From Coffea arabica (taxonomy: Eukaryota > Streptophyta > Magnoliopsida > Gentianales > Rubiaceae), in assembly GCF_036785885.1 (NCBI RefSeq), contig NC_092317.1:3164501-3228500 (forward strand): a DNA stretch of 64,000 bases. Reading direction: 5' to 3'. The notes beneath the pieces are model-generated. The model did not search any database. It saw only the letters and a program-made list of their open reading frames with translations, and had not been told where the DNA came from. Below, piece by piece: positions 1 to 64,000 of this stretch (its first letter is position 1; each line of letters begins with the position of its first letter). A program made the translations under genes and the position numbers.

Positions 1-101
1 TTTTCTTTGTTTTTAGGTTGGCCAGCTGCTGCTGATGAACCAACTGCATTTGTTGCGATTAGATTAGGATTTTTGGTTCCCAAGATGCATCTTAATTGAA
101 C
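1..101 (+). CDS. Possible last exon of a gene cut by the left edge
   Basis: A pyrimidine-rich tract ending in TTTTTAG at the very start of the window looks like a 3' splice acceptor. If the exon starts right after it with two bases of a split codon, the next frame reads WPAAADEPTAFVAIRLGF, continues for a few residues and ends at a TGA at about 101. The composition looks coding, with alternating small and hydrophobic residues, but it is only about 28 residues long. I do not recognise the family and cannot see the upstream exons. It could equally be a chance open stretch. Transcript data or the neighbouring sequence would settle it. Confidence 0.3.
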
Positions 102-1644
102 GATTCTCAAACTCTGCCCTTTTCCGTTTCACTTGTAAAATCTGGAGCCTCCATTAAATCAAAAAAGATTAGCATCTTTGATCTGATGGAGGAAGGATGT
201 CACAATACGCTAAAGTGCACTCATTACTTTATGGGCTTACTTATGCAGGCTAAGCCCAAAATAACTAACAGCTGTATTCAAACTTGATCTGAAAGAAATG
301 TACCACTGTGCAATTCTCAAAAACGAAATTCTTAAAAGAATTATGTTCAACAAAAAGTTAGGATTGGTGATTAATTTTGAATTAATCTTATATACACGCA
401 CACTACTGACAATATATTCTGTAAAGGTGATCATCAGTAGTGAGCCTCCCAACAAACAACTAAAAAAAAAAAAAAAAAGACTACTATTGGATTGAAATCC
501 ATACAGGTGCATAGTGCACTGGTCTGGTCTGAATTTGATGGTGGTTCAGTCTACGTCTTCCTCCGACTCAGTTGGACCATTTCATAAAGTAGGCTCCCCC
601 CTCCTTAGGAGTAGGAGTGGGTTAGATGTGCCGTTACGGACAAAAAAAAATTTCTTCTAAATACCCGCGATTAGTCACTTGTGCAGTTACTAATTTACTA
701 TCAACCTATGAGGTGGTAATGATCTACATCTAACTTTTGGCATCAACATCTAACCCAAAAATTTCTGTAACTCATATGTGACCACAACATAGAAGCTAGA
801 TCTTTCGGTTGACTTCTAGAAAATTTCGAGTCAAATTGCATAGTTTGGCAAGTCCTCCAAACTGGCAGTGTTGGAATAATGAACGGGGGATCTATGACTG
901 ACCTATAAATTGCGGAACGTTAAAAGGTTTGGCAACAATCATTAGATAAAGGACAAAATTAGGCTAAAGGGAAGATCAAATGCACGAGTGTCATAGACAC
1001 GTCCATGTGTAGATTGTAGACCAATAATCGTAATGCACTTATCACTTACTTACTGTGAATAATGCAGGTTCTACGTAGTTTTATTCTACAAAACTACAAA
1101 TCGTTACTTGATAATCTGATATGGTTCAGTGCCTAGGCTCTAAGCCTTTTCAAATTGACTCTTGTCATCCTAATTCTTGTTTCAACTTATCTTCCCCTTC
1201 CCTGTTAGGAGAAGAATTGCTTAATTTTTTTCTTCTCACAAGAAGCCAAGAACACACGCACACAATTATATTAACACTCAGAGAATCATAAAAAAAACGG
1301 TCCAAAGGACAATATAAGGGACCACCTAGCAAATGCTTAATTGATCATTCATTTAGGGTATCACTTGTTTATGACAGCCTGTCATCCCAATGCCCACAAT
1401 GGATCTTTTAATGGAAGTCAAAGCATTTGCAATCTGCAGTATGTCCATTTCCTTTGCCCCATTTTCTGGAAACATCAATTGGAGAGCTATCGCGTAATGA
1501 GGAGCGTACCTAACAAGCTCTATTTAGGCATCGGCCGCCATTCAGGCAGCTGTAGATATACCATTGCCCATCCTCTTCTATAATGCTCAATCTAAACTCT
1601 ATCTAATACTAGCATTGGCATCTATTGATAACTTGATATTTAAG

Positions 1645-1795
1645 AGCCAGTTGAGATTGCTATTTTCTCAAAATTTTATAGAAAAATATACTAGTGATTT
1701 AATATATGTGACGTAAAAGGTTATTTGAGAAATGTATTTATAAAAAAAAAAAAATTTTGAGAAAAATTGCAATTTACAGTTGGATTTTGCGGTCT
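1645..1795. repeat. Short MITE-like inverted-repeat element, copy 1
   Basis: The left end (ATTGCTATTTTCTCAAAATT) and the reverse complement of the right end (ATTGCAATTTTTCTCAAAAT) match, so this is a short AT-rich element with terminal inverted repeats of about 20 bp. Inner words such as TAGAAAAATATA and ATATGTGA-GTAAAA recur in a second copy near 19268-19405. The likely target duplication is imperfect (CAGTTG on both sides), so the superfamily is not assigned. Confidence 0.5.
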
Positions 1796-2469
1796 TAATC
1801 ACTCATCCTAATCATTGATTTAGACATCGTCATTAGGTAAGGACCAGTTGTTCTAGCTGTAACATGTCAATCAACAGTCTCAATTCCAATTATGCAACAA
1901 AAAGACATCTCTTGCACTCAAAGGAAAAGTATGCATGCAGCACAACTTGACTAGAGAGAAAATGGTGCCTAATTGTCGGTGGATGACTACGCCACTCCTT
2001 AAGCCGTGCGTTTCCAAAGTTGAGAATTTCAGAGGCACGTTCGTGCGCGTCGTTTCAAGTCTTTCTTTCGAGTCTTCAAAGGCGCTCTGGGAGCGGCTTT
2101 CCGGGTGCCCTCCAATCTTTGGTCACTTGTTGGCCCGTCCTCACGCGCGAAAAGAGAAACATGTCCAAATATGATGATTATTTTCATGAATTATATCAGC
2201 ACATCTGAACCACCCAGTTTTGGCTCCATAGCCACCAAAAATGAATTAAGTGCCTCTTTGGGCTGTAACTGTAAGTCACGGAGGTTTAAATCTTTTTACG
2301 GTAAAAAAAATTCAAAAGAAATGACACAACACACCTTTAGTCTAATTAAGTTCATAAATCTGCTAATATCTTATACGATTTCTTTAAACTCTTTTTTCTT
2401 ATAAAATAGAATAGATTATGCTATACAGATATTATCATTATAGTCAAAAAAAAATTTTTTTTCATATTA

Positions 2470-2580
2470 GCACCTCTGGATGCATGTTATATGTATACAA
2501 AAATAAATTTTAAATTTAAATTAATTGATGTGCATCCAAAGGGATAGGATATATACGTGGCCAGCATATATAAGATTGAT
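2470..2580. repeat. Degenerate copy of the TATACACT MITE family
   Basis: The stretch contains a run of AAATTTTAAATTTAAATT flanked by ATGTATAC-like words and ends in CATATATAAGATTGATC. That is the same order of words as the better copies near 9811-9965 and 11561-11698. The ends are too worn to call a target duplication. Confidence 0.35.
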
Positions 2581-3046
2581 CTTCATTTTATGATAACACC
2601 ATTAGAATTACAACACATATGCATTAACAAGTAATCGTGATATAGGAAGACCTTTACACTTTCTTGGGTTCTAGCATGCGAACTGCCCTTCATATCCGTT
2701 GAATTATCATAATTGATATGCTAAGAAATTATTTTTGGTAACGCGACATAATAGTGAACTGACTCATGTAAATAGAATTTTCTCTCATACTACAAGTAGA
2801 GGCTAAGTTAAAAACTTTTTCACTACTATTTTCCGGTTTTTATCTTTGAGTTTTGGTGCTTCCAAGAAACGAAGCCTAATTTTGACTTTTCATGCAGTTT
2901 TTTTGAAGTCATCACCAACCTTCCACAGCTGTACCTTCGTGATAGACTAGTCTACATGTCTATGACGCGGAATCATCTCCCATAATCCAATTGATTATGA
3001 TGACAAAAGCGGCTTAAGTCACCAGTGCACCAATCTTCATTATCTC

Positions 3047-3054
3047 TATAAATA
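3047..3054 (+). promoter_or_regulatory. TATA box of the DUF761 gene
   Basis: TATAAATA inside CTCTATAAATATGGG lies 85 bp upstream of the ATG at 3139, a normal plant distance (TATA box, roughly 30 bp to the transcription start, short 5' leader). No other equally good TATA element lies nearer the start codon. Confidence 0.6.
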
Positions 3055-3138
3055 TGGGCAATTGACGATAATCTCAACGGAACAAGTAAAGAGATAACCA
3101 ACCGTAGGATATCAAGAACTCCAAAGAAGCTTAAAGAA

Positions 3139-3411
3139 ATGGAGAGCTCCAGAGCAACCCTCTACCTTCAGAGGCCAAAAGCAGTCGAGGAAGCTGATAA
3201 TAAAGAAGAGAAGCCAAATACAGCGAAGGCCGGTCATGGTCCGATGAGGAGAGTAGCGGAGCCAAACGGCAAAAGGTTACTGGAGAGAAAGCCAACGGAA
3301 GATATAAATGCGAGCGCTGAGGCATTCATCAACAAGTTCAGGCAGCAGCTGCTCCTTCAGAGGCTTGAGTCCATTGAGAACTATGAACAAATGCTCAAAA
3401 GGGGCACATGA
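3139..3411 (+). CDS. DUF761 (cotton-fibre-protein-like) small protein
   Basis: Single-exon gene encoding 90 residues. The last 35 residues carry the DUF761 signature: an acidic lead (EDINASAEAFI), then a basic-amphipathic helix (NKFRQQLLLQRLESIENY) and the terminal EQMLKRGT. That end motif with FI-x-FR-x-QL-x-LQR is what defines the family (Pfam PF05553). The first 55 residues are charged and probably disordered, and I see no signal peptide or membrane segment. Family members are small plant-specific proteins of poorly known function, often induced by stress or in growing tissue. The ATG follows a TATA box by 85 bp and is the first in frame. The gene next along encodes a glyoxalase-like protein; I recall a DUF761 gene beside the equivalent Arabidopsis gene At1g15380, which would make this part of a conserved block. 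Confidence 0.8.
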   Translation: MESSRATLYLQRPKAVEEADNKEEKPNTAKAGHGPMRRVAEPNGKRLLERKPTEDINASAEAFINKFRQQLLLQRLESIENYEQMLKRGT

Positions 3412-3972
3412 TTTAAGTGTCGATTATCATTGATCAGCATAGAGCATAGCCCCCCACCTTATTCTTTTCAATTATCTCTTCCATTGATCCACTGTCAATT
3501 TTTGTGTCCCTTGAAAAAATTTGATTTGTGCTGTGCATCTACTATTAATATATAAGACATGTTATATGGGGAATTTATATTTGGGATTGTTTGAGACTAT
3601 GATTGCTTATTTTGTATCTTAATAATAAGCAACTCTTTGCCAGATGCCCGAGTAATTATGAATATGATATTTCTAACGATGCTGTTAATATGCTCATATT
3701 ATATCATAACTTAACGTGTAAACACGCACAATTATAATTATTACACTCTTCCTTTGAAAAAACTTTTGTAAAGTAATTGTAATTCTCTGAAAAAAAAAAT
3801 CGAACACCTAAAGATTCTCTTAATCACAGGAATATCTATTAATTCAAACTGTTTGTTTGTTGTTAGAATTAGGGAGTAAAATGATGCACATTGTAAATTT
3901 AGTTGAAATCCCGCTTATGACTTATGAGATGGACAAACAAAGAAAGGCCGGAAAAGATGCCAGCTCCCTAGG

Positions 3973-4022
3973 TGGACACTGGTTGGACAAGCCATGTTGG
4001 ACACTGGTTGGACAAGCCATGT
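3973..4022. repeat. Perfect 25-bp tandem duplication
   Basis: The unit TGGACACTGGTTGGACAAGC plus CATGT occurs twice head to tail with no mismatches. The perfect identity points to a recent slippage or unequal-exchange event. Confidence 0.9.
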
Positions 4023-4349
4023 TTGCATGGCTAGTGTTGGTTTTAGTCCATTCTATAGTTTTTTGGGTCGGAGTCCATTCTATAATCCCCTTAACTATCA
4101 GTTTAAGTAAGGTCCATTTGGTTCATCCCCATACTTACATAGCATGACATAAAATAGGACGAGCAATCCCATGTTGTCCCTGATTTGGTTGTTTTTGTGT
4201 GTGGATTAGCATCCTGGTTAACTAAAATAATCCCGTCTTAATGGGATAAATATTCCGGACGTGTTATTATTTATCCTGAATTAGTAATCATTTTGAACTA
4301 ATTTTGGTAAGTACGTGTTTATATCAAATCAAAACTTTTCAACAACAAA

Positions 4350-4930
4350 ATTAGAGTTGTTAAAGAATCGAGCTAGCTTGTGAGTTCAACTCTGTTTAGC
4401 TCGTTCGTTTATCTAAACAAGTCAAGTTTGAACATTAAATTAGGCTTGTTTTCTAATCGAACTCAGCTCACGAATAGTTCGTTTAATCTCATTTGTACAT
4501 ATATTCAAATTAGTATTTCTTTTTTTTTTTTGGGTGATTATGAAGATTTAACTTGTCTCGATTGTTTCGGATTTTACTTTGTTTAAAGAATTAGGAAATT
4601 TCTTATACTTGGTGAAAATTTTCTCATTCAATAGACTAATTAAATTGGTTAACTTTTTTGAGTTGCAAAATTGCATAAGATATTCAAGCACATTTGAAGT
4701 TTTTTTTGAGTTGGAACTCATTTGACCTTGACTTGCTTATGTCATATGAGTTGAGTTCGACCTCAAGTTCATTTTAGCATAACTTTAGTGAGTTGAGTTT
4801 GAATATAATTTTTGACTAGGTAAATAAATGATTAAATGAGTTGAGCTCGATCTTGACTTATGAAAAGCCAAAAGCTAAAAGTTCAATTTAATTCGACTCG
4901 TTTTCAGCTTTGCACAAAATCAAACTTTTT
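4350..4930. repeat. Degenerate TCGA-rich interspersed repeat
   Basis: Dense in words such as GAGTTGAG, GAGCTCGA, TTCGACTC and CAAGTCAAG on both strands. It shares this vocabulary with another stretch at about 55165-55690. Such TCGA-word arrays are common in old non-autonomous DNA elements of plants. The ends are too worn to give terminal repeats or a target duplication. Confidence 0.4.
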
Positions 4931-4971
4931 TATGCATTACTCCATGAACTATCCAATACTAACCAAACTTA

Positions 4972-5243
4972 GACCGTGTTTGATAACTCAATTCAATACT
5001 TAAATATAATAAGATCAAATCTTCACATGTTTAGACGTGTTTGATAAACCAAAAATAGAATATTTGAATTAATTAAGTGGTACTGAATTTTCTAAACAAA
5101 ATTTGCTTTAAAAAATAAGTGATAAACTATTGAGTTATCACTTAATGTAAGATACACTCAAATGTATCAAATTTGATACATAACAATAATGAATTCAGAA
5201 TTCAGATTTTAGTTTTTAGATTTCAATTTTATCAAATACACCC
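4972..5243. mobile_element. Tourist-like (PIF/Harbinger) MITE
   Basis: The left end GACCGTGTTTGATAA and the reverse complement of the right end GGGTGTATTTGATAA form terminal inverted repeats, and TTA flanks the element on both sides (4969-4971 and 5244-5246). A TTA duplication with a G-rich GTGTTTG end is typical of PIF/Harbinger-derived Tourist elements. Length is 272 bp, AT-rich, with no coding capacity. An internal partial repeat of the end (ACGTGTTTGATAA at about 5036) suggests a nested or rearranged copy. Confidence 0.7.
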
Positions 5244-6681
5244 TTAGTATATCAGAAAAGGACGAGTCATCTCAGGACAATTAGTCCCCGTATTAGTTAT
5301 TACTCATCCTCCCTCATCCATGATCCAAATGACCCCTTATAGTATATAATCTCGGCGTTTACATTTTGTCATTCATATAAATATTAACTTACTAACTTTT
5401 CAATAAAAAAAAGATACATTAATCTTAGCTCATTGGGTTTCATGATAATTAATTGAAATTTAGCTTCATGGAAGATTGTTAAAAAGATCAACACCATCAT
5501 AAAATTCCTGGAATGCGCAATTCCGATCAAGAAATTCACGCATAAAAAGACCATACGCTTGATTAACGAAAATGAATGTACTCCCCGACAAAGACAGGAT
5601 AGCGGCGTGCCTTCCTCTTCCTGGTTGGGCCTTCCTCAGGAGAGACGCTCATGTCCAAATTCACTACGAACGAACGAGAACCAAATGACTTGTTCTCTTT
5701 TGTTAAATAAAAAATGAACGGAAACCAAATGACTTGTTCTATGAAAGATTTTTGTTTCATATGCAAGTCAAAAACGGGGAGTGGATATAGTAATTGTACA
5801 TTTCGACGTCAATCTTCAATGTCCGCACCATCAAAGGAGGAGATTAAATTTGTTGCTGAAACAAATTCCTCATTCAACCAATCCTATAGAAATTGTTGCT
5901 TTAGGCTATAGTCTAGCTGCGTGATTGCTCACCTTTCTTCGCATCAAGTGTCACAATAGTACCAACCAAAATTTTTTATCAGAAGAAAAGCTTGACAAGT
6001 ACAAAATTCCATTGGTTACCCAAGACTAATTACTAGTAAAGATTTTACACCACTTCAATCGATGTCAATTAATTTTGAGACGAGTTTTGGGTTAGTTTTT
6101 TTTTTTTTATTCAAGTTATAGTTCTTGAACAAGATTGTAGTCCAGGTTCTTCAACACTTGCAATAATTTATTGACTGGGAGCTCGATCCCAAACAAGTTG
6201 TTGGTTAAGGTACGGATAGATGACTAGGTGCATACAGTAAAAGAGAACTTCGGTTTCATTGAAGGGTCATCGGTTAAGCTAGCACTGATTATGACCTTTC
6301 ACTTCCAGACAAATCTAGGGAGCTGGATAAACAAGAAATTTACGTGCATCCCACTTTTGACAGCAGAAAGTAGCTGCTGATGCCTATTACAGCGGTAGGG
6401 AAAAGGGGGGAGACAGAAATTCACGACCAACAACAGTCACATCAGACGCAAGCTCACACACAAAATGAGCATCTCATTTGGCGGATATTGTCGTTATTAC
6501 AACCTAACCAGGCCAGAGCCAACATTGATTGCTACACATGAAAAACACCTGCTACGACTACATAGTACAGTGATAGTAGTACTAACAAATTAACAGAGAC
6601 GACAAGTAGGCAAAGCCAGCGGGCAGCGACAGAAGCTGCGTAGACGCGTATCTGATGTTTCAGCTAATTAATCCTTTGTAA

Positions 6682-8251
6682 CTAAGGTCGCACTACGGGT
6701 AGGTGTTGCTGAGCTTGCATCATCTGCAGATTCACTCTTGAGCATGAACGGATCATCTCACCGGCCAATGGGATCACTGGCAGGTTATCACAGTTGCATA
6801 TCTCAATCATGAATCCATCTGGATCATGGAAGAACAGCTGATCCACATAAATCCCACCTTCTTCCACTCGCTGCCTCGCGTACTTGATTTCCATTTCCGC
6901 CAGCATCTTCTCCACTGCAGCCATACTGTCACACTGCACATAACCCATGATTCAAGCCAATTTTTTTTTTGTTGTGGGGGGGGGGGGGTTGTTTATAAAA
7001 TCTACAGCAGCAGGAAACCCACAAAATTTAGTGCTGTTTTTGGTTTTTGTGACAATGATAGGATGTGTACAAGTTTGTAACGTAAATAGTACTATTAGGT
7101 TACGTTGTTGACAGAGTCCATATCAGGACTTCCTCAACTGAATAGATAATACGCAAGAAACTGCATTACATCCGGCATAATTCTGTCACTGCATTTTCCT
7201 TTTTCCTATTATTTTTGGTACATTTCTTTAACAGAAAATTCTATATTGAATTTTAGAAACCGCCCTCAATTCCTGGTCCTGAAATATGTACCCAAAAGGG
7301 GAAGTGGAACCTTCCTCCTTTTCGGAGACGATGACAACTATTGTATAACCTATCTATCCTAAATTATAGAGAAGGGGAGTCTAAAGAGACTAAGTTTGGA
7401 GCTAATAGGTACATAAAATTTACTAGATCAAGACAGTACTTTACCATTACCCTTAGATTTTTTTTTTTACTGCAGATAAGATTTGAACCTTACTCAGTGG
7501 TTCTCCCTTCTTTGATACTATCGTCATATCATTGCAGAAGCACAATTTATCAATAATTTCTGGTCACTTTCAGAGAAACCTAGTTAATAGCTGTACCAAA
7601 TGCTACTAGTCTATACTATCTTCAATTTGGAATCAAACTTTTGACTTCATCCAGGTATTCATTTACGGTCTCTTTCTCGTAATCATAGTGCTTCCATGAG
7701 ATCACAGAGGAGAGGAAAAAACATGGTACGAAATAAAAGAACACGCACACGCACACAGTCACACACACCAGAGTAAAAGTAGTTGAAGCAAAAAGCAGAG
7801 ATGCAGTCATGCACCACCAGTAGCGTTATTAAGCCCCCCACCCGAAACACAAGACAACATCAGATTTCACAGCACCAATACTAAGACCGAGAAACAACCT
7901 GAAAAGATATATGATTATCCTTGGGATTGATTACGGTCTTCTCCGGCATGTCGTCCGGATTTTCGGCTTGCAATAGATGTATTCCAATCCCATAACTAAA
8001 CAACCTGCACCGTATCAAAACCCACAAGAAATTAGCAAAAAAAAAAGAAGTTCGATCAAGAACTTTCACGGCGAAAGATGAGATAAGTTGATATACCATG
8101 CTCCATCAAAATTGAACGATCCAGGCCTCCTAACGGGGACGAACCCAAGAACGCTGGTGTAAAAATCCATTGATTTCTCGACGGATTTACAAATAAGTGA
8201 GATGTGATTCAGGGATGTCAAGTGCAATGGATTTGCCGTATTTCCCTTCAT
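6682..8251 (-). CDS. Glyoxalase I-like (VOC superfamily) protein, 3 exons
   Basis: Exons on the minus strand are 8251-8097, 8004-7899 and 6933-6682, all with GT-AG junctions, giving 170 residues. It is a single VOC (vicinal oxygen chelate) domain: beta-strand one with LNHISLICKS (candidate metal ligand His16), the fold core FDGAWLFSYGIGIHLLQ, then DNHISFQ (His83), GGIYVDQLFFHDPDG and FMIEICNC (Glu131). The length and motif order match the plant lactoylglutathione lyase-like group that I recall as Arabidopsis GLYI4/GLYI7 (At1g15380, At1g80160), thought to act in methylglyoxal handling or related chemistry, though this group is not proven to be a classic glyoxalase I. No transit peptide is evident, so probably cytosolic. 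Intron 2 (6934-7898) contains a run of G. The start ATG is the first in frame and is followed immediately by the conserved domain. Confidence 0.9.
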
Positions 8252-8512
8252 TTTCCTTAAAAGAAAAAATGCAATACCAGCGGCACGAATTCAAGGATCG
8301 GTACAAGTGGAGCCTGCACGTTTAAGAATACTTGGAAAAAATGATTGGAATAGACAAACCCTGTTACATAAATCAACGAAAATTCAGCGAATGGATAAAG
8401 CTAAGGGGGAGAGCAAAATGGGAAAAAGATGAATAAAGATAATCAGAGAGAAAAGGTCGCACGTCACGGCACTTGTGATACTAGTGAAGAAGATGAAACT
8501 AGACGGCCAGAG

Positions 8513-8522
8513 CTATATATAA
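8513..8522 (-). promoter_or_regulatory. Candidate TATA box of the glyoxalase-like gene
   Basis: On the minus strand this reads TTATATATAG, about 265 bp upstream of the start codon. The DNA just beyond (8600-8690) has several CACGT/ACGTAG-type words that could bind bZIP or bHLH factors. The distance implies a leader of roughly 230 bases or a 5' UTR intron. Confidence 0.4.
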
Positions 8523-8959
8523 CTTTAAATAGGTGCAGCAATCCCCCGGGAAAAAAAAAAGAAGAAGAGTAGTCCGGCAGCTATAAATGAGCTAATACAT
8601 TTCTGTCCACGTATCTACCCCAGTGGTCACCAGGTGTCCCACATGGGATTCATATGACACGTAGATCCTACGCAGCTTACCTCCGATAATCATCTGACGG
8701 GTAGAGATTTTCCCGCCTACTTACCAATTATTCTTCTGGTGGGTGTCCTCGCTTGTGCACGTTGGCAATCCCTGGATTTTTGCTAATTTTATTTTGGCAC
8801 CCTTGTTTTGCTGCAATTAGGCAGTTGTCTTTTTTGTGTTATTTTTGCAATTCAAGGGGAAATTTCAAACCTTACGAGAGAAGGAAAATAAAAAAAAGGT
8901 TAAACGTTGAATTAAAGAATTTTCAAGATGTCGCTCTCAACTCTACAAATTGAGCTGAA

Positions 8960-9110
8960 TTTTAAAATTTAAATTAATGTGTATATACTATCATCATATA
9001 TGGCATCAAAGTAAAATTTGAATTTTAAATTCAAATTTTATTCTGCCATGTATCTAATCATAACAGTATACACTCTCATCTAACAATGACAATGTATATA
9101 TTTAACTCTT
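8960..9110. repeat. TATACACT MITE family, diverged copy
   Basis: Contains GTGTATATACTATCATCATATATGG near the left, a central AATTTGAATTTTAAATTC, and AGTATACACTCTCATC near the right. These are the inner words of the better preserved copies at 9811 and 11561. Ends are not clear enough for a target-site call. Confidence 0.45.
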
Positions 9111-9810
9111 AAAACATTAGCTAGGCAATATCTTTACTACATGCTGTGAAACGTTAAAAAGGAAAGAAGAAGAAGTTAATATGTAGATATGCTTCCAAGT
9201 TTTCTTAAACAAATCGGGATGAAGAGTTTAAGATTTTTCCTTCAAGGAAAAGACGAAATATTGTAGACTTCAAAGAGTACTACTATTACTTTGAACAACT
9301 TATTGTCTACGTATTTTCCCCTTAGTAAAAGAAATTCATTAAATGCGTTCAACGTTTCACCAAATTAATTCGTGCACGAATGAATTACTTTTATCGGAGG
9401 TAGAAAAAGTTACTTAAATTGGTTTATCTGTCAATTAAATGATTTAATCATCAGCCTTGGCTTTGCTAGTGCGTTTCGAGTCAAAAAAAAAAAAAAAAAC
9501 CAATTTAACTCAAAGCATCAACATTTGTTTCAAAAAATCTAGTGGCTGATTTATGCATAATTTCATTAGAGGCGTACAATCCAACTGCATGTTAAGATGG
9601 TGGGGGCAGAAAATTATTGTGAACCAATTCCATATGATTGTAGGCATTTGCCCATTTGGGTCTCAACTCTCACCTACCAATTCTCGGCGATGATTGGCTT
9701 GTTATGACAGCAATTCCCTACTCAGATTAGGATCCAGGGCTTCTGCAGCACCCTACCATGCAGAATTTAACACAATAACTGTATACACTAAATTACACAC
9801 TAATTAATAA

Positions 9811-9965
9811 GAGTAAATCTTATGTACACTGACGGTGTATACAATATCACGGTTGAATATATGATACATACGTAAAATTTGAGTTTCAAATTTAAATTCG
9901 AATTATGTGTTATGCATCCAATGATGAAAGCGTATACACTATCAGCATATATGAAAGATTAATCC
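9811..9965. mobile_element. TATACACT MITE family, copy with clear inverted ends
   Basis: The left end GAGTAAATCTTATGTACACT and the reverse complement of the right end GGATTAATCTTTCATATATG are related, and TGTATAC words occur just inside both ends. About 155 bp, non-coding. The flanking nine bases (AATTAATAA versus ATATAATAA) agree at 7 of 9 positions, consistent with an aged 9-bp target duplication. Confidence 0.55.
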
Positions 9966-11560
9966 ATATAATAATATATAAAAGTACAATATCACTTTTA
10001 CTGCTTGTTAAAATTTGTGTCCAAAAGCTTTAATCTCAACCATTAAATTATAAATCACTTCATCTCAATTGTGACCGCAGAAGATCTAGATATCTTAAAA
10101 TTAACACCATTGGTCCGAATTATTTCTCAACCGAGGGAGTACATGTTGCACAGCGGCAATGTCAAGGAAGAGTTTTTTTTTGTTTCTGTTTTGCTTTACA
10201 GCTGTTATACAATGCTACCACTATAAAAGAAAAAGAAGACAAAAGGAAGATAACCACTTTAGAGACTTTGACATTGATGAAATTGGCCACATGATATTCT
10301 ATTTGCAATTTATCAAGCAAAATTCTATTTTGTAAACTTATAGCAGATTTTTTTTAGAAAATTTTAAAACTTTTATTAATTTTAATGTTCTTTTTCTCCA
10401 TTTCCGTCCACTTTTAGACAGAAAAGATAACTAAACCTTTTCCCTTCTTTTTCTTCTCAATCCTTTTCTTTCCTTCCTCAAAAACCAATCCAATCATCAA
10501 AATCTTATTCCTCTATTTCCATTTGTTTCCTTTCCCTTCCATTTGATCAAAACAAACAAACAAACAAACACTTCCTTGGTTAGAATTGGAAAAAGAGAAT
10601 ATTTTCAAGGAATCAATTGCCATCATTTCGCCACAAGGATTTCTAGCAACTTGGCCAGAGCACTCTTCTTGCTCCAATTATTTCTCATCCATAAGCTGCA
10701 TAGGTTAACCGTCATGTTGATCTTCTTCTTCTTTTTCTTTTTTAAAGGTGAATAGGTAACTTTCAAGAACATTTATCTTGCGAGTTGCGACCAACATGGG
10801 CAATGAGGAGTAAGGCCCATTGTCAAACGAGGGAAGGAAAAAAAAAAAAAAAAAGAGAGAGAGAAAGTACTTTGACAGATTCATCTACAAATTGCCATTG
10901 GCTTAGACAGAATCATACAAATTGTATAAACTCAGTTATGATGTTTTTATAAATAAGACCAAATTAATAGATCATCCACTGATACCTTCATGAACAACTA
11001 CAAAGTGTGTAGCCATCCTTGATATATATTATCTGCAACCTGGCCGCTCCTTCCCTCTGGACATTAGGATATAAAAGAACGCTTAGAAATTCCTCCTAAG
11101 CTAATGTTATTTTTGCGATTGTGTTTTTCTATATAAACTTATTTGCATCGACACATCATACTAATTATTATACTGTACTGTTTGTCGTGATTAGTGTTTC
11201 TGTAAGAGATCGAATTAGAAAACCAGGTGATACCTGGTCAGGCCGCGACAGCAGGTTCGCCCGCCGACGCTTGACATTATAAAATAGGTAAAGACATGAA
11301 CAAGCCAGAAACACTATGAACTTTGTACAATGAACACGTGTCCTAAGTGTCTGGCTAGGAAATTTTGATGATTAATTACCTTATTACTCCATGGCTATGC
11401 TGTGTCTTTTGGGTACAGAGATTGGTTATATATATTACATGCATGGCCTTGATTACAACATCGATCAAGAAAATAATTGCTTTTGCCACCTAGGTATGAC
11501 AATGATACATTCATTCTCAATCACTCAACTCTACCGTATAAACTCATACTAATATATTAA

Positions 11561-11698
11561 CGATTAATCTTGTTTACGCTGATAGCGTTAGATAAATGAT
11601 AACTATGTAAAATTTGAATTTGAAATTTAATTTTTACACACATGTCATGAATTCAATGGTGATAGTGTATACAGTGTCAGTGTATATAAGATTTACTC
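11561..11698. mobile_element. TATACACT MITE family, best copy with 9-bp target duplication
   Basis: A 138-bp element whose left end CGATTAATCTTGTTTACGCT resembles the reverse complement of its right end, GAGTAAATCTTATATACACT. It is flanked by perfect direct repeats ATATATTAA (11552-11560 and 11699-11707). A 9-bp duplication suggests mobilisation by a Mutator-like transposase, although the ends do not show a canonical long Mutator terminal repeat. The AT-rich flank makes some chance matching possible. Confidence 0.55.
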
Positions 11699-13756
11699 AT
11701 ATATTAATTAATATATTAAACACACACACACACATTTGCAGACAGTGATTGACAAGGATTAACCTAACTCCTTTGCTTTCATGGTGAATTGAAGGAGAAC
11801 ACGTCCGTCCATGTCAACTTGCACTGCCCATTAAACTTTAGGTTGAAAACGACGGAATCAGTTCGTCGCTAGTTTAGTGTTGACCTTTTCACAAGTACGA
11901 AAAGTTTCTGTTTATTAGGGCTAAGCTCAATGGAGTGATGGACAAGACGTCACTCTTAACTTTTCCGCTCCGCTAGGGATTGCAACTTACAAGATACAAT
12001 GCTGCATCTCGAAAGCACGTACCATCGTGCATCTACGTTGTTTAGCATTAAGAGAGTCACTCGTATCACTTTTACGAGATGAGCACTGACATTAAGTTTA
12101 TATGATAAAAATTAAAAAAAAATGAAAAATTCAACCACCTTTTTATTCCACTTTAATGTATTGGGATATATATGTGTGTTGCGGTTACTCTGTCGCCACT
12201 TTCCTAGAAAATATTTCGTGATGCAATTAAATATTAATCTCTTTTTTTGTTTGGCATTAGGTACGACAGAAGAAAATGACATGACATTCGAGGAAGAAAG
12301 CATCTGGAGGATCAACGTGGCTTCTTTTACAATAAGAAGCTTGATTAGATTTGTGGGATGACAGTCATTAGCACGTAATGAAGCTGCCTTAATCATGGCT
12401 AGTGGCTTGCTTGGTCTCTTTGACAGCATACGGCTGATTTCACATACATCCAAGAGAGAGGAACCTGCTCAAGTTTACGTCTTTCTAGTGGTATATCTAA
12501 ATCTGGTAACTGGCATCGACTTCCTGCTCAGGTGGGTTTTATTGTTGCCTTATTTCTCAGGCTTTGCTTTCAGAAATGAAGAAAGCGGGACATAATCACA
12601 TTCTTTCGGTTAACGTTTCGTTAAAAGAATTACTAAAACAAATTAATAAAAAGCTTGACAGTTGCTGATGTTGATTAAGGAGTTAAGGTGGTGGTGGAAC
12701 TTGGAAGAGAGAACAAACAAACTAAGCTTGGCAAGACGTCTTTGTTTGACTTGCAGTGATGAGCGAGAGGATTCTGTGACCTACTTGAATGTTATTAGAG
12801 TACTTGAAACTTGCAACATCTCAACCAATAAAATTGCACAAGCACGCAACAGCCCTACTACCTTATTGATCGCGATGATTAGCTAGGATTCAAGATTCAA
12901 CAAATGAAGCAATAGTTGACGAGTAAATTATGTGCTACTTAACATAGATGAATTAATATGGGAATATGTATATATGTGTGTGTGTGTGTTCAGCAGGATA
13001 ACTATAATAGTTGTACGGGGGAATAGTAGAGAGTCATCATTATTTATTCTCTATAAGGTATGTTTGTTGTTCCATCAACTTTCCTTGCACGTTTAGGCTA
13101 GTAGCAATATAACCAAATTTTGGTACGTAACCTCTGTTTTACTCTCTTGATCAAGTATGCTAAATTAATTAAGACGATTTTAATTTCGCCTTGTTAACTC
13201 AGGTAAGGTGAATCTTCGATCACATCTCAGTTTGTCCATCTAAATTAGTCTATTCTTGGATTAACTAATGAGTCCAATCAAGAATTAGTGATTATAGTAA
13301 TTTTATTTTATTTTTTGTTGGTATCAAGAATTCATAGTGGAGGTATTTCTCGTGAGGTGAATTTAGCTTGCTTCTTGCAACATATTGTTGACAAAAAGAA
13401 TTCATAGTGGAGGTTGCTCGTGACTTGGTAGGAATAGACTGTTGTCTGGATGTTTTTCAAGGCTTAAGGCGAGGCATTGCTAATGTCCTTTCAATCCTGA
13501 AGGCCCAACTGTGTGGTGGGTCCGTTTACATAATCTGTGTTCAGACATGGGGTGGTTAAGATCCATCCATCTACTTTTTTCTTAATGGGCTAAACTTAAA
13601 ATTACTAGTACTATTTGTTAGCAGGTTCGCTTGTTCTTTTTTTTTTTTTTGGGATTAACATGTCCTATCTAATTTTAACAACACCCTATTTTTTCTTTTG
13701 TTTTGAAAGGTTTTAAACACACCCTTTAAATGCTTTTTAAACCGATGACAAACATC

Positions 13757-13812
13757 AAACGGTGATAGTGTATACACTGAATTAATAATATATATAAAAT
13801 TAATTCTTATAA
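13757..13812. repeat. TATACACT MITE family, fragment
   Basis: AACGGTGATAGTGTATACAC followed by an AT-rich tail ending in AAAATTAATTCTTAT matches one end of the family at 11561-11698. Only one end is present. Confidence 0.4.
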
Positions 13813-13890
13813 TAAAAAGATGTATTACTATATGTGTTGTGCATGTGATTTGTCAAAAAAATGACCTCACTTCCTAAATTTAGCTATTCC

Positions 13891-13893
<3 letters not shown>

Positions 13894-13935
<42 letters not shown>
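13894..13935. repeat. (AT)n microsatellite
   Basis: 42 bp of uninterrupted alternating AT. A likely polymorphic marker; no functional claim. Confidence 0.95.
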
Positions 13936-13938
<3 letters not shown>

Positions 13939-14379
13939 TATTCCATGGGTATATTGTGACTTTTTGTTGCTTTTTGTAATTTTTCTTGTAAAGTTCAACT
14001 CTAATTTTACTTGCTATTCTGATAACAATGAAGTAAAGCACTAGAGCACAATCCATATTCTAATTCGTTCCGGTTTGAATTTGTAACAAGGTTATCAATT
14101 TGGATTTTTCTTTATCATTATGCACATACAACATTTATCAAAAAAAAATTATGAACATTTATCAAAAAAAAGTTTTATAAAAGATTTTGTTGAAAATTGT
14201 GACCTAGAGAAAAATACTCTTCTCTCTGATCTCTGCATTGAGGTTCAATTCCATGCAAAATTTTCTAAAATCGTACAAAGGAAAGAAATAGCTTCTACTA
14301 AACAAGTAATCCCAAAACAAAAAAAAAAAAAGAAAAGGAATTTCGCTGGAAAACGTTGTCCAGGTCCAAGCAATGACCT

Positions 14380-14474
14380 ACGTGGAACAATTGTTAATCC
14401 CTCTCCCCAAACGTGGCACAGCGTGACGTCCGTGGCTCAGTCTTCAAATTTCCCAAATCGAACCCAAACCCTAA
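14380..14474 (+). promoter_or_regulatory. Promoter elements of the Alba gene, including a telo-box
   Basis: Within 200 bp upstream of the start codon lie ACGTGG (14380-14385), an ABRE-type ACGTGGC (14411-14417), a TGACGTC bZIP site (14424-14430) and a telo-box AAACCCTAA (14466-14474). Telo-boxes are known from plant promoters and leaders of translation- and growth-linked genes. Which of these are used is inference. Confidence 0.45.
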
Positions 14475-14574
14475 TCCCGAATAGGGAATAACGCCATCAA
14501 CACTTCTTCTGTCTGACAAAAGACTCACCTCCATCGTAAATCGGAGATTTTGAAAAAACCAAAAGAAAAAAAAA

Positions 14575-16679
14575 ATGGAAGAGATAACAGATGGAGTAAA
14601 CGACATTAACATCAATAATAGTAATAATGATCTTCAAAAGAAGAATCGCATTCAAGTTTCCAATACTAAAAAGCCTCTCTTCTTCTACGTCAACCTCGCC
14701 AAGGTATATTAGTTTTTGTTTTCCTTTCATTTTCTTTTTCTTTTTTTTTTCAAATTCACAAGCTTCTGAATTTTTTCTTTTGTGTCTAAATCAATTATTC
14801 GTAATGTAAAGTTGGTGGTTGGTTTACGATGTATGGTTGCAGAGGTACATGCAGCAGCACAATGAGGTGGAGCTTTCGGCCCTTGGGATGGGTACTTTCT
14901 TAATCTAGGCTTGTTTTGCCAATTCGTTCCGTAATTAATATATGTATCCTTTTTTTTTTTTTTTTTGGATTTACTGATTTGAATCTTGTTCATGGATTTT
15001 GAATGCTTATCTGAAATAAAGAACATCTTGTCTGGCGCTCATGAATAAGGTTAACATTTAATGTTCCTTTTCTTAGGAAAACTGCTAAGCCTGTGTCTTA
15101 TGTAAATAGTCCATCAAATTACTAGGGCGTCTATTGGATTGGATTCCGTTGGTATGTCTATAATGACCGTATATAAAGTTACTTGGTGATTTCACAGGTA
15201 GATACCTAGGGGCGCGTGACAACTATGTCTATTGCCTACTGAAAACTAACTTGACTGTATACTATACCTTTTCTGAATTTTTGCTTGGTATGGCTTTCTT
15301 CTTCAAACCATTAAAATCTGTTGTTAGCTTTAATTGTTCATATTTATTTGTCCTGTCTTGCTGTATTGTGAAGTCTATTTCCCAAACTGAAAGTTGGCGT
15401 ATAGAAGAAAGTGCGGAATTGCACAGTTTCGAGCTGCTATAATTTGCCTGCAAGAAACATAGTAAATCTAATGCAAAAAATTACACTGTTTGAGGTGTTA
15501 AAAAAATGGCGATTCTCTGCTAACAGAGGAGTACTAATTTTCCCATTATAGCTGATGCTGTTTGGATGGACAAACTCTGGCATTCCGCTCCTGATATTGA
15601 AAAGGAATCATGTTCTGTTTCACATCCTGTTCAATCAGCTCATGTTGATTTGGACATGGGTTAAACGAGCTAAGGATGATCTTTAACTTGATAGCTTGTG
15701 AAGTATATGTACGGCTGCAACTGTTTAGCTTTATGTTCTTGAAGCGTATCATGATTTGGTGTAAGCTAGAACTTCACAAAGAACCAGTGCCTGATTGTGC
15801 ATTACATGACCAACATGAGATTGCTTCTTTAGAAGTCTTCGCACTGCTTGCTTTGCCACTATTATTTTTTTTTCTGGTAATAAGCACTGATGTCAATTTC
15901 TAATGTAATATCGCAGCAATTGCTACAGTTGTTTCGGTTGCAGAAATTCTGAAGAACAATGGCCTGGCTGTTGAAAAGAGTGAGTTATTTCCTCCCAGTT
16001 ATATCTTTCAAAACTTAAATTTATGTAGTGGATATGGATGTTATGATCCAGGTAGGATGAAGTTTATTTCTTTCTGAATTAAAACTATTGCAGGAATAGT
16101 GACATCAACTGTGGAGATAAAGGATGATTCCAGGGGGCGACCTGTTCAAAAGGCTAAGGTAATGATAGTAAATGTGTGGGTTTTGGGAAGTTTTCTTCTG
16201 CATTCCTGATGACAAACTACAATATCTTGGCCCCATTTTGTCTTCCCTCGTATTGAATTACAAACTTGGCAGAAGTAAATAGTTATAATGGGAAAATTAG
16301 TACTCCTCTGTTAGCTCTCTAACCTTTATTGGTTTAGTGAATGGGCCGTAGTACTCAAGTTTTAATTCTAAGTGATAAAGACTGAATTGCCGGTTTTCTG
16401 AGATAGCTTTTCATTTGGCATTGTTCTCTTTTGATCTTCAGACACCCATTGCGTTGTACCAGTAGAAATCTCATTTAATTCAAAACAGACTTGACATGCA
16501 TATTCAGTTTCTTGTCATATTTCTTTTATTTGGTTGAACATTAGCTGAAATTTCTGTTGCAGATTGAGATAGTGCTGGGGAAGTCGGCAAAATTTGATGA
16601 GTTGATGGCTGCTTCGCAAGAGGAGAGGGAGAACGAAGGGAAAGTGGGGCAGTCTGGAAATGTGGAGGAACAGAGCTGA
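14575..16679 (+). CDS. Alba-domain DNA/RNA-binding protein, 5 exons
   Basis: Exons 14575-14703, 14843-14891, 15917-15979, 16094-16158 and 16563-16679 give 140 residues with intact frame and GT-AG introns. Residues about 24-115 are a full Alba domain: RIQVSNTKKPLFFYVNLAK, the helix RYMQQHNEVELSALGMAIAT, then VVSVAEILKNNGLAVEK, the strand IVTSTVEIKDDSRGRPVQKAK, and the last strand IEIVLGKS. The acidic tail (EERENEGK onward) is disordered. Plant Alba proteins of this short class (Arabidopsis At2g34160/At1g29250 type, from memory) bind RNA or R-loops and work as dimers in nucleus and cytoplasm. Introns 2 (about 1 kb) and 4 contain the only long non-coding parts. The ATG lies just after a purine-rich leader and is the first in frame. 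Confidence 0.92.
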
Positions 16680-16699
16680 TAAGATAATGGCTGTGTCTC

Positions 16700-17890
16700 T
16701 TTTTTTTTTTTTTTTGGGTTCATTAAAGCTGCAGGAATCAATCAATTTTTGGTTTTTTTTTTTTTTGGTAGAACTGTAAGACAGTTTTCAATAGCTAACA
16801 AGGCTGTCTTCTTTCGTTTTTTCGTTACATTTTCAGGCTTTTATTTCCATTGAGATGTCAATTAGTTGAACGCATCTTTTTCTTAAGTTTCTGGTGCTCA
16901 ATGTTTCATTTCAATTTTGGGATGTACCTTTCCAGAATTGATGAGACGTTAACCACTTTGTTTGACATAGAGTTTGTTCATTCTCGATTATCAACTCGGA
17001 AAAGTTTTGACAAGGAAAAACTGAATTTCAGCCTCTTTTAAATTTGCTGGCTTGCAGCCTGTTACGTATATTTTCATGCCACCATGCATGCATCCCTAGA
17101 AAACGAATATGCCGCTTTCCACCCCCTCTCTGCTCATCTGGCGACCTAACCAGAAGCACTACTGCTTTTGGGGAGTTTAAGATTGTTAGCAATAAAATTT
17201 TTAAAAAAATGAAAACTTTGTGGCTGTCCTTGTTTTGGGCACACCCCGAATCGTTTAAATAGAGCAATTTTTTAGGAAACAATTTTTAAAACTTCTCTAA
17301 ACTTGTTTGCTATCATTTTTTATTTATTTTCTAACACATGTATATCGCGTTACTAAAAAAGCTTTCGATTATCATTTGGAAAGCTTAAAGAAAAATCAAA
17401 TATTTTTACCATGATTCTTGGTATTTTGAATTATTTAAGTTTTATTCTTCTCCTTAGCAGTTCTTTTTGTCGTCCTAATATTGCAAATGCAACATTATGA
17501 TTTCGCTAATAAAACGCCTTCTTTCTACTTAGCCGAAGGATAGTTGCACATTTCCGTTGAAAATTTTGGTAAGGGTTATGATTCCACTAACAAAACGCCT
17601 TCTTTCTACTTAACCAAAGGATATTTACACATTTCTGTCGAAAATTTTGCTGAGGGTCATGGCCTTAATCTGGTAGATGCTGACAAGTGATAGCTAAAAG
17701 TTGGGAGCAAGGATGGCAAAAAGAGTCTAATTTAGTTTTTTTTTTTAAAAAAAATTACCTTCAAGTTTGATCTGATCTTTGGTAAGCTTGAGGTTATCCT
17801 TTGGAGTAGATTCTAAAGGATATTATATCAAGTTGAGCTCTAAAATGGACAAATTTGATTTATCTACACAAAAAATATTATAAACTCAAA
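16700..17890. other. 3' flank of the Alba gene and intergenic DNA
   Basis: T-rich tracts at 16698-16766 belong to the Alba 3' UTR region. Beyond that is an 81-bp tandem duplication and AT-rich DNA leading to a hAT MITE. A GGATGGCAAAAAGAG word near 17713 resembles a hAT element end and may mark an older element into which the 17902 copy inserted, but I found no matching partner end. Confidence 0.4.
17496..17657. repeat. 81-bp tandem duplication
   Basis: Two head-to-tail copies start with TATGATT and share AAAACGCCTTCTTTCTACTT, CATTTC and GAAAATTTTG blocks with about a dozen differences. An old duplication in non-coding DNA. Confidence 0.8.
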
Positions 17891-17901
17891 TTAGGCTAGT
17901 T

Positions 17902-17993
17902 TAGGGATGGCAATGGGGGCGCCCGCCCCGCGGGGGGCTCTCGGGGCGGGGGGCGGGGGAGTATACCCCCGCCCCGTCACCCGCAAAACAAAA

Positions 17994-18024
<31 letters not shown>

Positions 18025-18637
18025 TAATATGTAAGTTAATTAGTTATAAACTTATGATAATGATATTATTAGTTAGATGTATTATATAATGTATATTAGT
18101 TTATGTAATATAATTGATACATGTCTACTAATATTATGAATAATTATACATGTCTACTAATAGAATTTATTAATTAGTTATACTAAATTTACTAATACAT
18201 TTATACTAAATTTCTAATTACACTTAATAGAATAACACTTTTTTCTCAAAAAAAAGCACAAACACAATAATGAATTAGTGATTGCATTTGTACTAAAAGT
18301 GAAAACTTGACTATTTTAGTTATATTTATTTCATCATATTGGATTGTATTCAAATAACTTCTGTTTGATTGTTTTTATGAGTTTCAATTGTAAAATTACA
18401 ATGAATAATAATTTGGTGATGTGTTGATATTTTAGTACTTGATTATTTATTAAAATTAAATTATAATAAAATTATATTAACCCCGCGGGTGCCCCCGCGG
18501 GGGAAGCAGGGCAAGGCGGGGCGGGGACGGGGCGGGGCGGGGGGAGCGGGGGACGGGGGACGGGGGAGCTAATAGGCAACGGGGCGGGGGACGGGGGAGG
18601 GGTCCCCCGCCCCAACCCCGCCCCGTTGCCATCCCTA
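17902..18637. mobile_element. hAT-type MITE with extremely GC-rich ends
   Basis: Ends TAGGGATGGCAA and TTGCCATCCCTA are inverted repeats and fit the hAT end rule (C/T-A-G-G-G). An identical 8-bp duplication GGCTAGTT flanks it (17894-17901 and 18638-18645), also the hAT hallmark. Length 736 bp. The ends are followed by long G- and C-runs (GGGGCGGGG, CCCCGCCCC words over about 60 bp on the left and 150 bp on the right) around an AT-rich core with an AT microsatellite. It has no transposase. The perfect target repeats suggest a fairly recent insertion. Confidence 0.85.
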
Positions 18638-18645
18638 GGCTAGTT

Positions 18646-20340
18646 TATTTATCAACTTCAAAAACAACTTCGAGAAGTGAACTCTTAGTATTCTATATGG
18701 CTCAATTATAAATTGGGCCCATGTAATCACGGCTTGACAGCAAACTATTTCTTGTAATTTTGAAACCTATAAATTGCCCTCGATAACTCAAGCCAAATGT
18801 ATGTCCATACTAAAAAGACGGTAATGTCCTCATTATAAGGATATTGTCTGATGACTTTCTTTTTTTAAAAAAAAAAAAAAAATTTCCTCTCTCTTCTTCT
18901 TTGCGTGTTTAGGTCTTTTTCTTTATCTTTCATTCCTAATTCTGTATACAAACTTCAACAATAATATATTAGAGAATTTCTTTTCATGGTTAAATATATA
19001 ATGTAACTTTCATGCTAGAAACATTTGGTCATCACCAATTTTCATAAGAAAGTAAATATCATATATTAATAAATTTAAGTATTTTCTATTGATATAATTA
19101 ATGGGCTTGTCTATCAAGCGCCTACTAAGTATTAGTTAAGATGTAATTTAGGTTTTAATATTTAGAAAATGTAAAGTTCAAATAAGGAATGCTTTTAAAT
19201 GCAAAATAGGCTAATAATTGTTAGTGTTGGCATATAGGTTAGGGGTAATTTAGATGTCCTTTTTTGGATTGCTATTTTTAGAATTTTTTTTATAGAAAAA
19301 TATATTATAACTATTCGATATATGTGAGGTAAAAAGATAATTGAAAAATGTATTCATGGAAAATGTAAAAAATTTTCTGTGAAAATTCACAATACAAACA
19401 ACAAGTGTCTATTAAGCACCTATTAAAAAAACTTATAAATATTATGCATCAATTGTTATGATGCATCAACTCCTAATAAAAATAGAAATTATGTAAAATA
19501 TTTTTACTAGATCTAGACTAGAGTTATTAATTTCATAATATTTGATGATAATTAAGTATGTTATATAACTAAATAATAGTATTTTTTAAACATCGGCAGA
19601 AAATATTAATAAGAAATAAAAAGTAAAAATAAAATAAAAGTGAAATATTTATACTTAATGTGCAATATCTATTTCTTATGTTTAATGACAAATCCTTAAC
19701 AAAATTAAAAAGCATTTAAATTATTTTTAATAATTTTACACCACTTTTTTTATGATGATTTAGGGTAACTATTTTTTTGTAAGAAAATAACAACAACTAT
19801 TTAATCATAAAATGAAGTTAACTAGTACATTATCAATGAGATTTATATACCGTAATGCAAATGGAGACAGAAAAAAATCCAAATATAGTAAAGAAAAAAA
19901 GAAGAAGAAAAAGAAAATAAAAGTGGATTATTAGACAAATTTCCTATAATAACGGGCATAACTATCTTTTCTTTTTTTACCCATATACTGTTGACTTTTA
20001 GTCACTAGGAGGTAATTTATAGATTCGTAAATACTGATCCCTAATTATCAGCAGGCACCATGTAATTAAGACCTGATTACAATACGGGTCAATCTCTAAT
20101 ATTTACCCCACCCGAACTCGATACTGTTCGGACTCCCAGCAGTTTGGTCCGCCTTGCAACCACCCAATCTGAGGATAGTTAAAAGCTTGGACAGTGTACG
20201 GCTATTTTAATTCTGTAAACTGCTGCTGGATCTGTGATTCCTCATGCCTTCAAGAATTTCACCAAAGGAAGGCATCTGGGGCTTCTTCTTCTACTGGATC
20301 TGAAAGAGACAGCTAGTGTTATATTTCTTTGACCTCTAAA
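18646..20340. other. AT-rich intergenic stretch
   Basis: No gene. Contains the second copy of the short inverted-repeat element (19268-19405). A related direct-repeat pair (GTCTATCAAGCGCCTA near 19111 and GTCTATTAAGCACCTA near 19407) brackets this element. The last few hundred bases hold the promoter of the O-fucosyltransferase gene, without a clear TATA box. Confidence 0.45.
19268..19405. repeat. Short MITE-like inverted-repeat element, copy 2
   Basis: Related to the copy at 1645-1795: it starts GGATTGCTATTTTTAGAATT, has TATAGAAAAATATATTATAA and ATATGTGAGGTAAAAAGATA inside, and ends in a run whose reverse complement begins GTTTGTATTGTGAATTTTC. Non-coding. Confidence 0.45.
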
Positions 20341-20371
20341 TTCATGAAAAATTAGAGAAAGAAAGAAAAAG

Positions 20372-23300
20372 ATGATAGAGTTAATGCTCAAGAAACCTTT
20401 GCTTAGTATTGTAGTGGTGCTGATAGTCTCTTTGTTCCTTATTCTGTTCTCATCATCTTCTCCTTTCTCTGAAACCCCTTATAGTATTACTTCGTTGTGA
20501 GTTACAAATCTCTTCGTTTTTTTTCCCTGGGCTTCGTGCACCTGTACTCTCTGTTTACTTCTTAGAAGTTACGAAAAGTTCTTTGTTTTTTAGCGTCTTG
20601 TTATTTTGTAAAGGTAATGCTGAAAATTTTAACGTGTTATTGTTAATTGAACAGCTCAGATAGACCGGAGATTTGGAGTCTTCGAAGGGTTGTTGAATGG
20701 AGACCCTGCAAATGGTGGCTTCAACAACCTCCTTCTCGTTAGTATTATGGACTTCTTTATTTCAATTATGGAAATTCCTGTTTTGTTTCAGTATATTCTT
20801 TTTCTGGGTTTTAGGGTGCAGATATCATGTTTTCAGATTCTAAATGGGCTGTGCTGATTTTATGGAACTTCTCACGAATTTTAAACCTTGAGAAGATATA
20901 CTATATGTTTTTTCGTTGGTATTATGTTTGTAAATCTGTATCTGGTAAACGGGATTTGCTTGGAAATGAATAGATAACTTGGATGGGCTTTTCATGATGG
21001 ATATATAATTTGGATGATCTAGTTTTTCTCTAAGTCAAAGTTGACTGGCTTCCAATGCAGACATTTGGATTTGGTTTTTTGTGTTGATATGCTGCAGCTC
21101 TACCTGCTCACAGTAATGGTTACATTCGTGTGGATTGCTATGGTGGGCTCAATCAGATGAGAAGGGATGTAAGTACTTGGCCTTTGTTTCTTATTCCCTT
21201 TCAACTTCACACTTCAGCCCCTCTCTGCTTTCTTCATTTGTTTTCCTTTGTAGTATGATATCGTAACATCATGTTCGATGTGCTTTGTGCAATTTGCAGT
21301 TTTGCGATGGCGTTGGGATTGCTCGACTGCTTAATGCAACTCTTGTTTTGCCCAAATTTGAAGTGGCCGCATATTGGAATGAATCAAGGTAAGTGAAGCT
21401 CTTATGTAATACTTATCGGGCTATCCACTCATGGAGTTGCATCTTTGTTATATATTAACTTTTACTTCCCTAGGATGCCAGTCAAGGCAACACTAAACTT
21501 GTCTCAATTGTAGGACCATTCCATGTTTGAGATTCATTTCAATATTAGTCTTTCGTATAGCAATTTGATTAGCACAAGTTGCATATTTTACGATCATGAC
21601 TGCATTGTGTAGTTTATTGCTCAGGTAAGAATCAAATAGCTTAAGGCTGTAGTTCTTGCATGCTGTTCCTAAGATTGCCTCAATACACAAGATAATGCCC
21701 ACAATTTTACTCTTGATAATTTTGTAGCACCTATATTAGCCCTGGCAATTGTATAAGCGATATATGGAATTTGAAGAAGAGTTGATGTCAGTTCTTTTAC
21801 TCAAAATACATCTAAACCGTCATCCATAGCTTGTGAGCCATGATCGGCTAATTGTGGCATTTCATCAAGAGAGCTTTGTGGAGTGAAATAATACCTGCAC
21901 TCATGTAATTCAATCCAGTCATCCCTGGGATGTAATCCTTCACAAGCACTCTTGGACTATGACAACCCGAGTCTGTACATTGAAGGATGAGTTATTTTCT
22001 TTCTGCCAAATGTGGAAGTTTTCTTCCTATAACCAACATATTGATAATGTCTCATCCTTTCCTTTGCATGGTTAATCACAGTCTCACAGCTGGACTGTGA
22101 TCTAAGGATTTTTTTTTTCACTTGGCCTTTAAAAATCTTAGGTGAGTGCTGTCTATTCAAGTGAAGGAGATATCTTAGACTATGCCACCAACTTCTGTTG
22201 AATATACAGGGGAGATGCATCTCCTAATCCATCTCTAATGCATCTTTTTATTTAGTGCTTTCCTTTCTGTTTACTTCCATGTGATATTGTGCATAACTTT
22301 TTCTGTTATATTTCAGTGGGTTTGCAGATGTGTTTGATGTGGATTACTTCATCCAAGAAATGAATGGCTATGTTAAAGTAGTTAAAGATTTGCCTGCAGA
22401 TATTGCATCAAAAGAACCTTTTCGAGTAGATTGTAGCAAGAGAAAAGGCCAGTTTGATTATGTTGAAAGTGTACTTCCTGCTTTATTGGAGCATCGTTAT
22501 ATATCTATGACACCTGCAATGAGTCAGAGAAGGGATAGGTAAAGCTCAAGTGTCTATTTATATTTCTTATAGTGTTAGAAAGCGTTAATGGCTGCACACG
22601 TGAAATGTTGAACAAAACTCACTTATTTGAATCCCACTTCTTGATATTATGACTATCTTCTCTGTAGGTATCCTTTACATGGAAAGGCTGCTCTTTGTCA
22701 AGCTTGTTATACTGCTCTGCGACTTACTAACTCTTTGGAGAAAAAGGGCCTTGAGCTTCTGCAGGCTATACCTAAGCCCTTCCTCTCGCTGCACCTGAGG
22801 TTTGAACCTGACATGGTTGCATACAGCCAATGTGAGTACTTTGGTCTTTCTTCTACCTCCTTAAAAGCTATAGAGGCAGCACGTGCGGACCGCAAACCCT
22901 GGGCTGGAGAAGCATCCCGTATTTGGAGAAACCGCGGCAAGTGTCCCCTCACTCCAAATGAGACTGCTCTCATTCTTCAGGCTCTTTCCGTCCCTACAAA
23001 CACAAATATATATTTGGCCGCTGGAGATGGGCTTATGGAACTTGAAGGGCTTACCTCTGTATACACTAATGCTGTTACAAAATCCACCCTTCTTAGTGAT
23101 GAGGACTTCACAAGCATGCATGGAAACACAAAAGCTGCCCTTGATTATTATGTATCCATTAACAGCGACTATTACATTGCTACGTACTTTGGGAATATGG
23201 ATAAGATGGTAGCAGCAATACGGGCTATGAAGGGGTTGTACAAAACGCTTTTCTTAAGTAGGAGGGCTTTTGCAGTATTCACATCTCAAGGGCTCAGAGG

Positions 23301-23400
23301 GGAAAGATTAATGGAAGCACTGTGGAAGGCTCATAGAGATGATTTTGTAATGAGTAGGGGTTCTGCTTTATCTGACTGCTTTTGTGAGTTCCAGTTATAG
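20372..23400 (+). CDS. O-fucosyltransferase family protein, 6 exons
   Basis: Exons 20372-20496, 20655-20737, 21098-21168, 21300-21388, 22317-22538 and 22668-23400 give 440 residues. Residues 9-28 (LLSIVVVLIVSLFLILFSSS) are one N-terminal membrane anchor, so a type II Golgi protein is expected. The plant O-fucosyltransferase domain (PF10250) follows: VDCYGGLNQMRRDFCDGVGI, LLNATLVLPKFEV, then LSLHLRFEPDM (HLR at 239-241, the GDP-fucose-binding region) and late motifs such as CPLTPNETALILQAL and LDYYVSINSDYYIATYFGNM. The family transfers fucose, or related sugars such as rhamnose, from a nucleotide sugar; the acceptor here is unknown. Closest relative from memory is At1g52630, of nearly the same length. 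The next gene, 1.8 kb on and convergent, resembles At1g52620. The start ATG opens the membrane anchor. Confidence 0.93.
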
Positions 23401-25239
23401 GTAGATTATAATCATTTTTTAAATCCTTTCAAATTTATGTAGTTTTGCATCACTGATTTGGTTTTGGGAGCAGAAATTGTTACATGAGATACCTGGATAG
23501 TCAGCAAGTTGTTTAAGTTGGAGACCACAGTTACTGTATCTCGAATATTTGTAGATCTGTCCCAGCATGAAGGGCATTGTTTAGCTAATGAATTGAACCA
23601 TGTATTTGTTTTGAAGTGTTGCATTTTATTTTCTATGTGCACGCCAAATCTTTGCACAGTGGAATTTGGACCAGATGTTGGTGTGCATCATTTAGCTAAT
23701 CAATCAATTCACTTGATGTTCATGTATTTTGTATGACAAGACAATCAGGGTCCTCTTTCTGGGCTCATTTCAATTCAGACGGACAAAGAGTATTGCGTTG
23801 AATAGAATCAAATCCTACATTAACAGGATGCGGTTACACGCTATTGAGTTTGAGAGTGCAAAAGCCCCTAATCGAAAATCTCTTTACAAATTTCATGTGT
23901 GCACTTTGCCCAAAAGGAATATTCTGTTGGACGATCACTGTTGTCAGTCATGTCACACTAACTTTTGATGCCGCACAGCCTCACAGGTGAGAACACATTC
24001 AGACTTGAAGGAAGGATGCAAGTTCCAACATTCCGGCGGATGCACAAATGTGGATCACGTTTGAAACTTTGTATCAACAAGTATCTCCAACTAGCTACCG
24101 CTTATCAAGAAGTTTGTGTTCCATTTCCAGTTCCACCTTTCAGCATATGCCAGGATCGACAAATTCCATTCTACGTATGATAAACTAGCAAGGTTCCGCC
24201 TGACACCTCGGTAGTTGCCTTAGATCTAAAGTTACTAGTATCACGACATGGCCACCAGCAAAATCACACACAACCTTCTATCAGTTATTGGCGTTTCTTA
24301 CAATGTCGCAAGATTGTGCAAGGGCACATTCACATGAGAGCTCGTCCACCAAACTTATCAGCAGATTGTCAAACTTCATGAAAATCTTCCAGGATTAACA
24401 AGTGGCACTATTAGTGGCTGCATGTCTATCAATCTGAAATCAACTTGGGACTAATAATTGCGCATAATAATCAAAAGGAAAGTGTTAGAGGACTTACTTT
24501 CACAGCAGTGCCTACTTGTTACTGAAGGAATGATGCAAAACAAAATCACCTTGCATATTTCCTCTCTCTCTGCAAAAAATAAATAATTTTCATACTGGGC
24601 ATAAAACTTGGAAGCTAAACAGAACTGTAAAATAGGAATAATTGCCACCATAGTCTAATACTCCAATCATCCACCAAAGGATGACGGGAAAATTGTAAGT
24701 TCTAAGTTGTAGTTTCTTTAGAAAACAATCTGGAACAGAAGCATTTATAGTGGTACTTAGAGTGGGAAAATAGCAGTCCACTAGCAATACAAAAAACTTT
24801 ACTATGATCTGTACCTCAGGCATGAAACTATATGAGTTTGTGAACTTGCAACCAAATCTTACCTCCATTTATCAAGTGTATGTACTTCACACTTCAGATG
24901 TCACAAGTCACCTACACAGAAAATAGTAATTATATCAAACGACAGCGCCAGATGGCTTTTCCTCCAAAAATCAAGGATTCAGATTAAAATTTAAAAACTT
25001 TCCATCTACTTTGATTTTACCATGACAGTAGGTTTTAGATATTAGCAAATGGAGCCAAAGTACTCCTATACTAGCTCTCAATGTGCTGTATAGCATGTAT
25101 TCTCTACTTCCAGGGTAACACACATAATTTAGTCCTTGAGACAGCTCCTTCATCTCATGCAAGGCACTAATGTGTTGGTTAACTTCAGATACTCTTGTTT
25201 GAAGTACAATAAAAGTTTCAAGTTCTTCCTTGCACTTAA
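23401..25239. other. Convergent intergenic region
   Basis: Between the 3' ends of the O-fucosyltransferase gene (+) and a PPR gene (-). It should hold both 3' UTRs. Several short open frames exist but none has a family resemblance. I see no other feature. Confidence 0.5.
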
Positions 25240-27702
25240 CTAACTGAAACTTTGATATTTCCTCAGTTCCTGATAATGTTCTTCTTTAATCAATGCATGC
25301 AAGATATGTGAGGCCTCAGAAGTCATTCCATTAGTTGAATATTGGTCAAACACCAAAGAGTATTTTTCAGCAACATGGAGCTCTTGCTCATTTAAGTTGC
25401 ATGAGACAATGCTTCTCCATTGCTCTGATATTCCTTCGGAGCAAATACCATGCAAGAAGGCAGCAAAACTGATGGGATTTGAAATACATCCCTTGCTAGC
25501 TATTTTATTTCTTAACTGCAGTGCTGTTCTGAACATACCACGCAAACAAAGACAAACAATTATGGAACTGTACACTGCTGTCTGACAATCACAACCATCG
25601 GATATCATTCTTTGATAGACATCCAGAAACACAGACTTACTATAGTTAGACATCTTTTCTTGCTTGGATATATCAAGTACACTGTTTGAAAATCCCTTAA
25701 CCAGAAAGTGAAATGTAATGTCATTGGGAGTGCACTTGCTAATCAGCATTTGGTCAAAAAAGAAGGCTCCTTTTGCAAGGTTTCCTACCGTACAAAAGCC
25801 ACCTATTATTGTGGTATAAGTCACAACATTAGGCATCAAACCACTCAACTGCATCTCCCTAAGAATCTTTTCAGCTCCTGCAAGATCTCCATTGCGACAA
25901 AACCCATTGATTAGACTGGTATATGTTACCACATTAGGAGTACAATTTCGTTTGATCATGTTTCCAAGCATCACCAATGCACCAACCAGATAATGCTGCT
26001 TTATGTATCCATCAATAATGGTGGAATAAGTAAATTCATCTGGAAAAATGTTTCTCTCCATCATTATATTCATCCACGATACTGCATCTTTCATCAACCC
26101 AAATTTACAGAATCCCTTAATCAAGGCATTATATCCCACAACTCCAGGATTTACTCCAGTCTTAATTATTTTCTTAAACAGTTTCTTTGCCCCATCCAGG
26201 TCACCATCTCTGATAAATCCATCCACTAATGTTGCATAGTTATATGCATCAGGTAACAACTTGTGGCCAAGCATCTCAGCAAGAAGTTGCTTAGTGTCAG
26301 CAAACCTCCCTTTTTTGCAAAGTCCATTCATCAAAACATTATAGATACCTGCATCTGGAAGCACTCCCCTTTGAATCATCTTGTCTCGAATTGATAAAGC
26401 AACATCAATCTCACCAGAAACCACAAACCCATGCAAAAGAGCTCCATAAGTTACCAGATCAGGTTTATGTCCATGCTCTGTCATCTCAACTAGCAAATTA
26501 GAGGCTCGGTCAAAATTGCCCTGTTTGCAGTAGAGGTGAATAAGAGGAGTATAACTGAACTTGTTAAGCAGTAATTCCCTGTTCCTCGCATGTTCTAGAA
26601 GTTTTTCAGCTTCCTGAGCCTTCTCATCTCTACATGTGCCTGAAATCAATGTATTATATGTCACAATATCAGGATTGCAGCCACCCTCAATCATCTTTCT
26701 TTCAGTCTCCATGGGATCCATTGCACAACCATGCCTGTACTTCGCATCTATAATGCTATTATAAACAGATACATTAATTGCCAATCCCCTTTCATTCATT
26801 TCTTTCAAAAGCTTATCAACATTCTTAAAATCCCCTTCCTTGCAGAACCCATTGATCATTGCTCCATAAGTCTCAACTGTGGGCAAAAATCCCTTTAGTT
26901 TCAACTCCTTAAAAAGCATATAAGCTCTTTCAACATTGCCTTTCTTGCAATGTCCATCAATCAGTATATTGTAAAACACTATATTTGGGATACACCCCTT
27001 TCCCCACCTAGCAAAAATTAATTGCATACCTTTATCAACCTCACCTTCCTTGCACAATCCTCTCACCATTATACCTGTAGTATAATTATCCGCAGAACAA
27101 TTCTCTTCCCCATCAGCTCTCTCAACTGTGTCGCAATATATCCGCATTGCATCATTAATGTTACCTTTCTTCACAAGTCCATTAAGCAAAGAATTATAAG
27201 CCAACACATTTGGCACCAAACCACAGGTATTTACTTCAAAAGAATATAACTCAACGGCTTTATCAACTAAGCCACAATCAGAATAAGCTCTTAGTATTAC
27301 ATCAAAAGCTTCTCGGCTGGGCACTTTCCCTTGGCATTTCATGCTCTTGAGCACAACTTCGACCTCAGAAAAAACTTTAAACTTAGCCAGGAGCTTTAAA
27401 AGAGAAGAATAAGCAAACCCATCCAGAGAACAGCCATAAGGTCTATCAGAGACCCAACCAAAGAACTTAAGCCCTAAATCGGCATTGTGAATTTTATCAA
27501 ACACCAAGTGGGCAATTTCAGATGGGACTATTTCCTCCACTGACAGTCGGGTTTCAAGCATTTCTTCCCATTGAGTTTGTGTCCTAAGGATCTCACACAC
27601 CTCAACTACGAGTCTCTTGATCTGAGTTGGAACCGGAATTTCATGGGTTGACTTGGGATTGGGCTTGAGACGTTTAATCCCAGAAAGAAGGTTTTTAGAC
27701 AT
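25240..27702 (-). CDS. P-class PPR protein, At1g52620-like
   Basis: Intronless 820-residue protein. From about residue 90 to 780 it is built of 35-residue PPR repeats of the plain P class (for example NIVFYNILIDGHCKKGNVER, DIVTYNTLISGTCRDEKAQE, DLVTYGALLHGFVVSGEID, NVVTYTSLINGFCRNGDLA), with no E, DYW or PLS-type motifs. Words such as RWGKGCIPNIVFYN and IDAKYRHG are as I remember them in Arabidopsis At1g52620, which has almost the same length. P-class proteins bind organellar RNA in sequence-specific fashion and stabilise, process or help translate it. The N-terminus is basic and Ser-rich, compatible with organelle targeting, but which organelle I cannot say. The ATG at 27702 is the first in frame. 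Confidence 0.93.
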   Translation of the reverse strand: MSKNLLSGIKRLKPNPKSTHEIPVPTQIKRLVVEVCEILRTQTQWEEMLETRLSVEEIVPSEIAHLVFDKIHNADLGLKFFGWVSDRPYGCSLDGFAYSSLLKLLAKFKVFSEVEVVLKSMKCQGKVPSREAFDVILRAYSDCGLVDKAVELYSFEVNTCGLVPNVLAYNSLLNGLVKKGNINDAMRIYCDTVERADGEENCSADNYTTGIMVRGLCKEGEVDKGMQLIFARWGKGCIPNIVFYNILIDGHCKKGNVERAYMLFKELKLKGFLPTVETYGAMINGFCKEGDFKNVDKLLKEMNERGLAINVSVYNSIIDAKYRHGCAMDPMETERKMIEGGCNPDIVTYNTLISGTCRDEKAQEAEKLLEHARNRELLLNKFSYTPLIHLYCKQGNFDRASNLLVEMTEHGHKPDLVTYGALLHGFVVSGEIDVALSIRDKMIQRGVLPDAGIYNVLMNGLCKKGRFADTKQLLAEMLGHKLLPDAYNYATLVDGFIRDGDLDGAKKLFKKIIKTGVNPGVVGYNALIKGFCKFGLMKDAVSWMNIMMERNIFPDEFTYSTIIDGYIKQHYLVGALVMLGNMIKRNCTPNVVTYTSLINGFCRNGDLAGAEKILREMQLSGLMPNVVTYTTIIGGFCTVGNLAKGAFFFDQMLISKCTPNDITFHFLVKGFSNSVLDISKQEKMSNYSKSVFLDVYQRMISDGCDCQTAVYSSIIVCLCLRGMFRTALQLRNKIASKGCISNPISFAAFLHGICSEGISEQWRSIVSCNLNEQELHVAEKYSLVFDQYSTNGMTSEASHILHALIKEEHYQELRKYQSFS

Positions 27703-30700
27703 GTGAACGGCGAGATTTTTAGGTTTATTTCACCCACAAAATTACAGCTTTTGAGCAGTTTCCTACAGTTTTCATTCATTGGAGATAGAAAATCTGCATA
27801 CGATCAGATAATTACTATTGAGATTTGAGAAGAAAATGCAGACCTTTGATCAACTAATCTGATAAACCTATGCTAATATGACAGCTTGCTTCCAAAAGCT
27901 TTTTGTATCCCTTTTAAGTTAACCTAAAATTTAGGGGGAAAAAAAGGCCGTCAAGAACTCTCACTCCCTTCTTGCTTCCAGGGGAATTAGAAAATTGGCA
28001 TGGTACAATAGCCGGGGTACAAATTCGCTTGGACCAATTGGCGGGAATTGATTTTTCGTGGTGGTCGGTCAACTGTTTTCTCAAGTCTCAAACAGTCAAT
28101 ATATAGAGGAAGATAAGGAGACCTTTAAATTAAAAAAAAAATAATACTAATAAAGAAGAAAACGAGATGGCCAAAAAGGGCCTTAATGGAGGAATAAAAA
28201 GTAGTAATAACCATCAATAGGCCCAAATTGCATTAACAAACGAAGTTGGACGAAGTATTGTCATCCAGGGCCTTTGTAGTTTGTAGATTGCATTCATTGG
28301 AGTGATTATTTTAGCTGGGCAGCAAAAACTTTCTATCTTTACACTTGCAAGAGAAGCAATTTTGTGGCCTGAATACATATGGTATTTTGGTGGTTACACA
28401 CAAATCATCTTCGTCATTGGTGATATTCCTCTGTGATTTCACTTCAAAAGATTTCTGTCTGTGATATAAAGAAAAAATAGCACAAGGGCTGGATGGAAAC
28501 GTTGTAAACTAAACAATTTAGCTCCTTATATCGGCAAAGATCAAACGTAAATCTTATTAGTTCATATTGGGTATAGATTAGATCCTGAATGGCATGGAGG
28601 AGAGGGTAGGTTGACAGTGCTTCAATTGGAGTACAATGAGATGCTGCACAGTTCATGTTGTATACAAGCTGGCACTTCAATACAAGAGTTAAAGTTTAAA
28701 CGACTATATCTGAAGCCCTTGAATCTATCCAGCAGCTGACGAAATTTCCCTGCCTTCCCATGAAAGGATCATGATGTTCTCATAGAATTCTTGCTGTAGC
28801 ACTCCCTTTGGCATGGATGAAACTTAGTGATCCAATCACGAGGAACTTGCGCTGTCATCATTATGAAAAACATAATAGATGCACCCTTTTCTTCCATCCC
28901 AGTGATGAAATTTACGTATGCAAAAACAGGTACCAATGCTCTTGTTTATGGGAAATATAGTTGACATAATGATGCCAGTAATCTGGATTCTTTTGCATGT
29001 GATAAGAATTGCAGTTCCGACAAATAGCAGGTTCCAAAGCCATGTCCATCTTTATTCCTTCTAAATTTGGCCAAGAAGATAGGGTACAGTATATGTTATA
29101 TCTGACCTTCAAGCCAGTCAACAAACTCTAGAACAAACTTGCAGACACACCCGCTACTTGCCTTATTACCTGCATCAGAAATGGAAATATTATCGTTATC
29201 TCCGGAACAAACTGCAAAAGGTTGACAAATAGGATAATAGCATATACTTCTTCTTCTAGTTACTTTTTATAAGTGGGAACAGTATATACTTCTATATGTT
29301 TTATGAGCATTTCCTGGGCATACCAATATACGTCTAGGAAACTCAGCGTGCCCACCAAGTCTGAAGATGCTTCAAGGGGTCCATATATATGTTCATTGGG
29401 TGTAAGGTTGCAGTGTTTAAGTGGCCATTCATATTACATTTTCTAGAATAAACTTCAAGAAAATATGGAAATGAAGCATGTGCTTAGCTTTCTACCTAAA
29501 CCATGTCACGTATTTCATGAAAATTCTCCCCAGTCTCAATCTTCGCTAGTGCAACGGTGCAATCGGTCGTATCTGAATACATCCATCCAGCTATCCATCC
29601 TGGCACCGGACAACGGTTTTGTACGTAAACAATGAGCAGAAGGGGCAGCTTGTATATCACTGCATATAACATATATTATAAGTTTTACCTGTCACAGCAT
29701 AAATGTAAATCCTGTCATAGAACTCCTCTAGATTGAGTAAAGATGCAATGCAGAAATTTATATGTAGAGTTACATGAAAATTCTAGAAGACTATGATCAG
29801 TAATGAGCAGACTAAGAATAATCTCTCATGTAAAAATGGTAGTTCCAAAATTTCCAGAACAGGTTCTTAACATGCATGGCAACAATTTTCAATATCATAA
29901 ATTGTATCATACAAGTTATTGAAAAAATTAACAGATCCAGGCTTTCCATATACATTAATTTGCTGTGCCAAGCAACCTTTCTAATTAATTATGTGCACCA
30001 AAAAAAATGAGATAAGTGCTTTAGATGATATCATCCACTCCGGCAAGAGGACAACACCCACATCACCTGGCGTGCAGGTGCATCCGTTTTTTATCTATAA
30101 AAATATTTCAACATAAATTTTGTTCCTCTTAATAAAGGAATTCAAAATTCACTTAAAAAAAACTGTTTGAATTATGCCTCCAAGAAGGAAAAAGGTCAAT
30201 GACTCTTCTCCAAGCCTCAAACCTAAATTAACACAGAACTGTCAGATCCTTGACCAATCAAATTACAAGAGGTACATAAATATAAAAAACTGCAACAAAA
30301 GATACTTATTTTTAGTAGTCACTGGAACATTAATTCTTTAAATCTCCGACTACAAAGCAATTATAATTACAGCTTTCAACAACAGAACCTTCCTTTAGTA
30401 AATGTATCATCTATCAAAGAAACGCATCCTCTGCCTTCAACACCTGATAGCTGATGACTTTAATTGTCAATTTAGTAACATTTGGACCCTGTCTATTCAA
30501 TAAACTCTCCCTCCGTGGAAAAGTGACTTTTACAGAAACAATTAAATGCTAAAATGTTTTAGCCTCTTCAGATTTAAGATTCAATCGACATGTTTCATTA
30601 CATGCTTTCTCCTAATCACCGTGACCCAGCCCATGGCTCCCAGGTTATTAAGTAGAATTGACTTTATATACAGCCAATTCTAATAAGCAGGGCAAAGAGC

Positions 30701-31100
30701 AAAAGAAAATAAAAAGTAGCTTGTGAAATTACCATTTGCATCACACCCTTTGACATCTCAATTCAGGGATTTCAGCTGCCATTCTGTTCCATTTTTCTCA
30801 TATGACTACCGGTACCGAAATAACAAAAGAAACACATTAAACTCTCAGAGAAATTTGTGTCCTGTGGTAGCAAATAAGCAGATAATTTTTGTCGGAAAAT
30901 GGAATTGTGAGTTATGCAAAAGCTACTTCTGCATGGGGGTGAACACATGTCACAGACTTATCACAGACTCGTGAGAGAGAGAGAGAGAGAGACTCACAAA
31001 AATTTAGATGATTAAAGTTTTGGCAGATATTCAATTCTCCAGGGTCTTCATTGACACCATAGCTTTTACTTAAGACAAAGAAGAAGCACCGTCTTCTGAA
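27703..31100. other. Intergenic stretch between two PPR genes
   Basis: About 3.4 kb. It starts with the promoter of the At1g52620-like gene and ends with the 3' flank of the next PPR gene. A (GA)n run lies at 30972-30992. I found no further open frame with family resemblance and no terminal-repeat element. Confidence 0.45.
30972..30992. repeat. (GA)n microsatellite
   Basis: About ten GA units in the 3' flank of the mitochondrial-type PPR gene. GA/TC runs near plant genes can bind BPC-type factors, but this is only a sequence observation. Confidence 0.85.
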
Positions 31101-31179
31101 TACTGATCCATGAAAAGTGCTAATCAGGCTGCGGTTGCCTCAACAGCCTTAAGTAGAGAACGATGACGAGCTCCAAAAA

Positions 31180-32436
31180 TCACAGTTTAGTTTCAGTTTG
31201 AATATTCCCATATTTTCTTGTCAGCATAGACTGCATGGTATTCATTTGATGTGCAGAAAAAGGTGGTGTCCTTTTCTTAGCCAAACTGATCACAAATTTT
31301 GCCTTATCAATTTTTCCAGTCTTCCGTAGCCCTTCAAGTAGCTTTAGTATAGTGTCGATGCTTGGAAACCAATTCTTTTCCATGCTTTTTTTAGACATCG
31401 TATATGCTAAATCAAAGTCATTGGCTTCGCAGAGATAATGAATCATTGTCTGATAAATTTTGACATTTGGTTGAATGCCTCGATCAGGTAAATGTGAATA
31501 AATCCTTTTTGCCATATCAAGAAATCCAGCTCGGTAGAACCCTTTGATCAACAAGTTATATGTGACCTCATCTGGTTTTAGACCTAGGTGATGCATCAAA
31601 CCCACTAATTTATTAGCATCCCAAGACCGACCTTTATTCACCAAGAATTGGATTCTGACATTGAATGTGGCAAGGTTAGGCAAACAACCATTGAGAATCA
31701 TAAGGTTCCACAACCCATTACCAATATGCCGCTGGTTAAACTTATAAAAAGCTGATATAAGCGTCGTATATGTAACCACATCAGGTCTTATTCCCAACTT
31801 TTCCATCTCTAACATGATCAAATGTGCCCTATCCAATATTCCCATTTCACATACTGCCTTGATGACGATATTCACAGAGTATACATCTAGCTTGACACCA
31901 CACTCTAAAGGAGCCTCCCTAAAAAATGACTCAATTGCCTCCAAATCATGGGATAGAGTCAGAACCTTCAGTGCAGCATTGAACGCCTTGACGGTTCGCT
32001 GACAACCATACAAATGCATGTCAAAGAACGTATTAACAGCTTGCTTAAACATACCTGCCTTTCCATACAGCATTATAATCCGAATGATAAACCCTTCGCG
32101 ACGACCTTGGGGCAAAATTTTCTGATGTTCAAGTAAATTTTCAATATAATCAAATCTGCCCGCCCCAGCTAATCGAGAAACCGTGTCCTCAAATGCAAAC
32201 CGGTTTTCAACAACTAACTTATTACGAGCATTAGCCTTGAACAAATTAAATAACTTCTCAGGGTCCCTTTCCTTCTTCAACTTGACAAGGGCTGGCTCAT
32301 CTAACTCTATGGGTTCCCTTACCACATTGGAAACCGGCCTCTCCCTAACAGAGTTAACATTCTCAGTACACGTAATAGCAGCCGCTACAATGTGGGTTGC
32401 AGTGCCAAATCTGCGAACCAGGCGCAGAGATAGCAT
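31180..32436 (-). CDS. P-class PPR protein, At1g80150-like, probably mitochondrial
   Basis: Intronless, 418 residues. The first 25 residues (MLSLRLVRRFGTATHIVAAA) are Arg-rich and lack acidic residues, a good mitochondrial presequence. Next comes KLKKERDPEKLFNLFKANAR, then LAGAGRFDYIENLLEHQK and GRREGFIIRIIMLYGKAGM, a lead that I recall from Arabidopsis At1g80150 (mitochondrial). About eight P-type PPR repeats follow, such as DVVTYTTLISAFYKFNQR and NVKIYQTMIHYLCEANDFD, ending in a short basic tail. It should bind mitochondrial RNA. In Arabidopsis At1g80150 sits next to the glyoxalase-like At1g80160; here a glyoxalase-like gene is 23 kb away with other genes between. Confidence 0.9.
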   Translation of the reverse strand: MLSLRLVRRFGTATHIVAAAITCTENVNSVRERPVSNVVREPIELDEPALVKLKKERDPEKLFNLFKANARNKLVVENRFAFEDTVSRLAGAGRFDYIENLLEHQKILPQGRREGFIIRIIMLYGKAGMFKQAVNTFFDMHLYGCQRTVKAFNAALKVLTLSHDLEAIESFFREAPLECGVKLDVYSVNIVIKAVCEMGILDRAHLIMLEMEKLGIRPDVVTYTTLISAFYKFNQRHIGNGLWNLMILNGCLPNLATFNVRIQFLVNKGRSWDANKLVGLMHHLGLKPDEVTYNLLIKGFYRAGFLDMAKRIYSHLPDRGIQPNVKIYQTMIHYLCEANDFDLAYTMSKKSMEKNWFPSIDTILKLLEGLRKTGKIDKAKFVISLAKKRTPPFSAHQMNTMQSMLTRKYGNIQTETKL

Positions 32437-32449
32437 GTTCTAAAATGCC

Positions 32450-33395
32450 CCCCTTCAAAACCAAACATGCCCGCCACCAAAAATCAAAACTTTAGCCAAT
32501 ATTCTCAGAAAGCATCCAATGCCCATCTAAAAATAACCCAATCCAGTTCAGCATCAAATAAAATAAATCAGGTCCATCATACCCAATCAATCGATGAATC
32601 AATCAAAAACTCCTAAAGAATGTAATAGCCAATATGAACGTACGAAAACGTAAAAAGAAACCAGAAAATTTAATAAAATATCAGAAACCCAAAAAGGGTT
32701 TTAATATGGGGCTCTAGGTTTATGTATATATACTTATTTGTAAGTATAAATATATGAGATTGTGGAAACAAGGCTTTATAACGGATAGCAGTACAAGTCT
32801 TAGGGATGGAAAATGGAATTTACCGGGTGATGGAACATTGATGGGGAGCTCTGAGGGGATCCTGGCGTGTGTTGTGCGTTTTTTTTTCTGTTTTTTTTTT
32901 TATTTTGTTTCCGGTTAAGCAACAAGCTGGTGGTGGTAGAGGGTTTTGCGTCAGCTGGGGGAGCTAGGTATTGGGCTTTTGAGGGGTGTGGGAAGCGGGA
33001 TTTATCAACTGGAGGTGGATGCATGGTAAGAAAGTCGCACTGCCTAGGTGGCGGTGATTTTTCGGATGCATTTTACTACCAAGTCAAACAACCATTTTTC
33101 TCATTTTGTTAGTTTATCACATATTTAACACCACGGACTGATTTTTTATTTCTTATTTTTAAAGAAACTCCAGATATTCGAGAGAAAATGATTTCTTACT
33201 TATTTCTTCTTTTTTTCTTTTTCGTTTTTCAAGTTCCTCTCTTGTTCATTGCTGCTTGGTTAGACGAGACTTTGTAGCGATTTCTTCATGAAAATGGATA
33301 ATTTTTTTGTTGACTAAACAAGCATCTTTAGCGGATGAACATTAGGACCATGCTAAAATGATTCACCTTCCTGTTAAAAAACTCCATCCCAATAA
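32450..33395. other. Upstream region of the PPR gene
   Basis: Holds the promoter of the mitochondrial-type PPR gene (minus strand) and AT-rich DNA up to a MULE-like element. The open frame at 32867-33112 is dominated by a T-run and is not supported. Confidence 0.4.
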
Positions 33396-33404
33396 CCTGT
33401 AGAC

Positions 33405-34793
33405 AATGTTTTTAAACTCGGACCGGTCAGTGAACCGGAGAGGTTGCCGGTTCGCGGTCCGATCGGTTCGACCGGCCGGTTCATAAGTTCACTGTTTTTT
33501 TTTTTTTTTTTGGTTAAATACTAAGCAAGTTTCATTCTACACTTGAACTTTACCAACATAACTTAATTTAAGTTATGATAATAATAAATTTCGTAAAAGT
33601 TATACATAAAACATGGAATGATAAATATAATTAAAATATCATAATTCACCACAAGTTTTCATAAATTCATTATAAACATAAATAGATACAATCCAAATGT
33701 TCACCAATTATCACAAATAAAAACACAAAAAATAAATAAATTAAATATTGTAATTCTAAAACAACCCTTAACAAAATCCATAAAAGAGTTCAAGTTAAGA
33801 CAAACCATTTGAATAGCAAACTTTTATAAGTGGCATGATAAGTAACCACACCACCTTCACAATTTAATCAACTTAAGCTGAAAAAGTTAAAATTTTATTA
33901 TAAAAATATAAATCTAATTGCTCAAACTAAAAAAAAACTAAAAATTTTTGAAAAACAAATATACAGTTAAACACATAAAAAATTAATTGCTACTAAACAT
34001 TACTAATTAACATGTTATATTAAATTCAATGATCCTATACCATTAATTATTTTAAATTCAATTATCAATAGCTTTGATTATGTGCCAACTACCATATTTT
34101 TTACCAGCCCAATGTTATTATTTGTAATTCCTACCCAATTCCTACATGGATGTGCACTACTTTTGCAAAAATTTCATCCTTAATTAATCAAATAAAAATA
34201 AAACAAAAAATGAGGGAAACATATGAAAATTGAGGGGAAAAAGAAGAAAATGCAAAAAAATCAACTAAAGATAATAATATAGAAAAAAAAAGCCTTGAAA
34301 AGAAAAAAAATTAAACTTACCAAGATGTTGGAAAACAAGAAAAGTTGAAATTTTCAACTTGTTTACAATCTGCTAAAGATAATAACCTGATAATAATGGT
34401 GAAGACTTGAGAAAATCTTGTTGTGGATATTTGGGTTAAAAATGGTTAAGAAGAAAAAATTGAAAAAAAAAATAAGAGAAGAACTTGATGTTTTAATATA
34501 TTTTTTAGTCAAGTAGAATTCTCAACAAACTTAACTACAGTCTAGTGGTAAGATTGTCACATGCAAATCCTGAGACTCAGGTTCAAATCATGGCTACACC
34601 ATTCTTGATATTTTATATTTTGTTGAAAAATTTAAAAAACTGCCGGTTCACGGTTCACACGGTTCGTCCGGGTTTCAACGGTTCTCCATGAACTTCCGGC
34701 TTTAGCATTAGACCGGACCGGTGACATGGCCGGTCACCGGTTCGCGGTCCAACCGGTCGAACCGGCCGGTCCGGTCCGGTTCTAAAAACACTG
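33405..34793. mobile_element. Mutator-like non-autonomous element with CCGG-rich ends
   Basis: A 1,389-bp element. Left end AATGTTTTTAAACTCGGACC and the reverse complement of the right end CAGTGTTTTTAGAACCGGAC are inverted repeats. A perfect 9-bp duplication CCTGTAGAC flanks it (33396-33404 and 34794-34802), which points to the Mutator-like superfamily. Inside each end is a run of CCGGT/ACCGG words over 60-110 bp, with an AT-rich core of about 1.1 kb and no transposase frame. A tRNA-like A box and B box lie near its right end (listed separately). Confidence 0.75.
34543..34590 (+). repeat. tRNA-like A and B boxes (possible SINE fragment)
   Basis: TAGTGGTAAGA (34543-34553) fits a Pol III A box and GGTTCAAATCA (34580-34590) fits a B box, with 26 bases between them. 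The surrounding sequence does not fold into a complete tRNA, so this is a SINE-like or tRNA-derived fragment rather than a tRNA gene. It lies within the right part of the MULE-like element at 33405-34793. Confidence 0.4.
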
Positions 34794-34827
34794 CCTGTAG
34801 ACGTGATGTGTCATTTGTGATTCATGC

Positions 34828-35556
34828 TAGGGATAGCAAAAAATACGTGCCGACTCGAAAATTTGTAATATTCGATCTCATTTAATCCATAATATAGGAT
34901 ACTAGATCCGTATTATTTTATCATGTCAAAAGATGATCAGCTACTCGCTTATATATGGGATAGGTTAGGATCACAAAATTAAGAACTCACGAGTACCCGA
35001 TCTGCTCCACACACACACACATATATATATATCTATTTAGTTTTTCATTTTTACATATACTACAAAATAATACTTTTAGAGCGAATTAACTAATTTCATC
35101 AAGCAATTTGCTCTCAAAAAATATGAGAGATTATTTGTTTATAAGCTTTATTTGTATGGGTTATTATCTTATATTTTTAATAAAAGAGGTTAAGTGATGT
35201 AGAATATATATATATATATATATATATGAAAAAATGGTACCACTTATATCAATTTTCATTGATTTTGAATTCTTTTAACTGTTTCCCTTTCTCTTGTATT
35301 CTCTTTGTATGTCTATTTTTTGGGATGAGATTTTTTTTTTAAATAAAATTTGTGTTGAATCTTAGATGAATACATAAAATACAAAATTAAATTAGTATAG
35401 ATCATTTATTTAAAGATTAAATCATAAGCAGGGCAGGGCAATGAATACCGCTGACACGCAGCACGAATAAGAACCGGAAAATTGCTGACTAATTAGATGG
35501 GGACCGAGTCGACCAAATGCTCAAAGGAACGGGTAATTGACCCATGCCCACCCCTA
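34828..35556. mobile_element. hAT-type MITE, second copy
   Basis: The left end TAGGGATAGCAA and the right end (reverse complement TAGGGGTGGGCA) agree at the hAT TAGGG terminus. The 8-bp flanks ATTCATGC (34820-34827) and ATTCATAC (35557-35564) match at 7 of 8 positions. Length 729 bp, close to the two other hAT MITEs here. Near the ends are ACTCG and GACCC words, with an AT-rich core that includes an AT microsatellite (35204-35227). It starts only 34 bp after the MULE-like element ends. Weaker ends imply it is older than its two relatives. Confidence 0.6.
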
Positions 35557-36032
35557 ATTCATACCTATAAGCTCAATATGCAGGCGACTTCTATGGATAT
35601 TATATTATCAACGCAAAAATCATGATTTGTTAGCATGTGAATAATAGCTGGTTATTGCATGCTGTAGACAACATTCTTTTTTTTTTTTTTTAATTTATTC
35701 CCCCTTCAAATGCAAGTTGTGTTATGAAATTTGGGATGCTTAGTAGTTTGATTCTTTGATGGATTCATGGAATAATGGCAGATACCTGATGCGTTTCAGC
35801 AACCAAAGGACAAAAATTGCATCCAAGCAGCAACGATGCTTAACACTGTATTGGTTTTCCTATAGAACAGATATACAAATGCACTTCTATCCTTCCCAAT
35901 CAAGGTAAGAAACAAAAAAATTTTGTATTTCTTATGCAGAACGATTACACTGAAAACTAACACCAAGAGATGAATCGAGCAGCTGTTTCCAATGTATGCC
36001 AGTATTTGTTGCAGCTCCAAGAAGTCTGCACT

Positions 36033-38888
36033 TCAGTCTTTTGATGTAATGACAAGTAACCCCAATACACCAATGAGAACATACTGCAGATGTGGGGAAA
36101 AAAAATAATAAAGGAGTAGTTATTCCATCAAATCAAACTACTTTTGGGGCAGTACCAAACCTGGAAGCAGTTCAAAATCTTGCTGCTATAGCTAATATGG
36201 AATTTGACATGATCATCTTTAAAATTCAAAGAGAGATGCATCAAGAATTTAATATATACACAATTTGAGAAGTACTGTGTAGAACAGGAAAATTTTTAGT
36301 CTTTGTCGAGCAATTTGATCCTTTTCGCTTATGATCAAGAACCAGACAATATAAGTAGTACAGATCAAAAGTTCACAAACCTTGACAATGGGTTTCTCAG
36401 TCATAATGATGGTCACCCAGCCGACATATGGTAAGAACCTGATTATGCACCACCCACAAAGGGAAAAAGAGAAGGTGATCAGCCCTTGTTTTGGCAATCA
36501 TAATGAGAAAATACACATACATTCCTTTAACAATCAAGTATTAATCACTTGCAAGCCCAGAAGAAATGGTTATAACATCAAAAACAGGTATGAGCTCTAG
36601 TTCTCCTGGTTATGCTCACTTTCCTCAGCTCTACTTCTGCTGTTGTGCTGCATATTATTAGCCCACAAAAAGCACGAGGGTACCGTGTCACTGTATCTAT
36701 GTTACAGTTTCCCTTGACTATACCAAAGATTATATATCTGAGATACACTTAGTGTAATTTAAAAGGAAGCAAGAAAGGTCATGACAAAGGAGAAAAGGAG
36801 AGAAATCAAGGGCTGGGAGGAGAATGATATCATTTTACAGATTATTACCCCACAGCTCTACCCATTATATGGCGCTGCTCAAGCCAGCGCTGTCCAGGAG
36901 CATATAAACCTATGTCATCACCAGGATTGGCATCCCCTGAGAGAAAAAAGGGAAAAAGGTAGAGGCATTGGAGAACAAGAAAGTATTTAACAGATAACCT
37001 CTGTTTAACCAAATAAAAAACCGTTGTTTGTCCAAAGGAAAAGCAGTGAAAGCATAGGAGCACTTGATGGAAATGCTGTCATCTTCTCTCAGCATAGTAA
37101 AAACATAAAATAAATTCATAATTAGCTATCTTGATAGAGCAAGCAAGAGTAAAGATCTGGCACCTTTTGTCAGGATGTTAACTTCTCCTGTATCTTTTCG
37201 TTCATGAACCTACAAGAGCAATGGGAATCTGGAATTGAAAACAAAAAGACCAGTAGCCGCATGGTAGTTTTTGTGATAATAATGTATGAAGAAAGAAGGT
37301 GATCTGAGATTCACAAGTAGAATAACAGGGTGAAATCTCATTGCACGGTAGAATTCACCACTCACCTCTTACTGCACTGCAGAAATAATTGGAAAACAAA
37401 GAATAACTGATAATTTGATTACCTTGATTACGCGATGGACAATTGGAATTGAACGACCCTGCAAAAGTGCAAAGGTGAATGTGTAAACAGTGAATTGCCA
37501 GAAGGCGGAGGTCAACAAGATTGAGAAATTAAATATGCACTCTCTTTTTTGAGCATGTTATTGACTGATTATTACATACAATGAAAGGGATAATCAGAGA
37601 CAAGAATAAGAACTCTTACATCAACATTGTAAACAATGATTTCTCCTGCTCTAATAGGATCATTGTTCATGTGCAAGAATAAAATGTCTCCCTGCAAATA
37701 AAAATAGGTGTCACTTTGGTGTGTACAATGCATAATACTGCTTTTTCAATAAAGGGCAGTTAAAATTAACTCAACACTTAACATAGATCTTTCAAAAGAG
37801 AAAAGGAACTTGAAGCACTCGCACGGTTTTCATGAACTCAAAAAATTGTCTTCAGAAGATAAAGTTCGGATTCTGTTGAGGCGGTATACAAGCCATGGAA
37901 AAAGTAAGAAGCAGAGTGACACAGAGAGAACGGGAGAGCGTTTCAATCTGCAATAGAAGAAAGTTTAGGATCGTAGAAGGCACTGAGCTTCTCCAAAACT
38001 GAGTCGGGAACAGAAGTTTCCAAGACAATTCATAAGCGCATTGAATTCTCGAAACAAATCAGCTTTTCAGCTCTAACTGGTTTCTGGCTTTCTTTGACTA
38101 ACAGCCCGACTGGTTGGTTCTCATCGATAAAGGTTTATTTGGACAGTAGAGTTGGATAAATTTACCCTCTTGAAACCAGGTTCCATGCTTCCAGTAAGAA
38201 CAACAACTACAGGAGATTCACTCCCGGTAATGCACATTAACGCCTTCCATATTATGAGCGCACTACTAATAATCATACCTGAGCAGAACAAAAACAGACG
38301 TTAGAACGCTAACCATCTTGATAGGCTACTAAACCACAACATCCTTATAAATTTGCAGATATGACTTCAACTAATTTGGAATGCATACACATTCCGAGCA
38401 ACAAATGAATCACTACTTAGACAGTAGAGTGTTGCAGAAGGACTAAATCCGCTACTAATTTCTTAGATGATTTCTCGATGAGAAAAACCAAAATGAACCA
38501 ATGAAGCTTCACTTAATATAACAAACTTAGACGTTTATGTTATAAACTAATTTATTTCCCCACAATCTGTAACTGAGCAAACTTAGACGTTGACTCTGTA
38601 TTTTGTGAGTTCATCAGAAAGAGCAAGAAAATTTTTGTAACGATGGGATTGATCAAACGGGTTTTGCTCAATCATCAATGTTGACTTCCTCAAAGAACAG
38701 ATAACTTGAAAAAAAAAAAACAATGTTTATGTTATAAACTAAAATTTAACGAATGAATGGAAGGCAACAAACCAAAATGAGAAATAAAGTAAAGAGAAAG
38801 AAACCAAACCAAAGCTGACGGCGTCGTTGAGGGCCTTCCTAATTTGAAAACTTTTTATTGATTCCACAGTTTCGGCAACCCACTCCAT
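36033..38888 (-). CDS. SEC11: SEC11, catalytic subunit of the signal peptidase complex, 8 exons
   Basis: Exons on the minus strand: 38888-38810, 38278-38166, 37691-37620, 37458-37423, 37209-37164, 36936-36849, 36438-36381, 36083-36033. The frame is unbroken and gives 180 residues, the usual length. It is an S26 serine protease that removes signal peptides from proteins entering the ER. Visible: an N-terminal amphipathic part, a membrane segment around 28-45 ([16 protein letters not shown]), the nucleophile in LTGSMEPGF (Ser57), IPIVHRVIK with His96, and GDANPGDD with the acidic member of the triad (Asp117-123 region). A C-terminal hydrophobic helix ends in TSKD. Closest from memory is At1g52600 (SEC11A type). 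The start is the first ATG before the conserved [20 protein letters not shown]. Confidence 0.95.
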
Positions 38889-39183
38889 GTTCTGGTTCTG
38901 GCCTTCTGGGTTCTGCTCTCTGCCAGATTCCAATGCTGCTTCAGAAATTTTGAACCTTGGTAGTTTGACCGCGGCCACCCGGGCAGGGAGACAAATAGGC
39001 AAATGAGCTGGACAGCGAGAAGACCGACCCAAAAGTCAAACAAATGGTAACAACGGGTTTGGAACTATGGATTGGACTGTAAGAATCCCAGGTTTTAGTA
39101 ATTTCATGAATCGTCGTAGATCGATGACGACATTACTCGAGTTTCATTGGCCGAATTTTGTGGCGGTTGAGGTATATATTGTC

Positions 39184-39191
39184 CCACGTGG
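39184..39191. promoter_or_regulatory. G-box upstream of SEC11
   Basis: Perfect palindrome CCACGTGG, a site for bZIP and bHLH factors in plants. It lies 296 bp upstream of the SEC11 ATG and over 1 kb from the DCC gene start. Confidence 0.5.
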
Positions 39192-39865
39192 CTTCCATGT
39201 GTATACAATTAATACTCCTACTTGTTGTGACTGTTACAAAGAAAATATGTAGTGAAATTTCAAATTCCTACACTGCCCCTTGCTTGTTCCCATTAGTACC
39301 TTTGCGCCACTCCGAATTATGAAGTTTTGGATCAAACACAAAATTGAGCTATCCATTGCTCAATTGTTTTGAGAGAATTGAGTTGTCCATTGCTCAGATA
39401 GACATGATATTCAGTTATCTACGTACGAAATACCATGTGGTTGGCAAATTAGGATGCAAAAGAGAAATGGATCAATTCTAATTTTACATGAACTAATTTC
39501 AAGTAATGTTTAGCTCTTATTCAATTAACTAACACTAAAAACATTACTTTCAGACTTAATTCGACTACAGTTTGAGACAAACCCGAAATGTAATTTGTAT
39601 ATGTAGAATTTGGGTAACATTTTTAACTTCCTGCACGCAATTACTATATTTTATCATCATCCAATTCCGATCAATATTAAGTTCAATCGAAGTTTTCTCC
39701 TCATATCGAACTCAAGCTAGTTTTGAATTTCAACAATGTGGAATTGAGTTTCTAATAATTGTTTCGTTAAAATTTAATCAACGGGTCAAATCTTGTTTGA
39801 TGTCAAGTTGATTAACTAAATTTGAAAGGAGTATAATCTCGAAAAATTTTATGTTGGTTTAAAAT

Positions 39866-40070
39866 AACTAATAGACATGTCTAGTAGTTGTTTAAGAACT
39901 AATAAAAAAATTGCATGTGAACATATAAGAACCTCACTTATTGATTCACACATTAGGTGAAAAGTGAGATCTATTTGATATGTTAAATAAAATCAAGTGA
40001 AACCCTTATATGTTCGCATATAACTCTTTTATTGGTTAGATATAACAATTACTAGACATGCCTAATAATT
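39866..40070. mobile_element. Palindromic MITE with long terminal inverted repeats
   Basis: The left arm AACTAATAGACATGTCTAG and the right arm's reverse complement AATTATTAGGCATGTCTAG pair, and pairing continues through GTTGTT, CAATAAAA, TGAACATATAAG and TTCACTT over roughly 75 bp each side of a short loop. The whole 205 bp would fold into one long imperfect hairpin if transcribed. Long arms with a small core fit a foldback-type MITE. No coding capacity. Confidence 0.65.
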
Positions 40071-40350
40071 ACTCATACACACAAATATGAAAAAAATTTT
40101 ATTGTACATAATCTTTGTTTAAATTTTAGAACACAGCACTACACTTTCACGATTGGAATTGGATTTGGTCCACTGAGATAATAACTATTTGCACTGCGGC
40201 TTTAAAAACGCAAAGGTTTATATGCAAATTCTTGGACTTTCAAGGAGAAATTGGTAATTTGATGTTTAATTTATTTTTTGGAAATGCAGAAAATGGTTTG
40301 TGTAAAATATTAAGCAACTTTATACTAGTTTTTACTTCCCTCCATCAATT

Positions 40351-43051
40351 ATGCTAACTTCTCAACTCATGGCGCTCATCCTACCAGCTGGGTGTGCACG
40401 ATTAACAGTGTCTCCTCCGGCGCATGTTAGATTCCGACGCCCCCGTGTTCCTAATACTTACGCGGCCATCTCCAGCCCAACTCGGACAGCCGGAGACGAT
40501 GCGGTGGATTGGGTTGAGGCAACGTCTAGTTTCTTCCAACAAGATTCTCGGCCCATCATGTTATTCGACGGTATTTCATTAATCGATTGCAGCTTATTTC
40601 ACTAAATATGTAATTGAAATCAATGGCACTTGTCTATTAATTTTTCTAGCTCTTGGGTAATAGTTTTCGTTGCAGCATACTGAGTTGCCAGTCATTTGTT
40701 ACTAATTAACATCATTATACACACCGAATTCTTCAATTTTCTCAAAATTAGATTCGATTTTTATTTCTAGAAAATCCTTTTACTTTTGCGGATTAAACTT
40801 AACTAGGAGAAGATGAACTTTTGTAGCACAAATCCTGAACTAAGTTCGGGAGGGAAAATTGGTTTTAAATTTTTAATCCTTCCTTTCTTCTAGTGATTAA
40901 TTTGGAAGTGGAGAAAAGGAATATTTTACTCTTTTTTTCTTGTATCATTATCCAAGATCGTAGGAAACAAGAAAATTTAGCTGCCTCATTTTTTGTTTTG
41001 GAGTAGTCATTGGAAATAATAGGCTGCAAATCACTGTGTATATGACGAACGGCTAAAGTGAAGATGTGTTCTTGATCTGTTTGATAGGCGTATGCAACTT
41101 ATGTAATGGAGGTGTGAAATTTGTCCGTGATAATGATCCACAAAGGTAAAGTATATTGATTTGCCTACGGGTTTAGTGTTTTATCAGCTTATGCATTTCT
41201 TTTTTCCTTTATGTAGGTCTCTGCTTCTGAAAATGCTAGTAATCTTGTTATAGGTCTAGAAAAAGACCCTTTAGCCTTGACTTTAGAGCTTAGATGACAT
41301 CTTTGTATGTTTTCTCCCTTGACCCGATTGGATCTTTGAAAATGCTCTCATTTACCACAAACACATAATTATTGTACATTCACAAAACTTAATGTGAAGG
41401 TAATGAAAAATTAGGACTCATAAACACAAGGATGAGTTTATGAAGGTAAAAAGACTGAATATGCATATATCAGGTTGAATCAATAAGTTAATGAAATGGT
41501 CATTGGTGGAATGAGGCCTTGCCCTGATGCTACCTCCAGAATTTCTTGAAGCATATCAAAGAGCAGGAAGTGCAAAGTTACAAGAAAATTACTGGTCAAG
41601 TCTATGAGATGCTCAAAATCCCCTTCAAGTGAACTTGTAGTTCTGTTTTAAGCAATGTTGGACTGTTGATAAAGGTTTTCTTGTTTAGCATGCATAACTG
41701 ATTTAGAGGACCATGGTTGAAAAATCTAGGGGTGGCAATTCGGGTCCAAATCAGGTTGACGGGTCGGGTTCGGGTCAACCCGTCAGAAAATCTGTTGACC
41801 CGAACCCGACCCGCCAACCCGTGACAGGTCAGGTATGCTGACCCGAATCCGAAAATTTCGGGTTGGCGGGTCAACCCGAAATGATCCGAAACTTAATTTT
41901 AATTTATTAATTTATCACTGTAATTTCTAATAAAATCAATTTCTCACAAAACTAATTACATAATCAAGTAATAAAAATTTAAATAAATAATTCCAAACCA
42001 AATCTAAAATAAATTAAACACCGTAAAAGTGTTTTATCCCAAACAAAATATAAAATAAATTAAAACAATATAAAAGTAAAAAATAATATAATATATTCTT
42101 TGTCCAAATATAATAATTTCAACTTCACACAAATTAAATAAATTCATTTAGGATTAAGTAATTAATGCCTTTGAAAAAAAGAATAACTTAGTTTAGTTAG
42201 ATAAAATTATTTTTATGTTTATTAAATTATTTTTAATTCGTAAACGGGTTATATCGGGTCATATCAGGTCACCACGGGTTGACCCGAAATCGACCTGTTT
42301 TCTTTTCGGGTTCATCGGGTCCAACCCGATTCTGACCCGAATTCCCGAAACCTCAACCCAAACCCATTAATTTCGTGTTAGGTTCGTGTCGTGTTTTCAG
42401 GTCGTGTCGAAAATTGCCACCCCTAGAAAAATCCTTGTAGTTTTAGTTCTTGAAATTTCTGATTTGTATTGCTTTTTGGCCCACAGGTTTGCTTATTTTC
42501 CTGATAAAACTTGCAATTATTTTGCAGGAGAATCAGATTTGAAGCGCTACAGAGTGAAGCAGGCAAGAAACTGTTAAGAAGATCTGGACGAGCTGCCGAT
42601 GATATTTCAAGCGTTGTAGTGGTTGAAAAAGACAGGTACTTGCATAAATGGTTGGTCAAGGTTCAGTATTGTAAATTTAATCCTTGAATCAACTTAGTAA
42701 TGCCAATAGTCATGTTAAGTGTGTTGTGAGATCTGGTGCCTTTGTTTTGAAGAATAACGTCCTTGTTACAGGTCTTATATCAAGTCAGAAGCTGTATTAA
42801 AGATCATGGAGTACATAGACTTGCCCTTTCCGCAGCTTGCTTTTTTCCTTCAGTTTGTTCCTCTGTAAGTGAGAATTGTCTTCTTGTTATACCTACTTCT
42901 ACGTTCTACCTTAATGGTGGCCAAACGTCATTCAATTAATGCTTTTCTCACTCCTCTTGGTTATTGCAGTTTCATCCGAGATTTCTTCTATGACAACGTT
43001 GCAAATAATCGTTACACATTTTTCGGTCGCTCTGATACATGTGAACTGTAA
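40351..43051 (+). CDS. DCC family thiol-disulfide oxidoreductase, plastid-type, 5 exons
   Basis: Exons 40351-40570, 41088-41145, 42528-42635, 42772-42864 and 42970-43051 give 186 residues with all GT-AG junctions in frame. The first 60 residues are rich in Ala, Arg, Pro and Ser without early acids, as expected for a chloroplast transit peptide. Then comes RPIMLFDGVCNLCNGGVKFV, the DCC signature with the C76-x-x-C79 pair, and a C-terminal thioredoxin-like fold (EALQSEAGKKLLRR, VVVVEKDRSYIKSEAVLKIM, FFLQFVPLFIRDFFYDNVAN). The family (PF04134) is predicted to do thiol-disulfide redox chemistry; substrates are not known. Closest from memory is DCC protein At1g52590. A second in-frame ATG at 40369 is an alternative start. 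Intron 2 (41146-42527) contains a complete hAT MITE. Confidence 0.93.
41728..42425. mobile_element. hAT-type MITE inside intron 2 of the DCC gene
   Basis: Ends TAGGGGTGGCAATT and ATTGCCACCCCTA are near-perfect inverted repeats of the hAT type, flanked by an exact 8-bp duplication GAAAAATC (41720-41727 and 42426-42433). Length 698 bp. Both ends carry repeated CGGGTTGACCCG-type words around an AT-rich core. No transposase. It lies wholly within an intron, about 580 bp from the upstream exon and 100 bp from the next, so splicing sites are not disturbed. The perfect flanks suggest a fairly recent insertion. Confidence 0.88.
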
Positions 43052-43994
43052 TCTTGCTGGTACAAGTAGTAGTGTCACTACTGCAAGTAAGGACTGTTTA
43101 CATCAAACAATACAGTCCTATTAGCTGATAAACTCTTCCTGGTCTATCCTCTGTAATAAGATGAAATGGCCAAGAAATATGCTGTTGTTTGGATTATCAA
43201 AAGTAGCAAAAGAATAATACTATAGGGATTACCTTCGTTACTTTCTTTCAAAACATCATCAGTATTTCTTCTAGTCTACCTATCTGAAGCAGGCGTCGCA
43301 ATGAACAATTATAAAAGCAGAGGTCAACAAGTGTCGATGGCGGGTGTGTTCAACAGCTCATGACTGCATTGACCGTCTTACAGCAATATATTTTATTTTG
43401 CTCAGTTCAGATTAATCCATTAAATGAACTGATTTAGAAGTGAACTTATTGAAGCTTTTGAGCGAAGAGTAGTATGTAGCCACCGTCACAATTCCGTCCC
43501 CTTGGATAACTGTCCCATACAAAGAGCTGTGCTTGGATTTGGCCTGCTTCAGCAATATGGCACAATGTCACAGCTCAAACAAACCTCCTGGGACTCGGGG
43601 CAGATATCTTATGCCTCCACAAACACAATGCGAGGAAATTAGTCGGTTGAGGTCATGCCTATAAAAGTCATCCATGTAAAATATGACAATTCGAGGATCT
43701 AGCACGATGGTAAAAGCCCTTACCCCCTTCCATTCTAACGAGAAAGCAAGAACAATCATATTGACTAGGTACGTAATAAATCATCTTTTATTGATCCAGC
43801 AATTTATTTTATTGACCCAGTAGCGACTACAAACATAATTACTCTGGAGTAGCGACTACAAACATAATAGCAGCACTCGCCTGCATAAAACTCTGGAGTC
43901 ATCGGTAAAAGCTATACTACTAGTAGTAGCAGTAGTACACAATTACACAAACCCCCGTTCAATTCAAGTAGGCTGAACTGACAAATTACTACTT
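43052..43994. other. 3' flanks of the DCC and ATS3-like genes
   Basis: Tail-to-tail genes 0.94 kb apart. A near-duplicate TAGCGACTACAAACATAAT lies at 43821-43839 and 43850-43868. No other gene seen. Confidence 0.5.
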
Positions 43995-45024
43995 CTACAT
44001 AGCGGACTTATCTGCAGCAGCACTGTAGTAGTAACAGTTGTTGAACCCATACCAAACTTCACTGGGTATAAAAACGTCGTAGTAGAAGGTAACAGGGCGG
44101 GTGTTGTAGCCATAAACAGTCACATCATAAGGTCTCCAGCCATCTCGTCCCCTCCTGTAGAGATATAAATAACAAATCTGGTAGGTACAGGGTCCATATA
44201 TCTCAAACGTATCCGTTGAACACCGCTCGAACGTCCTCGACCGTGGATCATCTAGCCTTGGTGCATAAACCTTGCAAACCAAAAACACCCAATTTTGTTT
44301 GACAAATTACAAGAGGTAATTTAGTCACAAGTTGCCGTAAAGATTTGACGTAAAAGCATACAACAGCACTTGGAGGATGTTGTCCGGAATAATTTGTTCT
44401 TTCAGCTCAGGAAGAAGATAAGCTGAAAAGGGAAAAGTATAATACTTGGTTTGTTTCTAAGCAAACAAGAATATGCCCATCATTGTCCGAAGCCATCATA
44501 CCCCAGTTTACTATTTTAAACAAAGCATGCTTTGATTCTTTAACAGTACCAGAATCAAACTAATTAACTGAATGATGGGTTGGCTTCAAACTTTCAAGTA
44601 ATTGCATAAAAAGATGAATTGTGAATGATCGAATTTTGTGCAGTAGAATTACCTGATTGCCATAAGCATCACCAAAGGAGAGGCTGATACGATCTCGGGT
44701 GTACCGGACAGATGAACAGCTCGTCCTTATGCTCACCGTAAACGAACAGGTGCTCCTCTGATTCTGTAATAATACAGCAATTTGAAAAAGCCAAACAAAG
44801 AAGACCCAAAAAAAACAAAAGCGAATTATTTTGCAGATAAGTAGTCAATGCAATTACATGGTACTACAGAAAAATGCACGCGAATAGTTTACCAGCGGCT
44901 GGGTTGCGTTGATTTTGAAGGATAGAAGAGGCTGAGCAGGCCGTGGGATGATTCTTGATCTGCTTCCATCTGAGCAGGTGGCGACGAGAGCAAAGAAGAT
45001 GAGAAAATTTACTGCTCTCAACAT
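43995..45024 (-). CDS. Embryo-specific protein ATS3-like, PLAT/LH2-type, secreted, 3 exons
   Basis: Exons on the minus strand are 45024-44893, 44763-44653 and 44270-43995, giving 172 residues. A signal peptide is clear (MLRAVNFLIFFALVATCSDG), so the protein enters the secretory pathway. The mature part is a small beta-rich domain of the PLAT/LH2 kind with conserved Cys: STCSFTVSIRTSCSSVRYTR, then RISLSFGDAYGNQVYAPRLD, ERCSTDTFEIYGPCTYQICY and LYRRGRDGW, ending FYYDVFIPSEVWYGFNNCYY. That order is the ATS3 (embryo-specific protein 3) family, expressed mainly in seeds in Arabidopsis. Some family descriptions link it to cell-wall or stress roles, which I cannot confirm. The codon upstream in the same frame is GTG, so the ATG at 45024 is the start. 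Confidence 0.9.
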
Positions 45025-45189
45025 TTTGCCCCCAAGCCTGTGATGACTCACCCACCAACCCCTCTTGACTTGTTTTGGGTTTTAGACGGACGGTGTCCTA
45101 AAATCCTTGAGCCTTGATGCTGCCTTGGCCGTATGGGTTTGCTGAAGATTAATATAAATTTATGTTCAGAAGTTGCTCCATTTCAGTTA

Positions 45190-45615
45190 AAAAAAAATAC
45201 CCGTCTTAGCTACTACTCTATTAATTTTGATTTAGACAGGACTACTCTGTCGTCCTTTTATGTAGCAATGGTTACAGGTTATTTGTTGGTACGACACGTG
45301 TCTATGTCTCTAACAAATTTACCTTTTTGGAATGACCCACGTTTGAATAGGTCCGATTTGCAAAAAATTAATGGTGCAAATTGAATCACACCATTTCAAC
45401 AAAAGAAAAATATCTGTCTTCATTACTACACTATTTATTGTGATTTGGACAGAATTGCTCTGTTGTCCCTTTATTTACCTATAGTTACAGGTTATTTGTT
45501 AACACGACACGTGTCCATGTCCCCAACAACTTTACCTTCTTGATAAGACGCGCATTTGAGTAGACTCGATTTTCAAAAACTCAATAATTCAAATTGTATG
45601 ACATCACTTGGTGAA
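45190..45615. repeat. Tandem duplication of 213 bp upstream of the ATS3-like gene, each unit with a G-box
   Basis: Two head-to-tail units (about 45190-45402 and 45403-45615) share TTACAGGTTATTTGTT, ACGACACGTGTC and ATGTC words at a constant 213-bp offset. Each holds the same palindrome GACACGTGTC (45293-45302 and 45506-45515), a CACGTG G-box. They lie about 270 and 480 bp upstream of the ATS3-like ATG. A shorter degenerate repeat of CACAAATTGAG and AAAATCGAATCTACCCA continues to about 45770. Confidence 0.75.
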
Positions 45616-46091
45616 ATAGTGTAGCACAAATTGAGTTTTTAAAAATCGAATCTACCCAGATTTTAAAATACTAATGATCCAAATTATGTCACATCACTTG
45701 ATGAAATAGTATGACACAAATTGAGTCATTGAATTTTTAAAAATCGAATCTACCCAAATTTTGGCCTTCCAGTAATTAACGAGTTCAAGGGGAATATTAA
45801 TAGCATGATAATTCAGTACAGTGCGCCATATTATGAATCTTCTTCTTCATTTTCTTTAGGCTTTATACAATGGCAAAGATATCCATGATCTTTGTTTTTT
45901 TCCTCTTAAAGAACCGGTAGCTCTCATTGATGATTAGTGAACAATTGATCATCAAAATTTTGGATAGTGACTCATTTCTAGTAGATAAACTAAAAAAGAG
46001 CGATGGAAGAAACATTATGCACCGGACAAGCGAAGCAGTCATGTAGGTCATCGTCATGTTTCACGTGCTGGCGGAATTTTCAACCCTTATA

Positions 46092-46441
46092 CTCCCTCCC
46101 TTTTTTTATAACTGACGTTTAAAAAATTTGCTCTAGTGTACTTTTATCTATCGTTTTATTATTCCCATAAAATATTAATTATTTTTTCACAATTTTACCC
46201 TTTTATCTCTCTTTTCCAATACAGGATTCTTAATTACTACTCCTAGTTTGATGGGAGTTAGTTTGCATTGCTTTTGGCCTAGTAAAACAGCACCACTTAG
46301 TACTCTAGTGAAAGAAAACATGGGTAAATTGAATAATTAATGAGGATACAAAAGGAAAGTAGTGTACAGATTTAAGCAATGAAAATTTTTTTAAAATTGG
46401 TGTGCAAAACCTTAAACGTCAGTTATAAAAAAGGGAGGGAG
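46092..46441. mobile_element. Stowaway-like (Tc1/Mariner) MITE
   Basis: The ends CTCCCTCCCTTTTTTTATAA and the reverse complement of the right end CTCCCTCCCTTTTTTATAAC are inverted repeats, continuing through ACTGACGTTTAA. It is flanked by TA on both sides (46090-46091 and 46442-46443). CTCCCTCC ends with TA target sites are the Stowaway hallmark. Length 350 bp, no coding capacity. Confidence 0.85.
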
Positions 46442-46733
46442 TAGGTTTTAACACCAGAAAACCCAGTGTTGATCTTGTTGGATCCTCCCTCACATTTGGA
46501 GCCCTGGATAGGGTTCGGTTTCATTGATATGGGGTGAGCCGAAAGATGGCCTACTATGGATCTCCACTCCACAGTCCGTGCATGGTGCTAATGGATTGGT
46601 TATTGAGAAATTCTCGATTTTGGAATCCGGTAAAAATCAGAGCGTGTTAAAGATCAACGCTACCCCCATGATACGTAAAATTTGCATTTTTATGCCAGGA
46701 AACGAAAATAAATGTTACAACCAAAACCACCAA

Positions 46734-46771
46734 CCCCCCCCCCCCTTCCCCCAACAACAACCCAAAACACG

Positions 46772-46811
<40 letters not shown>
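46734..46811. repeat. C12 tract and A40 tract
   Basis: A homopolymer of 12 C (46734-46745) and one of 40 A (46772-46811), separated by a short CCCCC/CAACAA spacer. It lies in the 3' flank of LOLITA, so the transcript there would carry poly-U and poly-G if it read this far. Homopolymer length is prone to sequencing error. Confidence 0.8.
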
Positions 46812-46815
<4 letters not shown>

Positions 46816-46991
46816 TACTACAGAAGTCCCGTAGGCAAATTTGGTACAAAAAAATCAGCAGTCATAAACTCAAAATCCGAAGTATTTGTTTCATACCAAT
46901 ACATACAAATCTCGTGATGCCATTACACAAAATATGCTGCAAAACTCTCTGCCTTTCTCCAATAAACTTGATACAACAACATGCTCATCGC

Positions 46992-49557
46992 TTAGAAGTC
47001 AGTTGGAGGTTTCAATCTTATTAGTCTCTTGATTCTGTCTCTGTCTGTGTTCTCCAGCAATCCCTATAAAAGAGAGAGAAACAACAGCTTGAGCCTTCTT
47101 CCCAGAAGATCAGGAGACCAAGTACAGCAGAGAATCGGCAGAAAACAACCATGTGCAATGCAGGCCAAGTTTGGCAACCAAATAAAAGAAGCACCACTAG
47201 GGAGCATGCAGCAATATGACCGCCAGTGATTCAAGAAGCTATAACGAATGTTACAAACTGCAAGACGTTACAAGCTCTACGGTTGCAGGCATTCATTCTC
47301 TAATGCTGTGTTGTGACATATTTGCAACGCATATAGGTGCACTCTCAATCAATTAGAAACTAAAAATACATGACAGGAAGAATATAGGAAATCATTTGCA
47401 AGGGGCTGAACATATGGCAGTACATGGAACTGACAACTGATTGCAAGAATGATGTCATTAGATCTTTTCTTCTTTTGGTGCAACAGAGGAACTGGTGGAA
47501 AGGGATGGAAAATTGAACTAGTGCAACAGAGGAACCGGTGGAAGGGCAGGGAAAATTGAACTATGTACCAGCTGGGAGGCCTTACCCACCCTCCAGTGGA
47601 ATACCATTATCAACTATATTGAAAATGCTATAAAGCTCAGGAGTTCACATAGACGCATAAAAAATGTTTCAACTTGAAAACAAGAAAATTGCAAAAACTG
47701 TACTAACAGACCCTCTCACCTTCCACACAATCTCATCAAGGCACAAGCAAATCTTTCCATACTTGTCAAGGAAAAGGCGCTCAGTTGGTGCTTTTCCGCA
47801 TACGTCCTTGATAGCAGATGTTATCACAAAGATTGCTTCTGACACTTTTAATAGATGCAACAAATTAGATTTACTTCAATCGTAGAGAGAATGAGATTGC
47901 AAGTCAGGTGAAATTAAGCACGCAGATTGCATTAGATAGCACCCCTAGGCCCTCTAGCCAAGGAAAATAGCCAAAAAGCAGGAAAGTTTCATAGCATGAT
48001 CCCACCACTTGCAGAAGATCTGTTAGTTTTTCATAATTGCTTTTGCAATCACATGCTGAAAGACAACATTAGGACACACCCATATCAAAATATGTACTGC
48101 CACAGTATGATATGATAAATGCATTAAATTTCGTTAATTTGCCAAGAAGATCTTTTTAATCATATCTAGGGGAATGCATATGTACCAAGTACCCAAAAGA
48201 ATATATGTTTCAACTTTTTCCCAAAAAAACTTCAAAACTAAAAACTTTGCAAAATATGGCAAAACTCTTACAGGCAAGTTCATCATATTCATCCTTGCCA
48301 ACAACAAAAATGCTGACATCACCAAGAACTGTATAGACAATATACACTGATCTGCAAAACAAACAATGAGCTAATGAGATTACATAAAAGTGACTTACAA
48401 GATATTATCTCTAATTCTTCCTAAGAATGTGGAAGGAATTAAAATACTGGCCTTAACTTAACTATCAATAACAAAAAGAAGGGAAGTTGCATACTTGTGG
48501 GAAGCAACAAGGAGCTCTTCATTTTTTACACCTTTAAGATTATCTGCTCCGAGCTTAACTAAGAAAGATCGCCAATGCAGACGTTCCTCTGCAGGGACTC
48601 CATTGAAACTACATCACATGATAAATTTTCAAAAAACCCATTAAACATTAAAAAAGAACAACAGATCCTCATTGCCTGTTTCTGTGCTATATTTCAAAAC
48701 AATCAACCATAACCCCATGTAAAAGTGTGAAACTAAAACTCCTCATCTAATATAAAAAAAAAAGGACTGGAAAATAAAATTTGTTACTTCCTTGTCAAGG
48801 GGATAAGCATCCATGTGTACTTTCCAAAACAAAGAGAAAAGCGGCCCGGAAAAGCAAATGCTGTCTTCTCTGTGGCAAAACGCTCTTGCGAATCACAACA
48901 TAAGTCCATAATTTACATTTAATTTGACATCATAATCATCTTCCTAGTCAGTTTTTGTTAGCAGACGACATAGCAAAGGGGCCTCATTGAGTGGATAAAA
49001 TCTTTCCCAATACCTAGCATCAAAAGTTTTTAGTCAAGATATTTAACCAATTAACTTTCTAGTAAATGTCTCGGGATCAATGACAAATCATTCGACCTAG
49101 AAAACATCTAATTAAAGCCACATAAACACTTTCAGCCCTTCTTCCCACCCCTTATCCCTTGCCCACAAAAGAATCTATCAAATTTCCATTGGCATCACAA
49201 TATTTTTGAAAAAAAAAAAAGGGGCATCAGCTTTGACGCTCCATAACTGCTTATACCAAACTGATTTCTTATTTCAGCATAATCCTAGCAAATAAATCCA
49301 ATCTTTTAATATTTTCTTTTGCTCTGACGATCATTCGAAAATGATGCTACAATAAAATGTCAACAGATAACAACGAAGATGGAAAATCAGGGACTCATAT
49401 CTGGTGGGAAACATAAATCATGAAGCTTCCAATTTTGCAGGGTTTATAATAAGAAACAAAAACAAAGAACGACATCGGACGGTGGGTTGAGGTATTAGAT
49501 TTACCGTTCGACAAGGATATTTCCCTCGGAGTTGGCGATCAAGACGGCGAGCAACAT
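46992..49557 (-). CDS. LOLITA: LOLITA, longin-type subunit of the TPLATE endocytic complex, 5 exons
   Basis: Exons on the minus strand are 49557-49505, 48608-48495, 48351-48272, 47844-47720 and 47063-46992, giving 147 residues, frame intact. It has a longin/sigma-adaptin-like fold: MLLAVLIANSEGNILVERF at the start, RLHWRSFLVKLGADNLKGVK, HKSVYIVYTVLGDVSIFVVG, ALSEAIFVITSAIKDVCGK and ERLFLDKYGKICLCLDEIVW. The end is IKRLIRLKPPTDF. The sequence matches what I remember of Arabidopsis At1g15370, named LOLITA, the small sigma-like subunit of the TPLATE complex that drives clathrin-mediated endocytosis at the plasma membrane. A plain coatomer zeta or AP sigma subunit is less likely because the characteristic residues differ. 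Conserved single copy is expected. The SHN1-type gene lies about 7.7 kb on, as At1g15360 lies beside At1g15370 in Arabidopsis. Confidence 0.9.
47478..47562. repeat. 43-bp tandem duplication in LOLITA intron 4
   Basis: Two copies of GTGCAACAGAGGAACTGGTG followed by GAA...AAAATTGAACTA, with a few differences, lie head to tail within the last LOLITA intron. Simple local duplication. Confidence 0.8.
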
Positions 49558-50730
49558 ATTTGGACGGTCAGATTCGATCGACGACGTCGGACGGCGATTT
49601 CGAATTTGATCGCAGCAGTTTTGTCTAGTTTTATCGAACGATGTCGTGTCAAGTCAAGTTGCAATGAGGACTGAGATGTAACTTAATTTCCCCTTTTCTT
49701 CATTTTTTTATTTTTATTTTTAAGCAGCTAGTGGCCGGTGGACTGATTTCTGAGACCTTAAACTAACGTTTTGCCTTTAGGTCCAGAACAACGGCGAAAT
49801 TGACAAAAACGATCCGTCTTATGTTTTAGAATTCTTGTCTAGTCCATGTTGAATTGCCAAGACAGCTGTTTTTTAAGCAAAATTCAGTACACGAGAAATA
49901 TGGCATCCGGTCCTCAGCCTCCGTAAGGAGCCTTATCGGGATTCACTCTAAAAATTTGACATCTATAACAAATTTGATATCTGTAAATAATTTTTTTCCC
50001 AGAATAGGAGCAGTGATTTTTTTTAGAATTCCAAGTTAAGTAAATCACCAATTATTTGCGAGTGATTTCTGGAATTCCAAGTCAATCACAAATATTCAAT
50101 GGAAAACATCGAATGTTGAGAGAATTGAGAATAATTTTGATTATGGATTTAAGGTTTATAAATTTTTGTTTGATGCAATTTCTCGTTGGTTGGATCATTG
50201 ATGCACTGGCTGGGTTTTGTAATATTCAAAAGGAAGGAATAACCAAATAGATTTGGGGTAGGATTGGATTAATTAAATCACGTGAATTGTTACGGAATGG
50301 GATTGAGTTAATAAAATCACATTAATTATTATATGTGTCAAATTTTTAGATTGAGACCCAATAAGGAAGCTCCTTAAAGGGGCTAAGAATTGAATGTGGA
50401 GAAATATAAAAGATACTAGTAGTTGCTTCACCTCGAATGGAATCTTCCCGTCAAATACATGTAGAGTTAGATAGGTTTTGAGGCCCAATTTGCAAAATTT
50501 AGATATATGTAGGGCAAGTTTACTTCATTTTCAATATGGTAAACTGATTTTGAATATATATATATATATATATATTATTATTAGGATACGAAGGACGTCC
50601 ATGGTAATTGGCAAAGAAGCCACTCTTCTATTCTAATCATGTCAAACAAAGAAGCCTATTCTTCTTACTCGGTTAATCCTAACAACGTCTGTTTACTAAG
50701 AATTGAGTCTAAAAGGGTTCCAAGTAAGAA

Positions 50731-51262
50731 AAAATCGATCAAAACATTTTTCACATTTAGTTCAATAAATTTTTTTGTCATTCACTTTTAAAATAATAAT
50801 TTATAAGTCTCTTACAAAATTCAAGTTAATAAAATTTAGTCCCAACTAGATTTTTTATCACTTTTTATTCTGAATTCATCTCGTAACTTATACATGGTCA
50901 TTTTTTCGAGATAAAAGGTAAAATCTCATTTACAGTTAAACAAATTACTCGATTCATAATCATTTTTGCCCCTAAAAACGTAGGACTTGACGTGAATCAT
51001 ATTCATTGTTGTCCTTAAAAGTGGGGTTTGATCAAATTTATATAATTTTTTGTCTCTAAAAATGGGATTTGATAGTTTTATCCATAAAAAATGATTGTAG
51101 ATGGGTCACATGGTGATTTCAATTTAAAAAGTGGTTAAAAACTTAGATTTGGACAAAAATTTACTAACTTGAATTTGTAAGAGACGTAAAATTAAAATTT
51201 TAAAAGTGAATAGCGAAAAAATTAATCTGAAAAAATATAATAAACATTTTGAACGATTCTCC
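50731..51262. mobile_element. MITE-like element with long terminal inverted repeats
   Basis: Left arm words AAAATCGATCAAAACAT, TCATTCACTTTTAAAAT, AAGTCTCTTACAAAATTCAA and GTTAATAAAATTT are matched in reverse complement by the right arm (AGAATCGTTCAAAATG, CTATTCACTTTTAAAAT, ACGTCTCTTACAAATTCAA). Arms of roughly 110 bp surround an inner 300 bp. No coding frame. I could not find a clean target duplication, so the superfamily is open. Confidence 0.55.
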
Positions 51263-51303
51263 CTCTAGATAACTAGAGGCATATAAATGGCATAATACAT
51301 CAT

Positions 51304-51510
51304 ATTTTGTGGTGAAGTTTGTAAAAACCCAACACTGTCTTGATTATTTTTGGTCGGTCAAATGGAGGGACAAAGCACGTTAAAACACAACTAATCTTAC
51401 TCTTAAGAAACTCCCACGATATCTGCTCAAAGATACCGAAATCTTTTGTTTCACTTGCCTCTAGGGCAGACCAGCAGTTATCTCTAGACATTTTATTACC
51501 TGCAATGGAA
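51304..51510 (-). pseudogene. Possible gene fragment or short gene, unrecognised
   Basis: On the minus strand an ATG near 51510 opens about 70 codons (MSRDNCWSALEASETKDFGI then FEQISWEFLKSKISC), preceded by an acceptor-like TTCCATTGCAG and, about 115 bp upstream, a TATA-like ATTATAAAAG. These are gene-like marks, but the frame is short, I see no domain and cannot find further exons. It could be a fragment carried or left by a transposon, or chance. Confidence 0.2.
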
Positions 51511-54500
51511 CCAAATCGATCACTCAATCAAAAGACTGAAAGTAGGTGGAGAAATTTCGTCCGGCGAGCTTCGGGAAGGGGATTAATTAATTTGAGAGCT
51601 GGAAACAGCGAAAGCGAAACACTTTTATAATCTGAATGGACCCGTCGTTAGACCACTAAGGTCCCGGCATAAATGCGCATCAGGGGACTTGTTGAGGAAA
51701 ATTCACATCAGAGCCAACAATGAAAGATAAAGGTACCGAACCCCAATTAAATTTTGCACAAATCACGCATGTTTCCCTTACCCAAACTTCGCCAAGGTTA
51801 AAACCCTCCATCACCAACTTTCACTGACTAACAACAATTTAGATTGATTCAAAAGTAGCTCTGTCGATTGCTACAAATGAGGGCTCAAACCTACCCTTAA
51901 GGCTGTCACCACCTCAAGTCATTTTAGACTTTATGGACTTGGACTTTTTTTCTTTCTTTCTTTCTTTTTTTTTTCTGTGAGTTCTTGTAAGCTAAGCCAC
52001 AAGGGGATGGGGATGGGGTTGGGGTTGATGCCTCTGGTCTTTTCTTTCCTTTTCCTTTTTTTCTTAGGATCTCTGGTTTGGAAGTTCGAGTGATCGATGG
52101 GCATAATATTCAAAGAATTCATAACTGCGTTCGCATTGCCCTACATAAAGAGATTCAACTCTATGAGGTGGCATAATTTTCTACATTGACAACTTCTCTT
52201 GCTTTTTGCCCTTTCGCTTTTTTTCAACTTGGCCTGAGAATGGCGTTCGTTGTTTCGAAAACGAAAGCTAACCTCCATCTGAGGCGAAGCATTGAATGTG
52301 ACAGATAAAAGGTAATTATCAATGAAGCAGAAGCACAAGCTTGTGAGAAATTTCAGAGTTGGTAGAATAGAACATCGGCAAATGAAATATCTGATCCTTA
52401 GTTTCATCACTGTCATCCCGGCAAATGAAATATCCGATCCATAGTAACCTCTGGAACATGCAACTTATAGTTAAAAATTAACTCAAAGTTAGAAATAATT
52501 AACACAATCTACTGAATTTTATATATATATATATATAAAATCCGTTTTCATAACGTTGGAGGCAAAAAAATAAAACATTTCTATAAAACTTTTTAGATTT
52601 TAAATTTCATGTTGCAAAATAAATAAATTAATTGTATTATTGTTATGGTTTGAAATATATATACCTGTGCATAGCACCGATCAAAACAACACTAGTGCAT
52701 GCTCAGGGCGATTAGTTGATGATCAAATATGAAGACGTACGTCACTCGGCCTAAATAATTAAATTACGAGCTAAAACATTACTTTTTAACATTAAAGGAC
52801 TAACTATGACTAAATTTTGTAAAAGACACAAAAATGGTAAAGTACTATTAGCCTATAGGGTAAAGTTAGCAATCTTGCAGCGGTATATCTTACTTCATAG
52901 TGGCTTAAGAAGTATAAACGGAGACAAAAAAACATTTATTTAATGAAGAGGGGACAAAAAACAATAGAGAACGTAGAAATACAAAATTAATGAAGCAAAA
53001 AAGTATCACAAATTGTAATTTCAAATTCAAAATGCTATAATTAGCATTTTAATGCTTGAACAGGTTTAAAATAAAATGCTCATAATCAAACTCTCTATCA
53101 TTCTGTTCTTAACCAACACAGGTATTATGAGATGAAAAATGTTATTTAATTACACTCACTATGTAGAAATCATGAGTGGTTTTACTTTTTGCAAAAAAAA
53201 AAAAAAAAAATCTTAGAATTCAAGGAAATTAAATTTTATTTGATATTAAAGTAAAATAATATAGAAAAAAAATCACATATTACCATGTCTCATCAAAGTT
53301 AGATGTTATAAAGAATAATCACTGCCTAGGAATAATTCTTTAAATAAAGAATAACTAAAGATTGAAAACATAATAGAGGACTTTCTAAAGAAAAAGGTTA
53401 AGAGTAGTACTTGCCTTGGAATATTTGAAGTTGGATTTAGAGATTGATAGTTAAAATTGAGAATAAGAATCTCTAACTTTCGTGCCTGTGGTGAGTTCCA
53501 TTCGTTACAATTACTTACAATAACATATTGGATTTTTATGTTGATTTTATTTTTATTTTACAATTTGTCTAAGGGCACTCATTAAGATATATTTCAAGTG
53601 TTATATTTTTGAAAATATAAGATTAATTAAAGAAAGTAAATAAATATGAGAGAGGGTAGACAAGAATAAATTAAAAAAGTATAAAAATGTAAGGAAGGAT
53701 AATAATTGTTAGTATAAGTATATATATGGTAGCTTAGGTGAATAATAGGTGTGTTAAAGAGTGCCTTAAAAGCACTCATTAGAAAAACCCTTTTATATTT
53801 TACTTTGTTTTAATTGATATTCTAGTTTAGTTTAATTAAGATTTGATTAATACATTACCTCATTTAGGGGATTAGAGGTTAGTTGTTATGTGAAAGTTAA
53901 GTAAAAATTAGCACCCCAAAAAAATTATGTAGAGAAGGGGCGTACAAAGTTACCATTAATTACATTTGGCAAGTAAGATGGGAAAATTTTATTAAGTCAT
54001 TTTAAATAAGCGTATATAAAAATAGAATTTTGAAAAATTTTGGGGGTCGCTGCCCCACCTCTCCACTCCCCTCCCTCCGTCCTTGTCAAGGATTAATATA
54101 CTAACATAGCCATGGATTACTCTCAAAAAAAAAGAAAAAGAAAAAGAAAAAGATCTCGGGTTTGTAGCCATAAACGAACTACCATAGCCAAAGTTTATTT
54201 GCATCTTTTCAGGAAAAAAGAAGAGCTCAATATTTTCCGTGAATGTTGAATAATCATAATCAATACAATTCACCATTTGTTTTTTTATTTTCATTTTTTG
54301 TGTTACACGTTGATAGGTATGATGATTAAAAGCGGTAATTACATGTCTCATATTCGTACGATGATAAAAGCGGTGTTTAAGCCTATAATTAAGTGTCCTT
54401 GTCAATTATCATGGTCTCACTCGGGCAAACATGTAAATTGTATAACTGCTACAATAGGTTTCCAGACATCGTTAGTAATAATTATGAAGTTTTTCGTCGG

Positions 54501-55164
54501 ATAGACGTGACAGCTGAATCTTGTAAAGATGCCACATCAGCGTCCGTGTTCCTAAATCCATGATAATTGACGAGTTTACACATGTATTAATTCTTGAAGT
54601 GACATTAGAGATTTCCAATCAAACTTGCCACATATATAAAAAATATTTTTGTGTATTTATGGACTTTAGCGTATATTAAAGTGGATAAACACGTTGTGCA
54701 ATAACAGAGCATTATTGTGGTTGATTCCCATTAGGTGCAGACGAACAGACTAATAACCGCTCGTAGTAGCGATCAACATGCATCATTTTCAAAGAATCAA
54801 CACTTCATGTCACGTTTGTTTGTTGATGCATTGTTAACTCAAGCAAACTGATAACAAAATCGATCAACAAATCAAATGCTTTCTTGAATTATCAATGCAT
54901 CACACGTGTCAGCTGTATAAACACAGAATAGGTAAAACAGAAGGTAATTTCGAAACAGAAGATTCTAAGTGTTTATTCAAGGACTTGTCTTTATTAATAA
55001 CTATGACAGTTGAGCCATATAATGAGTTAGTAATTAATGGTACGCTAACAAATGAGTTACTCGAAGAAATACGTTATTGAAGCTGGACATCAATCCTTCA
55101 AAACAAAAAAAGCTAGACATAAAAAATGTTGCTAAACCATTTCATGTGTTACATGTCATTTATA

Positions 55165-55690
55165 GGTAGGATTGCAAACAAATCAAACCGCTTGATTCAG
55201 TCAAAACTTGACTCAAAACCGGTCAACATCGAGATCGAGCCGACCAAGCTGAGTTTGAGCCAAAAAAGAGAGGCTCTAGTTCATTAGTTCGCAAGCCGCT
55301 TGATCATATAAATATGTGTGTGTGTATATATAAATTTTAATTTAATAGTGAAATTACAAATATATTTCTAATATTTTATTATTTGTTATGGAAATTTTAT
55401 TATTTTACTTTTTAAAAAAAATATAATAAATTTTTTTAATTTTTTTAAACTCGAATAGGGTGGAACTCTAGTTCTACTAGACTCGAATTTGAAATCAAGA
55501 TTGAGTTCGAACTCAATAAAATTGAGTTGAGACTCGACTTAATTAGGTCAAAATTCAACTCGATTCGATTTCGAGCTCGATCCTATTCGAATTTGAGGTC
55601 GAGATCGAGTTTGAACTTAATAAAATTGAATCGATACTCGACTCGATTGGATCAAAGTTAGACTCGATTTGACTTGTTTTTTTAGCCATA
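55165..55690. repeat. Degenerate TCGA-rich interspersed repeat, second stretch
   Basis: Dense in GACTCGA, GAGTTCGA, TTGAGTTGAG and TCGAGCTCGAT words, as in the stretch at 4350-4930. Probably an old non-autonomous element. The left start ATAGGTAGGATTGCAAAC looks faintly like a hAT end, but no matching right end was seen. Confidence 0.4.
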
Positions 55691-57303
55691 TTTATGGGAG
55701 ATGTTGTTGCTTTCGGTTATAAAGACGGAGGATCTTCATTCAAACTTTCATAGTGTTTTTTTTTCTTTCGAATTTCCGTATCATTGTCACTTCTTTGAGC
55801 TGAGAGTGGAGAAGAAAAGAAAAACGTATATTTAGCCCCTTTTTTTTTTTTTGTCAAACACATATTCAGCTTATTTGACTTGCTACACATATTATAAACG
55901 AGAAAAACGAGATAGCAGAAAGGGTGAAGGAAGAATATGAATACAGAACCTCTATAATTCTTGGGAGTTCAACCAATTCATAATATATTAATGTTGAAAA
56001 ATTCAAACTTATTTCAGGCATTCTCTCCGAAAATCATCAATTAACTGCATAACTACAGCTAGTTTGGACTCAAACATTACTCCGCAACCATTATGTTTCC
56101 TAATTAATTTGTAGCTGTAGGGAGGACAGACAGTTTTCGAGAAATGCTTTTACACTAACTAAAATATGTGCCACGATTTTGGTAGAAGCATTCGCGGAAA
56201 ACGGTTTTGTGTAAGATGAAGTCATGCTATCAAATCGAACTTTAGAAGAATAGTTTGAGAACATATTTACTAAAATACTATCTTAACAAAAAAACTCCTT
56301 TCTTCAAATTTTTTTTTTTCTTTTCCAATAAGGAACTCCATAACCCCTTCATAAAGGAAAAATGACACTGCATAGACAAGCTCAAAAGAGGGAGCTGTGA
56401 GGACACGAGACAATGGCAAGTACTTGCCATGTGTGCATGAAAATTGTTTCGGTAGAATTTACTTTTTTGCGATCACAATATAATATTGTGATCAAGTCAC
56501 TGAGTGCAAATTTTGACTCAGTTTTCTAAATATTTTTGGGCTCCATTTTTTTTTTTCATAGAACTTCATTAAACTATTCTTCTTGAGCTTGTGACTTACA
56601 GTAATATACTGTCTCTAAATTTGTTTGAATAGAAGATTAGTTAAAAAAATTATTTAGAATAACACAGTAGCACATTTTATAATTCTTTGATATAAAGGTG
56701 GTTGATAGAATAAAAAGGATGGAAAAAAAATGAGTTTATGATATAAGTAAAATAATATTTACAAATAATGAACTATCTAAGCACCTTTTTTTAATGGAAA
56801 AAGGTCAAAATCAACACTATAAGAAGTGAATTGTGACAACTTTTAGAGCCACATCTATAAGGAATAATCAAGGAGTGAAAAATTAGACATAAAGGTTTTG
56901 TTAGCCCATATAAATTTGATGCATCCATATTTTATACTCTCTACTCTTCAGTCCACAGAAAATACACGAAACATACACATTTTGTTACCATCTGATATTT
57001 GCAGTAACAACTCTCAATCCAACACAATGATGTCACTTGAAACCAACGTAAAACAGCTCCCCTGTATAAAAGTCCAAATCAGCATATAAATCAACTCTAA
57101 GATTTGTGAACAACTTTTTTTATGTATAGTCTATAACTCATCCCAGTCTCGAAGCATCACAACAAAAGTAAGCCCCGACCGGTAAGTGGTAAGAAAAGCA
57201 TACATCAATGACAGGGCTCTGCACATGGAATCAGCTATTAGCCCCCCACAGACTAACGCATCAACACTTACTATAATTGACATCATATACTAAGAGATCT
57301 TCA

Positions 57304-58148
57304 TTAGTTTCTGTTCAGGAGTTCCTCAATCATCTGCAGTGCAATCCTCTGCTCTTCATCCAAGGAGTCTCCGTGTGATGATGATGAAGTGGTGGTGGTG
57401 GTGGTATTGGTGGTGGTGGTGGTCTCCGGGGGTATTGCCCGCTTGAAGCTTGGACATTGCTGATGATCATTAACGTTATTAGTACTAGTATCACTACGAT
57501 CACTAGCCTTCATGCGAAGATCAACAGTCATCACCCAATTGGAATCTGGACGCGCCCCGGCTCGCTTTTGCCAAACCCCAATATGGGAATTCTCGGTGTC
57601 AAGCCTTAGGCAAGTGAGCGAAGGAGATGGTGATTTGCAACACTTGCGAAGCTTTGCACCTAGGACCGCCGAGAGAGCAGCAGATGATGATGACGATGAT
57701 AGATTGGAAGAGGAGGCATGATCAGTATTGGCAGTCTGGTTCATTTGGACTGGGAAGTTGGTTTTTGCATTTCGTCCGCTCATTAAAACTGCTGCTTCAT
57801 CATATGCCCTGGCTGCCTCTTCTGCAGTCTCAAACGTCCCCAGCCAAACCCTCCTCTTCCTATAACACACAAAAATTGTACTAGTAATCAAAGATGATTC
57901 AAGAGAAAAAAAGCTAACTTTGGCTTGAAATGCGCAAAATTTTCATGTCAGACTCCGACCAACTATTAGTGATGAGTGGTATATATATATAGAGTGTAGT
58001 AGTACAGTATGGAATATGATGAATATTGAAATAGATAGATTAATGATGAGCAGTTAAGGAGAATATACAGCAGAGGATGGCGAATCTCAGATACCCAAGA
58101 ACCCCAATGGCGTTGCCTGACTCCTCTGAACTTCTTAGTTTGTACCAT
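57304..58148 (-). CDS. SHN1: WIN1/SHN1-type AP2/ERF transcription factor, 2 exons
   Basis: Exons on the minus strand are 58148-58069 and 57859-57304, giving 211 residues. Residues 1-65 are a complete AP2/ERF domain: [40 protein letters not shown] and [20 protein letters not shown], with the intron at the SHINE-clade position after RHPL. The clade's middle motif follows ([40 protein letters not shown]) and the C-terminal [12 protein letters not shown] closes it. Between them is a poly-Ser and a Thr/Asn-rich linker encoded by simple repeats. SHN proteins switch on cutin and wax genes in the epidermis nucleus. From memory this is the At1g15360 type, next to At1g15370 (LOLITA) as here. Serine in WVSE where Arabidopsis SHN1 has alanine is common elsewhere in the clade. 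Confidence 0.93.
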
Positions 58149-58240
58149 GATTGTCAGAGGAAGGAAAGCGAAGTAGCGCTGGAGGTGCAGGAGTTGATGA
58201 CTAGAAAGTGAGGATTAAGGGGAGAGAAACGAGGGAATAC

Positions 58241-58250
58241 TTATATATAG
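58241..58250 (-). promoter_or_regulatory. TATA box of the SHN1-type gene
   Basis: On the minus strand CTATATATAA lies about 95 bp upstream of the start codon at 58148, a typical distance. The leader is short and purine-poor. Confidence 0.65.
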
Positions 58251-58259
58251 AGTACATAT

Positions 58260-61200
58260 TATGATGAGAAAGAGAGGAGTGACTTAGATTGCACGGACGT
58301 ACTCCTCCGTGGATCACCTAGACTAGTCTTGGAAGTTGGGTGATTATGTCTTGGGTGGTAGATTGCTGGGAGTATTGTATGGCTATAGCCTGTAGTAAAG
58401 AGTAACCATTTCATTTAAACAAGTTACAACTCTCTATAACGATCGAAATGGGAGCTGCTAAGAAGATAGAATTAAGTGTATGGCTATTTTAGATTGGTGA
58501 AAGGGACAACTGTCTATTATTGAACTATCAATCTGTTTGGTGACGAATTTAGGGGTTCGTAATTAAAAGAGGAAATTTAAAAAGACTTGTGGAGGAAAAA
58601 TGTGGGTGCATTTGCCCAGCCTATGAAGTCAGGAATCACAAGGATTTAACGGTTGTTGCATCTCTTGAAGAATCATGGGGGCCAAAATTAATTCAACTGT
58701 TTAGGAGTTTTGACAACCATCTTATCTTATTGGGTAGTTGATAAGGATATTTCTTCTTTTTACAAAATTATCCGAGAGTTAATTAGAATAGAATACATAT
58801 AAGTGAATAAGGAGACATTGATATCTCTTGGCGCTGAACTTTTCTTCTTCGTTATTATTTTTCTATCAAGAATACAAACTCTAGTTTCACATTTTTATCG
58901 GTCGATTTTCTCAGTGAGGAGTGGTTAAGGCATTTTCAAGTTGAAGAATAATCAAGACTTTGATTCAACAATAATTGTGAGATCTAATTTATTTTTACTG
59001 TTCTTTTTTATACATTTATGAGTATTTGTATATTTCATGAATTAATTGTTGATGGTTATCCTGCTGGATTAGATATCCAGGGTCCGAAATTTAATTAATT
59101 AGATAATCTACTTCCAATAAAAATGTCAAATGCATAATTGTTTGAGTGTTTTAATATTTGTGGCAAGTGGCATAATTGGATTTATATGAGGGTAATATAT
59201 AATCTAATCTAAATGAACTAAACTTGTGAATTTGTTGGTTAAAATTGGTGGCCTTTCTAAATCTTAATGTTGTAGATAGATTAAATTCTAAACACTTATT
59301 TAGCGTTGTCTATTGGCAAGAGAAGAAATTAAAGAGTTTGTTTTAATTACCAAGAAAGCAAGGATAAGGCAAGGCATAGTCAAAGCTTGTTGACGATCAT
59401 GATAAATTTATTTGTGGATATATGAATTGATTTTTGTATCAATAATTGAATCAAAAGTCGAGATTACTCCTTTGACTAGAAGATTTGTTTTCATTGATTT
59501 AGTTTTACTTAATTTTTTATTATTAATTTCTTTTTTATTTATGGTGTGGTTTAATTTCTCCAACCTCCCCATTTTGATTCTTAAAATTGTAAAGGGACTC
59601 AATCCACCAATTCTTGTGGATACAACTTTATTCACTACTATTCACAAATTTCTATTTTTGCTAAGTAGGAAATCTTATTTTATTGGATTTAACACCCACC
59701 ACACCACTCGAACTCAGAGTAAGAAATTAAACGAATCATGTATATATGTATATATATATATATATTGACGCACACACAAAAATTAATAAATTAGTACATG
59801 ATATGCAAGTAAACACACGTGGTATATGGAGCACTACTTTATTAATTTGTGAGAAAATGTATGCTATCATTTTAAGGAAGGCGACTACTATACTTTCTTG
59901 CTTCTTTTGTAGAAATTATAGCTTCAAGGGTAGTTTTGTTAACTAGATAGTTACATACCCTCTTATTTTTAAATATTAACTTAATTTATGTTAGTAATTT
60001 TCCAATTGAAATTAAGTACCAAATAACTAAACACCATAAAAAATCATCGTATCATAAATATCCTTTACAAAAACTAATTTTCATGAATGATATTTTTAAA
60101 CTAACCAGTAAAATCTCTACAAATTAATACTCGATCAATTAATAACCTATATTAAATAATAATTTTTTGATCTCGACTTGGTTAACGAGGTAAATTAATA
60201 AGTTCGATAATTTTTGAAAATCTTGTATAACTCATCAGTCCTATTCATATCATAAATTAATAATTGACTAAAATTACACATCATATTTTCCTAAAATACG
60301 AGCCTATTATAGTTTCGGATAGCCTTCTGCCCTAGCATCGATACTAGAGTGATGCTGCACAAAGAATGCATATTAATCCATACAATTAATTTGCCAGTTA
60401 TCAACAGCCAAAAAAAAAAAAAGAAAAAAAAATTTAGCCTCGCACTTATTTCATCAGGTCGTGATTGCCACTTCACCTCCCTTTAATAAATATTGTTAAC
60501 CACTTGTTTAGACAACAACATTGAAAAATAAAATGCTAATCATATTTATAGTTTATTCACGTACAATTTTTCAATTGGAAAATCTGGATTGACACAATTG
60601 CATGAATGCATGTGTAGTGATCAGTACTAATTTATGTAGCAGCTACGACCCAATTTATATTAGTAATTGCTGCTCGCTCCTTCTGATGATAGCCTTTACC
60701 GGTTACCTCCTCTCAATTGGGTAGCAAACGCACTCAATTTCATGCTGAGTTGTACTGCCAGTGGTCTCTCCTGCCTACGGCTACGGTGGAAGCCAATGGT
60801 TTGCATTGCAATGGTACCGTTTAACAGAAAGGATCTCTTGTCGGCGAGCTCTTCATTTGTTGCAGGGCCCTAGTGGTCCTCGAAAGGTAGTTCCACCATT
60901 GCCAGCCCAAGCAGAAGCTTTAGAAACCAGTACACTTCTGCTGTCTCGATCTTCATGCAGTATTGGAATTTTCTTCCCTCTTTCTCTGGCCGCTATTGAA
61001 TCCCTTTTGGTGGGTTTAGTGCAGTGAAACCCCACTTTGGTGCGTCTGCATGTGCATGATTTCCTTTCATATACGAGAATGCAAAAGCAACCATTAAAAC
61101 AAACCCATAGTGACAGAGGTCTTTATATACCAAAGTTTTTATAATGAAGAAACAAACTACTAATTTAAATTCATACGCACTATTTGACTAGCCAACGACG

Positions 61201-64000
61201 ACGAATTATATTTTTGCCAGGGTTGCAGCTGAGTCCGAAGCAAGAAACGGAGAAATAACTACTCTATGTTTAGGTACATAGCGGGGGAATTGATGATATT
61301 GTGCAGAATTTGTGGTCCAGTTAAGGCCAAATAAATGTAATGCAGTAAATAATAATGGACCCAAATAATTATTATTTGGACCAAAATAATTTTTTCAAAG
61401 CTGATTAATTACATATAAACCAAATGTTGTACGAGCATTAAAAAAAATGTATGATTGTGTTACGTGACGACATTTATGAGAGATTATAACGGGGAAAATG
61501 ACGTTCCTCAATGGGATGATGGGATTGGAAGTTTTAAGGTACAATACAACCAGCCTAGACATGGGCTCCGCTACTTTTAAGAGCAAGCTGCTATATATCT
61601 AAAGCATCTGCTTAGGTAAATTACTCATTATGAATGACTGTGAAATGATGGAAAGGGGAACAGGAAATAGCTAGCTAGCTTCATTATTTGAGTCTGCAAT
61701 TAATTAGTTATCATCAGAATAATGAATTAACCCGGGTACATATAATATTAGTCTAGTACCTAGCTGCTAGCTAGCAGTTATCTTCTGGACTTGGTAGTAT
61801 GAAACCAATTCCGAATTTGAAGTCAGAAAATAATTATGTTGTTGTTTTTTTTTTTTTTTGAAAAGGACAAAGTGAAAAAATATTAGTAAGAAAAGAACCT
61901 GCCTGCCAACTTTCGTGCATTACTCAAATCTTTTAACCAGTACAAGTTGTGGGCTTGATACTATTTGGTCATTTATGGAGCATTCATTTATGGGGCTCAA
62001 AATATCAAAATCATGCTGGATATAGTCATCCTTTATTTTTGCTTTCGCCCTTCTTCTTTTGGAGCTGGGGCTTGTTACTTAAACTTATGCTAGTAGTTTC
62101 AAAGGGAGATTGCAGCCAAATATCTTTTACAGAAGCACTAGAAAATCAGCAGATCTTTTAGTTCCTATAGTCTTTTCACTTCAATTCACCTAACCAATGC
62201 ATACTTTCTGTTGCATTAGTTGAATTTCTTCGATCTCGTCCTTGAGAAATTGAAGTAAGCGGGAGGGATCAGCAGTGGTAAAACTCTATTGACTGATCTG
62301 GCAAATACAACCCAGATGGCCAGCGAAGTTGAAGTTGGTTCTCACTCACAAAGCCAAAAGTAAACAAAGTTATGTAAAGAAGTTTGAGTAGAGTGTGTCA
62401 TGTTTACATACAGGATCGTGAATTCTGAAAGCAAAATATCTGCTTCGAAATCAACAGGATCGTAACTCCCAAGTTGTGGTCCTCTCCCTCTCGTTGAGGA
62501 TGAGGTTTGGCAGCGTAGCCTGTTGTTGTCGTCTTCACAATTTATTCCACTGCTGTAAATCCTCAATATAATTGAGGTTGAGGGACAACTCCACATACTT
62601 GCACGGTTGATAATGCGGAATAACTGCTGTATAATTTGGCTAAGATTCGTAGTTGTGACCCCCCCCCCCCACAATCTCTCTCTAACCTGTCAATGTGAAC
62701 GAAATATAACACCTGAAATATTAGACAAATCGAAAAAATAATTAGGATTAATCTTGCAAAGAAGGAGTAATTTTACATGGAACTTGTATGTATACATCAC
62801 AACCGGCTCCCCTCAGTTCTGCACACCACTACTCATTCATGATTCATCCATTCATAAGGCGGCCGCGGCCGGTCATTTCAAGCCTTGACGCTTTTGAAAG
62901 ACTAGAAAAGTCAAAGTCACATAGTAATATATATGTTGAAAATTCTTTGGCTTGCAATTTGCTTTTCATCTGCAGTTCTTGGTGCATAACATTAAGGTGG
63001 GGGAAGGTGGAGAGAGATGAGCCAAGTATAATTCGGCATGCAAGAAAAGCTGTTGCCAACTTAAAGCAATAATGTGGGGAGTAGAGTACATTTTTCTTTG
63101 TCATGATAGCCCGGCTGTTGCGATGAGTTCAATTCTGCAGGCCAACGACATGGATGTTCTATGGCTTGATTAATTAGGTGTTACGATAATAATTTATTGC
63201 TTAGATTTTCCTATTCAATGTTAAAAAAAGAAAAAAAGGAGAAAAGTTCAACTGTTTTTCTTTTTCTTTTTTCAAAAGGAACATTTTTGTATTTGGTTTT
63301 TTCTCCTGGCTAATTAAGAGTTTGCCAGATTATCTGGGCGGTGCTTTTTCAGTAAGAAAATAATGAAAATGCTGAATTCACCTTCCTTCACTTTAAATTA
63401 ACTACTCTTTATACAAGTTGCATTTCTAACTGGACGAATCAACAATACTTGTGATGCACCATTTTCATGCACGAATAACCTGTTCTCAACTCCATAAATA
63501 CTATCAAAACTTGGGGACCGATATGTCCTCTATCCTGAATCTGTTCTCCATTTGTTAAAACCCAGCCCGGTTGAAAAATAAGTTTAATCGTTAAAGTGCA
63601 AATATGTATATCCAATGACGCAGATGTGTTTAAGAGATATATATAGAAGTGTGCATGTAATATTTGTTCAGGTTGGGAAAATAGTTTGTAGTATAGTTAT
63701 GCAATTCTGGCTCATCCCGTTTGTTGATAACAGGTAATGGATAACAATTTCATGCCATTTGCTGGAACAGTTTTCAATCGCTTCATCAGAAAACGAGGAG
63801 GAGAAGGATGATCTATCTGACTGACTGATTTAATTGACCATCATGAATTGCATTAATATAATGGTCCACTTTTAGCCAAATCAATTACAGGCGTTTATGA
63901 CTTGCCCAAATGATTTGATCCTTTAACCCTATAAGGGCTATATAATTGATTCCTTCCAGCTAAATCACTAATTAGAAGCAGCGTCGTTGCCCAATTAATT
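58260..64000. other. Upstream region of SHN1 and gene-poor right end
   Basis: About 5.7 kb. The first part should hold the SHN1 promoter. An AT microsatellite lies near 59742-59764, homopolymer G/C runs near 62660, and an unusual GC-richer island at 60667-61035 (listed). Other open frames here (for example 62342-62674, 110 codons on the minus strand) have no family resemblance and I do not support them. Confidence 0.4.
60667..61035. other. GC-richer island, possible organelle-derived insert
   Basis: About 370 bp with clearly higher GC than the AT-rich DNA on both sides and open frames of 60-88 codons on both strands at once. Such composition and overlapping frames fit an inserted stretch of mitochondrial or plastid DNA, or an old gene piece. 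The reverse-strand translation includes SFLLNGTIAMQTIGFHRSRR. I do not recognise any organellar gene in it, so the origin is inference. Confidence 0.25.

Follow-up and report, generated by a model that had tools for sequence, protein, structure and literature searches.

The question raised by this locus was whether one contiguous segment, lying within a 64,000-nucleotide stretch of DNA (the window), keeps a gene order that has been divided in Arabidopsis among several chromosomal regions. Judged by its gene families, the window is plant nuclear DNA with flowering-plant genes; its G+C content was about 36%, and the genes were multi-exon in part. A sequence-only reading of this DNA had named nine genes, assigned them to the Arabidopsis regions At1g15, At1g80, and At1g52, and proposed that duplicated Arabidopsis copies of the segment had each lost different genes.

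The gene content was established from the ORF lists, frame reading, and Pfam: single-exon genes were taken as long frames from the ORF lists, and spliced genes were modeled by reading three frames round each candidate, joining the exons, and checking the splice sites by script. The nine named genes plus two further ones, i.e., eleven genes in total, were found within positions 3139 to 58148, and the ends of this block were exact: the start codon of DUF761 stands at 3139 and that of the SHN-type AP2 gene at 58148. All eleven models had complete reading frames, with GT-AG intron borders wherever introns were present, and every one of the eleven proteins scored above the cut-off of its Pfam family. 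The nine genes were thereby confirmed as belonging to the named families and standing in the named order, but the list itself proved incomplete, since the intact ALBA and ATS3 genes inside the block had gone unlisted. Several intact genes lay together on one segment, as in a fractionated syntenic segment, and their order, strands, and families were as given in Table 1.

Table 1. Positions of the eleven genes and two transposable elements, with the putative Arabidopsis labels
Feature	Position	Strand	Putative label	Structure	Supporting match or ends
DUF761 (cotton fibre expressed protein type)	3139..3411	+		1 exon, 90 aa	Pfam DUF761, E 1.2e-17
Glyoxalase-like (VOC)	6682..8251	-	At1g15380/At1g80160 type	3 exons, 170 aa	Pfam Glyoxalase, 58.3 bits
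ALBA	14575..16679	+	Unlisted	5 exons, 140 aa	Pfam Alba, 51.2 bits
hAT-like non-autonomous element	17902..18637			736 bp	TIR TAGGGATGGCAA, 8-bp target duplication
GDP-fucose protein O-fucosyltransferase-family (O-FucT)	20372..23400	+	At1g52630	6 exons, 440 aa	Pfam O-FucT, 227.3 bits
PPR	25240..27702	-	At1g52620 (PPR19)	1 exon, 820 aa	Pfam PPR_2, E 1e-129
PPR	31180..32436	-	At1g80150	1 exon, 418 aa	Pfam PPR_2, E 3.1e-38
SEC11-type signal peptidase catalytic subunit	36033..38888	-	At1g52600	8 exons, 180 aa	Pfam Peptidase_S24, 32.3 bits
DCC1-like thiol-disulfide oxidoreductase	40351..43051	+	At1g52590	5 exons, 186 aa	Pfam DCC1-like, 95.9 bits
hAT-like non-autonomous element in DCC gene intron 2	41727..42425			699 bp	14-bp perfect TIR, intact 8-bp target duplication
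ATS3 (embryo-specific protein 3)	43995..45024	-	Unlisted	3 exons, 172 aa	Pfam ATS3, 172.1 bits
Adaptor small-chain/SNARE-like	46992..49557	-	LOLITA, At1g15370	5 exons, 147 aa	Pfam Clat_adaptor_s, 23.6 bits (cut-off 22.5)
SHN/WIN-type AP2/ERF transcription factor	57304..58148	-	At1g15360	2 exons, 211 aa	Pfam AP2, 47.4 bits

The search for extra genes compared with Pfam 20 of the listed ORFs of at least 60 aa lying between the models. Two of the 20 matched ATS3, a third one (44857-45081) overlapped the first exon of ATS3 but had no match, and the remaining 17 hit no Pfam family above cut-off; with this coverage, further genes that are small or divergent may be present. No tRNA gene was found in the window (search with bacterial settings), and no Rfam family reached its gathering score there.

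Comparison with solved structures was applied to several of the proteins: the SEC11-type protein aligned to SEC11C (PDB 7p2q, E 2.5e-62), the glyoxalase-like protein gave weak matches only (best E 2.5e-05), and the O-FucT protein had no match at E 0.001. The LOLITA-like protein, which had the lowest family support among the eleven, gave solved-structure matches all at E 0.017 or above, the best being coatomer zeta; a pure run of 40 A was located at 46772-46811, downstream of its gene. Scans for relatives yielded 10 pattern matches for the O-FucT protein in prokaryote contigs and 13 for the LOLITA-like protein in viral contigs, with 0 confirmed in either case, and these results say nothing on plants because the collections were composed of prokaryotes and viruses.

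Two transposable elements were recognized in the block, and for the one at 17902-18637 we take hAT to be the superfamily name. In 30 shuffled versions of the window no hit was obtained for either element. The ends of the 17902-18637 element were very rich in G+C and its core was AT-rich; the G+C-rich reading frames at this position, which are glycine-rich, are explained by this element. The intact ends of the element in the DCC gene point to a fairly recent insertion. A third left-end-like sequence (TAGGGATAGCAA) was present at 34828, and the right-end pattern matched only the two elements in the window. Two further repeats were observed: (i) a G+C-rich 60-bp direct repeat (33421-33480 and 34711-34770, 72% alike), possibly the ends of another element, and (ii) just upstream of ATS3, a 213-bp unit in two tandem copies (45178-45603, 77% alike).

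With the putative labels assumed, the genes formed three runs, all of them descending along the window: (i) DUF761 to At1g15360, (ii) At1g80160 to At1g80150, and (iii) At1g52630 to At1g52590. On permutation of the nine assumed labels, all three runs were unidirectional in 756 of 362,880 orders (1 in 480), and without DUF761 this was so in 420 of 40,320 (1 in 96, labels again assumed). The labels may have been picked by chromosomal neighbourhood, above all At1g80150 for the PPR gene that bears it, and a choice of this kind would inflate the order test; the use of this test as an independent probability was dropped, since its labels were presumed.

We take the At1g15, At1g80, and At1g52 regions to be descendants of one segment, produced by the Arabidopsis duplications. 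The block is probably an ordinary eudicot segment, rich in genes, in which an older order has been retained; its Arabidopsis copies would each have lost different genes after duplication. The segment would have been multiplied in the Arabidopsis lineage by known genome duplications, each duplicated copy would then have lost its own subset of genes, and the resulting Arabidopsis copies would be DUF761–GLYI4–LOLITA–SHN1 (At1g15), GLYI7–PPR (At1g80), and O-FucT–PPR19–SEC11–DCC (At1g52), plus a further SEC11 at At3g15. At3g15710 is described as the second Arabidopsis SEC11 copy, and both it and At1g52600 are marked in segmentally duplicated regions (PMC1560137), so this segmental duplicate adds a fourth Arabidopsis segment. 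The proposed loss of different genes is partly supported, in so far as the interleaving fits it and the runs are unidirectional under the labels, but not as a complete account in three regions, given this fourth SEC11-bearing one and two genes, ALBA and ATS3, whose listed Arabidopsis copies lie outside all three. For the same reasons 'ancestral, less fractionated' is a description that we infer; the window alone does not establish its own order as ancestral, and the shared ancestral order and the duplication history are inferences of the same kind.

Nine of the eleven genes fit the three-region scheme, as the ALBA and ATS3 copies, as listed, fall elsewhere. The ALBA protein was identical to Arabidopsis At2g34160 (PDB 1vm0) at 99 of 122 aligned residues, and At2g41475 is presumably a further Arabidopsis ATS3 gene. 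PMC7914821 lists six ALBA genes of Arabidopsis, none of them in the At1g15, At1g52, or At1g80 regions, and a table of GPI-anchored proteins, which is no census of the ATS3 family, gives At5g07190 (as SEED GENE 3), At5g62200, and At5g62210 (PMC6726743). The two genes would have departed from here in the Arabidopsis lineage or, alternatively, arrived in the lineage of the window. Up to half of the genes of Arabidopsis may have changed place since its lineage parted from that of papaya (PMC2869330); with gene movement said to be so common, the lack of a gene from a segment need not mean fractionation loss. It is conceivable, though on balance rather doubtful, that the pre-duplication order of all eleven genes was kept here, with ALBA between the glyoxalase and O-fucosyltransferase genes and ATS3 between the DCC and LOLITA-like genes, and that both later left in the Arabidopsis lineage; if true, two datable gene moves would stand beside the fractionation.

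The same two genes bear on a different origin of the block, namely that its order is partly secondary, with the At1g52-type run, the At1g80150-type PPR gene, ALBA, and ATS3 having been brought beside At1g15-type genes in the lineage of the window, through either rearrangement or the transposition of single genes. The positions of the listed ALBA and ATS3 copies outside the three regions (the ATS3 list being no census) would agree with such an origin, and the two hAT-like elements and the 213-bp tandem duplication upstream of ATS3 attest local change. However, if the labels hold, genes of the At1g52 and At1g15 types are interleaved in one consistent direction, a pattern that the joining of unrelated segments would not produce, and the introns of ALBA and ATS3 show that these two are not simple retrocopies. 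We regard a partly secondary order as unlikely, and we keep to an older order with differential loss in Arabidopsis.

This preferred reading depends on the nine Arabidopsis labels. LOLITA is taken here to be At1g15370, and a DUF761 gene is assumed to adjoin At1g15380 in Arabidopsis. PPR, AP2/ERF, and O-fucosyltransferase-like proteins form large families. The published assignments were as follows: At1g52600, signal peptidase (PMC1560137); At1g52590, DCC (PMC12587418); At1g52620, PPR19 (PMC7352785); At1g52630, O-fucosyltransferase (PMC11332057); At1g80150, named merely as a member of the TPR-like superfamily (PMC11676349); At1g15380 and At1g80160, glyoxalase I, assigned to the conserved collinear blocks A and E (PMC5764358); and At1g15360, SHN1, with SHN2 and SHN3 being At5g11190 and At5g25390, respectively (PMC3102738). 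At1g15370 appeared in its source just as a Brassica map marker of block A (PMC4769297), and LOLITA is described as a longin-like part of the TPLATE complex (PMC10431929). The published family or superfamily thus agreed with the putative codes in eight cases (seven window genes, the LOLITA-like and DUF761 genes not among them). Orthology of the nine genes to these exact loci is putative. That some of the large-family labels (the two PPR genes and the AP2 gene) are wrong, and the three-region pattern is partly a product of recall, is very unlikely: the codes were assigned from motifs, the families just named are large, and SHN2 (At5g11190) and SHN3 (At5g25390) are alternatives to SHN1, but O-FucT, SEC11, and DCC each combine family support with published codes consistent with their labels. 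The LOLITA-like gene has weak family support and an assumed code.

If differential loss from an older order holds, this block is one more local case of duplicated plant chromosomes losing different genes, and it would aid in naming Arabidopsis counterparts and in separating positional orthologs from moved genes (ALBA and ATS3); no general view is altered by it. The literature search found no text naming two or more of six codes of the block together, by which absence from print is not claimed; 15 papers named at least one of them, and the word microsynteny was not found among the matches listed for SHN1 (12 of 13 papers). Ku et al. 2000 reportedly described, to go by the title, a tomato-Arabidopsis network of synteny, in which a tomato segment is set against Arabidopsis segments that were duplicated and then selectively lost genes; the kind of pattern is alike, but the region and species are different, and here the match to Arabidopsis goes by the putative labels.

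Two published systems could be compared more closely. Prunus regions match several Arabidopsis regions, for which the authors invoked duplication plus selective gene loss after comparison with the present and reconstructed ancestral Arabidopsis genome; that case relied on ESTs anchored to maps and BAC contigs, whereas here one contiguous segment was annotated (PMC1479338). The Coffea canephora EIN4 BAC carries nine genes in grape order, its matches in Arabidopsis being divided between two duplicated segments; grape and other plant sequences served for that comparison, whereas the present window was read by itself (PMC2656508). The EIN4 BAC and the window are alike in (i) the order of one segment divided among duplicated Arabidopsis segments, for the window if the putative labels hold, and (ii) frequent MITE-type elements (PMC2656508). 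The pattern proposed for the window is plausible but ordinary; published examples come from coffee, from Prunus, and, to go by the cited title, from tomato, and nothing beyond this kind was found in the window.
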